A stretch of 48,733 nucleotides of DNA from Pseudonocardia sp. GTDB lineage: Bacteria > Actinomycetota > Actinomycetes > Mycobacteriales > Pseudonocardiaceae. The stretch lies in the NCBI GenBank assembly GCA_025465235.1, contig JAODNO010000340.1:1-48733 (forward strand), given 5' to 3'. Below are positions 1 through 48,733 of this stretch, piece by piece. Position 1 is the stretch's first letter. Each line of letters starts with the position of its first letter. The position numbers and the translations under genes were made by a program. Below the pieces are notes generated by a model. It was given only the letters and a program-made list of their open reading frames with translations, was not told the DNA's origin and did not search any database.

Positions 1-2661
1 ACCCGTCACCAGCTCGCCAGCCGGGAGCACCGCCGCCAGCCACGGCGCATCGAGCACCATCGCCACGTCGACCTCGGCGACGGTGCCGTCGAGTGCCCTC
101 ACCTGCTCCGGCATGTCGAGATCCGCCGGGTGCACCCGATCGACGGCGACCGCCTCGGCCAGCGCCGCGTGCGCTTCGGCCACGAGTGCGACGTCGGGGT
201 GCCTGGCAGGGTCGGCCAGCCGGGCCATCAGGTCGGCGGCCACGGAGGCGTCGGAGATCGCGAGGTCCGCCCGCACCCCGATCGCGGCGAGGACAGCCTC
301 GTCGACAACCCCGCCGCCGGCATCGTCGCTGTCACCGCACCCGCGCGGTGGCGGGTCGTAGAGCGCCGCCAGACCGTGCGCTGTAGGGAGGCGCCAGTGG
401 CCGGGTCGGCGGCCGCCGAGCCGGGCGTGGCGGGCCAGCCACCAGGAGGTGTACGAGCCGGGAGCCGTGAGCGCGGCCCGGGTCTCGCGTTCGGCAGCGA
501 GCAGGGTGAGCGCGGCGGGCCACGCGCCCTCTGCGACGAGGTCGAGGTCCCGGACGGCGACGAGCCGCGGCGGCGGGGTGTCGAGCGAGTCCCACCAGCG
601 CTCCTCGTCGTCGAGATCGTGGTCGGGGGCCACCGGATCCTCGTCGACGAGCACCGCGAAACCGTCCACCACACCGACCGCCGTGAGCGCCGTTCGCGGC
701 ACACGCACCGCGAATCCCTCGTGAAGGACGTCGAGCGGGACGTCCGCAGCGAGCAGGGGACGCAGCGCGGCATCAGGCAGCATCAGCTCGTCGGCCCGGG
801 CCGGGCGGCCGTCGCGATCGGGCAGCGCCAGCGCAGCGAGGCCATCCGGCGCGCTGCCGAGCTCGGCGACCAGCCCCAGCACCGCCTCGGCGAGTGGGCG
901 GGTGTCCATCCCGGCCTCCGCGTCGTCCACGGACCGTTCCACGGCCTCGGCCAGCGCGGGGTGCTCGAGCAGGCCGGCCGGGTCGGCGACGGCGGCGCCG
1001 AGCCGGGTGAGCAGCGGGTGCACCGCCGCCGGGTGGGCCACGTGCAGGCCGGGCAGGGCGAGCGCAGCAATGTGCTCGACGGCTCCGGCCTCGGCGCCGT
1101 CCACCGGCGGCAGGAGCACGGTCGCCGGGCCCGCGGCCACCCTGCCGTCGGCCAGCGGGACGGGGAGCGCCCGCAGCTCGTCGACCAGGCCGGGGACCGT
1201 CTCGGCGATGGGGGCCAGCTCCGCGTAGAGCGCCCGCCACCACTGCGGCGGCCGCTCGACGCCGAACAGCCGGGTGACCAGCTCCGCCGCGGTCAGCCGG
1301 TGCACGCCCAGCTCGGCCAGGGCCGTCGGCGCCCGAACCGCGCGGGGTGAAACGGACATCGACGCCGGTGCCAGCAGCCGGTCGAACCCGGCCTCGGCGA
1401 GCAGTGCGGGCAGCGGTGCGTCCGACTGGTCCACGCCGGGCAGGTCCAGCCACTCCGTACGGCCCGGTACGAGCTCCGCGCCGGTGACGCCGGGCAGCCA
1501 GGCAGCGGTGCGCAGAGCGTCGAGCAGCAGATCACGCAGCCGCCCGTCCAGCTCCGAACGCGGGAACCCCGGCTCGGGCACGAGTGCGAGCCGCTGCACG
1601 GGCGGGACCGCCCGAACGAGGTCGAGGTAGGTCTGCGCCGCGCCGGCCAGCACCCGGTCGGTGGCCGGGCCGGGGCGCACGCGGCGGCGATCGGGCTCCA
1701 ACGGCACCGTGGCGATCAGGCGGGCAGGCAGCGCGAGCCGCTCGACAGCCGCCGTCGGCGCATGCAGGACGTCGCCGGAGAGGGGGTCGGGGAGGCCGTC
1801 GGCGGTGAGCGGCAGCGCCCAGCAGGCCGACCAGTCACGGCGCGACCGCTGCTCGGTGGCCTGCGATCGCGCGTCGTCGGCGTCGAGCGTGCCCGTACGC
1901 CGGGCGAGCAGCCAGCGCCGGGTCCCGATCGTCACCTCACCGGGGAGCGGACCGTCGACCCGGAGCAGGACGTCGTCCTCGATCGCGATCTCCCCGAGGT
2001 CGGGCAGCGCGAGCAGTAGGTCGGGCGCGGTGTCGCGGGCCTGCGCGAGCAGCGCGTGCACATCCAGGCCGGGACGCAGCGGCAGCCGCACCTCGGTGTC
2101 GAACCCGTCGGGCGGCCGCTCGTCGACTGCCCACACCAGCCGCAGAACGGGCGGCTCGTCACGGCGGGCCAGCTCGGCCGCTGGTCCGGGCAGCGCGGCG
2201 ACCGCTTCGGCGGTGCGGGCTGCGGAGAACGCGACCCCGCCGTCGCTGCTGACCACGCGCGGCGCGTCGGACACGGCCAGCACGGCCGCGAAGCCGACGC
2301 CGAACCGGCCGACGGAACCCGGGTCGTCCCGCTTCGCGGACGCGCGCAGCGAGGCCAGCGCGGCCACCCCCGCCGCGTCCAGCGGAGAGCCGGTGTTGGC
2401 CACCCGCAGCTCGCCGTCGGCGACCGTGATGCGGAGCCGCCCGGAGCCTCCGGCGGACCGTGCCGCGTCGGCGGCGTTCTGGGCGAGCTCGACGAACCAC
2501 GCGTCGGCGTAGCCGCCGAGGCGCAGGTCCTCCTCCGCGTTGGCGTCCTCTCGGAAGCGGGTGGGCGAACCGGCCCAGGAATCCACCACCGCCGCGCGCA
2601 GCGCGGCCGTGCCGAACGGATCGATGTCGACGCGCACTCCGCCGAAGCTGGGTGCGGTCAC
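1..2661 (-). CDS. Sacsin/HSP90-type ATPase domain protein (3' end beyond window)
   Basis: The frame is open on the minus strand from a GTG at 2661 to base 1 (887 codons, no stop), so the C-terminus lies outside the window. The first ~150 residues carry a GHKL/HSP90-like ATP site: ELAQNAADA (Bergerat N box, about residues 58-66) and VGRFGVGFAAV (glycine-rich lid, about 118-128). The remainder is a long Ala/Leu/Pro-rich region with no motif I recognise. This matches the actinobacterial 'sacsin N-terminal ATPase-like domain' proteins, probably chaperone-like; the client is unknown. The GTG overlaps the TAG of the upstream DUF3027 gene by one base, so the two are very likely co-translated. Several plus-strand frames opposite it are open only because of GC bias. 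Confidence 0.8.
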   Translation of the reverse strand, partial: MTAPSFGGVRVDIDPFGTAALRAAVVDSWAGSPTRFREDANAEEDLRLGGYADAWFVELAQNAADAARSAGGSGRLRITVADGELRVANTGSPLDAAGVAALASLRASAKRDDPGSVGRFGVGFAAVLAVSDAPRVVSSDGGVAFSAARTAEAVAALPGPAAELARRDEPPVLRLVWAVDERPPDGFDTEVRLPLRPGLDVHALLAQARDTAPDLLLALPDLGEIAIEDDVLLRVDGPLPGEVTIGTRRWLLARRTGTLDADDARSQATEQRSRRDWSACWALPLTADGLPDPLSGDVLHAPTAAVERLALPARLIATVPLEPDRRRVRPGPATDRVLAGAAQTYLDLVRAVPPVQRLALVPEPGFPRSELDGRLRDLLLDALRTAAWLPGVTGAELVPGRTEWLDLPGVDQSDAPLPALLAEAGFDRLLAPASMSVSPRAVRAPTALAELGVHRLTAAELVTRLFGVERPPQWWRALYAELAPIAETVPGLVDELRALPVPLADGRVAAGPATVLLPPVDGAEAGAVEHIAALALPGLHVAHPAAVHPLLTRLGAAVADPAGLLEHPALAEAVERSVDDAEAGMDTRPLAEAVLGLVAELGSAPDGLAALALPDRDGRPARADELMLPDAALRPLLAADVPLDVLHEGFAVRVPRTALTAVGVVDGFAVLVDEDPVAPDHDLDDEERWWDSLDTPPPRLVAVRDLDLVAEGAWPAALTLLAAERETRAALTAPGSYTSWWLARHARLGGRRPGHWRLPTAHGLAALYDPPPRGCGDSDDAGGGVVDEAVLAAIGVRADLAISDASVAADLMARLADPARHPDVALVAEAHAALAEAVAVDRVHPADLDMPEQVRALDGTVAEVDVAMVLDAPWLAAVLPAGELVTG

Positions 2662-3440
2662 TACTTCTCGACCGGCTCCAGGTCGACCCCGTCGTCGTAG
2701 ACGAGCTCGGCAACCGCCACCGGCGAGACCGGCTCGACCTGGACATCGGAATGGGCCCCGCAGCCGAAACCGACGGCCACGACCGCTCCGTCGGCAGGCG
2801 AGTACTCGTTGCCGCACACGCCGAAGGCGCCACGGAGCGAACCGGCGATCGGCAGGAAGAACGCGCAGGTGCCACACGGAGCCGGGGCGGCGCGGGCCAT
2901 GTCCGATGCCGGTCCGTGCGTCCCGTCGAACCAGCGCTGTGCAGCCAGCTCGCGGCCCCTGTGGGAGAGCACCTTCGGCCTGCCGAGGCCGACCTCGAGC
3001 ACGACCTCCTCCACCGCAGGGTCGTCGGAGGCGAGGTACCCGGGCACGAGCCGCTCGTCGCCCTCCTGGGTCGGCAGCAGGTCGCCGACGCCGAGGTCGC
3101 CCGGCCGGATCCGCTGCCCCCACGGCACCCATGTCGGTGCCACGAGCGCATCCGGGCCCGGGAGCAGAACGACCTCACTGACCGTGATCGGCGTGTCCTC
3201 GCCTCCGGAGGCCAACGTGACCGACCACCGCCACCCTCGGTATCCCCCCAGCCGGGCAGCGAAGTAGTGCGTGACGCCACCAGGACCCTCGGAGACGGCC
3301 TCGAGGTGCTCCCCGACAGCATCGAGGGCGGCGCGACCGCCCATGTCGGCAGCGGCCTGGTCGACGGCGGCGGACCGGGCCTGCTCCACCGCGTCCACGA
3401 GCCGGGTCGGCGGGTCGAGGGTCGGTACGACATTCACCAC
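2661..3440 (-). CDS. DUF3027 family protein
   Basis: A 259-residue cytoplasmic protein of a family confined to Actinobacteria; no biochemical function is established. The middle has a conserved-looking Cys cluster, CGTCAFF followed by VCGNE and FGCGAHSD (about residues 200-240), suggesting metal binding (inference). Two GTG codons (3440 and 3437) are possible starts; a CACAAT box lies 4-7 nt upstream on the minus strand, compatible with a short-leader or leaderless mRNA. It precedes the HSP90-like ATPase with a one-base overlap and is divergent from the glutaminyl cyclotransferase gene only 24 bp away, so the two promoters must overlap. Confidence 0.8.
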   Translation of the reverse strand: MVNVVPTLDPPTRLVDAVEQARSAAVDQAAADMGGRAALDAVGEHLEAVSEGPGGVTHYFAARLGGYRGWRWSVTLASGGEDTPITVSEVVLLPGPDALVAPTWVPWGQRIRPGDLGVGDLLPTQEGDERLVPGYLASDDPAVEEVVLEVGLGRPKVLSHRGRELAAQRWFDGTHGPASDMARAAPAPCGTCAFFLPIAGSLRGAFGVCGNEYSPADGAVVAVGFGCGAHSDVQVEPVSPVAVAELVYDDGVDLEPVEK

Positions 3441-3464
3441 TGGGATTGTGCCACCCTCCCCGCC

Positions 3465-4244
3465 ATGACCTTCGGGCGTGCACTGGTCTGGGTCCTGGTA
3501 CTGGTGGTGGCGGGCTGCGCCGCAGCGTCCCCGGTGCCGGACCTGGCCTCCGGAGCACCTGTGCTCCGACCGGAGGTGCTGGCCGAGCTGCCACACGACC
3601 CCACCGCGTTCACGCAGGGGTTCGAGCTCGCCGACGGTGGCCTCTACGAGGGCACCGGCCTCGCCGGGCGCTCGCAGCTGCGCGAGCTCGACCCGGTGAG
3701 TGGAGCCGTCCGCCGGTCGGTCCCACTGCCGGGCCGGTTGTTCGGAGAGGGCATCACGGTGGTGGGCGACCGCATCTGGCAGCTCACGTGGCGCGACGAC
3801 GTGGTGCTGGAGTGGGATCGGACCACGTTCACGCTGCTCCGCGAGCTGCCTCTCGCGGACGAGGGCTGGGGGCTGTGCCACGACGGGAGCAGGCTGGTGC
3901 GCAGCGACGGCACGGACATGCTGCACTTCCAGGACCCCACCACGTTCGCCGAGACCGGCTCGATCGCCGTCACCCTCGACGGCCGACCGGTGACCGAGCT
4001 CAACGAGTTGGAGTGCGCGGACGGGCAGGTCTGGGCCAACGTCTGGCAGACCGACCGGATCGTGCGCATCGACCCGGCCACGGGCCGCGTCACGGCAGTG
4101 GTCGACGCCGCAGGCCTGCTGGACGCCGGACGCCGGGCGCACGCGGACGTCCTGAACGGCATCGCAGCGGTGGGCAACGGCGAGTTCCTGCTCACCGGAA
4201 AGTTGTGGCCTGCGACGTTCCGCGTCAGGTTCGTCCCCCGCTGA
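3465..4244 (+). CDS. Secreted glutaminyl-peptide cyclotransferase (plant/bacterial type)
   Basis: A 259-residue lipoprotein. A short hydrophobic signal ends in a lipobox, VVAGC, with Cys18 as the lipidation site. The rest fits the five-bladed beta-propeller glutaminyl cyclotransferase family, which converts N-terminal Gln to pyroglutamate: family hallmarks are FTQGFELADGGLYEGTGL (about residues 46-63), EGITVVGDRIWQLTW, and NELECADGQVWANVW near residue 180. It would act on the outer face of the membrane. ATG 3465 is chosen because it gives a proper signal peptide. It is divergent from DUF3027 and followed by a 22-bp repeat array. Confidence 0.85.
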   Translation: MTFGRALVWVLVLVVAGCAAASPVPDLASGAPVLRPEVLAELPHDPTAFTQGFELADGGLYEGTGLAGRSQLRELDPVSGAVRRSVPLPGRLFGEGITVVGDRIWQLTWRDDVVLEWDRTTFTLLRELPLADEGWGLCHDGSRLVRSDGTDMLHFQDPTTFAETGSIAVTLDGRPVTELNELECADGQVWANVWQTDRIVRIDPATGRVTAVVDAAGLLDAGRRAHADVLNGIAAVGNGEFLLTGKLWPATFRVRFVPR

Positions 4245-4245
4245 C

Positions 4246-4351
4246 CCGCGAGTCGCCCGTCCCAGTCCCGCGAGTCGCCCGATTTCGGCCCCTGAGTCGC
4301 CCCTCCCACGCACGCGAGTCGCCCCGCTCGGGCACGCGAGTCGCCCGATCT
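4246..4351 (+). repeat. Array 1 of the 22-bp phased repeat (5 units)
   Basis: GAGTCGCC begins at 4250, 4272, 4294, 4316 and 4338, exactly 22 bp apart. The core is (CGC)GAGTCGCCC, containing the odd-length palindrome GCGA-G-TCGC; the ~10 bases between cores vary. It fills the gap between the cyclotransferase stop and the MFS transporter. The same element occurs at 41.2 and 43.3 kb. Confidence 0.9.
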
Positions 4352-4420
4352 GATCATCGTGGCCCGCTTCCCGCGTGACAGGCCTCGCAGAGCGCCCACA
4401 TGGGCCAGAATGACCAGGTG

Positions 4421-6166
4421 TCCCGCTCCGAGTCCACCCCGCCCCGCCGCGGCCGCCGCGGGGGGCGCCGGACGTGGGTCCATGGCGACGGCGAGCGGGC
4501 CACGAGTGTCACGCCACCGCCCCCCGATACCGAGCCGCCGCAGCGCACCCTGCCGGTGGACGTCGAGACACCGCGCCCCCCCACCGCGCCAGAGCGGCCA
4601 CCGTACGAGCCGCGCCGGCACTACCCCTGGCACGACGACCCGGACTACGACCCTGCCGCACACCGCCGCACACCGCCCCCGTCGTGGCCGCCGCCCGCCT
4701 CCGACCAGCGCACGAACGCCGCGGACGCCACTGACGAGGAGCCCAGGACGGAGGCGGCGCCGCCGGTCGCCCCCGGGGAGACCGTGGGTGAGGACGATCG
4801 GCCCACACCCCGGATGCCGAGCAAGCTGACCGTCACGCGCGTGGCGGCTTTCCGCGGACGGCAGCTGACCCAGAACGGGATCCGGGCGTTCCGGCGCGCC
4901 GCCGGGGCCGACGGCGCCGACCGTTCCGGCCTCACGGCGCTCACCTACGCCACGATGGCCACCTACGCGGTTGATGCGGCTGTGGCCGTCGCGCTGGCCA
5001 ACACCCTGTTCTTCGCCGCGGCCACGGCGGAGAGCAAGGCCAACGTCGCCCTCTACCTGGCCATCACGGTGGCACCGTTCGCCGTGGTCGCGCCGGTGAT
5101 CGGGCCACTGCTCGACCGGCTGCAGCGGGGTCGCCGCGCGGCGCTGGCCGTGTCGTTCGCCGGCCGGGCCGTGCTCGCCGTGGTGATGGCGCTCAACTAC
5201 GACACCTGGGTGCTGTATCCGGCCGCACTCGGCGCGCTGGTGCTCAGCAAGTCGTTCTCCGTGCTCAAAGCGGCGGTCACGCCACGCGTCCTGCCGACGG
5301 CGATCACCCTCGTGACGACGAACTCCCGGCTGACGGCGTTCGGGCTGGCCGCAGGCGCCGTCTTCGGTGGAATCGCGGCGGGCGTCGCCGCGCTGGCCGG
5401 TTCGCCGGGCGCGCTGCTGTACACGGCAGCGCTGTCCGTCGTCGGCACCGTGCTGTGCCTGCGGATCCCGCGGTGGGTGGAGTCCACGGCGGGCGAGGTG
5501 CCGGCCGCGCTGCGTACCACCAGACGGGGCAGGCGCAGCCCGATGGGCCGCGGAGTCGTGGTCGCGCTGTGGGGCAACGGTGCCCTCCGCATCCTCACCG
5601 GGTTCCTCACACTGTTCGTCGCGTTCGTGGTGAAGGGTCAGACGGAGGCCGATCCCAGCCGACAGCTGCTCCTGATCGGCATCGTCGGGGCCGCGGCCGG
5701 CGTGGGCTCGTTCGCCGGCAACGCCGTCGGCTCCCGGCGCAGGTCCGGCCGGTCCGACGGCGTCGTGGTGGGGTGCATCGTGGCCGCAGTCGGCTCCGCC
5801 GTGGTCGCCGCCGTGCTGCCCGGAATCGCCACGGCGGCCCTCGTCGGCCTGGTCGGCGCTTCGGCGAGCGCGCTGGGCAAGGTCTGTCTGGACGCCGTGA
5901 TCCAGCGCGACCTTCCCGAGGAGTCGCGTGCGTCGGCGTTCGGCCGCTCTGAGACGGTGCTGCAGTTGGCCTGGGTGTTCGGCGGCGCGCTGGGTGTGCT
6001 GCTTCCGCACAGCACGTTCTGGATCGGGTTCGCGGTGGTCGCTGCCGTTGTCACGCTGGCGGGCGCCCAGACGGCGCTGGTCAGCCGGGGGCGCAGCCTC
6101 CTGCCGTTCATCGGGCACCGCGTGCATGCGGGGGCAGCGCCGCAACCGGCCCGCACCGTGCGCTGA
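4421..6166 (+). CDS. Major facilitator superfamily transporter
   Basis: About 581 residues. The first ~130 residues are a Pro/Arg/Asp-rich cytoplasmic tail of low complexity; the remainder has roughly a dozen hydrophobic segments separated by short charged loops (for example LLDRLQRGRRAA after the second or third helix), typical of an MFS carrier. The substrate cannot be told. GTG 4421 is preferred because CAGAAT lies 6 nt upstream, like the leaderless starts elsewhere in this window; ATG 4400 in the same frame would add seven residues. The neighbourhood MFS, DUF2771 lipoprotein and cold-shock protein resembles a conserved mycobacterial/pseudonocardial block (from memory, not checked). Confidence 0.8.
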   Translation, partial: SRSESTPPRRGRRGGRRTWVHGDGERATSVTPPPPDTEPPQRTLPVDVETPRPPTAPERPPYEPRRHYPWHDDPDYDPAAHRRTPPPSWPPPASDQRTNAADATDEEPRTEAAPPVAPGETVGEDDRPTPRMPSKLTVTRVAAFRGRQLTQNGIRAFRRAAGADGADRSGLTALTYATMATYAVDAAVAVALANTLFFAAATAESKANVALYLAITVAPFAVVAPVIGPLLDRLQRGRRAALAVSFAGRAVLAVVMALNYDTWVLYPAALGALVLSKSFSVLKAAVTPRVLPTAITLVTTNSRLTAFGLAAGAVFGGIAAGVAALAGSPGALLYTAALSVVGTVLCLRIPRWVESTAGEVPAALRTTRRGRRSPMGRGVVVALWGNGALRILTGFLTLFVAFVVKGQTEADPSRQLLLIGIVGAAAGVGSFAGNAVGSRRRSGRSDGVVVGCIVAAVGSAVVAAVLPGIATAALVGLVGASASALGKVCLDAVIQRDLPEESRASAFGRSETVLQLAWVFGGALGVLLPHSTFWIGFAVVAAVVTLAGAQTALVSRGRSLLPFIGHRVHAGAAPQPARTVR

Positions 6167-6177
6167 CGCGCCGACCG

Positions 6178-6183
6178 TAGGGT
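6178..6183 (+). promoter_or_regulatory. -10 box TAGGGT, leaderless start of the DUF2771 gene
   Basis: TAGGGT is followed by exactly six bases and then GTG 6190, with no Shine-Dalgarno sequence. This is the standard actinobacterial leaderless arrangement (TANNNT, then start at or next to +1). Confidence 0.6.
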
Positions 6184-6189
6184 GGACGG

Positions 6190-6726
6190 GTGCCGCGGCG
6201 ACTCCTGTTGGGCCGACTCCTGCCTGGCCGACCCCGGTCGGCCCGTCTCCCTCTGGGCCGCCTGGTCCCGCTACCGGTGGCCGCGCTCCTCCTGGTGGCC
6301 GCCTGCAGCAGCAGCCAGCCCCCGCCCCAGGTGACGTTCGCGGCGGGGCAGGCAAGCGTCGTAGCACGGCCCGCCCAGTACTGCGACCTCAAGCTCACCG
6401 ACTGCACGGGCGACCCCGCAGCCCCCGTGGTGCTCACCGTGCCGGTCGGCACACCGCTGAAGGTGACGGTGCCGCACGAGATCGCCGCGACACCGTGGCA
6501 GGTGGTGTTCAGCTATCGCGACGCGGGCGGCGCCCAGACCGACGGGCGTAGCCCGGTGTTCGCCCCGAACGCACAGAGCGACTACACCCTCGAGCTCCCG
6601 GCACCGGAGGACCAGCTCGTCGGCGCCCAGGTGCAGCAGTTCGGACCGCCGCCGCAGGCCAACGCGGAGACCGGGGAGATCGAGTTCCCGATACGGGCGA
6701 GCTGGGTGCTCTCGACGAAGGGGTGA
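6190..6726 (+). CDS. DUF2771 family lipoprotein
   Basis: 178 residues. An Arg-rich N-terminus and hydrophobic stretch lead to a lipobox LVAAC with Cys39. The mature part is a small beta-rich domain with a Cys pair (YCDLKLTDC) and fits the actinobacterial DUF2771 family, whose role is unknown. The start is set by a TAGGGT box 6 nt upstream, implying a leaderless message separate from the MFS gene that ends 23 bp earlier. It is convergent with the cold-shock gene, 6 bp apart, with no obvious terminator between them. Confidence 0.75.
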   Translation: MPRRLLLGRLLPGRPRSARLPLGRLVPLPVAALLLVAACSSSQPPPQVTFAAGQASVVARPAQYCDLKLTDCTGDPAAPVVLTVPVGTPLKVTVPHEIAATPWQVVFSYRDAGGAQTDGRSPVFAPNAQSDYTLELPAPEDQLVGAQVQQFGPPPQANAETGEIEFPIRASWVLSTKG

Positions 6727-6732
6727 GACCGG

Positions 6733-7128
6733 CTACCCGTCGAGGTCCCGGGCGACCGCGCGCACGACCTCGGCCGCAAGCTTGGATGCGCGTCGGTCGG
6801 GGTAGCGACCGCGCCGTAGGTCGGGCTGCACCTTCGTCTCGAGCAGCCGGATCATGTCCTCGATGAGGCTGTGCAGGTCCTCGGCCGGGCGTCGGGTGGC
6901 CTCGACGACCGACGGCGGCGTGTCGACCAGCCGAACCGACAGCGCCTGCGGCCCGCGACGGCCCTCCGCCATCCCGAACTCGACGCGCTGCCCCGCCTTG
7001 AGCGCCTCCACCCCGGCCGGCAGCGCGGCCTTGCGGACGTAAACGTCCTCGCCGCCGTCCTGAGCCAGGAACCCGAAGCCCTTGTCGGAGTCGTACCACT
7101 TGACCCTGCCGGTCGGCACCCTGCTCAC
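6733..7128 (-). CDS. Cold-shock domain protein with C-terminal extension
   Basis: 131 residues from GTG 7128. The N-terminal cold-shock (OB) domain has the RNP1-like motif [15 protein letters not shown] and a shortened RNP2-like segment [10 protein letters not shown]; it should bind single-stranded RNA/DNA. After about residue 70 there is a ~60-residue helical tail not found in the small CspA proteins. GTG 7128 is preferred because GAGGA lies four bases upstream; GTG 7119 in the same frame, three residues later (VPTGRV...), is an equally common annotation choice. It points toward the DUF2771 gene. Confidence 0.85.
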
Positions 7129-7315
7129 CCGTTCCTCGATCGACCCTGCGCCATGCGCTGCCTCGGTGCACCGCATGACGAACGCGCCCCTGATGCATGG
7201 GCCGTCACTTGGTCGAGCCCGTCGAGCGACACCGGGACGCGTGCGACCACCCTAGACCGCCGATACCCCTCCGCGCAGCCGTCCGAACGGCAGCAGGCCG
7301 CTCCTGGGTGACGTC

Positions 7316-8977
7316 CTACGCGTTGCGGATCGTCGCAGCGTCGCGGAGGTGGAGCAGCTCCACGCTCTTCTCGCGCATCTCGACCTTCCGGACCTTGCCC
7401 GTGACGGTCATCGGGAACCCGTCGACGACCACCACGTACCGCGGGATCTTGTAGTGCGCCAGCTTGCCGCCCGCGAACTCCTTCACCGCCTCGGCGGTGA
7501 GCTCGGGCGCGCCGTCGCGCAGCGTCACCCAGGCGCAGAGCTCCTCGCCGTACTTGGCGTCGGGAACACCGACGACCTGCGCGTCCAGCACGTCGGGATG
7601 GGTGTAGAGGAACTCTTCGATCTCCCGCGGGTAGACGTTCTCCCCGCCGCGGATGACCATGTCCTTGATGCGTCCGGTGATGTTGACGTAGCCGTCGGAG
7701 CTCATCACGGCCATGTCGCCGGTGTGCATCCAGCGGGCGCGGTCGATGGCTTCGGCGGTCTTCTCCGGCTCGTCCCAGTAGCCGAGCATGACGGAGTAGC
7801 CACGGGTGCAGAGCTCGCCCGGCTCACCGCGGGGCAGGGTCAGACCCGTCTCCGGGTCGACGATCTTGACCTCAACGTGCGGGTGCACCCTGCCCACGGT
7901 CGAGACACGCAGTTCCAGCGAGTCGTCGGCACGGGTCTGCGTCGAGACCGGAGACGTCTCCGTCATGCCGTAGCAGATCGTCACCTCCGTCATCCCCATG
8001 CGGTCGACCACCTGCTTCATCACCTCCACAGGGCACGGCGAGCCTGCCATGATCCCGGTACGCAGCGAAGACAGGTCGTAGCTGTCGAAGTCGGGATCGT
8101 TGAGCTCGGCGATGAACATCGTCGGCACGCCGTAGAGCGACGTGCAGCGCTCCTGCGCCACCGCGCTGAGCGTGGCCTTCGGGTCGAACCCCTGCCCGGG
8201 GATGACCATGGTGGCGCCATTGGTGGTGCAGCCGAGGTTGCCCATGACCATGCCGAAGCAGTGGTAGAAGGGCACGGGGATGCACACCCGGTCCTCTGAC
8301 GTGTAGCCGCACAGCCGTCCCACGAAATAGCCGTTGTTGAGAATGTTGTGGTGGCTGAGCGTTGCGCCCTTCGGGAAGCCCGTGGTGCCCGACGTGTACT
8401 GGATGTTGATCGGGTCGTCCGGGCTCAGCTCGGCCTGGCGCCGGGCCAGCTCGGCGCGTTCGCCCTCCCGGCCCGCCGCCACCAGCTCGTCCCAGCCCGG
8501 AGTGCCGATGAGGATCACCCGGCGCAGGGCGGGGCAGCTCGGGCGCACCTCGGAGATCATCGCGCCGTAGTCGGAGGTCTTGAAGCTGGTGGCTGCCACC
8601 AACACCGAGATCCCGGCCTGGTTCAGCACGAACTCCAGCTCGTGCGTGCGATAGGCGGGGTTGATGTTGACGAGGACGACGCCGATCTTCGCCGTGGCGT
8701 ACTGCACGAGCGTCCACTCGGCGACGTTGGGCGCCCAGATGCCGAGGCGGTCGCCCTTCGCCATGCCTGCGGAGAGCAGGCCCATCGCGATGACGTCGAC
8801 GTCGTCCCGTAGCTCCGCGTAGGTCCACCGGCGGCCGGTCGGCACCTCCACCAGCGCCTCCGCGTCGGGCTGGCCGGACGCCGTTCGGTCGAGGTTGTCG
8901 CCGATGGTGTCGCCGAGCAGCGGCACGTCGGACGTGCCGGACGCGTAGGAGGGGACGGCGGGGGCAGCAGCGGACAC
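7316..8977 (-). CDS. Fatty-acyl-CoA synthetase (AMP-binding family)
   Basis: 553 residues of the ANL superfamily: ATP plus carboxylic acid gives acyl-AMP, then acyl-CoA. Visible motifs: A3 [11 protein letters not shown] (about residue 195), A5 [10 protein letters not shown]7/A8 [19 protein letters not shown] and [19 protein letters not shown], and the A10 lysine region MTVTGKVRK. The pattern is that of medium/long-chain FadD-type ligases. GTG 8977 is chosen because AAAGG sits 7-8 nt upstream; ATGs at 9010 and 9028 in frame would add unlikely residues. It is divergent from serS. Substrate length cannot be read from sequence. Confidence 0.85.
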
Positions 8978-9103
8978 GGCACGGCCTTTCGTCTGCGTCA
9001 GATGCCTCATCTCTGTGGCACAGCGCACATCCTGCGACGATCAGTGCCACGCCCGCCACCTCCGGAAGGGGAGGCGGCGCGGAATCCCGGTCGCGCCCGG
9101 CGA

Positions 9104-9109
9104 TACCCT
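9104..9109 (+). promoter_or_regulatory. -10 box TACCCT, leaderless start of serS
   Basis: TACCCT is followed by six bases and then ATG 9116, without a Shine-Dalgarno sequence, so serS is probably translated from a leaderless transcript. Confidence 0.6.
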
Positions 9110-9115
9110 CGTGTG

Positions 9116-10396
9116 ATGCACGACCCCCGCGTCCTGCTCGATCCCGCCACCGACGCCGTCCGCAAGCTCGCCCGGCGTGGCTTCACGCTGGACGTCGCGT
9201 CTCTGGAGAAATTGCTGGCCGGGCGCAACTCGGCCATCCAGCGCGGGGACGAGGCACGGGCCGAGTCCAAGCGGGTCGCCACCGCGGTGAAGGGCGCCGG
9301 GCGGGAGGGAGACCCTCAGGAGCGTGATGCGCTCGTCGCCCGCGCCCGCGAGCTCAAGGGCATCGTCGCCGCCGCTGAGGAGGAGCACCGGGAGCTCGAG
9401 GCGGAGCTGCAGGACTTCCTGCTCAGCGTGCCCAACCTGCCCAGTGACGACCTGCCCGACGGCGCCTCCGACGAGGACGCGGTACAGGTCCGCGCCTGGG
9501 GTGAGCCGCGGCAGCTGGACTTTCCCCCGCTCGACCACGTCGACCTCGGCGAGAAGCTGGGCATCCTCGACCTGCCGCGCGCCACGAAGCTCGCCGGTCC
9601 CCGGTTCGCTGTGCTGCGGGGAAAGGGTGCCGCGCTCGAGCGGGCGATCGCCCGCTACCTGCTCGACCTGCACACGGAGCGACACGGGTACCTCGAGTGG
9701 TCGGTGCCCACCCTCGTCAATCGCGCCACGATGACGGGAACCGGCCAGCTGCCGAAGTTCGAGCAGGACCTGTTCAAGACCGGCGTGGCCGACCGCGAGC
9801 TTTACCTCATCCCCACCGCCGAGGTGCCACTCACCAACCTGCACGCCAAGGAGACGCTCGCCGTCGAGGACCTCCCGCTGGCCTACACCGCACACACCCC
9901 GTGCTTCCGCTCGGAGGCCGGCTCCTACGGCCGCGACACGCGCGGGTTGATCCGGCTGCACGAGTTCTCGAAGGTCGAGCTCGTGCGGGTCGTCGAGGCC
10001 GAGCACTCCCGCGACGAGCTCGAGGTGCTGCTCTCGCACGCCGAGGCGGCGATGCAGGGGCTCGGGCTGGCCTACCGCGTGGTCAAGCTGGCAGCGGGCG
10101 ACATCGGGTTCTCGGCAGAGTTCACCTACGACATCGAGGTATGGCTGCCGGGGCAGCAGAAGTACCGCGAGATCTCTTCGGTGTCGAACTTCGGCACGTT
10201 CCAGGCGCGCCGGGCCGGTATCCGCACGAAGGCCAAGGATGGCAGGCGCGGTTTTGCCGCCACGCTCAACGGCTCGGGCCTGCCGGTCGGCCGCACCCTC
10301 GTCGCGATCCTGGAGCAGGGTCAGCAGGCAGACGGGTCGGTTCGTATCCCCGAGGCGCTGGTGCCGTACACGGGCTTCGCCGAGCTGACGCCGTAG
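9116..10396 (+). CDS. serS: Seryl-tRNA synthetase
   Basis: 426 residues, the usual size for bacterial SerRS; charges tRNA-Ser (and tRNA-Sec where present) with serine. Residues 1-~110 form the long antiparallel coiled-coil tRNA-binding arm (charged, with runs such as AAAEEEHRELEAELQDF). The class II core follows: motif 2 FRSEAGSYGRDTRGLIRLHEF, with the serine-binding TAEVPLTNLH ahead of it, and motif 3 LNGSGLPVGRTLVAILE near the C-terminus. ATG 9116 begins the typical MHDPRVLLDP and lies 6 nt after a -10 box. No tRNA gene is seen nearby. Confidence 0.96.
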   Translation: MHDPRVLLDPATDAVRKLARRGFTLDVASLEKLLAGRNSAIQRGDEARAESKRVATAVKGAGREGDPQERDALVARARELKGIVAAAEEEHRELEAELQDFLLSVPNLPSDDLPDGASDEDAVQVRAWGEPRQLDFPPLDHVDLGEKLGILDLPRATKLAGPRFAVLRGKGAALERAIARYLLDLHTERHGYLEWSVPTLVNRATMTGTGQLPKFEQDLFKTGVADRELYLIPTAEVPLTNLHAKETLAVEDLPLAYTAHTPCFRSEAGSYGRDTRGLIRLHEFSKVELVRVVEAEHSRDELEVLLSHAEAAMQGLGLAYRVVKLAAGDIGFSAEFTYDIEVWLPGQQKYREISSVSNFGTFQARRAGIRTKAKDGRRGFAATLNGSGLPVGRTLVAILEQGQQADGSVRIPEALVPYTGFAELTP

Positions 10397-11049
10397 CCGC
10401 ACGGGCGGGCCGCCCGCGCGTCCGTGTGAGCACCCCCTCGGATGCACGATCAGATTGCCGATGAGGGGATGTCCGGATGAACGCGGACGTGCCGCGTCGA
10501 GAACTTCCGGAGCGGATCCGGGAGAACCGAGAACATCGAGGGCGTCGACCGCTCCACGATTCTCACATCGCGGCATTCTCGTCCACGCGGCGATCGGATC
10601 TCCTGGCGTCGTTTGCCGAATATGAAGTGCATTGGGGTCAGGTAAGCAAGCGCCGGGGAGATTTGTCCGGTACGTGACCGTTGGGGTCGCGGGTGACGGT
10701 GTGGTTCGGCGACGGCCACCCCGTGCTCCCCGGCCGGGACGAGCCACGGGCGCGACTCCGGTCCGGGCCGCGGGCGGGGCCGGTCGGCCCGCTATCCCGA
10801 TCATCGCCCGGGTGCTCGTCGGCGACGAGAGGACCGGCTACCCTCCGACAGCCGCCACACGATCGTGTCGGCTCGCTTACTGACCTCGAGGGGGGCGAAG
10901 ACCCCAGCTTTACCTTCCGCTGTCAGTGCGGTCCTGTCGCTGCACGCCTGTCCATCTCCTCCCGCCCGTGGAGGGGGCAGATCGGCACAGCATTTGACTT
11001 AATACATATGAACTCATAGGTTACCCGCGAATGTCCCACGGAGGGGTGC
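10397..11049. other. Intergenic region between serS and potA, no convincing gene
   Basis: About 650 bp. Just after the serS stop a GC-rich two-part hairpin (10400-10426: CACGG/CCGTG outside, GCGGG/CCCGC inside) may end serS transcription, though no T-run follows. The centre (about 10560-10680) is lower in GC. Short frames here (for example 10477-10677) lack a protein-like composition, ribosome-binding site or family resemblance. The last 60 bp hold the potA promoter. I see no tRNA or recognisable riboswitch. Confidence 0.5.
10994..11022 (+). promoter_or_regulatory. Sigma-70-type promoter of the pot operon
   Basis: TTGACT (10994-10999) and TAGGTT (11017-11022) are separated by 17 bp, a near-consensus housekeeping promoter in unusually AT-rich sequence. 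Transcription would begin near 11029, about 20 nt ahead of potA, leaving room for the GGAGGGG ribosome-binding site at 11040-11045. Confidence 0.65.
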
Positions 11050-12123
11050 GTGCCGTCAGTAGCTCGTTCCGTCCCGGTCACACCGCCACAGCAAGCCGGC
11101 GAGACTCCGGCGATCTCTCTGCGGGGCGTGCGCAAGGAGTTCCCCGGCGGCATTGTCGCCGTCCATGACCTCGACCTCGATATCGCCGAGGGCGAGTTCG
11201 TCACGCTCCTGGGCCCGTCGGGCTCGGGAAAGACCACGGTGCTGCGGCTCATCGCGGGATTCGAGCAGCCGACCGCGGGCACGGTGCTGCTGCGCAGTCG
11301 TGACGTCACGGCCGCGCCGCCGTTCGACCGCGACGTGCACACCGTCTTCCAGGACTACGCACTGTTCCCGCACCTGTCGGTGCTGCGCAACGTCGAGTAC
11401 CCCCTACGGATCGCGAAGGTTCCACGCGCCGAACGGCGGGAGCGTGCACTCGCCGCGCTGGCCACCGTGCGGCTGGAAGCGCTGGGCGACCGGAGCCCGG
11501 CCGCGCTCTCGGGCGGCCAACGTCAGCGCGTCGCCCTCGCCCGTGCGCTGGTGAACCGGCCTGCGGTGCTCCTGCTCGACGAACCGCTCGGCGCACTCGA
11601 CCTCAAGCTGCGCGAGCAGATGCAGATCGAGCTCAAGGAGATCCAGCGGACGTCGGGGATCACGTTCGTGTTCGTCACCCACGACCAGGACGAGGCCCTC
11701 ACCTTGGCCGACCGCACCATCGTCTTCTCGGAGGGCCGGGTGGAGCAGGCCGGGTCGGCGCAGGAGGTCTACGAGCGGCCCGCGTCGGCGTTCGTCGCCG
11801 GGTTCGTCGGCACGTCGAACGTGCTGGCGGGGGCGGACGCTCGCGCCGTGCTCGGTCGCGACGGCAGCTGGAGCATCCGGCCGGAGAAGATCACCGTCAC
11901 GGCCGCTGACCACACAGCTCCGGCGGGATGGACGACCGCGGTCGGTGTCGTCGAGGAGCTCGTCTACACCGGGGCCACCACGCGCTGCGTCGTCGCCCTC
12001 GAGGCCGGCGGCGTGCTGTCGGCACTGCTGCTCAACGGGGGCGGCAACGACCTGCCGACGCTCGCGCGCGGACAGGACGTCCGGCTCTCGTGGCGGCCGG
12101 AGCACGAGATCCACCTCATGTGA
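11050..12123 (+). CDS. potA: Polyamine-type ABC transporter ATP-binding protein
   Basis: 357 residues. Walker A GPSGSGKTT (about residues 56-64), Q-loop VFQDYALFPHLS, signature [15 protein letters not shown], Walker B VLLLDEP and the H-loop THDQDEAL are all intact, followed by a C-terminal TOBE-type regulatory domain (about 280-357). This is the spermidine/putrescine (CUT1-like Fe3+/polyamine) ATPase class and powers import through the two permeases downstream. GTG 11050 follows GGAGGGG with a short 4-5 nt gap. It is the first gene of potA-potD-potB-potC-aldehyde dehydrogenase. Polyamine specificity is inferred from the whole operon rather than this subunit. Confidence 0.85.
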   Translation: MPSVARSVPVTPPQQAGETPAISLRGVRKEFPGGIVAVHDLDLDIAEGEFVTLLGPSGSGKTTVLRLIAGFEQPTAGTVLLRSRDVTAAPPFDRDVHTVFQDYALFPHLSVLRNVEYPLRIAKVPRAERRERALAALATVRLEALGDRSPAALSGGQRQRVALARALVNRPAVLLLDEPLGALDLKLREQMQIELKEIQRTSGITFVFVTHDQDEALTLADRTIVFSEGRVEQAGSAQEVYERPASAFVAGFVGTSNVLAGADARAVLGRDGSWSIRPEKITVTAADHTAPAGWTTAVGVVEELVYTGATTRCVVALEAGGVLSALLLNGGGNDLPTLARGQDVRLSWRPEHEIHLM

Positions 12124-12212
12124 GCCATCTAGGAGGGCCTGTGCCCGCCGGGAGGATCGAGTGGCGCCGTCGCCCGACCGCGCTTCTGAGAGAGCAGGAG
12201 AGAGAAATCCAT

Positions 12213-13415
12213 ATGAGATGTCAGACAGCGGTGCGCTCCGTGGCGCTGGTCGGGGCCATCGGGCTGGCACTCGCCGCGTGCGGCGGCGGTGGCGTTGCGG
12301 CTCCGGTCCTGGACGACTCCCCGCCGGAGGCCACCGCCTACGCCGGTCCCGTGGGCCAGGGCGAGGGGGCACTGTCGGTGCTGGCCTGGCCGGGTTACGC
12401 CGAGGACGGGTCCACCGACCGCGCCGTCGACTGGGTCACCCCCTTCGAGCAGGCCACCGGCTGCCAGGTGACGGTCAAGACGTTCCCCACGTCGGCCGAG
12501 GCCGTTCAGCTGTTCTCCACCGGCGAGTACGACGTGATCTCGGCGTCCGGCGACGCCTCGCTGCGGCTCGTCTACGGCGACCGCGTGCAGCCGGTCAACA
12601 CCGATCTGGTGCCCAACTACGCCGACATCCTGCCCGACCTGAAGAACAAGCCCTGGAACACCGTCGGCGGGAAGAGCTACGGCATCCCGCACGGCCGTGG
12701 GGCGAACCTGCTGCTCTACAACCTGGCTACGCACCCCACCCCGCCCACCTCCTGGTCGGACATGTGGGAGACCGGCTCTCCGGCGGCGGGCAAGATCAGC
12801 CCATACGACGACGCGATCTACATCGCCGACGCCGCCGTCTACCTGATGGCGAAGCGGCCGGAGCTGGGGATCACCAACCCCTACGCACTCGACCAGACCC
12901 AGTTCGACGCCGCGATCGCGCTGCTGCAGCAGCAGAAGGCGATGGCCGGGGAGTACTGGGGCGACGTGGTCAAGCAGGGTCAGGGCCTCGCCTCGGGCTC
13001 GCTGATGGAGGCGCAGGGCTGGCAGCTCACCGCGAACCTGGCGAACACCGGCGCCACCTCGGTGGGCACCACGAAGCCCGTCGAGGGTGCGACCGGCTGG
13101 TCGGACACGTGGATGATCAAGAAGAACACCCCCCACATCAACTGCGCGTACCAGTGGCTCAACCACATCGTCTCGCCCGAGGCGAACGCACAGGTCGCGG
13201 AGTACTTCGGTGAGGCGCCCGCCAACCCCAAGTCCTGCGCGCTGACGAAGAACCCCGACCACTGCGCGCAGTACCACGCAGAGGACACGGGCTTCTGGGA
13301 CAACGTCTACTACTGGACGACCCCGATCGAGCAGTGCATCGACGGCCGCAGGAACGTGGAGTGCATCGGCTACGACGACTGGGTCAAGGCCTGGAGCAAG
13401 CTGCGCAGCAGCTAG
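12213..13415 (+). CDS. potD: Spermidine/putrescine-type substrate-binding lipoprotein
   Basis: 400 residues. A signal peptide ends in the lipobox LAAC (Cys23), followed by a Gly-rich linker, so the protein is anchored outside the membrane. The mature protein fits the PotD/PotF binding-protein family: LSVLAWPGYAEDGS at the first strand, then YDVISASGDASLRL and YGIPHGRGANLLLYN. Six to seven Cys residues lie in the last ~80 residues (for example SCALTKNPDHCAQYH, QCIDGRRNVECIGY), more than usual, suggesting disulfides. ATG 12213 has GGAGAGAG upstream. Ligand is probably a di- or polyamine given the linked aldehyde dehydrogenase; 4-aminobutyrate-like ligands are alternatives. Confidence 0.83.
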   Translation: MRCQTAVRSVALVGAIGLALAACGGGGVAAPVLDDSPPEATAYAGPVGQGEGALSVLAWPGYAEDGSTDRAVDWVTPFEQATGCQVTVKTFPTSAEAVQLFSTGEYDVISASGDASLRLVYGDRVQPVNTDLVPNYADILPDLKNKPWNTVGGKSYGIPHGRGANLLLYNLATHPTPPTSWSDMWETGSPAAGKISPYDDAIYIADAAVYLMAKRPELGITNPYALDQTQFDAAIALLQQQKAMAGEYWGDVVKQGQGLASGSLMEAQGWQLTANLANTGATSVGTTKPVEGATGWSDTWMIKKNTPHINCAYQWLNHIVSPEANAQVAEYFGEAPANPKSCALTKNPDHCAQYHAEDTGFWDNVYYWTTPIEQCIDGRRNVECIGYDDWVKAWSKLRSS

Positions 13416-13501
13416 CCATGAGTTGCGGCCGGGCGCGGCCGACCCCCCCTCGGGCCGCGCCCTGTCGCTTCCTCAGGTGACAGGAGAGAGAAAGGAGGCC
13501 A

Positions 13502-14365
13502 GTGTCCGTCGACACGACCCTCACCCCGGGCCGCAGGGTGCAGGCATTGCTGCACCGCCGGCCGGCGCTGCGGCTCACCGGACTGCTGACCCCCGCACTG
13601 GTCTGGCTGGGCCTGTTCTACCTGGTCCCGCTGGCCCTGCTGCTGGCGACCGCGTTCTTCGACACCAACAGCTTCACCGGCCGGATCACCTACGGGTTCT
13701 CCGCCAAGAACGTCGTCGACGTCCTGACGACGCCCGCGTACCTGCTGACAGCGGCCCGCACGGTGGGGGCCGCAGCGGGGGTGACAGCGCTGTGCGTGCT
13801 GCTCGCCCTGCCGCTGGCGACGTACATGGCGCTGGTGGCCCGGGAACGCTCGCGCCCGATTCTGCTGGCGCTGGTGCTGACGCCGCTCTGGGCGTCCTAC
13901 CTCGTGAAGGTGTACGCCTGGCGCATTCTGCTGGCGCCAGAAGGCGGGCTGCTCGGCGGGGCGAGCCCCGGATACGGCTGGTTCGCCGTCGTCCTGACGT
14001 TGACCTACCTCTGGCTGCCGTACATGGTGCTCCCGGTGTACGCCGGAATCAGCTCGATGCGCGGCTCGTACCTGGAAGCCGCCGCCGACCTCGGCGCCCG
14101 ACCGTGGCAGGCGTTCCGCAGCGTGGTCATGCCCATGCTCGCTCCGGCGATCGCGGCAGGCTCGGTGTTCACGTTCTCCCTGTCGATAGGTGACTACATC
14201 ACTGTGCAGCTCGTGGGCGGGACCAAGCAGATGCTCGGCAACCTCGTGTACGCAAACTTCTCCACCGACCTGCCGTTCGCCGCCGCTGTCGCACTGCTGC
14301 CGCTGCTCGTCATGGCGGCGTACCTGATCACGATCCGGCGCACCGGCGCCCTCTCCCGGCTGTAG
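13502..14365 (+). CDS. potB: Polyamine-type ABC transporter permease
   Basis: 287 residues with about six membrane segments and the binding-protein-dependent permease (EAA) loop EAAADLGARPWQAFRSVVMP (about residues 190-209), which contacts the ATPase. It pairs with the following permease as the PotB/PotC heterodimer. A strong ribosome-binding site AAAGGAGG precedes GTG 13502. The gene is separated from potD by 86 bp with no terminator-like hairpin. Confidence 0.85.
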   Translation: MSVDTTLTPGRRVQALLHRRPALRLTGLLTPALVWLGLFYLVPLALLLATAFFDTNSFTGRITYGFSAKNVVDVLTTPAYLLTAARTVGAAAGVTALCVLLALPLATYMALVARERSRPILLALVLTPLWASYLVKVYAWRILLAPEGGLLGGASPGYGWFAVVLTLTYLWLPYMVLPVYAGISSMRGSYLEAAADLGARPWQAFRSVVMPMLAPAIAAGSVFTFSLSIGDYITVQLVGGTKQMLGNLVYANFSTDLPFAAAVALLPLLVMAAYLITIRRTGALSRL

Positions 14366-14373
14366 AGGCCACC

Positions 14374-15177
14374 ATGATCCTCTCGACCCCGGCCCGCTGG
14401 TTGCTCCGTGCCGCCGCCATCGGCGTCCTGACCTTCGTCTACGTGCCGCTGCTGCTGGTGCTGGTCAACTCCTTCAGCTCGAGCGCGACGTTCACCTGGC
14501 CGCCACCGAGCCTCACCCTGCAGTGGTGGCAGGTTGCCGCCACGAACGAGGGCCTGCGTGCCGCTGTCGTCACGTCGGTGGAGGTGGCGTTGCTGGCCAC
14601 GCTGATCGCCGTCGTGATCGGCACCCTCGCCTCGATGGCCCTCACCCGTTACACGTTCTTCGGGCAGGAAGCGGTCTCACTGCTGGTGCTGCTGCCGATC
14701 GCGCTGCCCGGCATCGTCACCGGCATCGCGCTCAACACGCTGTTCACCCAGGCTCTGGGCGGCCTCACGTTCTTCACCCTGGTGGCAGGGCACGCCACGT
14801 TCTGCATCGTCATCGTCGTGAACAACGCGTCGGCGCGGCTACGCCGGATGTCGGGCACGGTGGAGGAGGCGTCGACGGACCTCGGCGCCACCCCGTGGAC
14901 GACGTGGTGGCTGGTCACGTTCCCGGCGCTGCGCGGTGCCCTGGTGGCCGGTGCGCTGCTGGCGTTCGCCCTGTCCTTCGACGAGATCATCGTGACCACC
15001 TTCACCGCGGGGCCCGGCCTGCAGACGCTGCCGCTATGGATCTTCCAGAACCTGTTCCGCCCCAACCAGTCCCCCGTGGTCAACGTCGCGGCCGCGGTGC
15101 TGGTCGTGATCTCGGTACTCCCGGTCTACCTGGCCAACCGGCTGTCCGGTGACTCCGCCGGAGCAGCCACCAAGTGA
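14374..15177 (+). CDS. potC: Polyamine-type ABC transporter permease
   Basis: 267 residues, about six membrane helices, and the EAA loop EEASTDLGATPWTTWWLVTFP (shown to about residue 185). The N-terminal segment VYVPLLLVLVNSFSSS is characteristic of PotC-type permeases. It starts 8 bp after potB and its stop runs into the leader of the aldehyde dehydrogenase, so all five genes are probably one transcript. Confidence 0.85.
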   Translation: MILSTPARWLLRAAAIGVLTFVYVPLLLVLVNSFSSSATFTWPPPSLTLQWWQVAATNEGLRAAVVTSVEVALLATLIAVVIGTLASMALTRYTFFGQEAVSLLVLLPIALPGIVTGIALNTLFTQALGGLTFFTLVAGHATFCIVIVVNNASARLRRMSGTVEEASTDLGATPWTTWWLVTFPALRGALVAGALLAFALSFDEIIVTTFTAGPGLQTLPLWIFQNLFRPNQSPVVNVAAAVLVVISVLPVYLANRLSGDSAGAATK

Positions 15178-15221
15178 AGCGCCGCCACCAGATGAACACC
15201 ACGAAGCGAGAGGGGCCCGTC

Positions 15222-16655
15222 ATGCAGACGTTCCACAACATCGTCGACGGCAAGCCAACGCCCGCGGCCGACGGACGCACCCTCGACATCTCCGACCCGA
15301 AGACGGGCGAGGTGTACGCCACCGCACCGCTCTCCGGGCCCATCGACGTCGATGTGGCGTATCGGAGTGCGCGGCGCGCGTTCGACGAGGGCTGGCGTGA
15401 CACCACGCCGGGCGAGCGGATGACCGCGCTGCTCGCGATGGCCGACATCCTCGAGGCCCACGGCGAGGAGCTCGTGGAGATCGAGGCGCGCGACACCGGC
15501 AAGCCGACCGGGCTGACGCTGTCGGAGGAGATCGGCCCGATGGCCGACCAGCTCCGATTCTTCGCCGGCGCCGCCCGCCAGCTCGAGGGCCGCGCGACGG
15601 GCGAGTACATGGCCGGCCACTCCTCGTCGATCCGGCGCGAGCCCCTCGGGGTGATCGGCTCCATCACGCCGTGGAACTACCCCATGATGATGGCGATCTG
15701 GAAGATCGGCCCCGCGCTCGCGGCGGGGAACACCATGGTGCTCAAGCCGTCGGACACCACGCCGGCCAGCACCGTGCGGCTCGGTGAGCTGTTCGCCGAC
15801 GTGCTGCCGCCCGGCGTGCTCAACATCGTGTGCGGCGACCGGTCCACCGGCGTCGCGATGAGCGAGAACCCGATCCCGGCGATGCTGGCGATCACCGGCA
15901 GCATCCCGGCCGGGAAGTCGGTGGCCGCCGCCGCGGCGTCCCGCGTCACCCGCGTGCACCTCGAGCTCGGCGGCAACGCGCCGGTGATCGTGTTCGACGA
16001 CGCCGACGTGGCAGCGGCCGCCGCCGACATCGCGGTCGCCGGGTTCTTCAACGCCGGCCAGGACTGCACGGCCGCCACCCGCGTCATCGCCCACGCCGAC
16101 GTGGCCGACGCATTGGCGGAGGCGCTGGCCGCCGAGGCCGGCGGTGTCCTCCTCTCCCGTGACGAACAGCCCGGAGCGGAGGACCTCTTCATCCCCCCGC
16201 TCAACAACCCCGACCAGCTCGCGAAGGTGTCGGGCCTGGTCGACCGCGTGCCGTCGCACGCACGGGTGCTCACCGGGGGCGCCCCGGCGGACGGCCCCGG
16301 CTGGTTCTACCCGCCCACCGTGGTGGCCGGGCTCGCCCAGGACGACGAGATCGTGCAGACCGAGGTCTTCGGACCGGTGATCACCGTGCAGACGTTCACC
16401 GACGAGGACGAGGCCGTCGCCTACGCCAACGGCACGCCCTACGGCCTCGCGTCGAGCGTCTGGACTCGCGACCACTCCAGGACCATCCGCCTGTCGCGCG
16501 CCCTGGACTTCGGCTGCGTCTGGGTCAACTGCCACATCCCGTTGGTGGCGGAGATGCCGCACGGTGGGTTCAAGGAGTCCGGCTACGGCAAGGACCTGTC
16601 GGGCTACTCGCTGGAGGACTACACGCGGATCAAGCACGTCATGAGCAAGTACTGA
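15222..16655 (+). CDS. Aldehyde dehydrogenase, probably 4-aminobutyraldehyde dehydrogenase
   Basis: 477 residues of the NAD(P)-dependent aldehyde dehydrogenase superfamily. Visible: cofactor region TPWNYPMMMAIWKIGPALAAG and VLKPSD; general-base Glu in LELGGNAP; catalytic Cys in FFNAGQDCTAATR; and the C-terminal WVNCHIPLVAEMPHGGFKESGYGKD (given in parts), a pattern seen in aminobutyraldehyde/betaine-aldehyde enzymes. Position at the end of the pot operon suggests oxidation of 4-aminobutanal from putrescine catabolism to GABA (inference). ATG 15222 has GAGAGG 8 nt upstream; two in-frame upstream ATGs (15174, 15192) overlap potC and look less likely. No amine oxidase or transaminase lies beside it. 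Confidence 0.82.
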   Translation: MQTFHNIVDGKPTPAADGRTLDISDPKTGEVYATAPLSGPIDVDVAYRSARRAFDEGWRDTTPGERMTALLAMADILEAHGEELVEIEARDTGKPTGLTLSEEIGPMADQLRFFAGAARQLEGRATGEYMAGHSSSIRREPLGVIGSITPWNYPMMMAIWKIGPALAAGNTMVLKPSDTTPASTVRLGELFADVLPPGVLNIVCGDRSTGVAMSENPIPAMLAITGSIPAGKSVAAAAASRVTRVHLELGGNAPVIVFDDADVAAAAADIAVAGFFNAGQDCTAATRVIAHADVADALAEALAAEAGGVLLSRDEQPGAEDLFIPPLNNPDQLAKVSGLVDRVPSHARVLTGGAPADGPGWFYPPTVVAGLAQDDEIVQTEVFGPVITVQTFTDEDEAVAYANGTPYGLASSVWTRDHSRTIRLSRALDFGCVWVNCHIPLVAEMPHGGFKESGYGKDLSGYSLEDYTRIKHVMSKY

Positions 16656-16672
16656 GCAGGCACAGCGCCTGC
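16656..16672 (+). terminator. Short hairpin after the aldehyde dehydrogenase
   Basis: GCAGGC and GCCTGC (16656-16661 and 16667-16672) form a 6-bp stem with a 5-nt loop directly after the stop codon and between convergent genes. There is no T-run, so termination is only suggested. Confidence 0.3.
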
Positions 16673-16675
16673 ACA

Positions 16676-17845
16676 TCACAGGCCGCCCGTGCAGAGCAGG
16701 AGATTCGGCGTGCCACCCACGCCACCGCCCGCGATGACGTGCTGCGTCGCGTGACCCACGATCCACTGCTCCACGGTGCGGCTGGGCGCGTCGCCGAACG
16801 TCTGCTTGTACAGCGCCGCCACTCCCGCCGCGTGCGGCGCGGCCATCGAGGAGCCCGTGTAGGAAGCTGTGCCGCCGGGAACGGTCGAGACGATGGACGT
16901 TCCTGGCGCATAGAGGTCCACGCAGCTGCCGGTGGACGAGCTCTCCGCCCGGTGGTCGTCGATCGTCGAGTTCGCCACGACCATGACGCCGCTCGCGGCG
17001 CGTGGCGCGGCGGTGCAGTCGTTCGACCCGGTGTTGCCCGCGGACGAGGCCACGAAGACGCCCCTGTTCACGAGCTGTGTCACCGCCGACGTCAGCACGT
17101 CCGACGGCCCGTAGCTCCATGACATCACCGCGATGGACGGGCCCTGCTGGTTGCGCGCCACGTAGTCGATGCCTGCGAGCAGCGACGACAGGGTGCCGCC
17201 ACCACTGCAGTCGAGCACCTTGACCGACCGGAGCTGGGCCTCCTTGGCCACGCCGTAGTCCCGGGAGGCGGCGATACCCGCCACCACCGTGCCGTGACCG
17301 TCGCAGTCACCGGCCACGTCGTCGACCGTGTTCGCCCCGGCGCTCGCCCTGCCGCCGAACTGGGGGTGCGTCGTGTCGATGCCGGTGTCCAGCACGTAGA
17401 TGGTCACCCCTGCCCCCGTCGCCCGCGTCGTGTAGCTACCGTCGAGCGGGAGGGCGCGCTGGTCGATGCGGTCGAGGCCCCAGTTGCGCGGGTCGAGCTG
17501 GGTGCCCTCGACCAGGCGCCGGTCCCGGACGGCGCGCGGTTCGAGCGCGTTGAGCCGCCGGTCCTCCTCAACCGCGAGCACGCCGGCCAGCCCGTGCAGC
17601 CGGTCGACCTGAGCCCGGGTGAGGCTCGCGGCGAATCCCGCGAACACGTGGTCGAACGTGACCGTCGGTCGTACCTCGAGCACATCGGCTGCCGCCCCCG
17701 CCTCGGCGCTCGTGCGGGTGTGCACCACGTAAGGGGTCCGCTTGGACAGCTCGTCCTGCGCCGCGGCCGTCGCCGGAGCCCCGAGGGCAACGAGGAGCAG
17801 GAGGGCTGCCACCGCCGGAGCGATCCGCAGGAGCAGGCGTGTCAC
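16676..17845 (-). CDS. Secreted subtilase (S8, proteinase K-like)
   Basis: 389 residues: signal peptide (about 1-28, ending ATAAAQ), inhibitor I9-like propeptide (about 37-98), then the S8 catalytic domain. Catalytic residues are Asp153 (YVLDTGID), His184 (DGHGTVVAG), oxyanion Asn271 (SSAGN) and Ser333 (GSSMAAPH). The usual second His after the catalytic one (GHGTHVAG) is Val here, and GTSMA is GSSMA; neither is catalytic. Cys-containing strings DCDGHGT, DCSGGG and [12 protein letters not shown] resemble the proteinase K branch. It probably degrades extracellular protein. It is convergent with the aldehyde dehydrogenase. Confidence 0.88.
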
Positions 17846-17978
17846 GTGCAGCGACGGTACGGCCCCGAAACCAGTGGGGACAGAGACACGATTGGGGCAG
17901 AAGTGACATCTGAGGTACGTGGGGCTGAGGTACGTGGGGTTGTAACCGACCCCCCGTCCAGAAGGGCCTAGCGAAACA

Positions 17979-19082
17979 TCACCTGCTCGCGGCGTGGATC
18001 CCGACCTCCGTGGCCTTGACCGCGAACCACAGCTCCGCCCCGGGCTCGGCAGCGAGATCGGCCACCGCGGCCGGCGTCACGTCGGCAGCGAGTCCGTCCA
18101 CCCACCCGGGTCCTCCCGGCACGGCCCCGGCCCGCAGCCGTACCACGTCGCCGTGCGGTTCGATCGCCGCCAGCCGCACGTGCAGCACGTTGCGCGGACT
18201 GCCGCGGGGCCGGTCGGCGAAGACCGCGACCGCCGCGGGAGGGAACACGGCGACCGCGGGCTCACCGTCGGCAGGACCGAGGGCCTCGCCGCCGCGAAGT
18301 CCCGACACGACCGTCCCGTCCGCCGTCCGCAGTCCTTCGGGGCATGCCGTGCCCGGCACGAGGTCCAGCCCGGCGATCCGCGCAGTGAACGGGCTGCGCG
18401 GTCGACCGAGCACGTCTCGCGTGGAGCCCTGCTCCACCACCCGGCCCCCGGTCAGCACCACGACCCGATCGGCCAGCACGAGCGCATCGAGCGCCGAGTG
18501 GGTGACCAGCAGGGCGGTCTGTTTCGCGTCGCGGATCACGCGGCGCAGCAGCGAGCGCATGGCCGGGGTCGCGTCGACGTCCAGCGCCGCCAACGGCTCG
18601 TCGAGCAGCAGGAGCCCGGGGCCCGGCGCCAGCGCACGAGCGAGGGCCACCCGTTGCTGCTGGCCCCCGGACATGCCGGCCGGCCGCCGGTCGGCCAGCT
18701 CCGTCGCGTCGACGGCGGCCAGTAGCTCGCGGGCCCGCCGCTCCGCCTCCCGGCGCGGCACGCCGTGCGCCCGCGGGCCGAAAGCGACGTTCCCGACGGC
18801 CGACAGGTGCGGGAAGAGCAGGGCCTGCTGCGCCAGCAACCCCACGCCGCGCTGATGCGGTGCCACGTGCACGCCGGATCCGGGGTCGGCCACCGTCACG
18901 TCTCCGACACGGACGTGCCCGGCGTCCGGTCGCAGCAGCCCGGCCAACACCCCGAGCAGAGTGGACTTGCCCGCCCCGTTCGGCCCGAGCACGGCCAGTA
19001 CCTCGCCCGGTTCCGCCGACAGCGCCACGTCGAGGCTGAACGCCGCCCGCCGCACCACCACGCGCGCATCGAGGCGACTCAC
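17979..19082 (-). CDS. modC: Molybdate ABC transporter ATP-binding protein
   Basis: 367 residues. Walker [10 protein letters not shown] (about 32-40), signature [15 protein letters not shown], Walker B LLLLDEP, H-loop VTHSALDAL, then a C-terminal region of ~130 residues with a TOBE/mop-type oxyanion-binding fold ([15 protein letters not shown]...). GTG 19082 overlaps the modB TGA in a GTGA junction, so modB and modC are translationally coupled. It energises molybdate (or tungstate) uptake with ModB and ModA. Confidence 0.88.
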
Positions 19083-19915
19083 CGCTCGACCTCGATGGTG
19101 CGCGGCCGCGCCACCGCGATCACCGCGACGGCCACCACCACCAGCAGCAGCGACAGCGCCACTGCGGCGTCCACGTCGGTCTCCCGCTCCAGGTAGACCA
19201 GAAGCGGCAGCGTGCGCGTCGTGCCCTGCAGGCTGCCGGCGAACGCAATCGTCGCGCCGAACTCGCCCAGGCAGCGCGCGAACGCCAGTACCGTGCCCGA
19301 CGCGAGGCCAGGCAGCACGAGCGGCACCGTGACACGCCGGAAGGCGAGGCCCGGCGATGCGCCCAGCGTCGCCGCCACAGCTTCGTAACGCCGCCCGGCA
19401 GTCCGCAGCGACCCCTCCAAGCTGACCACGAGGAACGGCAGCGCGACGAACGTCTGCGCCAGCACCACCGCAGCGGTGGTGAACGGGATCGTCACGCCGA
19501 ACGCGACGTCCAGCCCACGGCCGAGCAGCCCGGTGCGCCCCAGCAGGAACAGCAACGCCAGTCCGCCTACGACCGGCGGGAGCACCAGCGGCAGCAGCAC
19601 CACCGAACGGAGCAGTCGCAGCCCGCGCAGCCTGCCCCGGGCCAGCACCACCGCGAGCGGCCCACCGAGGACGATGCACAGGGCCGTCGAGATCCCCGCC
19701 GTCAGCAGCGAGAGTCGCAACGCGTCGAGCGCCGCCTCACTGAGCAGCAGCGCAGGGACGCGCGGCCAGTCGGCCCGAAGGACGAGTCCGAGCACGGGCA
19801 GCGCGATCAGCGCGAAGGCGAGCGTGGCGGGCACCCAGAGCAGGCGGGGCAGCCCCACGCCGGTCTCGTGCTCGTCCGACCTCCGGGCAGAGGCGTCTCT
19901 GGGCGCTTCGGTCAC
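19079..19915 (-). CDS. modB: Molybdate ABC transporter permease
   Basis: 278 residues with five to six hydrophobic segments and the permease loop [19 protein letters not shown] followed by [17 protein letters not shown]-like sequence ([15 protein letters not shown]), a strong signature of ModB. Start GTG 19915 overlaps the modA stop by four bases. The N-terminal ~25 residues are hydrophilic ([12 protein letters not shown]). Confidence 0.9.
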
Positions 19916-20697
19916 GGCGCCCCGAAACCGGCCGCCCCCAGCACCTTCTGGCCCGGCTCGCCCGTCACCATGTTCACGAAGGACCGGGCCAGCTCGGTCT
20001 GCGGCGCATCCGTGATGACGGCGATGGGGTAGGTGGTGGGGGCCTGCGCTGCCTCCGCGAAGCCGACGCCCTGCACCTTGTCGCCTGCCGACGCCACGTC
20101 GGTGACGTAGACGAGGCCCGCGTCGGCGTCGCCGCTCGTGACCTTGCCGAGCACCGACTTCACGTCAGGCTCCTCGCTCACCGGACGCAGGGTCACGCCG
20201 GTCGCCGTCTCGATCTTCCCCGCGGCCGCGCCGCAAGGCACCTGCGGTGCGCAGACGACGACCTTGAGGCCGGGCTTTGCGAGGTCGGCGAAGGACGCGA
20301 TCCCCTTCGGGTTGCCCGGCACGGTGGCGATCTGCAGGACGTTCTTGGCGAGGACGGCGGGCGTGCCGTCGACGAGTCCGGCATCGGACACCGCCTTCAT
20401 CGTGGAGTCGCTCGCCGAAGCGAACACGTCGACAGGCGCACCGTTCACGATCTGCTGCGCGAGATCGGACGAGCCGCCGTAGTTGAGGACGACGTCCACG
20501 CCCGGGTTGCCGGTCTCGAACTGCTTCTCCAGTTCGCCGAACGACTCGGTCAGCGACGCCGCGGCGAAGACGGTGAGGGTGCGATCCTCCGGTGCGGCGG
20601 ACGACCCCCCGGCGGCCGCACCGTTCGTCGCTCCCCCACCGCACCCGGCCAGTACCAGCAGCCCGGCTACCGCGGCCGCCGCCATCCGCATCCTCAT
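19912..20697 (-). CDS. modA: Molybdate-binding lipoprotein
   Basis: 261 residues. Lipobox LAGC (Cys19), Gly/Ala/Ser linker, then the ModA fold: [11 protein letters not shown] (first oxyanion-binding Ser), [21 protein letters not shown] (second Ser region) and [13 protein letters not shown] near the C-terminal lobe. It captures molybdate or tungstate outside the cell for ModBC. ATG 20697 overlaps the TGA of the HTH-TOBE gene in an ATGA junction; further in-frame ATGs at residues 3 and 5 exist. Confidence 0.92.
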
Positions 20698-21098
20698 GAC
20701 GTTCCGCCCGGAGTCTCGATGACCACGGTGGTCGACTTGATCACGGCAACGGCGAGGGCTCCCGGCTCGAGGCCCAGCTCCCGCACTGCCTCGCTGGACA
20801 TCAGGGACACCACCCGGTGCGGCCCGCACTGCATCTCCACCTGCGCCATCACCTTGTCGGTCAGGACCGACGTGACCAGCCCGACAAAGCGGTTGCGCGC
20901 CGAGCTCTGGACGTCGGAGGGATCGGGCGGGGCGTGGGCATGGTCGCGGGCGAACGCGGCGAGCGCGGCCCCGTCGATGACCTTGCGGTTCGACGCGTCG
21001 GGCTGCACGGGGAGCGCTCCGGCCTCGACCCACCGGCGAACCGTGTCATCGCTGACTCCCAGCAACCGCGCGGCGTCGGCGATCCTGAATTGCGGCAC
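20694..21098 (-). CDS. HTH-TOBE molybdate-responsive protein
   Basis: 134 residues in two parts. Residues 1-~55 are a MerR/excisionase-like helix-turn-helix (FRIADAARLLGVSDDTVRRW, then DASNRKVIDGAALAAFA). Residues ~66-131 are a single TOBE/mop domain (NRFVGLVTSVLTDKVMAQVE, VVSLMSSEAVRELGL, AVIKSTTVVIE) of the kind that binds molybdate or tungstate. As first gene of a four-gene mod operon with 4-nt overlaps it is probably a ModE-like regulator or molybdate sensor (inference); it is much shorter than ModE and has a different HTH. GTG 21098 starts the recognisable domain. It is divergent from the acyl-CoA dehydrogenase. Confidence 0.8.
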   Translation of the reverse strand: MPQFRIADAARLLGVSDDTVRRWVEAGALPVQPDASNRKVIDGAALAAFARDHAHAPPDPSDVQSSARNRFVGLVTSVLTDKVMAQVEMQCGPHRVVSLMSSEAVRELGLEPGALAVAVIKSTTVVIETPGGTS

Positions 21099-21167
21099 GA
21101 AGGGGATCCTAGAGCCGCGAATGCGACATCGCCCACCGCGGGCTCCTGCTGTGGTTGGCTGCGGGTC

Positions 21168-22373
21168 GTGGACTTCGAACCCAGCGCCGTCGCTGCCGAC
21201 CTCACCAAACGCATGCGTTCGTTCCTCGACGAGAAGGTGTTGCCCGCCGAGGCGGAGTACGACGCCTTCCGCACCGAGCGCCGCGGCACCCCGCAGGAGT
21301 GGGACCTTCCCCCGGTCGTCGAGGAGCTCAAGGCCGAGGCACGCGCGCGCGGGCTGTGGAACCTGTTCCTGCCGAGCGTCTCCGGGCTGTCCAACCTCGA
21401 GTACGCCGCGGTGGCCGAGGTCTCCGGCTGGTCGCCGGTCATCGCTCCGGAAGCGATCAACTGCCAGGCCCCGGACACCGGGAACATGGAGACCCTGCAC
21501 CTGTTCGGGACACCCGAGCAGAAGGAGCAGTGGCTCACCCCGCTGCTCGAGGGCGAGATCCGCTCGGCCTTCGCGATGACCGAGCCCGACGTCGCATCCT
21601 CCGACGCCACCAACGTCCAGACCACGATCCGCCGGGACGGCGACGAGTACGTCATCTCCGGGCGGAAGTGGTGGATCTCCGGGGCGGCCGACGAACGCTG
21701 CAAGATCTTCATCGTCATGGGCAAGACCGACCCGGACGCCGCGACGCACCGGCAGCAGTCCATGGTGCTCGTGCCCCGGGACACCCCGGGCCTGGAGATC
21801 AAGCGTCACCTGCCGACGTTCGGCTACCAGGACCAGCACGGGCACTCGGAGCTGGCCTTCCACGAGGCGCGCGTGCCGGTGACGAACCTGCTCGGCGAGG
21901 AGGGCGGCGGCTTCGCGATCGCGCAGGCACGGCTCGGCCCCGGCCGCATCCACCACTGCATGCGGCTGATCGGGATGGCCGAGCGGGCCATCGATCTCAT
22001 GGTGCGGCGCGCGCAGTCCCGCGTGGCGTTCGGCCGGCCGCTGGCGGACCAGGGTGTGGTGCGCGAGCAGATCGCCCAGTCACGCATCGAGGTGGAGCAG
22101 GCCAGGCTGCTCGTGCTCAAGACAGCGTGGCTGATCGACAGGTACGGCTCGAAGGGCGCGGCCTCCGAGATCGCGGCGATCAAGGTCGTCTGTCCCAGGA
22201 TCGCGTGTGCAGTGATCGACCGCGCGATCCAGATCCACGGTGGCGCCGGAATGAGCGACGACGTGCCGCTGGCCTACTTCTACGTGTGGGCGCGCGCCCT
22301 ACGGCTGGCCGACGGGCCCGACGAGGTGCACCTGCGCAGCGTCGCCCGCCAGGAACTGGGCCGGCACAACTGA
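21168..22373 (+). CDS. Acyl-CoA dehydrogenase (ACAD10/11-like)
   Basis: 401 residues, full-length flavoprotein dehydrogenase. FAD/substrate motifs: FAMTEPDVASSDATN (about 137-151), YVISGRKWWISGA, and the C-terminal helical bundle with RAQSRVAFGRPLADQ and QIHGGAGMSDDVPLAYFY. The unusual GYQDQHGHSEL segment and overall pattern match the ACAD10/11-type branch, which handles long-chain or 4-hydroxy acyl-CoAs, rather than short-chain FadE. It oxidises an acyl-CoA to the 2-enoyl-CoA and passes electrons to ETF. GTG 21168 opens with VDFEPS. No ETF or other beta-oxidation gene is adjacent. Confidence 0.85.
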   Translation: MDFEPSAVAADLTKRMRSFLDEKVLPAEAEYDAFRTERRGTPQEWDLPPVVEELKAEARARGLWNLFLPSVSGLSNLEYAAVAEVSGWSPVIAPEAINCQAPDTGNMETLHLFGTPEQKEQWLTPLLEGEIRSAFAMTEPDVASSDATNVQTTIRRDGDEYVISGRKWWISGAADERCKIFIVMGKTDPDAATHRQQSMVLVPRDTPGLEIKRHLPTFGYQDQHGHSELAFHEARVPVTNLLGEEGGGFAIAQARLGPGRIHHCMRLIGMAERAIDLMVRRAQSRVAFGRPLADQGVVREQIAQSRIEVEQARLLVLKTAWLIDRYGSKGAASEIAAIKVVCPRIACAVIDRAIQIHGGAGMSDDVPLAYFYVWARALRLADGPDEVHLRSVARQELGRHN

Positions 22374-22573
22374 CCCACCGCACCGGGCGCAGTCCGGGTG
22401 AACGCGGGTTCGTGATCGGTCCGATCCGACGATCAGCAGCGGCGCCCTGACCTTCGGGCAGCAGCATCGGCTCGTAGATTCGCAGGAACGGGGCAAATCC
22501 TGGATCTGCTCCGCAGCTGCGGATTCCCATCACGGTGCAGATCACGGGCCGTTTCTGACCTGTCTGGGACGGT

Positions 22574-22579
22574 TACGCT
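22574..22579 (+). promoter_or_regulatory. -10 box TACGCT, leaderless start of moaA
   Basis: TACGCT is followed by six bases and GTG 22586, the same leaderless spacing as serS and the DUF2771 gene. The ~200 bp upstream to the acyl-CoA dehydrogenase shows no structure I can identify as a molybdenum-cofactor riboswitch. Confidence 0.55.
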
Positions 22580-22585
22580 CATGGT

Positions 22586-23646
22586 GTGACGGCATCCGAG
22601 CTCGGCCTCCCCGCAGTGCGGCGGCCCATTTCCCGGGACCCCGCCCGCCCTGCCGACACCCGGCTCGTCGACACCTTCGGCCGGGTCGCCACGGACCTGC
22701 GGATCTCCCTGACCGACCGGTGCAACCTGCGTTGCTCCTACTGCATGCCCGCGGAGGGCCTCGACTGGATGCCGCGCGAGGAGCAGCTCACCGACGACGA
22801 GCTGCTCCGGCTGATCACCATCGCCGTTCGCGACCTCGGCATCCAGGAACTGCGCTTCACCGGCGGCGAGCCGCTGCTGCGCCGGGGCCTCGAAGGTCTG
22901 ATCGCGGCGTCCGCGGCGATGCAGCCTCGTCCGGACATCTCGCTCACCACCAACGGCATCGGGCTCTCCCGCCGCGCCGAGTCGCTCGCCGCGGCCGGGG
23001 TCAACCGGCTGAACGTCTCGATGGACACACTGCAGCAGAGCGGTTCGCCACCATCACCCGGCGCGACCGGCTCTCCGACGTGTTGGAGGGCCTCGCCGCC
23101 GCCCGCGCGGCAGGGCTCGGCCCGGTCAAGATCAACACGGTGCTGCTGCGCGGGGTGAACGACGACGAGGCGGTCCCGCTCCTGCGCTTCGCCGTCGACA
23201 ACGGCTACGAGCTGCGGTTCATCGAACAGATGCCGCTCGACGCCCAGCACGGCTGGGAGCGTTCCGAGATGATCACGGCGGGCGAGATCATGGTGAGGCT
23301 CCGCGAGAGCTTCGACCTCACGCCCGACCCCACCGAGCGCGGCGGTGCCCCCGCCGAACGCTGGCTGGTGGACGGCGGCCCCGCCGTGGTCGGTGTCATC
23401 GCGTCCGTGACACGCCCGTTCTGCGGCGCCTGCGACCGCACCCGGCTCACCGCCGACGGGCAGGTCCGCTCGTGCCTGTTCGCGCGCACGGAGACCGACC
23501 TGCGGGCGATGCTGCGCAGCGGTTCGACCGATGCCGAGATCGCCGACACCTGGCGGCACGCCATGTGGGGCAAGCTCGCCGGCCACGGCATCGACGACCC
23601 CGACTTCCTGCAGCCGGACCGCCCGATGAGCGCTATCGGCGGATGA
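22586..23646 (+). pseudogene. moaA: GTP 3',8-cyclase MoaA, frameshifted
   Basis: MoaA is the radical SAM enzyme of the first step of molybdopterin synthesis (GTP to 3',8-cyclic product). Both ends are intact: the N-terminal cluster TDRCNLRCSYCMP in frame from GTG 22586, and the second 4Fe-4S cluster FCGACDRTRLTADGQVRSCLF plus the C-terminal Gly-Gly in the next frame to 23646. The frame breaks at 23036: reading frame 1 goes DTLQQSGSPP and stops at 23158, while the continuation ERFATITRRDRL is in another frame. Restoring one C in the CA at 23036-23037 gives DTLQPERFATI, the family consensus. So there is a single-base deletion (real or sequencing error). A downstream in-frame GTG/ATG could not supply the first cluster. 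moaD overlaps its stop. Confidence 0.85.
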
Positions 23647-23927
23647 GAAAGATGTCGGGGATGAGCACCACCACCATCCGCGCCACCGTGCGCTACTTCG
23701 CCGCGGCGCGAGCAGCCGCCGGCACGGAGACGGAGCCGGTGGAGCTCCCGGCAGACGGCACGGTCGAGCACCTTCTCGCCGCCATCCGCGACCGGCACGG
23801 CGCCGAGCTGGCCCGCGTGTTGGAGCGCTGCACCTTCCTGCTCGACGAGGTCGCGGTCCGCAACCGCAGCACCCCCCTACCCGACCAGGCCACGCTCGAC
23901 GTCCTCCCACCGTTTGCCGGGGGCTGA
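23643..23927 (+). CDS. moaD: Molybdopterin synthase small subunit MoaD
   Basis: 94 residues at most, ubiquitin-fold ThiS/MoaD family, ending in the required Gly-Gly (PPFAGG) that is thiocarboxylated and delivers sulfur to cPMP with MoaE. ATG 23643 overlaps the moaA TGA (ATGA); ATGs at 23652... and 23661 (MSTTTIRATVRYF) are alternatives, the last giving the usual ~86-residue length. It is intact although moaA before it is frameshifted. It is convergent with the monooxygenase, 16 bp away. Confidence 0.85.
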   Translation: MRKMSGMSTTTIRATVRYFAAARAAAGTETEPVELPADGTVEHLLAAIRDRHGAELARVLERCTFLLDEVAVRNRSTPLPDQATLDVLPPFAGG

Positions 23928-23942
23928 GCTCCCCGGCGCCCG

Positions 23943-25124
23943 TCACGCCCCGAACCTGTAGTCCGGCAGGTCCATCGTGCTGGTGACCTTCCGCCCCTCC
24001 TTGAGCATGAGGTCGAGCAGGAAGGGAGTACCGAGCAGGCGGTTGCGCGCCCGCATCCCCAGTACCGTGCGCGGCGCGAGGAACTTTCCCGTGCGGTCGC
24101 CGCCCTTCTGACAGCGCTGCGCGGACGGGCGCACGATGTGCTCGTACCGGGCGAACGCCTCGCGGTGGTCGCCGTCCGCGGCCGCGAGCTCGCCCGCCAA
24201 TACGTACGCCCCGACGATTGCCGTGCCGGTACCCATCCCGCCGACCGTGGCGCCACACGCCGCGTCACCGACGAGCGCCACCCGGCCCCGCGACCAGGAC
24301 GGCAGGTCGACGCGACTGATCGAGTCGAAGTACAGGTCCGGCGCGTCCCACAGCTCCTCGATCAGAACCGGAGCCTCCCAGCCCACGCCCACGAAGGCGT
24401 CGGCGACCAGCTTCTTCTGCTGCTCGGGATCTCGTCGGTCGTAGGCCAGCTCCTCGGACGCGAAGAGGAACGTCGTACCGGCCTTCTTCGGATCCCGGTG
24501 GTCGTGGGCGACGCCCGCGACTTTTCCCGGGACGTTGTGCATCCGTGACTCGCCGACGAGCCCCAGGTGGTTGGGGACTTCCCAGCCCGCGACGTAGTAG
24601 CCGAGGTGCCGGACGAACTCCGATTCCGGCCCGAAGGCCAGTCGGCGCACCCCGGAGTGCATGCCGTCGGCGCCGATCACCAGATCGAACGTCCGCGGCG
24701 CGCCGTGCTCGAACTCGACCTCGATGCCGTCGGGCGTCTCGGTCAGCCCTGCGATGGAGTCGCCGAAGACGTACTCGGCGCGGTCGTGGCTGTGCTCGTA
24801 CAGGACGCGGGACAGGTCGGAGCGCAGCACCTCGATGTCTCCTCCCGTGAACTCCGGGGGCAGGTGCAGCAACTGCCGGCCCGTCTCGTCGACGAAGCGC
24901 ATGGCGCACCCGCCGGTCTGGACGTCGCGCAGGTCGTCCAGCACTCCCATGCGCTCGAGCACCGCCAGATTCGTCGGCCCGCGGAAGTCGACGGCGTAGC
25001 CGCCGTCGCGCAGCCTGGGCGCAATCTCGACCAGTGTCGGGGCGAATCCGCAGCGACCCAGCCAGTACGCCAGCGCCGGGCCGGCGACGCTCGCACCGGA
25101 GATGAGCACGGTCGCGTTCTTCAT
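23943..25124 (-). CDS. FAD-dependent monooxygenase (PHBH/TetX-like)
   Basis: 393 residues of the group A flavoprotein hydroxylases. N-terminal Rossmann VLISGASVAGPALAYWLGR (here GASVAG, the variant of GxGxxG in this subgroup), a middle DG motif VIGADGMHSGVRR, and the C-terminal GD motif RVALVGDAACGATVGGMGTG. It would hydroxylate or detoxify an aromatic or polyketide-like substrate using NAD(P)H and O2; the substrate is unknown. GAGAGGA lies 8 nt before ATG 25124. It is divergent from the TetR regulator across a 95-bp region holding a palindromic operator, so repression by that TetR is likely. Confidence 0.85.
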   Translation of the reverse strand: MKNATVLISGASVAGPALAYWLGRCGFAPTLVEIAPRLRDGGYAVDFRGPTNLAVLERMGVLDDLRDVQTGGCAMRFVDETGRQLLHLPPEFTGGDIEVLRSDLSRVLYEHSHDRAEYVFGDSIAGLTETPDGIEVEFEHGAPRTFDLVIGADGMHSGVRRLAFGPESEFVRHLGYYVAGWEVPNHLGLVGESRMHNVPGKVAGVAHDHRDPKKAGTTFLFASEELAYDRRDPEQQKKLVADAFVGVGWEAPVLIEELWDAPDLYFDSISRVDLPSWSRGRVALVGDAACGATVGGMGTGTAIVGAYVLAGELAAADGDHREAFARYEHIVRPSAQRCQKGGDRTGKFLAPRTVLGMRARNRLLGTPFLLDLMLKEGRKVTSTMDLPDYRFGA

Positions 25125-25144
25125 GGTCCAGGTCCTCTCGTCAC

Positions 25145-25188
25145 AACTGCGTCCATCGGACACAGTTTTGCGTATGGTAGACACAGTT
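25145..25188. promoter_or_regulatory. TetR operator between monooxygenase and regulator
   Basis: An imperfect palindrome at 25145-25167 has arms AACTGcGTCC and GGACaCAGTT around ATC (9 of 10 arm positions pair). The right-hand half GACACAGTT (25159-25167) recurs as a direct copy at 25180-25188, exactly 21 bp on (two helical turns). Candidate -10 hexamers lie inside: TATGGT (25173-25178) for the tetR side and TACCAT (25180-25175) for the monooxygenase, so a bound repressor would block both. Confidence 0.75.
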
Positions 25189-25219
25189 CCGGCGTGAACG
25201 CCAGCCCGGAAGGGGACCC

Positions 25220-25972
25220 GTGACTCGCACGAACGACGCGGCACCGTTCGGCGGTCAGGCAGCCGCAGTGGAGCTGCTCTGGGGTTCACCCCGGCGCCCA
25301 GGTCGCGGACCGAAGCCGTCCATGAGCGTCGAACGCATCGCCGAGGCGGCCATCGCGGTGGCTGACGCCGACGGCCTGGTGGCGGTCTCGATGCAGCGGG
25401 TCGCCGGCGAGCTGGGTTTCACGAAGATGGCGCTGTACCGCTACGTGCCGGGGAAGACGGAGCTGGTGGCGCTCATGGCAGACGTGGCGATCGGCGGGCC
25501 GCCCGCGCTCACTGGTGCACCGCACGACTGGCGGACCCGCCTCACCGACTGGGCACATCACCTGCTCGCGGCGTTCCTGCACCACCCGTGGCTACTGGGC
25601 GCCACGGTCGGTCCACGGATCATGGGCCCGAACGAGCTCGGGTGGATGGAAGTCGCCCTCGCCGCACTCGCCGCGACCGGGCTCGACGGCGGCGAGCGTC
25701 TCGACACGGTCGCGGTGGTGGCCGGCCACATCCGCTCCATGGCGCAGCAGGTGGGGGCCACGGATCGCCCCGAGGCGGCGCTCAGCAGCCCCCTCGTGGC
25801 GCTGATGAGCACGCACGGCGAGCGCTACCCGGAGCTCACCGCCGCGCTCGCGTCCACGACTACGCAGGGCGGCCAGGACGAGGCGCTCGACTTCGGACTC
25901 CACGCCATCCTCGACGGGATCGGCCTGCTCGTGGCCCGTCGCGCGGAGGGACCGGCTGCGACTACCCCCTGA
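25220..25972 (+). CDS. TetR/AcrR family regulator
   Basis: 250 residues. After a ~35-residue tail comes the HTH: SVERIAEAAIAVADADG, VAGELGFTKMALYRYVPGKTEL (about residues 38-82). The all-helical C-terminal ligand domain resembles the TetR_C type found with drug-responsive regulators. GTG 25220 follows GGAAGGGG. It is divergent from the flavin monooxygenase and probably represses it and itself through the palindrome between them. Its 3' end overlaps the convergent alcohol dehydrogenase by 11 bp. Confidence 0.85.
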   Translation: MTRTNDAAPFGGQAAAVELLWGSPRRPGRGPKPSMSVERIAEAAIAVADADGLVAVSMQRVAGELGFTKMALYRYVPGKTELVALMADVAIGGPPALTGAPHDWRTRLTDWAHHLLAAFLHHPWLLGATVGPRIMGPNELGWMEVALAALAATGLDGGERLDTVAVVAGHIRSMAQQVGATDRPEAALSSPLVALMSTHGERYPELTAALASTTTQGGQDEALDFGLHAILDGIGLLVARRAEGPAATTP

Positions 25973-27011
25973 TCACCATCTTCAGAGCGTTGTTCGCGCC
26001 GGCGTCAGCAAAGGTGTCGTAGGCCGACAGCATGTCGTTCAGCGCGAACTCGTGGGTGCCGAACAGCTCCCCCGCGATCTTCCCCGACTGCACGAGCTTC
26101 ATCAGCATCGGCACCGTCGTGCAGTCGACGAGGCCGGTCGTGATCGTCACGTTCTTGATCCACAGGTCTTCGAGGTGCAGCGTCGTGGGGGCGCCGTGCA
26201 CCCCGATGTTGGCGACGACACCGCCGGGCCGGACCACCCGGGTGCAGAGGTCGAACGTCTCCGGGATCCCGACAGCCTCGATGGTGACGTCGGCTCCGAG
26301 GCCGTCGTCGGTGAGGGAGGCGATCAGCGACTCGACGTCCCCACCGCGGGAGTTGAGGACGTGGTCCGCGCCGAACCGGGTGGCGTGCTCCAGCCGCGAG
26401 TCGGCGACGTCCACGGCGACCACCGTGGCGGCACCCGCGAGCTGCGCGGTCTGGATCGCGGCGAGGCCGACCGGGCCCGCCCCCACGACCACGACCACGT
26501 CACCCGGCTTCACCCGGCCGTTGCGGACGCCCACCTCGTACCCCGTGGGCAGGATGTCGGTGAGGAAGAGCACCTGTTCGTCGGTCACCCCATCGGGCAC
26601 CTTGTGCACGCTCGTCTCGGCGAACGGGACCCGCGCGTACTCGGCCTGCGTGCCGTCGATGAGGTGGCCGAAGATCCAGCCGATGCCACCGGTGGCCTGG
26701 CAGTGGCTCGGCATGGCCCGCTTGCAGTAGGCACAGCGCCCGCAGGAGGTGATGGCGGGGACGATCACGCGGTCGTCGACGGCGAGGCCGCTCACGGCCG
26801 TTCCGACCGCGACGACGGTGCCCACGGCCTCGTGCCCCAGGATGCGTCCCTGCTCGACGGTGGGCACGTCACCCTTCAGGATGTGCAGGTCCGTCCCGCA
26901 GATCGTCGTGGTGTCGATCTGCACGACGATGTCGGTCGGGTCCACCGGCTTCGGATCGGCAACGGTGTCCCAGGACTTCTGACCCGGACCGTGGTAGACG
27001 AGCGCCTTCAT
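25962..27011 (-). CDS. Zinc-dependent alcohol dehydrogenase
   Basis: 349 residues, MDR superfamily. Catalytic-zinc ligands in TTICGTDLH and GHEAVG; structural-zinc Cys in CGRCAYCKRAMPSHC; NAD(P) site VVGAGPVGLAAIQ. The string TICGTDLHILKGDVP is typical of a branch acting on small secondary alcohols or diols (for example isopropanol/butanediol-type enzymes). ATG 27011 has GGAGAAG upstream; a longer ATG start at 27059 is less likely. It is not the longer, NDMA-dependent type tied to mycofactocin, as far as I can judge from length. Confidence 0.85.
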   Translation of the reverse strand: MKALVYHGPGQKSWDTVADPKPVDPTDIVVQIDTTTICGTDLHILKGDVPTVEQGRILGHEAVGTVVAVGTAVSGLAVDDRVIVPAITSCGRCAYCKRAMPSHCQATGGIGWIFGHLIDGTQAEYARVPFAETSVHKVPDGVTDEQVLFLTDILPTGYEVGVRNGRVKPGDVVVVVGAGPVGLAAIQTAQLAGAATVVAVDVADSRLEHATRFGADHVLNSRGGDVESLIASLTDDGLGADVTIEAVGIPETFDLCTRVVRPGGVVANIGVHGAPTTLHLEDLWIKNVTITTGLVDCTTVPMLMKLVQSGKIAGELFGTHEFALNDMLSAYDTFADAGANNALKMVIRG

Positions 27012-27091
27012 CGGCTTCTCCTCGCGACGGTACGCCGCCACTGCTGTGACGGCGCTCACGCACGCTAGGCCGATCCCGGCGGCTCACTGTC

Positions 27092-28114
27092 TCAATCTGA
27101 CACGCCCCCGGTCGCCGTCTCCGCGTAGCTGCGCCAGGTGCCCCCGGCCGTCGTCACGGTGCCCGCCGCAAGCAGCGCATGCGCGACGGCCCGCGACACC
27201 ACATCGGCCGCCACGGCCTGCACCGTGAAGAGCTCGAGGGGCTCAGGGGCCGGACGGACGGCGGTCGAGAGCCCGAAGACCGTGCGGCCGTCGGTGGCGG
27301 TCGGCACGGGCGCCAGGGCGCGGGCCAGGCCGTCGTGTCCCATCCCGGCCAGGGCGGCGCACCCCGACTTGTCCATGGTGATGTCGGTGGCCACCACCGC
27401 GAGCGTCGTCACATCTCCCGGTGCCTGCGACGGGGACGCGGCCACGGCCCGCAGCGCGGCGAGCCCGGCCCCGTCGACGGCAACGTCCGAGAACTCCCCG
27501 GGCAGTCCGGCGCGCGCCCCGTGGAGCATCCCGGAACCCGGATCGACGGCCGACCCCGCGGAGTCGACGACGACCAACGCCGCCACCACGACTCCTCCGT
27601 CGAGCACCACGCTCGCCGTCCCCACACCGCCCTTCAGCCCACCGGCGACCGCTCCTGTGCCCGCTCCGACGGCTCCCTGCGCGACCGGCCCGTCGCACGC
27701 GGCGTCGAACGCGGCGGTCCCGGTGGCCGCGTCCGGTCGGGCCTGGAGGTCGCCACCACGCCCGAGGTCGAACACGGCGGCGGCCGGCACGATCGGGACC
27801 ACGCCGCCGGGAACGGGGAACCCGGCCCCCGCCGCCTCCAGCCGCTCCATCACGCCGGTCACCGCGGACAGCCCGAAGGCGCTGCCGCCACTGAACACGA
27901 CGGCCTGCACACGCTGCACCATCCTGCGGGGGTCGAGCAGGTCCGTCTCGCGCGTGCCGGACGCGAAGCCACGGACGTCGACGCCCGCGACGGCGCCTCC
28001 CGGTGGGGAGACCACCACCGTCGTGCCGCTCAGTGCCCCTCCACCCGTCAGTGAGGCGTGCCCGACGCGCAGGCCGGGCACGTCGGTCAGGGCGTTGTGC
28101 GGTCCGGTGCGCAT
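27092..28114 (-). CDS. P1 family peptidase (DmpA/S58-type aminopeptidase)
   Basis: 340 residues. N-terminal NALTDVPGLRVGHASL and VDVRGFASGTRETDLL are family hallmarks, as is FSGGSAFGLSAVTGVM. The self-processing Gly-Ser nucleophile is expected near GGVGTASVV (about residue 168), where the chain would be cut into alpha and beta subunits. Related enzymes are aminopeptidases or beta-peptidases/amide hydrolases. ATG 28114. It is divergent from a 2OG-Fe(II) oxygenase. Confidence 0.85.
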   Translation of the reverse strand: MRTGPHNALTDVPGLRVGHASLTGGGALSGTTVVVSPPGGAVAGVDVRGFASGTRETDLLDPRRMVQRVQAVVFSGGSAFGLSAVTGVMERLEAAGAGFPVPGGVVPIVPAAAVFDLGRGGDLQARPDAATGTAAFDAACDGPVAQGAVGAGTGAVAGGLKGGVGTASVVLDGGVVVAALVVVDSAGSAVDPGSGMLHGARAGLPGEFSDVAVDGAGLAALRAVAASPSQAPGDVTTLAVVATDITMDKSGCAALAGMGHDGLARALAPVPTATDGRTVFGLSTAVRPAPEPLELFTVQAVAADVVSRAVAHALLAAGTVTTAGGTWRSYAETATGGVSD

Positions 28115-28189
28115 GAGCGGTCATCCTGCCCTCAGGCCGGTGGCCGTTTCCCGCCAGCACCGCGGGCGGGGATCGACGACAGTGGAGCC

Positions 28190-28900
28190 ATGACCGCCGT
28201 AGCGGATCCCGCACTCGATCACCTCGACTGGCCGGCACTCCAGGAGCGCCTCGACGCGGACGGCGTGGCCACCACCCCGGCGCTGCTGTCGCCGGAGCAG
28301 TGCGCGAGTGTGGTCGCGATGTTCGACGAGGACGAGCTGTTCCGCAGCACCGTCGTCATGGCCCGCCACGCCTTCGGCGAGGGCAGCTACCGGTACTTCG
28401 CCGACCCGCTCCCGCCGCTGGTCCAGACGTTGCGTGAGCGGCTCTACCCCCCACTGTCGGCCATCGCCAACCGGTGGGGCGAGCTCCTCGGCGAGCGCAC
28501 GTTCCCCACCCGGCTCGACGAACTGCTGGCGGAGTGCGCCTCGCTGGGTCAGCACCGGCCCACTCCGCTGGTGCTGCGCTACGGCCCCGGCGGCTACAAC
28601 TGCCTGCACCAGGACGTCTACGGCGACCTGACGTTCCCGCTGCAGTTCCTGGTGATGCTCAGCCGCCCGGACGAGGACTTCACCGGCGGTGAGAGCGTGT
28701 TCGTGGAGCAACGACCCCGCCAGCAGTCCCGGCCGATGGTCGTGCGCCCTCGGCAGGGCGAAGCCGTGATCTTCCCGGTGCGCAACCGGCCGAAGCGAGG
28801 CTCCCGCGGCTACCACCGCGTGCAGATGCGCCACGGCGTGAGTGCCGTCCACAGCGGGGACCGGCACGTGCTCGGCATCATCTTCCACAACGCACGGTGA
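28190..28900 (+). CDS. 2OG-Fe(II) oxygenase (prolyl-hydroxylase-like)
   Basis: 236 residues. The iron facial triad appears as HQDVYGD (His-x-Asp) and the distal His in QMRHGVSAVHSG-like sequence near the C-terminus, with a 2OG-anchoring Arg probably in the same segment (HRVQMRHGV). It should couple oxidation of 2-oxoglutarate to hydroxylation of an unknown substrate, with a fold like the P4H/PHD2 group. ATG 28190 follows a weak GGAG. Its 3' end borders a decayed PEP-mutase gene on the opposite strand. Confidence 0.8.
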   Translation: MTAVADPALDHLDWPALQERLDADGVATTPALLSPEQCASVVAMFDEDELFRSTVVMARHAFGEGSYRYFADPLPPLVQTLRERLYPPLSAIANRWGELLGERTFPTRLDELLAECASLGQHRPTPLVLRYGPGGYNCLHQDVYGDLTFPLQFLVMLSRPDEDFTGGESVFVEQRPRQQSRPMVVRPRQGEAVIFPVRNRPKRGSRGYHRVQMRHGVSAVHSGDRHVLGIIFHNAR

Positions 28901-29176
28901 CCGGGCGCGCGGCTCGGGCCGGGCACGAAGATCCCGTCCGCACCGGCGTCGACGTAGGCGCGGGCCCGCGCGCCGGTCTCGTGCAGGCGGTCCGCCGGGT
29001 CGCCGACCCGGCGCAGATAGGTGTCGCGCTTGTGGTGGCGATGGCGGGGGCACCGGCCTCCTCGATCAGACAGGCGGACATCGCGTCCCAGGCGTTTGGT
29101 AGGACAGCACGCCCTCGTGCAGCTGCCGAAAGCGGGCGGCGTCGTTGATCGTCCTGGACGACGTGTCAGTCGTCAT
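28901..29176 (-). pseudogene. Remnant of an isocitrate lyase/PEP mutase family gene
   Basis: ATG 29176 opens a normal-looking N-terminus (AARFRQLHEGVL); a base is then missing near 29106, because adding one G to CTGTCC gives VLVLPNAWD, the family consensus. The next frame reads PNAWDAMSACLIEEAG and APAIATTSA up to about 29028, where it jumps to RDTYLRRVGDPADRL and AYVDAGADGIFVPG in the third frame. The family has about 130 residues between these two pieces, so there is an internal deletion, and the C-terminal third is also absent. A clear relic of a ~260-residue enzyme. Confidence 0.85.
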
Positions 29177-29304
29177 GGGCCTATGTGACCACGACTGTGC
29201 CCCCGCGCTCTCGCGGTTTCCGGACAGCACCGTCCGGGCCACCTGACGCAGCAGGCGCAACGCGGGACACTGGGCAACGTGACGACGGATCCACCGAGGG
29301 CCTC

Positions 29305-30015
29305 GTGATACCCGGCCTGGTCCCTCGGGGGCGCCGGGTGCTCGCACCGGGCGCCGTGCACGTGCCGGACTGGCTCGATCTCGACCGGCAGCGCGAGCTC
29401 GTCCGCGCCTGCAGGGAGTGGGCGAGCGAAGGACCGGGCATCCGCGCCGCGGTCATGCCGAACGGCGGCCAGATGTCGGTGCGCAGCGTCTGCCTGGGCT
29501 GGCACTGGTACCCCTACCGCTACTCCCGCACCCGTGACGACCAGGACGGCTCTCCGGTCACCCCGTTCCCTGACTGGCTCGGCGACCTCGGCCGGGAAGC
29601 GCTCGCGGACGCGTACGGCGACCCCGAGCGAGCTCGGAGCTACCGGCCGGACATCGCGCTGATCAACCACTACGACGCAGGCGCGAAGATGGGCCTGCAC
29701 CGCGACAGCGATGAGGAGTCGCTCGACCCCGTCATCTCGTTCAGCATCGGCGACCCGTGCCTGTTCCGGTTCGGGAACACCGAGACCCGCGGACGGCCGT
29801 GGATCGACGTCGAGCTGCACTCCGGGGACCTGATCGTCTTCGGCGAAGAGAGCAGGCTGGCCTACCACGGGGTGCCGAAGCTGCTGCCCGCGTTCGACCT
29901 GCCCGACACCGGACTCGCCGCGGGCCGGCTCAACATCACGCTGCGCGTGTCGGGCCTGAGCAGACAGGGCGAAGCGTCACGCCAGGGCGTCGCGCACGGC
30001 CCGCTCCACGGGTGA
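29305..30015 (+). CDS. alkB: AlkB-family 2OG-Fe(II) dioxygenase
   Basis: About 236 residues from GTG 29305. AlkB hallmarks: NHYDAGAKMGLHRDSDE with the HxD iron ligands, distal His in RLAYHGVPKL, and the RxNxTxR-type motif GRLNITLRVSG that binds 2-oxoglutarate. The WHWYPYRYS segment is the nucleotide-recognition lid region. It repairs alkylated bases (1-methyladenine, 3-methylcytosine) by oxidative demethylation. An ATG at 29185 in frame would add 40 residues that read into the relic's 5' region, so the GTG, which has GAGGG upstream, is preferred. Confidence 0.88.
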   Translation: MIPGLVPRGRRVLAPGAVHVPDWLDLDRQRELVRACREWASEGPGIRAAVMPNGGQMSVRSVCLGWHWYPYRYSRTRDDQDGSPVTPFPDWLGDLGREALADAYGDPERARSYRPDIALINHYDAGAKMGLHRDSDEESLDPVISFSIGDPCLFRFGNTETRGRPWIDVELHSGDLIVFGEESRLAYHGVPKLLPAFDLPDTGLAAGRLNITLRVSGLSRQGEASRQGVAHGPLHG

Positions 30016-30067
30016 CGCAGGATCTCGAGATCGAGCTCGCCCGTTGGCCACCCGATCTGAGCGACGG

Positions 30068-30547
30068 TCAGTGGTCGACCTCCACCGCACCGACCGGGCG
30101 GCCGCCCTGGCAGCTCAGCCGCACCTCCACCTTCGACTCCTCGGACTCGAACCGCACCCGCGAGCCCTCGCGCTCGTCGTGGAGCCGGAAGCCCTGCGCC
30201 GGGCTGGCCGAGACGATCTCGAGACCGTCCCCCACACATCGGGCGACGACCGTGCCGCCCGGGCTCGCGACGACGTCGGTGGCGGCGGTCGCCGGCACGG
30301 ACGACGCGGGCACCGGTGCGGGCGCCAGCGGCGCCGGTGGGGGCGAGCCGGACGTCGGACCGGGTGCAGCCCGGGCGGCCGCGAGCGCCTGGTCGACCTG
30401 AGCGGGCGTGAGCGGCTGCTGCCCGTCCCCGAGGATTCCGCTGCCGATCGCGCCGACGGCGCTCATCCCCACCAGCGTCGCGACGACGACGAGCGCTGCC
30501 CAGGCGAGGGCCACGAGAGCCGTGCGCGTACGCCGGGGCGTCGTCAT
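30068..30547 (-). CDS. Hypothetical single-pass membrane protein
   Basis: 159 residues: a short basic N-terminus, one membrane helix (about 11-36), a Pro/Ala-rich linker (about 60-90), and a compact C-terminal domain with two Cys (VARCVGDGLEIV and VRLSCQGG) probably joined by a disulfide outside the membrane. I do not recognise the family. It is divergent from the response-regulator gene and shares with it an intergenic region carrying a candidate binding site for that regulator, so it may belong to its regulon. Confidence 0.7.
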   Translation of the reverse strand: MTTPRRTRTALVALAWAALVVVATLVGMSAVGAIGSGILGDGQQPLTPAQVDQALAAARAAPGPTSGSPPPAPLAPAPVPASSVPATAATDVVASPGGTVVARCVGDGLEIVSASPAQGFRLHDEREGSRVRFESEESKVEVRLSCQGGRPVGAVEVDH

Positions 30548-30571
30548 GCGCTCAGCCTGCCGTGGCAGGGG

Positions 30572-30588
30572 TTAAGGCACGCCTAAGG
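30572..30588. promoter_or_regulatory. Candidate response-regulator site 1
   Basis: Direct hexamers TTAAGG (30572-30577) and CTAAGG (30583-30588) are 11 bp start to start, the spacing of OmpR-family tandem half-sites. They lie between the divergent membrane-protein and response-regulator genes. A related pair in opposite orientation precedes the PepSY gene. Confidence 0.6.
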
Positions 30589-30646
30589 CCGCATTATCGG
30601 CGCGCCGTCGCGCCGCCGGATTCGCGTGGAACGATCTCACTTGTCC

Positions 30647-30652
30647 TACCGT
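30647..30652 (+). promoter_or_regulatory. -10 box TACCGT of the response-regulator gene
   Basis: TACCGT is followed by seven bases and GTG 30660 with no ribosome-binding site, consistent with leaderless translation. Confidence 0.5.
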
Positions 30653-30659
30653 TCCGCAC

Positions 30660-31343
30660 GTGGCCCAGGTGCTTCTCATCGAGGACGACCCGGCGATCCG
30701 CAGCGCGTTGATCCGCGGGCTGACGGAGCGCGGGCACGCCGTCGACTCGGCCGCCGCGGCGCTGCCCGGGCTCGAGTCGGCCGTGACGAACCGGCCCGAC
30801 CTCGTCGTGCTCGACCTCGGCCTGCCCGACCTCGACGGCACGACGATCCTCCGGATGCTCCGCGGGGCGAGCCGTGTGCCGGTGATCGTGGCAACAGCCC
30901 GCGACGACGAGGCCGAGATCGTGGCCGTCCTCGACGCCGGCGCCGACGACTACCTGGTCAAACCGTTCAGCGCCGCGCAGCTCGACGCCCGCATCCGCGC
31001 CGTGCTGCGCCGCAGCGGGGATACCGCGGCCGACCAGGCCGTCGTGGTCGGCGGGCTGCGGGTGGACCCACGGTCGCGGGAGGCGAGCCTCGACGGCATC
31101 GCACTGGACCTCACGCCGCGCGAGTTCTCACTCCTGCACTACCTCGCCGCCCGAGCGGGCCGGGTCGTCAGCAAGCGCGAGCTGCTCACCGAGGTCTGGC
31201 AGCTGCCCTACGGCGGCGCGGACAAGACCGTCGACGTCCACCTCTCCTGGCTCCGCCGAAAGCTCGGGGAGACGGCCCAGGAGCCGCGCTATCTGCACGC
31301 CCTGCGCGGCGTCGGTGTGCGGATCTCCGCACCGCAGGGCTGA
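30660..31343 (+). CDS. OmpR-family response regulator
   Basis: 227 residues. Receiver domain: acidic pair EDD (residues 8-10), phospho-acceptor Asp in VVLDLGLPDLDG (about residue 51), conserved Thr/Ser in VIVATAR and Lys in YLVKPF. The C-terminal winged helix (about 130-225) has LTPREFSLLHYLAARAG and KTVDVHLSWLRRKLG. GTG 30660. Followed after 6 bp by its kinase, and two genes later by a PepSY protein whose promoter carries a matching repeat. Confidence 0.92.
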   Translation: MAQVLLIEDDPAIRSALIRGLTERGHAVDSAAAALPGLESAVTNRPDLVVLDLGLPDLDGTTILRMLRGASRVPVIVATARDDEAEIVAVLDAGADDYLVKPFSAAQLDARIRAVLRRSGDTAADQAVVVGGLRVDPRSREASLDGIALDLTPREFSLLHYLAARAGRVVSKRELLTEVWQLPYGGADKTVDVHLSWLRRKLGETAQEPRYLHALRGVGVRISAPQG

Positions 31344-31349
31344 GGCGAC

Positions 31350-32642
31350 GTGCGCCGCCGCATCATCGTCCTGGTCGGGGCGACCACCTCGCTGGTCCTC
31401 ATCGCCTTCCTCGTGCCGCTCGCCCTGCTGCTGCGCACCGTCGCCGACGACCGGGCCGTGCAGTCCGCCACCGTCGAGGCCCAATCGCTCAGCTCGCTCG
31501 TGGGCACCGCCGACCGGGCCACCCTCGCCCTCGCTGTCCAGCAGCTCGACGCCACGTCGCCCGACGCGGTCACCGTGTTCCTGGCCGACGGCACCGTCCT
31601 CGGAACGGCGGCCGGGCGGACCCCGCTCGTCCAGCTGGGGACGCTCGGCACCAGCGGATCCGGGGCGGTGGAGGGCGGCCGCGAGATCGTCTTCGCGGTG
31701 CGGGACCAAGCGGGTGGCGCCGGGGTGATCCGCGCGTTCGTGCCCGACGCCGAGCTGGGCCGGGGCGTGCCGGGAGCGTGGCTGCTGCTCGGGGTGCTCG
31801 GCGTCGGCCTGCTCGCCCTCAGTCTCGCGGTGGCCGACCGGCTGGCCCGTTCACTGGTCCGGTCCGCCACCGACCTCGCGGCGGTGTCGCACCGCATCGC
31901 CCGCGGCGAGCTGGCCGCCCGGGCCGACCCGACAGCTCCCGCCGAGCTCGGCGTGGTCGCCGAGGCGCTGAACGGCCTGGCCGCCCGCATCGCTGAGCTG
32001 CTCCGCGAGGAGCGCGAGACCGTGGCCGACCTTGCCCACCGCGTCCGCACCCCACTCACCGCGTTACGCCTGGACGCCGAGGCCCTCTCCGGACAGCACG
32101 AGGCGGCGCGGATCAGCGCCGGCGTCGACGCCGTGCAGCGCGCGGTCACGCAGGCGATCGAGCAGGCCAGGCGGCGCGGCACCGGGCCGGGCGCGGGGCG
32201 AACCGGCAGCGACGCCGCGGCAGTCGTGCGCGAGCGCGTGGCGTTCTGGGCGGTGCTGGCCGAGGACACCGACCGGGAGACCGTGGTCGACATCGCTCCG
32301 GGCCCCCTGCCGGTGGCGCTGGGCGCCGCGGATCTCGGCGCCTGCGTGGACGCGCTGCTGGGCAACGTCTTCGCCCACACGCCGGAGGGCACGTCTTTCG
32401 CCGTGCGGCTCGCGCCCCGCGCCGAGGGGGGTGCCCTCCTCGTGGTCTCCGACGCCGGGCCGGGACTTCCCGACGGAGCTGCCGTCCGGCGCGGCGCAAG
32501 CGGCGCCCAGTCAACGGGTCTCGGGCTGGACATCGCCCGTCGCAGCGCTCAGCAGGCGGGCGGGCGGCTCGAGCTGGGCCGCTCCGCCCACGGCGGGCTG
32601 CAGGTCGTCGTGGAGCTCGGCAGGCCGCAGGCCCCCGCCTGA
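31350..32642 (+). CDS. Sensor histidine kinase
   Basis: 430 residues. Helix TM1 (about 5-28), an extracytoplasmic sensor of ~105 residues with no recognised fold, TM2 (about 140-163), HAMP (about 164-217), HisKA with His in DLAHRVRTPLTALRL (about residue 230), and an HATPase domain with N box LLGNVFAHTPEG, G1 VSDAGPGLP and G2 GLGLDIARR. It autophosphorylates and signals to the adjacent regulator. The ligand is unknown; the Asp-rich PepSY partner hints at a cation or envelope stress. Confidence 0.9.
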   Translation: MRRRIIVLVGATTSLVLIAFLVPLALLLRTVADDRAVQSATVEAQSLSSLVGTADRATLALAVQQLDATSPDAVTVFLADGTVLGTAAGRTPLVQLGTLGTSGSGAVEGGREIVFAVRDQAGGAGVIRAFVPDAELGRGVPGAWLLLGVLGVGLLALSLAVADRLARSLVRSATDLAAVSHRIARGELAARADPTAPAELGVVAEALNGLAARIAELLREERETVADLAHRVRTPLTALRLDAEALSGQHEAARISAGVDAVQRAVTQAIEQARRRGTGPGAGRTGSDAAAVVRERVAFWAVLAEDTDRETVVDIAPGPLPVALGAADLGACVDALLGNVFAHTPEGTSFAVRLAPRAEGGALLVVSDAGPGLPDGAAVRRGASGAQSTGLGLDIARRSAQQAGGRLELGRSAHGGLQVVVELGRPQAPA

Positions 32643-32687
32643 CGTTCCGCAGGCCCGGACCGGCGCTGCGTGCCATCCGCGGCCTGG

Positions 32688-32704
32688 CCTAACGCGGCCT
32701 TAGG
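32688..32704. promoter_or_regulatory. Candidate response-regulator site 2
   Basis: On the plus strand CCTAAC (32688-32693) and CCTTAG (32698-32703) are direct repeats 10 bp apart; read on the minus strand they give CTAAGG and GTTAGG, matching the CTAAGG unit of site 1. The site lies about 80 bp before the PepSY gene. Confidence 0.5.
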
Positions 32705-32779
32705 ACTGCGGCAGCGCGGCGCTAGCCTGATGATCGGCACTGTCTGGGTCGACAGCACGAACGACCCGGAGGAGCAGGA

Positions 32780-33271
32780 ATGTCCACGTCCCGCATCGTG
32801 ATCGCCACCGCAGCAACCGTCACCGCGCTGCTGGTCAGCGGCACCGCGATCGCCCTTGCCGGCACCGACGGCCCGGCGGCCGTGCGGCCCGCCGCCGTCA
32901 GGGCCGCGAGCAGCGCCACAACCGTCGCGACCACGACCCCGACGAGCTCCACCGAGCCGGCCCGGCAGACCGGAGCGGGCGACCTCTCCCGCGACGACGC
33001 GGCAGCGATAGCGCTGGCGCACCTGGGCGCCGGGAGGGTCACCGAGATCGAGCAGGAGGTCGAGCACGGCCGACGGGAATGGAAGGTCGAGGTCATCGAC
33101 GGGCCGCGCCAGCACCACGTCCGCGTGGACGCGGCGTCCGGCGCGATCACCCGGGTCGACGCAGCCGGCGACGACCGGGGCAACGACGACCGGGGCAACG
33201 ACGATCGAGGGCGGGGCTCTGACGACAGCCGCGGCCACGACGTCGGCGATGACAAGGGCGGGGACCGCTGA
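32780..33271 (+). CDS. Secreted PepSY-domain protein with Asp-rich tail
   Basis: 163 residues: signal peptide (about 1-28), Ala/Thr linker, one PepSY domain (about 70-122; SRDDAAAIALAHLGAGRV, WKVEVIDGPRQHHVRVDA, SGAITRV), then a tail of repeated DDRGN units (DDRGNDDRGNDDRG) rich in Asp, His and Gly, a plausible divalent-cation binder. GGAGGAGCAGGA precedes ATG 32780. Such proteins often accompany two-component systems that sense metals or cell-envelope stress; here it sits 137 bp after the kinase with its own candidate regulator site. Confidence 0.8.
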   Translation: MSTSRIVIATAATVTALLVSGTAIALAGTDGPAAVRPAAVRAASSATTVATTTPTSSTEPARQTGAGDLSRDDAAAIALAHLGAGRVTEIEQEVEHGRREWKVEVIDGPRQHHVRVDAASGAITRVDAAGDDRGNDDRGNDDRGRGSDDSRGHDVGDDKGGDR

Positions 33272-33287
33272 CCGCCCTCTTGCAGGG

Positions 33288-33327
33288 AGAGCCACGTTCA
33301 TGCAGGCCGGTGCATGAACGTGGCTCT
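33288..33327. terminator. Bidirectional terminator, 17-bp perfect stem
   Basis: AGAGCCACGTTCATGCA (33288-33304) pairs perfectly with 33311-33327 around a 6-nt loop (GGCCGG). It lies between the convergent PepSY and coxG genes, and CTCTT follows the stem on the plus strand. The stem is unusually long and perfect. Confidence 0.75.
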
Positions 33328-33351
33328 TCTGCGACTCGCGGCAGAGGCCCC

Positions 33352-34140
33352 TCAGCTGGAGCGGCTGCGCTTGATCAGAAAGATGATCAGCAGCAGGAGG
33401 AGGCCTCCCGCCACCGGGGCGAGCCGCTTGAGCACCGGAGCGCCCGCGGTGTCGAGCAGGTCGATCGCATCGATCTCGCTACGCAGCGGCGCTGATGTCT
33501 TCGGTGCGGTGGCGGCAGCCGAAACGGGCGCAGCGGCGGCAGGTGCCGTCGGTGCATCCGGTGCGGACGTCAGGACCGGGCCCTTGGTCGCGGTGGCAGT
33601 GCCCGCGGCCGGCGTGGCGGACCCGTTGGTTCTGCCGCCTGCGGACGCGGTATCGGCACCTGCGGACGCGGGCGCGGCAGCTGCGGAGGCCTGCTCCGGC
33701 GCGAGCTTGCTGGCGACGCACGCCGAGAACTGACCGATGATCTTGTCGGCGACATCGGAGATGACCCCGCGACCGAACTGCGCTGGACGGCCGGTGATCG
33801 TCATGTCGGTGACCATCGTGACGGCCGTGCGCGAGGGCCCGTCGGGCACCATCGTTCCGGTCACGGTGGCCTTGGCAGTGCCGTTGCCCCGCGAGTCGCG
33901 GCCGTTGGCCTCGATGACGACCTTGTGGTTCTCGTCGTCCCGGCTGATGTAGGTGCCCTTGCCCTTGTAGGTGAGCGAGATGGGCCCGAGCTTCACCTTG
34001 ACGGTGCCGGTGAACGAGTCGCCCTCGTACTCCTGGAGCGTGGCGCCGGGAAAGCAGGGAGCCACGGTTTGGGGCGTGTTCAGCGCCTCCCATGCCTTCT
34101 CGATCGGCGCCTCGATCGTGAACTTGTTCTCCAACTGCAT
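33352..34140 (-). CDS. coxG: CoxG-like SRPBCC protein with C-terminal membrane anchor
   Basis: 262 residues. Residues 1-~148 are a CoxG/SRPBCC (carbon monoxide dehydrogenase subunit G) domain: MQLENKFTIEAPIEKAW and TITGRPAQFGRGVISDVADK. A long Ala/Pro/Thr linker (about 150-225) leads to a C-terminal helix (AGGLLLLLIIFLI) with a basic end, so the domain is tethered to the inner face of the membrane. In Oligotropha, CoxG anchors the dehydrogenase to the membrane; the same role is likely here. Last gene of coxS-L-M-G, 111 bp after coxM. Confidence 0.85.
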   Translation of the reverse strand: MQLENKFTIEAPIEKAWEALNTPQTVAPCFPGATLQEYEGDSFTGTVKVKLGPISLTYKGKGTYISRDDENHKVVIEANGRDSRGNGTAKATVTGTMVPDGPSRTAVTMVTDMTITGRPAQFGRGVISDVADKIIGQFSACVASKLAPEQASAAAAPASAGADTASAGGRTNGSATPAAGTATATKGPVLTSAPDAPTAPAAAAPVSAAATAPKTSAPLRSEIDAIDLLDTAGAPVLKRLAPVAGGLLLLLIIFLIKRSRSS

Positions 34141-34251
34141 CGGTCAGTCTCCTCCTCGGACCCCGTTCGGCCGACTGACCGACCGGGGCGTAAAAGCCGT
34201 GAACGCCCACTCCGGTGATCGGAGCAGGCGTCCACGGTGGAACGACGAACG

Positions 34252-35103
34252 TCAGCCCGCGGCCGCCAGCACCGCGCGGCCGGTGAGCACCTTGGCCAGA
34301 TGTTCACGGTAGTCCGCGGCGGCGTCCGCGTCACTCGGAGCCGACGTGCCCTCGGTGACCCTGTCGGCGGCGGCGCGCACCGCGTCCGCCGTGGCCGGCT
34401 GCCCGACCAGCGCCTGCTCGACGCCCGTTGCGCGGATCGGCGTGGTTCCCATGTTGGTCAGCCCGACGCGGGCCTCCGCGATGGAACCGCCCTCGACCCG
34501 GATGGCCGCCGCGATGGCGACCATCGACCAGGCCTGCGCCGTCCGGTTGAACTTCTCGTAGTGGCTTCCCCAGCCCGTGTACTTCGGGAACCGGATCTCG
34601 GTGAGGATCTCGCCCTCCCCGATCGCGGTGGTGAAGTAGTCCACGAAGAAGTCGCTCGCCGGCACCGTGCGGCTGCCGTCAGCTCCGGCGATCACCAGCT
34701 CGGCGTCCAGGGCGAGGGCCACGGCGCCCAGGTCACCGGCAGGGTCGGCGTGGGCCAGCGAGCCCCCGAGGGTGCCGCGATGGCGCACCTGGTTGTCGGC
34801 CACCGTCTCCGTCGCCTGGGCAAGCAGCGTGACGTGCTGCTTCACCAGGTCGTCGCGGATGATGTCGTGGTAGGCCGTCATCGCGCCGATCACGATGCGG
34901 TCGCCGTCCTCGCGGATGCCCCGCAGCTCCGGGATCCCGCCGAGGTCGATGAGCACCGACGGCGTTGCGAGCCGCAACCGCAGCACCGGGATCAGACTCT
35001 GGCCGCCCGCCAGGATCTTCGCGTCCTCCCCGCCCTGCTGCAGCGCCGCGACGGCGTCGGCCACCGACGACGGCTTGACGTAGTCGAACTTGGACGGGAT
35101 CAC
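34252..35103 (-). CDS. coxM: Molybdenum hydroxylase FAD subunit (CoxM-like)
   Basis: 283 residues. FAD-binding motifs AGGQSLIPVL (about 32-41) and TLGGSLAHADPAGDL (about 109-123) plus the C-terminal CO-dehydrogenase flavoprotein domain (from about 175). It passes electrons from the FeS subunit to an acceptor. GTG 35103 overlaps the coxL TGA (GTGA). Confidence 0.88.
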   Translation of the reverse strand: MIPSKFDYVKPSSVADAVAALQQGGEDAKILAGGQSLIPVLRLRLATPSVLIDLGGIPELRGIREDGDRIVIGAMTAYHDIIRDDLVKQHVTLLAQATETVADNQVRHRGTLGGSLAHADPAGDLGAVALALDAELVIAGADGSRTVPASDFFVDYFTTAIGEGEILTEIRFPKYTGWGSHYEKFNRTAQAWSMVAIAAAIRVEGGSIAEARVGLTNMGTTPIRATGVEQALVGQPATADAVRAAADRVTEGTSAPSDADAAADYREHLAKVLTGRAVLAAAG

Positions 35104-37577
35104 TGGACCTCTCCCTGCGGGTTGTTCGGGTCGATCGAGCCCAGGCCCGCGCCCGGTGAATGGGTGTCGACCGGGGTCTTCTGGGTGGAACGGCCCTGCG
35201 CCTCCTGAATCGCCCGCCAGACGCGCTGCGACGTGGTGGGCATCTCGACGTCGGTGACGCCGAGGTGCCGGATCGCGTCGAGCACGCCGTTGATGATCGC
35301 GGGGGTCGAGGCGATGGTGCCGGCCTCGCCGACGCCCTTCACACCCAGCGGGTTCGACGTGGCCGGGGTGCTGACCACCCGGGTGTCGAAGCTCGGCAGG
35401 TCGGCGGCCGACGGCAGGGTGTAGTCGACGAACGTGCCGTTGACCAGCGTGCCCTGCTCGTCGTAGTTGGCCTCCTCGAACAGGGCCTGCGCGATGCCCT
35501 GTGCGAGACCGCCGTGCACCTGGCCCTCGGCGATGAGCGGGTTCACGACGTTGCCGATGTCGTCCACGCAGACGTACTTGCGCAGGTCGACGTGGCCCGT
35601 GTCGGTGTCGATCTCGATCGCGGCGAGGTGCGTGCCGTGCGGGAAGGAGAAGTTCTCCGGGTCGTACACGGCGTCGGAGTCCAGCGAGGGCTCCATGTCC
35701 TCCGGGTAGTCGTGCGCCATGAACGCGGCGAACGCGATCTCCTGGATGGCCTTGCCCTTGTCGGTGCCGCGGACGGTGAAGGTGCCGCCCGAGAACTCGA
35801 TGTCGTCCTCGGACGCCTCGAGCAGGTGGGCGGCGAGCTTCTTGGCCTTCGCGACCACCTTCTCGGCCGCCTTGACGATCGCGATGCCGCCGACGACCAG
35901 CGACCGCGATCCGTAGGTGTCGAGCCCCTTCGGCGAGATCTGCGTGTCGCCGTGCAGGACCTCGACATCCTCGAACGGCACGCCGAGCTGGTCGGCAACG
36001 ATCTGGCTGAACGCCGTCTCGTGGCCCTGGCCGTGCGGTGATACTCCGGTGATGACCTCCACCTTGCCGGTGGCCAGCATCCGGATGCTGGCGGCCTCCC
36101 AGCCACCCGCCCCGTAGGACAGCGAGCCGAGCACCCGGGACGGCGCGAGGCCGCACATCTCGGTGAACGTCGAGATGCCGATGCCGAGCTGCACCGGGTC
36201 GCCCGACCGGCGCCGCTCCTCCTGCTCGCGGCGCAGGCCCGCGTAGTCGAACAGCTCCATCGCCTGCTGCGTGGCCTGCTCGTAGTTGCCCGAGTCGTAG
36301 GTGAGTCCGCACACCGTGGTGAACGGGAACTCCTCGTGCTTGATCCAGTTCTGCTCGCGCAGCTCCAGCGGGTCGCGACCGAGCTCGACGGCGAGCTCGT
36401 CCATGATCCGCTCGATCGCGAAGGTGGCCTCCGGCCGCCCGGCGCCGCGGTAGGCGTCAGTGAGCGTCTTCGTGGTGAAGACGTTGGTGCAGGTGAACTT
36501 GTAGGCCGGGAACTTGTAGATCGAGTTGAACATGAACGCGCCGAGGATCGGCACCCCCGGCCCGACCAGGCCGAGGTAGGCACCCATGTCGGCGAGGAGC
36601 TTCACGTCCAGGCCGGTGACGGTGCCGTCCTTCTTCGCCGTGATCGTGATGTCCTGGATCTGGTCACGGCCGTGGTGCGCGGCGAGCAGCGACTCCTAGC
36701 GCGTCTCGGGCCACTTGACCGGCTTGCCGAGCTTCTGCGCGAGCACCACGCAGAGCATCTCCTCCGGCACCACGCCGATCTTGCCGCCGAAGCCGCCGCC
36801 CACGTCCGGGGCGATGACCCGCAGCTTGCTCTCCGGCACGCCCAGCGTCACGGTCGTCATCGTCCGCAGGATGTGCGGGATCTGCGTGGACGAGTAGAAG
36901 GTGATCTGCTCGCCGGCGGGGTCGACCACGGCGGAGCGTGGCTCCATGAACGCCGGGATCAGCCGCTGCTGGCGGAACCGGCGCTTGACGACCACCTGGT
37001 CGGGGTCGGCCTCGGCAGCGGCGATCGCCTCGGAGACGTTGCTCCCGGTGCCGGCCTCGCCGGAGTCGAACACCCAGGTGGCGCTCACGTTCGAGCCGAG
37101 ATCGGGGTGGACGAGGGTGGCGCCCTCTGCGGTCGCCGCCTCCATGTCGAGCACCGGCTCGAGCGGCTCGTAGTCGACCTCCACGAGGTCGGCGGCGTCG
37201 CGGGCCTCGGCGGCCGAGCGCGCGACGACGACGGCAACGCCCTCGCCGGCGAAGTGCACGGTGCTGCTGGCGAGCAGCGGGCGCTGTGGGGCCTTCTGGT
37301 CGGGCGTGATCGGCCAAGCGCAGGGCAGGCCGACGCCCTCGACGCCCAGGTCGGCCGCCGTATAGACACCCACGACACCGGGAGACTGCTTGGCCGGGGA
37401 CGTGTCGATGCCGGTGATCGTGGCGTGCGCGATCGGCGAGCGCACCACCGAGAGGTGCAGCGTGCCCGCCGGCGTGATGGCATCGGTGTAGCGACTGCGC
37501 CCGGTGATGAGGCGCGCGTCCTCCTTGCGGGTGCGGGATTTCCCGAACTCGACGGTGGGTTCGGCGATTGCGGTCAT
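35100..37577 (-). pseudogene. coxL: Molybdenum hydroxylase large subunit (form II CoxL-like) with in-frame amber codon
   Basis: 825 codons in one frame from ATG 37577. The reading frame is interrupted only by TAG at 36698-36696 (codon 294), in VKWPETR-stop-ESLLAAHHGRDQ; the family has Ser there, so TCG to TAG is a single substitution. Everything downstream is conserved: LTDAYRGAGRPEATF carries the form II active-site motif AYRGAGR (form I, true CO dehydrogenase, has AYxCSFR), and VKGVGEAGTIAS holds the catalytic Glu. If the stop is real, only a 293-residue fragment is made, lacking most molybdopterin contacts; an internal restart is unlikely. Gene order S-L-M also fits form II. True substrate is unknown. 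Confidence 0.85.
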
Positions 37578-38096
37578 CTACTCGCCACCTCCGGCAACGG
37601 ACACCGGGGACTGGGTGTCAGCCGTGGACCCCGGCTTCATCTTCGCCGCGGCGCTCTGCACGGCGCGGACGATGTTCTGGTAGCCCGTGCAGCGGCAGAG
37701 GTTGCCCTCGATGCCCTCACGGACCTCCTGCTCGTTCGGATCGGGGTTGTCCCCGAGCAGGTCTATGGCCTGCATGATCATGCCCGGCGTGCAGTAGCCG
37801 CACTGCAGCGCGTGGCACTCGTTGAATGCCTCCTGCATCGGGTGCAGCTTCCCGTCGCGGGCGATGCCCTCGATCGTGGTGATCTCGGCGCCGTCGACCT
37901 GCACGGCCAGCACCGAGCAGGACTTCACGCTCTGCCCGTTCAGATGAACGGTGCAGGCACCGCAGTTGCTGGTGTCACACCCGACGAGAGTGCCGGTCTT
38001 GCCGAGCCGTTCCCTCAGGTAGTGGACCAACAACGTACGGGGCTCCACGTCGTCGGCGTATTCCACGCCGTCGACCGTGACCCGGACCTGTGCCAT
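37578..38096 (-). CDS. coxS: Molybdenum hydroxylase 2Fe-2S subunit (CoxS-like)
   Basis: 172 residues with two [2Fe-2S] sites: plant-ferredoxin-type [15 protein letters not shown] (about 41-55), with a later Cys in KSCSVL, and the helical-bundle site [10 protein letters not shown] ... [11 protein letters not shown] (about 100-145). It transfers electrons from the molybdenum centre to FAD in CoxM. GAGGAGAAG precedes ATG 38096. Its TAG abuts the coxL ATG with no gap. Upstream, 274 bp separate it from mftF on the same strand; this gap shows no gene. Confidence 0.9.
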
Positions 38097-38370
38097 GAGT
38101 CTTCTCCTCAACCGCGACGGCTGTGTCGCACCGCGCCTGCATACTTCCGAGGGACCGGTGGTAGTGGTCGAACCACTGTCCGGACCGCCACGCCGTTGTG
38201 GCGGCCGACACATCTCACCGCTGTTGATCGGCCCGTGCAACCGTACCCCTCCCATCGGTCACCGAGCCCGAAGCGACAGAGGAGCTCGCACATCGCGCAC
38301 CTCCAATCAACTCCGCTGATGCGGGAGATATCGGCGCTTTGATCCGTGACAGCGGAGTTACCGTAGGGAC

Positions 38371-39909
38371 TTATTCACCCTTTCGGATTAGCCCTGACGG
38401 ACGGCCACTATCGGACGCCCCGGCTCGGCCGGCTGGAGGATGTCCCGCGGCGAGGGCTGCAGGACCGATCGGCCGGAGCGGTTCGACTGTCCGGTGCCGC
38501 AGCGCGCCCCACCACAGCCCGGCGCCGTACGCCAGGTCATCGAGCCTGTGGGCCAGCACGTATCCGGGCAGCCCCGGTTTCGCGTGCGGGTCGCGGCCAC
38601 GGTGGCGCCACCAGTCGACGATGCCCTCGGCCACTGCGACGAAGATCACCGTACGACGCGCCCGGCGCGACACCAGGCAGGCGGCTGCGGACACCGGCCA
38701 GTAGTGGCGCGTCACCGCGTCGGCCGTCTGCGCGAGCGTGCCCACCACCCCCATCGCGACGAGCCGGGCCGCGGCGGCGCGTGGGCGGTCGACGGGCAGC
38801 CTGCGCGCCAGCCTCTCGGCAGCCACGACGCTGACCGCCACCGCCGCCTGCACTGCACGCGGCGTGCCGAGCAGCAGCAGCGCGCCGACCGCCGCCGACC
38901 ACGGGCTCAGCACCATCGGCGGCACGGAACCGGGATGCCGCAGCGCGAGAGGCGCCGCTCCCGTGCCGTAGTAGGCCTTCCGCAGCCACCACGCGCGGAG
39001 CGTCGTCCGGTGATCGTGGGCGACCCTGGCCGCAGGCTCGTACCGCAGTCGCCAGCCTGCCGCGTGCAGGCGCAGGACGAGGTCGACGTCCTCGGCCACC
39101 TGCATGCCCTCGTCGAAACCGGCGCCCACCGCGGCGCGGCGCACGAGCAGGGCGGCGCTCGGGACGTACGCCACGCGCGAGCGCGGCACCACCAGCGCCG
39201 GGTCCGGGCCGAGATCCAACGAGGACCGCACGGCTTCGTACGCCGCCAGCAGTCCGTCGATCCGAGGCAGGGTTCCCGCCGGGGGCAAGGCGACGATCCG
39301 CGGCGCCGCAAGGCCGACGGCCGGATCGGCGAAGCGCGCCAACAGCGGTTCCAGCCAGCCGGTCAGGGGCACGACATCGGAGTCGAGGAACGCGACGAGC
39401 GGGGTGGTCGCCGCCGCGAGCCCGGCATTGCGCGCCGCGGCCGGGCCCCGCGCGGACGAGTGCCGCAGCACCGTGGCGCCCGCCCCCTCGGCCACCGCCC
39501 GCACCGCGGCGGCGTCCGCTGAGCCGTCGTCCACGACGAGCAAACCACCCAGCCCTGACGGCAGCGCGGCGAGGAGCCGCGCCACACCAGCGACCCGGTC
39601 CTTCACGGGCACGACGACCGTCACCTCCGCACTGGACGGCACAGCCGAAGCAGGTTCGGCAATCGGGTGCCCGATCCCCGCGTCGAGCAGCCTGCGGGCC
39701 AGCGCGGCCGACGTCGGGCCGGTGACCGTGCACGTGCCGTCCGCGAGCAACTGCCGGGCGGCCGCAGACAGGCGCAACAGCCGTGGCGGCGCCCCACCGA
39801 GCAGCACCGCGCCGTCGTCGAGCCTGCGGGTCCGCCTGTCCAGCGCGACCCGGAACCCCACCGGCAGCGAACCCTGCCCCGGTCGGATCCCCGACCCCGT
39901 CACCGTCAT
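38371..39909 (-). CDS. mftF: Mycofactocin glycosyltransferase
   Basis: 512 residues. After an N-terminal ~110-residue PqqD-like region (FRVALDRRTRRLDDGAVLLGG), a GT2 (GT-A) domain follows: VTVVVPVKDRVAGVARLL, LLVVDDGSAD and VAFLDSDVV (DxD-type), then RVAYVPSAALLVRR and DLVLRLHAAGWRLRYEP. Several hydrophobic helices lie in the C-terminal third. This architecture is that of MftF, which adds beta-1,4-glucose units to premycofactocin. ATG 39909 is the family start (MTVTGSG). It is separated from mftE by a convergent phosphatase gene and repeat array 2, so it needs its own promoter. It is divergent from the phosphatase. Confidence 0.85.
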   Translation of the reverse strand: MTVTGSGIRPGQGSLPVGFRVALDRRTRRLDDGAVLLGGAPPRLLRLSAAARQLLADGTCTVTGPTSAALARRLLDAGIGHPIAEPASAVPSSAEVTVVVPVKDRVAGVARLLAALPSGLGGLLVVDDGSADAAAVRAVAEGAGATVLRHSSARGPAAARNAGLAAATTPLVAFLDSDVVPLTGWLEPLLARFADPAVGLAAPRIVALPPAGTLPRIDGLLAAYEAVRSSLDLGPDPALVVPRSRVAYVPSAALLVRRAAVGAGFDEGMQVAEDVDLVLRLHAAGWRLRYEPAARVAHDHRTTLRAWWLRKAYYGTGAAPLALRHPGSVPPMVLSPWSAAVGALLLLGTPRAVQAAVAVSVVAAERLARRLPVDRPRAAAARLVAMGVVGTLAQTADAVTRHYWPVSAAACLVSRRARRTVIFVAVAEGIVDWWRHRGRDPHAKPGLPGYVLAHRLDDLAYGAGLWWGALRHRTVEPLRPIGPAALAAGHPPAGRAGASDSGRPSGLIRKGE

Positions 39910-40011
39910 GCAGACCTCCGGACGCCGCTGGAGTACCCGCGCAGGGTAGGACTCCGCTCCTGCCGGCGTCGTGATCGGCTCGACGGGGTGGCCACGTGGG
40001 AGCCTTGGCCG

Positions 40012-41157
40012 ATGACCACCCCGGTCCTGCCCGACTACGGCCATCGCTCCCTCACCGAGGTGATGCCCGCCCTCCTCGCGGCGCTCGGAGTCCCGGGCCA
40101 TGCTCCCGAGCTGACGTTCGAGCCTGTCCGCGCTGCGGCACTGTTACTCGTCGACGGTCTCGGCAGCGAGCTGCTGCGCCGCCATGCGGCCGACGCGCCG
40201 TTCCTGGCGAGCCTGCCCGACGCCGGACCGCTCACCGTCGGGTTCCCGTCCAGCACCTCGATCAGCCTCGCGTCGCTCGGAACGGGGCTGCCGCCGGGAG
40301 CGCACGGGATGGTCGGAATCTCCTTCCGCGCCGACGACGGCGAACTGCTCGACACGCTGCGCTGGACGTCACACGGCACGGGCAAGGCGGTGGACCTGCG
40401 GGACCGGCTGCCGCCCGAGGACGTGCAGGCGGCCCCGACCGCGCTGGAACGGGCGGCTGCCGCCGGGGTCGAGGTCACCGTCGTGTCGAGAAAGGAGTTC
40501 AGGGGCTCCGGGCTCACCCGGGCGGCCCTGCGCGGCGGCAACTTCCGGGGCACGCACGCCCTCGGCGACCTCGCCGCCGAGGTCATCGCCGCGGTCACCG
40601 GGCCGGGGCCGCGGCTCTGCTACGGCTACCACGCCGACCTCGACGGGCTGGGTCACCTGCGAGGACCAGGCACCATGGCGTGGCGGCTGCAGCTCAGCCA
40701 GGTCGACCGGCTGGCCGGGCTGATCGCCGAGCACCTGCCGCCCGGCGCCGTACTCGTGATCACCGGCGACCACGGCATGGTCGGCGTCGACCGGATCTTC
40801 GACGCAGACACCGATCCCGTCCTGCAGCAGGGCGTCCAGCTGCTCGGCGGCGACGCCCGCGCCCGGCACGTCTACGCCAGGCCCGGCGCGGCGGAGGACG
40901 TCCTGGCTACCTGGCGCTCGGTGCTGCACGACGACGCCTGGGTGGTGCCGGGCGAGCAGGCCGTTGCGGAAGGCTGGTTCGGGCCGGTCGCCCCGCATGT
41001 TCAGCACCGCATCGGCGACGTCGTCGTGGCTGCTCGGGGCACCGCCGCGATCGTCCGGTCGGTGGCCGAGCCGGTGATCTCCCGGCTACCGGGCCAGCAC
41101 GGCTCCCTCTCACCGGAGGAGCAACTCGTCCCCCTCCTGGTAGCCCACACCCCCTGA
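40012..41157 (+). CDS. Alkaline phosphatase-superfamily nucleotide pyrophosphatase/phosphodiesterase
   Basis: 381 residues of the AP superfamily (nucleotide pyrophosphatase-like). Metal and nucleophile motifs: LLLVDGLGSELL (first Asp), FPSSTSISLASLGTGLPPG (nucleophile Thr/Ser region), YHADLDGLGHLRG (Asp/His ligands) and TGDHGMVG (Asp-His pair). It would hydrolyse a phosphodiester or pyrophosphate; substrate unknown. It lies inside the mycofactocin locus between mftE and mftF but on the other strand; whether it acts on a sugar nucleotide used by MftF is speculation. Confidence 0.8.
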   Translation: MTTPVLPDYGHRSLTEVMPALLAALGVPGHAPELTFEPVRAAALLLVDGLGSELLRRHAADAPFLASLPDAGPLTVGFPSSTSISLASLGTGLPPGAHGMVGISFRADDGELLDTLRWTSHGTGKAVDLRDRLPPEDVQAAPTALERAAAAGVEVTVVSRKEFRGSGLTRAALRGGNFRGTHALGDLAAEVIAAVTGPGPRLCYGYHADLDGLGHLRGPGTMAWRLQLSQVDRLAGLIAEHLPPGAVLVITGDHGMVGVDRIFDADTDPVLQQGVQLLGGDARARHVYARPGAAEDVLATWRSVLHDDAWVVPGEQAVAEGWFGPVAPHVQHRIGDVVVAARGTAAIVRSVAEPVISRLPGQHGSLSPEEQLVPLLVAHTP

Positions 41158-41162
41158 CCCAC

Positions 41163-41392
41163 CCGCGAGTCGCCCCTTTCCCGCCCCCGAGTCGCCCCCT
41201 TCCCGCCGATGAGTCGCCCAACCCGCGCCCCTCCGCGACCTGATCTACGACTCGCGATACGGGGGACTCGCAGGGGCGGTTCCAGCAACTCACGGTCGGA
41301 GGACGGGCGACTCGCGGGCGGAATCCGGGCGACTCGCGGACGCAGAACGGGCGACTCGCGGGCGGGATTCGGGCGACTCGCGGGCGGGGGTC
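41163..41392. repeat. Array 2 of the 22-bp phased repeat, two opposed blocks
   Basis: Plus-oriented cores GAGTCGCC begin at 41167, 41189 and 41211; minus-oriented cores GGCGACTC begin at 41306, 41328, 41350 and 41372, preceded in phase by degenerate copies at 41262 and 41284. Every step is 22 bp. The blocks face each other between the convergent 3' ends of the phosphatase and mftE, giving an overall dyad. Confidence 0.9.
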
Positions 41393-42092
41393 AGGTCAGG
41401 TGGGCTCGGGGGTCCAGGTGCCAGCGGGGCAGAGCGTGTTGTAGCGCCGCCGTCATACCGGCCAGCAGACGCGCCCCCTCCTCGGCGGTGGCGCCCAGCG
41501 GGTCACCCAGCACGCCGTTCGGAGTCGCCGCGGCCAGGCCACCACTGCGCAGGGTCGGGAGGAGCTCCGCCAGCGGCGCGGTATTGCCCGCCTCGGCCAC
41601 CTCCCATCGAACGAGGGCTGGATCGAGCGCGAGAAGGATGGACGTCTCCGTGCGCCCCGCATGGGCATCCCCTCCCGGCGCGGCACAGCCGAACCAGGCC
41701 GCGTCGCGACCCTCGTCGCGCAGTTGGAGGACGGCCTCCGGCACTGTCGGCAGGTTGCCGCCGTGCCCGTTGACGAACACCAGCCGCTCCGCCCACGCCC
41801 CCGCTGACCGGCCCAGCTCGACCAGCACCGCGCGCAGGGCCGTGTGCCCGATCGACAGCGTGCCGGGGAAGCCCTCGTGCTCACCGGAGGCGCCGTAACT
41901 CAGCGCCGGCGCGACCAGCAGGGACGGGTCCCCGTCGGCAACGCGAAAGGCGACGGCGGCCGCGATCCGCGCGTCGGTGTCGAGCGGCAGGTGCGGTCCG
42001 TGCTGCTCCACTGAACCCACCGGCACCAGCACGGTGCGCGGCACCCCACCCTGCAGCTCGGTCCAGGTGCGTTCACCGAGCCGGGCGCTCAC
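41391..42092 (-). CDS. mftE: Mycofactocin peptidase (creatininase family)
   Basis: 233 residues. Creatininase-fold metal ligands: VGSVEQHGPHLPLDTDARIA (Glu, His, Asp), NGHGGNLPT, and GDAHAGRTETSILLAL with a second Glu. MftE cleaves the modified MftA to free the cyclised Val-Tyr product (AHDP) from the rest of the peptide. GTG 42092 overlaps the stop of the upstream broken oxidoreductase gene (GTGA), showing that the two were once coupled. Its own frame is intact. Confidence 0.9.
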   Translation of the reverse strand: MSARLGERTWTELQGGVPRTVLVPVGSVEQHGPHLPLDTDARIAAAVAFRVADGDPSLLVAPALSYGASGEHEGFPGTLSIGHTALRAVLVELGRSAGAWAERLVFVNGHGGNLPTVPEAVLQLRDEGRDAAWFGCAAPGGDAHAGRTETSILLALDPALVRWEVAEAGNTAPLAELLPTLRSGGLAAATPNGVLGDPLGATAEEGARLLAGMTAALQHALPRWHLDPRAHLT

Positions 42093-43624
42093 AGTGCCAC
42101 GCCCGCATGGTGTCCGTCGATGACGGCGGCGTGCGCCCCGCGGGGCGCCAGGCCGTCGCCGATCCGGTGCACGGCCGGGCCACGATCGCGCAACGCTGTC
42201 CACAGCTCGTTCTCCGGCATCGCCGGCACGGCGCAGACCACCCAGTCGTACGCGGCCTCAGACACCGAGCCGACGGTGTGATGCAGCACGGTGAGCCGGA
42301 CGCCGGGCGCAGCACGCGCGGCAGCCAGGACGGTGCGGTCGGGCGACATCACGATCCCGGCCCCGTGCGCCAAGCGGTGGAACCGCTCCATGTCCAGGGT
42401 GAGCCCGAGGTCATGCCCGGCGTCGCGATCTCCACCGCGCAGCCCCGTGCGGCGAGCAGTTCGGCAACCGATTTTGCCTGGTGGAAGCCGAGCTCGTCGT
42501 ACACCAACACCGACGGCTCCGCGCGGCCGCACAGCACGTCCCGCACGTCGACCACGCGGTCGAGTTCGCGCGCCCCGGTGCCCGCAGTCGATCGCCAGTG
42601 CGCAGTCGATCTCGCGCCGCTCGCCGGTCCAGACGTGCTCCAGCACCGCTCGGCCATCGCGCACATCGAGCAGCAGCGAGCACAGCTCGCGCGACACCCC
42701 GGCCTGCTGCAGCCGTGTGTTGGCGGGAACGAGGTCACCGGTGCGGCCGAGCTGGGCGGCAGCCACCGGATCCCGGGTGACGATCGCCGTCGGACGCCCC
42801 GCGGCGGCCACCTGCTCGGCGACCCCGACCCCCGTCCAGTCGCCGATCGGGTCGTGCACGACGACGGTGCCGCCGGCGGCCAGCGCCGCCGCGGCCGATC
42901 CCGCGGCGAGCACGGCGGCCTCGAACTCGGCGGCGTCGAGTACGGGGCAGTCGCTCCGGTAGGGCCGCGAACCGGTCGCGAGCAGCACCGCGGTGCCGGC
43001 GCGTTCCGCGGCGTCCAGGTCCGGGACGCCCACTTCGACGCCCGTCTCCACCTCGACCCCCAGCCGGGCCAATTCCTGCTCCCACCATGGCATGAGCACG
43101 CCCATCTGCTCCCGGCCGGCGACGGCTGCGGCGAACAGCAGTGCCCCGCCAAGCCGACCCGACCGCTCCATGAGCCGCACCCGATGCCCTCGCAAGGTAT
43201 GCACCCGCGCAGCCGCCATCCCGGCCGGCCCCCCACCCACCACGAGCACCGACCGTCGCCGCACGGTGTGCGTGCGGGAATCGACCGTCGGCGCCTCCTC
43301 GATCTCGGGAGCGTGAGCCGCGGGGCGACTCGCGGGCGGAAGACGGGCGACTCGCGCACGGATTGCGGGCGACTCGCGGGCGGGAAACGGGCGACTCGCG
43401 CGGCGTCGGCGGCACGAGGGGCGCGCTCGTAGGGCCAGTCGGAGTTCCGGACGCTCGCCACCTCGGGATCACGCCCGCTCCGCCTGCTGCCCGCCCGGCG
43501 TAGTAGGGCGACGTGCCGGTCGGAGAACTCACGGCAGCGCGAGGTTCGTCTCGTGCGGGCTGAACATCACCCGGCTGGGCGCTAGCCGTCCGCGGAGGGT
43601 GACGGGCCGGATCAGGCTCGGCAC
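42089..43624 (-). pseudogene. Broken FadH/Old-Yellow-Enzyme-type oxidoreductase in the mycofactocin locus
   Basis: The N-terminus from GTG 43624 reads PSLIRPVTLRGRLAPSRVMF then SPHETNLALP and hits TGA near 43530; FSDRHVA, then GAGVI and VRNSDWPYERAPRAA continue in other frames to about 43410. There repeat array 3 begins, and coding resumes at about 43318 with EIEEAPTVDSRTHTVRRRSV and LVVGGGPAGMAAARV, the FAD/NAD(P) domain. About 300 codons of the TIM barrel, including the FMN and 4Fe-4S parts, are absent. Two more shifts flank a stretch reading RELDRVVDVRDVLCG to VEIATPGM: one near 42580, another near 42409, where adding a C gives MTLGLTLDM. Intact members (~650 residues) are known mycofactocin-system companions. 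Here it occupies the usual mftD position. Confidence 0.85.
43319..43410 (-). repeat. Array 3 of the 22-bp phased repeat (4 units)
   Basis: GGCGACTC begins at 43324, 43346, 43368 and 43390, each exactly 22 bp apart; a typical unit is GGCGACTCGCGGGCGG plus a variable RAAACG-like tail. It sits inside the broken oxidoreductase gene, between its N-terminal barrel remnant and its FAD/NAD domain. Confidence 0.9.
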
Positions 43625-43729
43625 CGTTCCCACCCACCTCTGCGGCTCGTGGTGTCGACGCACCGCAGCCTTGGTCGCATGGCCGCTCCGGCCCGCGTCG
43701 ACGCTGACGCGGACCGGAGCGGCAAGCCT

Positions 43730-44980
43730 TCAGCCGCCCGCGACCGGGACCCGCAGCCGCGAGTCGGAGGCGTCCCCTGGCATCCCGGCGAGGGGGCTCG
43801 TCTCGCAGGCCCTGTCGGGTCGCACCTGCGGGCCGTCGGCACGGTCTGGCATCCCGATCTGCACCGGCACGGGGCCGCGTGAGTTACGGGGCGCGGAACG
43901 GGAGTGGTCCACGTCCGATCTCGGGACCAGCGTGTCAGCATCGCGCGCCGCGAGTGCCTGCTCGCCGAACCCGCGCACGCACTCCGGGTCCGGCCCGTCC
44001 AGCGGTAGGCCGGTGAAGAACTTGGCCGCCATGCAGCCGCCCTGGCAGGAGTCGTAGAAGCCGCAGCTACGGCACGCGCCGCCCGTCTGCGGCTGCCGCA
44101 GTTGCGTGAACAGCTCCGACTGCCGCCAGACCTGCTCGAATCCACCGGGCGACCGGACGTTGCCTGCCAGGAAGTTCTCGTGGATCGCGAAAGGGCACGC
44201 GTAGACGTCCCCGACCGGGTCGATCAGACAGACGACCCGGCCCGCACCGCACAGGTTGAGTCCGGGCAACGCTTCGCCGTAGGCGGAGAGGTGGAAGAAC
44301 GAGTCGCCGGTCAGCACCTTGTCGCCGTGCGCCACGAGCCAGTCGTAGAGCTGCCGCTGCTGCGCTGCGGTGGGGTGGAGCTCGTCCCAGACGTCGGCAC
44401 CACGGCCGGATGGCCGCAGCCGGGTGATGCGGAGCTGCGCGCCGAACCTGTCCGCGATCGTCGCGAACTCGTCGAGCTGGTCGACGTTCTGCCGCGTCAT
44501 CACGACGCTGATCTTCGGCTGCCCGAATCCGGCGGCGGCGAGGTTCTCCAGCGCCCGGATCGCCGTGGCGAACGAGCCGGGGCCTCGCACATGGTCGTTG
44601 ATCTCTGCGGTGGCGCCGTCGAGGGAGATCTGGACGTCGACGTAGTCGGCGGCGGCGAGCTGCCGCGCCCGCTTCTCGTCGAGCTTGATCCCGTTCGTCG
44701 AGAACTTGACGCCGACGTCGTGGCCGACCGCGTAGTCGAGCAGCTCCCAGAAGTCCGGTCGCACCGTCGGCTCGCCGCCGCCGATGTTGACGTAGAAGAC
44801 CTGCATCCGCTGCAGTTCGTCGATCACGCCCTTGGCCTCCGCGGTGGTCAGCTCCCGCGGGTCCCGTCGGCCGGAGGACGACAGGCAGTGCACGCACGCC
44901 AGGTTGCACGCGTAGGTGAGCTCCCAGGTCAGGCAGATCGGCGAGTTCAGGCCGTACTGGAAGTGGTCGACCAGCTTCAC
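43730..44980 (-). CDS. mftC: Mycofactocin radical SAM maturase
   Basis: 416 residues. Radical SAM cluster CNLACVHC (about 24-31), SAM-binding GGGEPTVRPDF (about 66-76), and a SPASM domain with Cys in CGAGRVVCLID, VYACPF and CRSCGFYDSCQGGC, binding two extra FeS clusters. MftC decarboxylates the C-terminal Tyr of MftA and then forms the Val-Tyr carbon-carbon bond. The tail RPDRACETSPLAG is typical of the family. GTG 44980 overlaps the mftB stop (GTGA). All cluster Cys are present and the frame is intact. Confidence 0.94.
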   Translation of the reverse strand: MKLVDHFQYGLNSPICLTWELTYACNLACVHCLSSSGRRDPRELTTAEAKGVIDELQRMQVFYVNIGGGEPTVRPDFWELLDYAVGHDVGVKFSTNGIKLDEKRARQLAAADYVDVQISLDGATAEINDHVRGPGSFATAIRALENLAAAGFGQPKISVVMTRQNVDQLDEFATIADRFGAQLRITRLRPSGRGADVWDELHPTAAQQRQLYDWLVAHGDKVLTGDSFFHLSAYGEALPGLNLCGAGRVVCLIDPVGDVYACPFAIHENFLAGNVRSPGGFEQVWRQSELFTQLRQPQTGGACRSCGFYDSCQGGCMAAKFFTGLPLDGPDPECVRGFGEQALAARDADTLVPRSDVDHSRSAPRNSRGPVPVQIGMPDRADGPQVRPDRACETSPLAGMPGDASDSRLRVPVAGG

Positions 44981-45270
44981 GAGCGCTCCTCGATGGTGCC
45001 GTTCGCCGCCAGCCCGGCCAGAGCCCGCAGGTACGCCGGGCGCTGCGCCTCCTCGATCGCCGCCGCGTCGATCGCCGCGTGCACGGAGTCGTGCTGCTCC
45101 AGGCCGCAGACCACGTCGACGAGCTGCGGGGTCTTCAGGAACGACAGCCTGCGGGTTCCGAAGTGGTAGACGAGCGCCCCGAACGGCTCGGGCCGCAGCG
45201 CGACCCGGGGGCTGCACCGGTAGGCCCGATCCGGGTCGAAGACTGCGCCCGCAGCCTCTTGCGCGCCCAT
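44977..45270 (-). CDS. mftB: Mycofactocin precursor-binding chaperone (PqqD-like RRE)
   Basis: 97 residues with the winged-helix RiPP recognition element pattern of MftB: FDPDRAYRCSPRVALRPEPF and LVYHFGTRRLSFLKTPQLVD. It binds the MftA leader and presents it to MftC. ATG 45270 lies 19 bp after the mftA stop; its stop overlaps mftC. Confidence 0.9.
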   Translation of the reverse strand: MGAQEAAGAVFDPDRAYRCSPRVALRPEPFGALVYHFGTRRLSFLKTPQLVDVVCGLEQHDSVHAAIDAAAIEEAQRPAYLRALAGLAANGTIEERS

Positions 45271-45289
45271 GGATGCAGTCGCTGCCGGG

Positions 45290-45391
45290 CTAATAGACAC
45301 CGCACATGCCGTCGATCGAGACCTCCTCGACGAGCGTCTCCTCGACAAGGGGCTCCTCGGTCGTGGCCTCGGGCTGCTCGATCGGGGACAT
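45290..45391 (-). CDS. mftA: Mycofactocin precursor peptide
   Basis: A 33-residue ORF from ATG 45391, too short for usual ORF calling. The acidic leader ends LVEETLVEEVSIDGMCGVY, with the invariant core IDGMCGVY; the last Val-Tyr pair is the part made into mycofactocin. AGGAGG lies 7 nt before the ATG, a near-perfect ribosome-binding site. It is followed by mftB after 19 bp and preceded by an operator-promoter. Confidence 0.95.
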   Translation of the reverse strand: MSPIEQPEATTEEPLVEETLVEEVSIDGMCGVY

Positions 45392-45428
45392 GAGGTGCCT
45401 CCTGCGGTCGACGGGCTGGTCGGATCGA

Positions 45429-45458
45429 ACGGTAATTGGCACCGGGTGCCAATGACAA
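45429..45458 (-). promoter_or_regulatory. mftA promoter with palindromic operator
   Basis: On the minus strand TTGTCA (45458-45453) and TACCGT (45434-45429) form -35 and -10 boxes 18 bp apart. Filling the spacer is a perfect inverted repeat, ATTGGCACC-G-GGTGCCAAT (45435-45453, 9-bp arms), a classic repressor position. The mycofactocin TetR repressor MftR is the obvious candidate ligand; no mftR lies in the window. Confidence 0.75.
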
Positions 45459-45492
45459 GGCTCCACTTCCGGGCAGCGGCATCAGATCGGGC

Positions 45493-46602
45493 ATGCTGCG
45501 GACCGTGACCGGCCCGCTCCTGCACCTCGCCACGCCCGCTGGGTGGCGGGCAGCGCTCGCCCTCGGTGCAATCGCGCCCCCCTCGCTCGCCGAGGTGGGG
45601 TTCGTCCACCTGTCCACCCCGGAGCAGGTCGCGCTACCTGCCGACCGGCACTTCCCCGGGCGCTCAGACCTGGTGCTGCTGGTGCTCGACCCCGACCGGA
45701 TCGCCGTCCCGATCCGCTTCGAACCCGGGCTCCCGACCGACCCGGCGTCGATGCGGTTCCCGCACGCCTACGGCCCGGTGCCCGCCGCGGCCGTGCTCGC
45801 CGTGCTGCCGTACCGCCCACGCGTCGACGGCGGGTTCGACGCCCCCGTCATCGAGCGCACCGGCCCCGGCTGGCGGCACGCCGTGCTGGAGCCGTCGCTG
45901 CTGCGCCGCACGGCGACCGCCGAGGTGCCCGTGGCGGGCGGTGTCGCCATCCGCACCGCGTCGGTGCCCGCCTCGCCCGAGCACAATCAACTGCTGGTGA
46001 GTGGCCACGTCGACGCTGCGCAGGTCGCCGCCGACTCCGACCGCGTGCTCGACGGTGCGCCACACCGCTGGGCCCTGCTCACGGGTGCTCACCTGGCCGG
46101 CACGGCCGCCGGGCTCGCTGCCCGCGGCTGGGAGGTGCAGGAGCTGGTCGGGATGGCGGCGCCCGCCGGCGGGGAACCGGCCGCGCGCGTCGAGCAGGTC
46201 GACGTGGAGGCGCTCCGCCCCCTGGTGGAAGCCGACTGGCGCGGCGCTGTGCCCGGGATCGGCGCTGCGCAGCTCGCCCAGATCGTCGACGGCCAGCGTC
46301 TCGAGGAGGCCGTGCTCGACGTCCGCTATCTTGCCGTCCCCAGCGGCGGGCGGCTCGTCGCCTCGGGGGTACTCAAGATCGACGGTGGCACCGCACTGCT
46401 CGATGCCGTGACGACCGAGCCGGAGCACCGCAGACGTGGGCACGGCGACGCCCTGCTCCGCACGGCGATGGCCCTGGCCGCCGAGGCCGGCTGCGATCTC
46501 GTCGTCCTGGACGCGGCTGCCGACGATTGGCCGGAGCAGTGGTACGCACGCCGCGGGTTCGTCGAGGTCACGCGCTCCTGGTCGGCCCGGCTCACGCCGT
46601 GA
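45493..46602 (+). CDS. DUF952-GNAT fusion protein
   Basis: 369 residues. The N-terminal ~105 residues fit DUF952 (LLHLATPAGWRAALALGAI, FVHLSTPEQVALPADRHF, FPHAYGPVPAAAVLAVLPY). The C-terminal ~170 residues are a GNAT acetyltransferase: LDAVTTEPEHRRRGHGDALLRTAMA with the acetyl-CoA motif RRRGHG, and WYARRGFVEVTRSW at the end. DUF952 is usually a stand-alone protein of unknown function, sometimes likened to ADP-ribosyltransferase-like folds; the acetyl acceptor is unknown. ATG 45493 is preferred. It is divergent from mftA by 101 bp and might share control with it. Confidence 0.8.
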   Translation: MLRTVTGPLLHLATPAGWRAALALGAIAPPSLAEVGFVHLSTPEQVALPADRHFPGRSDLVLLVLDPDRIAVPIRFEPGLPTDPASMRFPHAYGPVPAAAVLAVLPYRPRVDGGFDAPVIERTGPGWRHAVLEPSLLRRTATAEVPVAGGVAIRTASVPASPEHNQLLVSGHVDAAQVAADSDRVLDGAPHRWALLTGAHLAGTAAGLAARGWEVQELVGMAAPAGGEPAARVEQVDVEALRPLVEADWRGAVPGIGAAQLAQIVDGQRLEEAVLDVRYLAVPSGGRLVASGVLKIDGGTALLDAVTTEPEHRRRGHGDALLRTAMALAAEAGCDLVVLDAAADDWPEQWYARRGFVEVTRSWSARLTP

Positions 46603-47903
46603 CCACCACAGCCGGCGTCCCGTCCGCCCGCCCGTCTCGGGCGGGCAGGGCGGTCACTGCAGCGGGTGTGCTCGTGATGCTCGTCGCCGCCGTGGTGGCC
46701 GGGCGGTACACACCCTTGTGGCTCGACCCCGACGAGGGATGCACCGTCCTCGGTCGATGCGCGACGGCGGAATCGGCAGAGCTGCTGCGCGCCATGTGGT
46801 GGGTGGTGGGCGGCGGGTTCACGGTCGTGCTCGCCGGCCGCGTCCTGAGATGGCGACGGCTTCCCCGGGGACCGCGGTCCGCGGCGAGGTTCCCGCTGCC
46901 TCCGTGGGGCCAGGCCGGAGCCGCCGGGCTCGTCGGGCTGGTGTTCTGCGTGGTCGTCGGACCGGTCGTCCTGATCGCCCTCCTCATCTCCGCCCAGGGC
47001 ATCCCGACCGCGCTCTGCGTCCTCTGGCTCCTGCAGGCGCGCGCGGTGACCGCGCTCGACCGCGCGACGGGTCCCGCACGCCGCTCGCTGCGCGTCGAGT
47101 GGCTGATCGGGCTGGTCGCCAGCGCGGTGGCCGTCGCGGTCGTGGTGGCGGTGTCGCTGATCGACCCCGGCCCGTTTACCTCGAGCCCGTACCTGATCGC
47201 CGACGGCGGGGCGCTCGCCGCGGTCGTCCTCCTCGCCCGGGTCCTGTTCGCACGCGGGGAACAGTCGCGCGGAACCGGGTCCGTGCGGCACATGCCCGGG
47301 GCCGGGATCGCTGCTCTCGCCGTCGCGTCCCTGGTCGCACTGGCGGTGCCCTGGCCGGGGCCGGCCGACGAGCCCGCAGCGGCCGGGCAGCAACTGTATG
47401 CCGGAGCGCCGCCACCTTCCGCGGAGCCGGCGTCGCCGGCGGCCGTCCCACCACCTGCCCCCGTCGATGCGGCGACCCCCTGCCTGCCCGGCGACCTCAC
47501 CTGGAGCACCACCGGCTGGGACGCTGCAATGGGCACCCGAGCCGTCACCGTCGTGGCCACCCAGCACGGCCGACACCCCTGCTGCCTCGACGGGTTCGCC
47601 GACGTCACGCTGGCGCAGGGCGGGCGCCCGCTCCGGCTCGTCGTCGTGCCGGGGTCGGTGACCGAGCCCGGGCAGCCACCCAGCGCGCAGCGGGTTGGCG
47701 TCGCACCCGGCGGCTCGGCGTCGTTCGTCCTGTTCTGGAAGGCGTACGGCGCCGCGGCCGACCAGGACGCCCCGCAGGCGCTGGGCGTCGCACTGTCGGG
47801 AACAGCGGACCAGGCCGACGTCCCGCTCAGCGAGGGACCCGCGCCGTTCGACGTCGTCGAGGGAGCGACGGTGCAGATCGGCGCCTGGCAACCGGCCGCG
47901 TGA
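46599..47903 (+). CDS. Multi-pass membrane protein with DUF4232 domain
   Basis: 434 residues. About six membrane segments in the first ~260 residues, a Pro/Ala-rich linker (about 268-295), then a C-terminal extracytoplasmic DUF4232 domain starting at TPCLPGDLTW and containing RHPCCLDGFADVTLAQGG. DUF4232 is common in actinobacterial secreted proteins and has no known function. GTG 46599 overlaps the preceding stop, so the fusion protein and this one are coupled. Confidence 0.75.
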   Translation: MTTTAGVPSARPSRAGRAVTAAGVLVMLVAAVVAGRYTPLWLDPDEGCTVLGRCATAESAELLRAMWWVVGGGFTVVLAGRVLRWRRLPRGPRSAARFPLPPWGQAGAAGLVGLVFCVVVGPVVLIALLISAQGIPTALCVLWLLQARAVTALDRATGPARRSLRVEWLIGLVASAVAVAVVVAVSLIDPGPFTSSPYLIADGGALAAVVLLARVLFARGEQSRGTGSVRHMPGAGIAALAVASLVALAVPWPGPADEPAAAGQQLYAGAPPPSAEPASPAAVPPPAPVDAATPCLPGDLTWSTTGWDAAMGTRAVTVVATQHGRHPCCLDGFADVTLAQGGRPLRLVVVPGSVTEPGQPPSAQRVGVAPGGSASFVLFWKAYGAAADQDAPQALGVALSGTADQADVPLSEGPAPFDVVEGATVQIGAWQPAA

Positions 47904-47919
47904 CGGCCCGAACCCTCTC

Positions 47920-48406
47920 TCACCCGTTCCCGGCCCGTGCGGGGGCGCGGCCGATCCCCTGAACACGGTGCGCGAGCAGCTCCAGCGGCCCGCGGTCGAA
48001 GCGCCGCAGCCACAGTGACGCAGCCACCATCAGAACCGCGCAGACCGCCGCCCAGAGCCCGACCACGCACCACGGTCGCGCGTCGGCGAAGCGGGCGGCC
48101 AGGCCGAGGCGAGCCGGTGTCGCATCGGGCCAGGCACCTCCCGGGACCGCAGCATGACCGTCGTCACCAGGCCGAGCAGGCCGAGCGCAACGAGCGGCGG
48201 CAACAGGTACCGGTCGATCAGGAACCAGTTCTCGCCCCCGAACGTGGTCACCGCGCTGGGCGAGAACCCGACAGCCACGCGAGCGCCCCGCCCGGTATGG
48301 CGAACAGCCACGCGTTGGACGCGAACGTCCCGAGGATCGCGATTCCCCGCAGGACGTCCAGCGACGCGATTCGGCCGGCGGGCCGCGCAGTCTCAGCCAC
48401 GGACAT
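47920..48406 (-). pseudogene. Remnant of a DUF418 membrane protein gene
   Basis: ATG 48406 begins RIASLDVLRGIAILGTF and NAWLFAIPGG, the DUF418 start, but the frame stops after about 53 codons (near 48246). TTFGGENWFLIDRYLLPP and LGLLGLVTTVML continue in another frame, and ARPWCVVGLWAAVCAVLM with WLRRFDRGPLELL, the family C-terminus, is in a third, ending at 47920. DUF418 proteins are about 380-400 residues; less than half of that coding length remains, so there are large internal deletions as well as shifts. Confidence 0.8.
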
Positions 48407-48725
48407 CGGTGGCCTCCGGGGCCCGCGGCGGGAAGAGCGTGGTCCTCAGTGGCCAGCCGACGAACCAGATCAGCACGACCGGTGCGAGCCGAGCGCCCCA
48501 GGTCCACATCGGGTCTGTGGACCAGTCGAGCGGTGCGGGGACACCCGCGCCTGCCACCGTCGCGACCACCAGCATGACGCCGAGCGCGATCGCCCAGGCC
48601 AGCGCCATCTTTCCCCACTCCCGCCACTCGTATGCCACCTTCGCGGCGCCGTAACGGGGCGGTCGCGGCGGCGGTGGCCCACCGGCGAACCGGTGCGCGA
48701 ACCGCGCGTCGGCCCAGCGGATCAT
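48393..48725 (-). CDS. Small hypothetical membrane protein
   Basis: 110 residues from ATG 48725, close to the window edge, so a longer N-terminus cannot be excluded. A hydrophilic, Pro-rich N-terminus is followed by two membrane helices (about 41-60 and 76-93) with WSTDPMWTWGARLAP between them. I do not recognise the family. Its stop lies 14 bp inside the DUF418 relic, suggesting the two were co-translated before that gene decayed. Confidence 0.6.
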   Translation of the reverse strand: MIRWADARFAHRFAGGPPPPRPPRYGAAKVAYEWREWGKMALAWAIALGVMLVVATVAGAGVPAPLDWSTDPMWTWGARLAPVVLIWFVGWPLRTTLFPPRAPEATDVRG

Positions 48726-48733
48726 CGAGTGCC

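Follow-up and report, generated by a model that had tools for sequence, protein, structure and literature searches.

Arrays of 22-bp-phased GAGTC units at the 3' ends of transcription units in Pseudonocardia and relatives: candidate protein-binding DNA elements

Phased blocks in the window and their gene neighbours

The window, by which we mean the whole stretch of 48,733 nucleotides of Pseudonocardia sp. DNA that was analysed, contains four blocks of 22-bp units, and every core position that an earlier note had read from the sequence was recovered. The blocks and the genes upstream of them are as follows.

3267..4244, + strand: gene upstream of array 1, PF05096 Glu_cyclase_2
4246..4355, + strand: array 1, five 22-bp units, core GAGTCGCC starting at 4250, 4272, 4294, 4316 and 4338
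40012..41157, + strand: gene upstream of array 2a, PF01663 Phosphodiest
41163..41228, + strand: array 2a, three units, cores starting at 41167, 41189 and 41211
41253..41384, - strand: array 2b, six units, exact at 41306, 41328, 41350 and 41372, degenerate at 41262 and 41284
41391..42203, - strand: mftE, mycofactocin peptidyl-dipeptidase, TIGR03964 (316 bits, cut-off 172)
43315..43402, - strand: array 3 (the fourth block), four exact units, cores starting at 43324, 43346, 43368 and 43390
43730..44980, - strand: mftC, mycofactocin radical SAM maturase, TIGR03962

Array 1 starts 1 bp past the TGA (4242-4244) of the glutamine-cyclotransferase-like gene and ends 44 bp ahead of an MFS gene at 4400. 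Array 2a lies 5 bp past the stop of the Phosphodiest-family gene, and array 2b, for which mftE is the upstream gene of the same sense, ends 6 bp from the mftE stop; together the two arrays fill most of the gap between these convergent genes. The fourth block is located between mftC, its upstream gene of the same sense at a distance of 327 bp, and a gene for a FAD-dependent oxidoreductase-like protein (42089-43264, - strand). The 22-bp step within blocks proved exact, with 12 exact GAGTCGCC pairs in the window and none in 100 dinucleotide shuffles, and Tandem Repeats Finder independently called a period of 22 at all four blocks.

Phase, core and distribution across lineages

We then asked whether the core occurs at random spacing elsewhere in the genome of origin (G000), the outcome that the earlier note had named as speaking against it. 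The 22-bp phase held instead: the genome contains 96 strict unit pairs (47 + 49), and the reversed control gave 0. Same-strand spacings at loci L041-L136 were 22 (282 times), 44 (154) and 66 (78), with only 5 at 21. Within 200 kb of a second genome, G001, picked without regard to arrays, GAGTCG spacings below 70 bp were 22 (eight times) and 44 (three times), all other listed spacings occurring once each. In 740 kb of G001, most of which had been fetched for holding arrays, a 6-mer phase scan without a preset motif gave the array family a signal far above any other. A scan of named genomes gave at least 96 loci, 80 of these 96 being shown, mostly from two species; the comparison of core and spacer by species draws on 33 P. 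nigra and 40 P. xinjiangensis loci among the matches listed.

Within arrays, the core differed from that of the neighbouring unit at 0.4-3.4% of sites, compared with 23-37% for the spacer, which bears out the proposal of an invariant phase with a drifting spacer and reveals a strongly constrained core. For ungated middle units, the core and spacer mismatches were 0.006 and 0.374 in G000 (68 units), 0.034 and 0.268 in G001 (37 units) and, among the matches listed, 0.009 and 0.230 in P. nigra (67 units) and 0.004 and 0.368 in P. xinjiangensis (62 units). The spacer half does vary, as had been noted, but it is enriched in A/T rather than free, and a weak GTTC at +9 to +12 could be seen by eye across genera. 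Adjacent spacers were identical in 35 of 225 pairs (16/62, 8/60, 4/66 and 7/37), reflecting local tandem duplication. Where arrays stand back to back, the start-to-start distance was 20-23 in 15 of 30 cases and 34-36 in 8 of 30, with varied intervening sequence. Judged from sequence, the combination of constant phase, constrained core and drifting spacer would fit a sequence-specific DNA-binding factor.

The odd-length palindrome GCGA-S-TCGC, previously taken as an essential feature, is confined to some species. Others carry GAGTCGG.., GAGTCCC.. or GAGTCCTAC.., and what is conserved is therefore the asymmetric GAGTC and not the palindrome. The four bases that follow this common core are lineage-specific, being GCCC, mostly GCTG, GGCA, or GCGG/GGGG depending on the species, CCCC in G019, and CTAC/CAAC/GTAC/GAAC in other genera.

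Three-unit arrays were found in 40 of 62 genomes of the genus using a GAGTYG search, and a comparison across Pseudonocardiaceae, as the earlier note had suggested, gave three-unit GAGTC arrays in 78 of 390 family genomes with a patchy distribution; arrays are also present in one family beyond Pseudonocardiaceae. This extension to other genera and another family, with the core changing on the way, had been overlooked. In the reversed-pattern control of the GAGTYG search, we obtained one match each in G006, G015, G016, G026 and G030 and five in G060, and three of these genomes (G006, G026 and G030) had no forward match. The reversed GAGTC pattern gave up to 8 matches in genomes of the genus (G059), and in some genomes of genus g8 its count stood at 34 vs 9 forward matches (G130), 14 vs 14 (G126) and 9 vs 9 (G132); these reversed matches may stem from a CTGAG that, by eye, appears to recur at the same phase in the units. 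The three-unit count of G017 was 14 with GAGTYG vs 249 with GAGTC. No intergenic array was found in 400 kb of this genome, and a looser core gave 12 two- or three-unit matches there, all inside called genes.

The spread is uneven even between close relatives. G001 has 133 three-unit matches with GAGTYG and 141 with GAGTC, whereas its close relative G027 has 2 and 1, respectively; G001 and the sister that nearly lacks arrays are about 92% identical, and any function of the arrays must therefore be dispensable or replaceable, which counts against the function proposed below. A recent change in unit number between the near-identical genomes G015 and G016 was considered and dropped, as the listed arrays, compared by eye, have the same units. 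A phage origin was likewise tried and not adopted, a viral collection having given 2 matches. For the ortholog comparisons, we took the 30 best loci from 61, 60 and 59 matching genomes.

Position behind genes and candidate functions

The arrays lie at the ends of transcription units, a point that the earlier note had overlooked. Genes were called with a script written and trained for this analysis, array sequences occurring in duplicate were counted once, position and orientation counts exclude clusters for which a flanking gene call was missing (29 in L041-L136), and the loci used for orientation, folding, position and gap analyses had mostly been fetched for holding arrays. Coding sequence holds only 5 of 192 arrays of three or more units. 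The 169 clusters of at least two units with a gene on each side fall into 96 tandem, 67 convergent and 6 divergent gaps, compared with 170 convergent and 277 divergent among 1016 background gaps, although the divergent depletion is not significant in G001 (2/20 clusters, p 0.07), nor is the convergent enrichment in the set from other genera (p 0.32). Of the 96 tandem clusters, 60 are no more than 25 bp away from the stop codon, and 5 are this close to the following start. The arrays avoid operon-like gaps: a residual gap below 30 bp was left in 2 of 94 tandem pairs with an array vs 519 of 994 without (Fisher p 3e-25). A case that speaks against the reading favoured below is mscS: G001 has an array in the gap, and the gaps of G027, G024 and G011 at this place measure 22-30 bp, so that these three may cotranscribe the gene after mscS. 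Loci carry 2 to 10 units, and most of those in G000 run one way. A strict orientation behind stop codons was discarded, as one-way tandem clusters divide into 35 sense vs 22 antisense, only a weak bias.

We tentatively favour the reading that the arrays work in cis, as double-stranded DNA elements located at the 3' limit of transcription units, with cooperative sites for a putative protein that act as terminator or insulator, although we would not yet call it probable. Each 22-bp unit would be one asymmetric binding site, made up of GAGTC and about four lineage-dependent bases, and a putative sequence-specific protein would occupy successive units cooperatively, always on the same DNA face and at intervals of two helical turns. 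The complex of several subunits formed in this way, placed right after the stop codon, might block or insulate transcription, either as a roadblock terminator or as a barrier that keeps convergent and neighbouring units free of read-through from one another. To our knowledge, many actinobacterial transcription units have no recognisable T-run terminator, and an array that sits exactly where a terminator is expected and avoids operon-like gaps is a candidate way to end or insulate transcription. The avoidance of operon-like gaps could, however, also come from selection against inert inserts.

It is tempting to speculate further, with less confidence, on a bacterial protein-array terminator, in which a lineage-specific protein coats the phased 22-bp sites behind many transcription units and, with no need for an RNA hairpin, halts or insulates the polymerase. 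The specificity of this protein would shift between species, at most sites together with the bases that follow GAGTC, and loss of the protein would let the arrays vanish almost cleanly. The core shifts between species would then amount to a natural experiment on the joint change of a regulator and its many sites.

The strongest competitor, which we consider a real if lesser possibility, is a non-coding mobile or selfish repeat spread by a core-recognising transposase-like or recombination activity, the surviving arrays being those behind transcription units, where they do little harm. The patchy distribution, with few or no arrays in sister species, and the presence or absence of arrays between convergent stops in G001 vs G027 (at 3728812 and 3741273) agree with such a repeat. 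In addition, the number of two-unit windows that agreed with another locus at 19 or more of 22 positions exceeded the column-shuffled expectation in all four sets, with 23 vs 8.7 in G000, 21 vs 14.6 in G001 and, among the matches listed, 17 vs 2.5 in P. nigra and 6 vs 0.8 in P. xinjiangensis. At 21 or more positions, we found 3 of 37 windows in G001, none in G000 and P. xinjiangensis, and 6 of 62 in P. nigra among the matches listed. The excess of near-matching windows indicates that some loci are related by copying. However, a single founder copied since the split would give most windows at least 20 matching positions, and the mean best match in G001 was 18.3/22 vs 18.2 after shuffling, even though its sister of about 92% identity is nearly array-free; a recent spread of the entire set by copy-paste is thus unsupported, while each set still exceeds the shuffled number of near-matching windows. 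Inert copies would also be expected to decay equally in core and spacer. The Y1 transposase (PF01797), the sole transposase type searched, is present in just 5 of the 62 genomes of the genus (G004, G007, G018, G041 and G043) and in 0 of the 24 with at least 50 GAGTYG matches, G000 included. Visual inspection of the two clean G001/G027 pairs brought up no target-site duplication. A MITE, with terminal inverted repeats, target-site duplication and fixed length, was rejected, most G000 loci being one-way with 2 to 10 units.

An RNA element appears unlikely. A transcribed array would here fold into hairpins and serve as an extended bidirectional intrinsic terminator or a stabiliser of RNA 3' ends, and all 51 inverted loci indeed fold very stably (z<-2). 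Near-perfect central palindromes with opposed arrays on both sides occur in genus g8 (perfect at L378), and at one locus the array of G001 is replaced in G027 by a 13-bp GC hairpin. In G001, spacers of facing units in inverted arms are somewhat more alike (0.54, 14 pairs) than those of non-facing units (0.43, 49 pairs), which would favour pairing and speak against the DNA-site reading; in the g8/g6 set, arm likeness is 0.64-0.68 vs 0.55 for units of different loci. Overall, arm-to-arm covariation amounts to a hint in G001, is slight in g8/g6 and G000, and is absent from the largest set, where spacer likeness is 0.40 for facing units, 0.39 for non-facing units and 0.41 for different loci. One-way arrays, which make up 34 of 40 folded G000 loci, behave differently: a stable hairpin is formed by about 11-38% in the Pseudonocardia sets, 0 of 5 in g8/g6 and all 4 in G675. 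Compared with control 3' flanks (at most 40 per set), the share at z<-2 was 0.32 vs 0.25 in G000, 0.27 vs 0.42 in G001, 0.38 vs 0.25 in P. xinjiangensis/nigra and 0/5 vs 0/8 in g8/g6, and the energy per base was weaker than in controls in each of these sets. The median z of one-way arrays was below that of control flanks in G000 (-1.44 vs -0.60) and P. xinjiangensis/nigra (-1.50 vs -0.76). A hairpin as common denominator is therefore unsupported for most one-way arrays, their median z lying slightly below controls in two sets, and a scan of window positions 40000-45000 found no T-run terminator. RNA pairing is likely not the common principle of the arrays.

We regard a chromosome-structuring or topology site as improbable. 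A nucleoid protein or topoisomerase would load where convergent transcription builds positive supercoils, in line with the convergent enrichment (67/169 clusters vs 170/1016 background gaps) and with phased sites on one DNA face; a topoisomerase or supercoil role has been discussed for REP/BIME elements. Tandem clusters nevertheless outnumber convergent ones, the arrays hug stop codons, and a ubiquitous topoisomerase cannot account for species-specific cores or near-absence in a sister species. Transfer-recognition sites of conjugative elements with an FtsK/TraB-type DNA pump, resembling the clt-like short asymmetric direct repeats found on Streptomyces chromosomes, are very improbable: asymmetric core, direct repeats and lineage-specific last bases would suit them, but the position right behind transcription units would go unexplained and the listed G001 positions, inspected by eye, have no strand polarity.

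Comparison with known systems

The 22-bp phased arrays seem to be undescribed. Among the literature matches listed, in the parts of the sources available, we found no description of them, and the core strings led to two unrelated hits; a search of the window against Rfam gave no family at its gathering score. The earlier note had set the arrays apart from CRISPR and REP, and both distinctions stand. CRISPR has repeats of about 23 bp or longer, spacers of about 30 bp and adjoining cas genes, whereas the arrays have cores of 8-11 bp and spacers of 11-14 bp, and the neighbours searched are mycofactocin and metabolic genes.

REP/BIME elements form single or inverted clusters that prefer gene 3' ends and convergent pairs, and the arrays resemble them in being dispersed, extragenic and near gene 3' ends. 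They differ in forming direct repeats phased at exactly 22 bp, in a unit that is not palindromic across species (GAGTCGG, GAGTCCC and GAGTCCTAC break the dyad) and in one-way arrays that fold little better than controls. The Y1 family search over 62 genomes, with its 5 positives, leaves a RAYT link unsupported, and RAYT/REP was rejected as a general cause. In the available part of one source, REP elements are described as high-copy extragenic repeats (PMC3733652).

Intrinsic terminators share the position directly behind the last gene. The arrays appear to differ from them in having no T run in window positions 40000-45000, which cover three of the four blocks, in being mostly one-way in G000 without a marked hairpin, and in conserving exact sequence. 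Replication iterons are direct repeats of about 22 bp at two-turn spacing; the arrays are likewise direct repeats at this spacing, but they are spread over 50 sampled G000 clusters rather than one origin. BldC/RDF sites, which are known from promoters or attachment sites and differ from the arrays in this respect, share direct repeats in helix register. As far as the available portions of the sources describe it, BldC and recombination directionality factors bind helix-phased direct repeats, BldC as cooperative multimers (PMC5859096, PMC7498355).

The arrays also resemble the Sal-box/TTF-I system in having short tandem sites just after transcription units. In mammalian rDNA, such tandem short protein sites downstream of the units are thought to stop the polymerase via the bound protein. 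That system is eukaryotic, serves one gene family and is unrelated in sequence; the core constraint of the arrays is compatible with the sequence-specific protein that a TTF-I-like roadblock terminator would call for.

Phased arrays in the window and across genomes

The window holds four blocks of one 22-bp unit, which in its own sense reads GCGAGTCGCCC with about 11 variable bases after it.

Blocks of the 22-bp unit in the window
Block 1, 4246-4355, + strand: five units, beginning 1 bp past a stop codon
Block 2a, 41163-41228, + strand: three units, 5 bp past the stop of a phosphodiesterase-family gene
Block 2b, 41253-41384, opposite to block 2a: six units (two degenerate), with 6 bp between its end and the mftE stop
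Block 3, 43315-43402, - strand: four units, flanked by mftC and an FAD-dependent oxidoreductase-like gene

These blocks and their step had been claimed in an earlier note, and both are present: 12 exact pairs at a 22-bp step occur in the window versus 0 in 100 shuffles, and TRF gave period 22 at every block. Positions 36696-45609 also contain the mycofactocin genes mftF, mftE, mftC and mftB, with a CO-dehydrogenase-like gene close by; our own gene caller, used for all position counts below, called no gene in the 327 bp from mftC to the fourth block.

The phasing claimed by the same note holds genome-wide, the core not being randomly spaced: the window's own genome (G000; 6.8 Mb in 731 contigs, completeness 89%) contains 96 strict pairs, with 0 reversed-control matches. 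Named genomes yielded at least 96 loci, and most of the 80 of 96 listed are from P. xinjiangensis and P. nigra; same-strand spacings across the loci were 22, 44, 66 bp and so on, with 282 cases of 22 versus 5 of 21. Two sister genomes, G001 and G027, were compared. In 200 kb of G001 not selected for arrays, GAGTCG pairs occurred eight times at 22 bp, three times at 44 bp and once at each other listed spacing; the matching 200 kb of G027 had no 22/44 peak of such pairs. In a 6-mer phase scan of G001, 22- and 44-bp steps of the GAGTCG family gave by far the strongest signal (19-21 of 390 intergenic pieces), most of the 740 kb having been fetched because it bears arrays. The scan found 22-bp arrays of GCGAGTT type in 3 of 423 G027 pieces, so G027 is array-poor rather than array-free.

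The window's own core is present in 9 of the 62 genomes of the genus and in 14 of the 390 of the family, three GAGTYG units in 40 of the 62, and three GAGTC units in 78 of the 390, spread over 11 of 46 genera; reversed-pattern controls were zero in most genomes, with some exceptions. Judging from the named genomes, the genus is probably Pseudonocardia. Of 394 genomes sampled across the class, 22 match, most with just 1-4 places; apart from the own genome, at least 10 places were found only in two genomes of one other family (f29), G675 (71) and G730 (12). The distribution is patchy, and sister genomes, as judged from a one-gene tree of 30 rows, differ strongly (G001 133 versus G027 2; G000 80 versus G004 5). 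Another genome, G017, gave 249 three-unit GAGTC matches, yet no intergenic arrays were found in 1.0-1.4 Mb of it. Many P. xinjiangensis and P. nigra arrays (e.g., loci L063, L071, L077, L103) lie within about 50 bp of a fetched-locus end. These ends look like contig ends, and draft assemblies therefore probably understate how long and how numerous the arrays are.

Conservation of the unit and position relative to genes

Among 187 ungated middle units, every GAGTCGCC position is kept in at least 98%, and neighboring units differ at 0.4-3.4% per core site versus 23-37% per spacer site. GAGTC is fixed across species while the following four bases vary: GCCC in G000, mostly GCTG in G001, GGCA in G003, GCGG or GGGG in G007, CCCC in G019, and CTAC, CAAC, GTAC or GAAC in other genera. 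The odd palindrome proposed for the core is not a general feature: GAGTCGG, GAGTCCC and GAGTCCTAC cores disrupt it, and the site is therefore asymmetric. A weak GTTC, seen by eye in several genera, follows at +9, roughly one helical turn from GAGTC. In 35 of 225 pairs the adjacent spacers are identical, a sign of local tandem duplication of units.

Only 5 of 192 arrays of at least three units overlap coding sequence. Clusters that have genes on both sides (n = 169) occupy 96 tandem, 67 convergent and 6 divergent gaps, against 569, 170 and 277 of 1016 background gaps. Clusters are under-represented in divergent gaps in three of four sets (p = 1e-4, 6e-7, 0.026; p = 0.075 in G001) and over-represented in convergent ones in three of the four (p = 0.005, 5e-6, 0.006; p = 0.32 in the other genera). 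Of the 96 clusters in tandem gaps, 60 begin no more than 25 bp from the stop codon and 5 end no more than 25 bp from the following start. Subtracting the array leaves less than 30 bp in 2 of 94 tandem gaps; where no array is present, 519 of 994 gaps are that short. Altogether, these gene-position and residual-gap counts argue that arrays mark transcription-unit boundaries and avoid the kind of gap usually found inside operons.

Turning to other genera, no more than 5 bp separate the array from a stop codon at 4/4 G675 loci. In genome G125 opposed arrays face each other at 7/8 loci, in several cases flanking a central palindrome that is near-perfect, and at one (L374) fill the whole stop-to-stop space. 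In genus g8, central palindromes between opposed arrays were observed at L369, L375, L376 and L378 (perfect at L378); near-perfect ones are of GTTCTTTACTCGCGAGTGAAGAAC type at three loci, and similar palindromes are shared between loci.

Candidate mechanisms and history of the arrays

The best-supported reading, which we advance tentatively, is a predicted cooperative DNA-binding factor that would sit at transcription-unit ends and, when bound, would act as a roadblock terminator or insulator. On balance the data point to a predicted protein on double-stranded DNA, because the core is conserved and the geometry largely sequence-independent. Back-to-back arrays lie at discrete distances (20-23 in 15/30, 34-36 in 8/30), which face-to-face arrays (n = 14) do not keep.

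That the arrays are instead a selfish repeat is possible, with a rather lower probability, and their history bears on this. Over the 200 kb compared, G001 and G027 are colinear and share about 92% identity. Arrays at G001 3728812-3728995 and 3741273-3741458 lie between convergent stops that in G027 are about 4 and 10 bp apart, and in G027 a 13-bp GC hairpin replaces a third (5449573-5449723). The mean best match among G001 loci equals the shuffled expectation (18.3/22 versus 18.2/22 column-shuffled; 3/37 windows match another locus at 21 or more positions, against 0.5 after shuffling), so most of the set did not arise by copying after the two genomes split. We infer either that the set is older and has largely disappeared from G027, or that arrays grew locally de novo. 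Among 30 orthologs of the phosphodiesterase gene, the 3' side carries arrays with species-specific units in G000, G003, G009, G023 and G034, and single units in a few further genomes. The mscS locus has an array in G001, two units with a different core in G019, and no array in G027, G024 or G011. From sequence comparison, this pattern would suit old sites with a core that changes concertedly throughout the genome; alternatively, repeated insertion at favored places may have occurred.

An RNA hairpin element is unlikely. Strong folding is a property of any inverted repeat, and all 51 inverted loci have a folding-energy score z < -2. In one-way arrays z < -2 is about as frequent as in control 3' flanks (0.32/0.25, 0.27/0.42 and 0.38/0.25 in three sets), and these arrays have weaker energy per base in all three; their median z is slightly below controls in two sets (-1.44/-0.60, -1.50/-0.76), and all four G675 loci do fold. 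One-way clusters in tandem gaps run sense in 35 cases and antisense in 22. In P. xinjiangensis/nigra the likeness of facing arms (0.40) is that of non-facing arms (0.39) and of units of different loci (0.41), and the difference is small in genera g8/g6 (0.68/0.64) and G000 (0.44/0.40). Facing units are more alike in G001 (0.54, 14 pairs, versus 0.43, 49 pairs), which points toward pairing, and pairing may contribute at inverted loci. A topology site is improbable, and a transfer site deserves hardly any weight.

Relation to known repeats

Other repeats were observed in 3' flanks of hisI. At L332 (G061) a second repeat, CCTCGCAGA, with a step of about 20 bp and inverted pairs, adjoins a GAGTCG array; L347 (G021) and L344 (G043) carry inverted-pair repeats (GCACACCGACT; GCACAGCAACTG / CAGTTGGTGTGC) unlike the GAGTC family, and L346 (G022) has TTCTTGAGGGGCCTCCGGCGGCGCCTGCGG-type units in tandem repeat.

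Rfam gave no match in the window, and the matches listed for the core strings and general terms in the open PubMed Central literature included no description of the arrays. A REP element was rejected on both the palindrome of the unit and the transposase. A categorically new protein mechanism is putative; the arrays themselves belong with extragenic dispersed repeats, a known kind.
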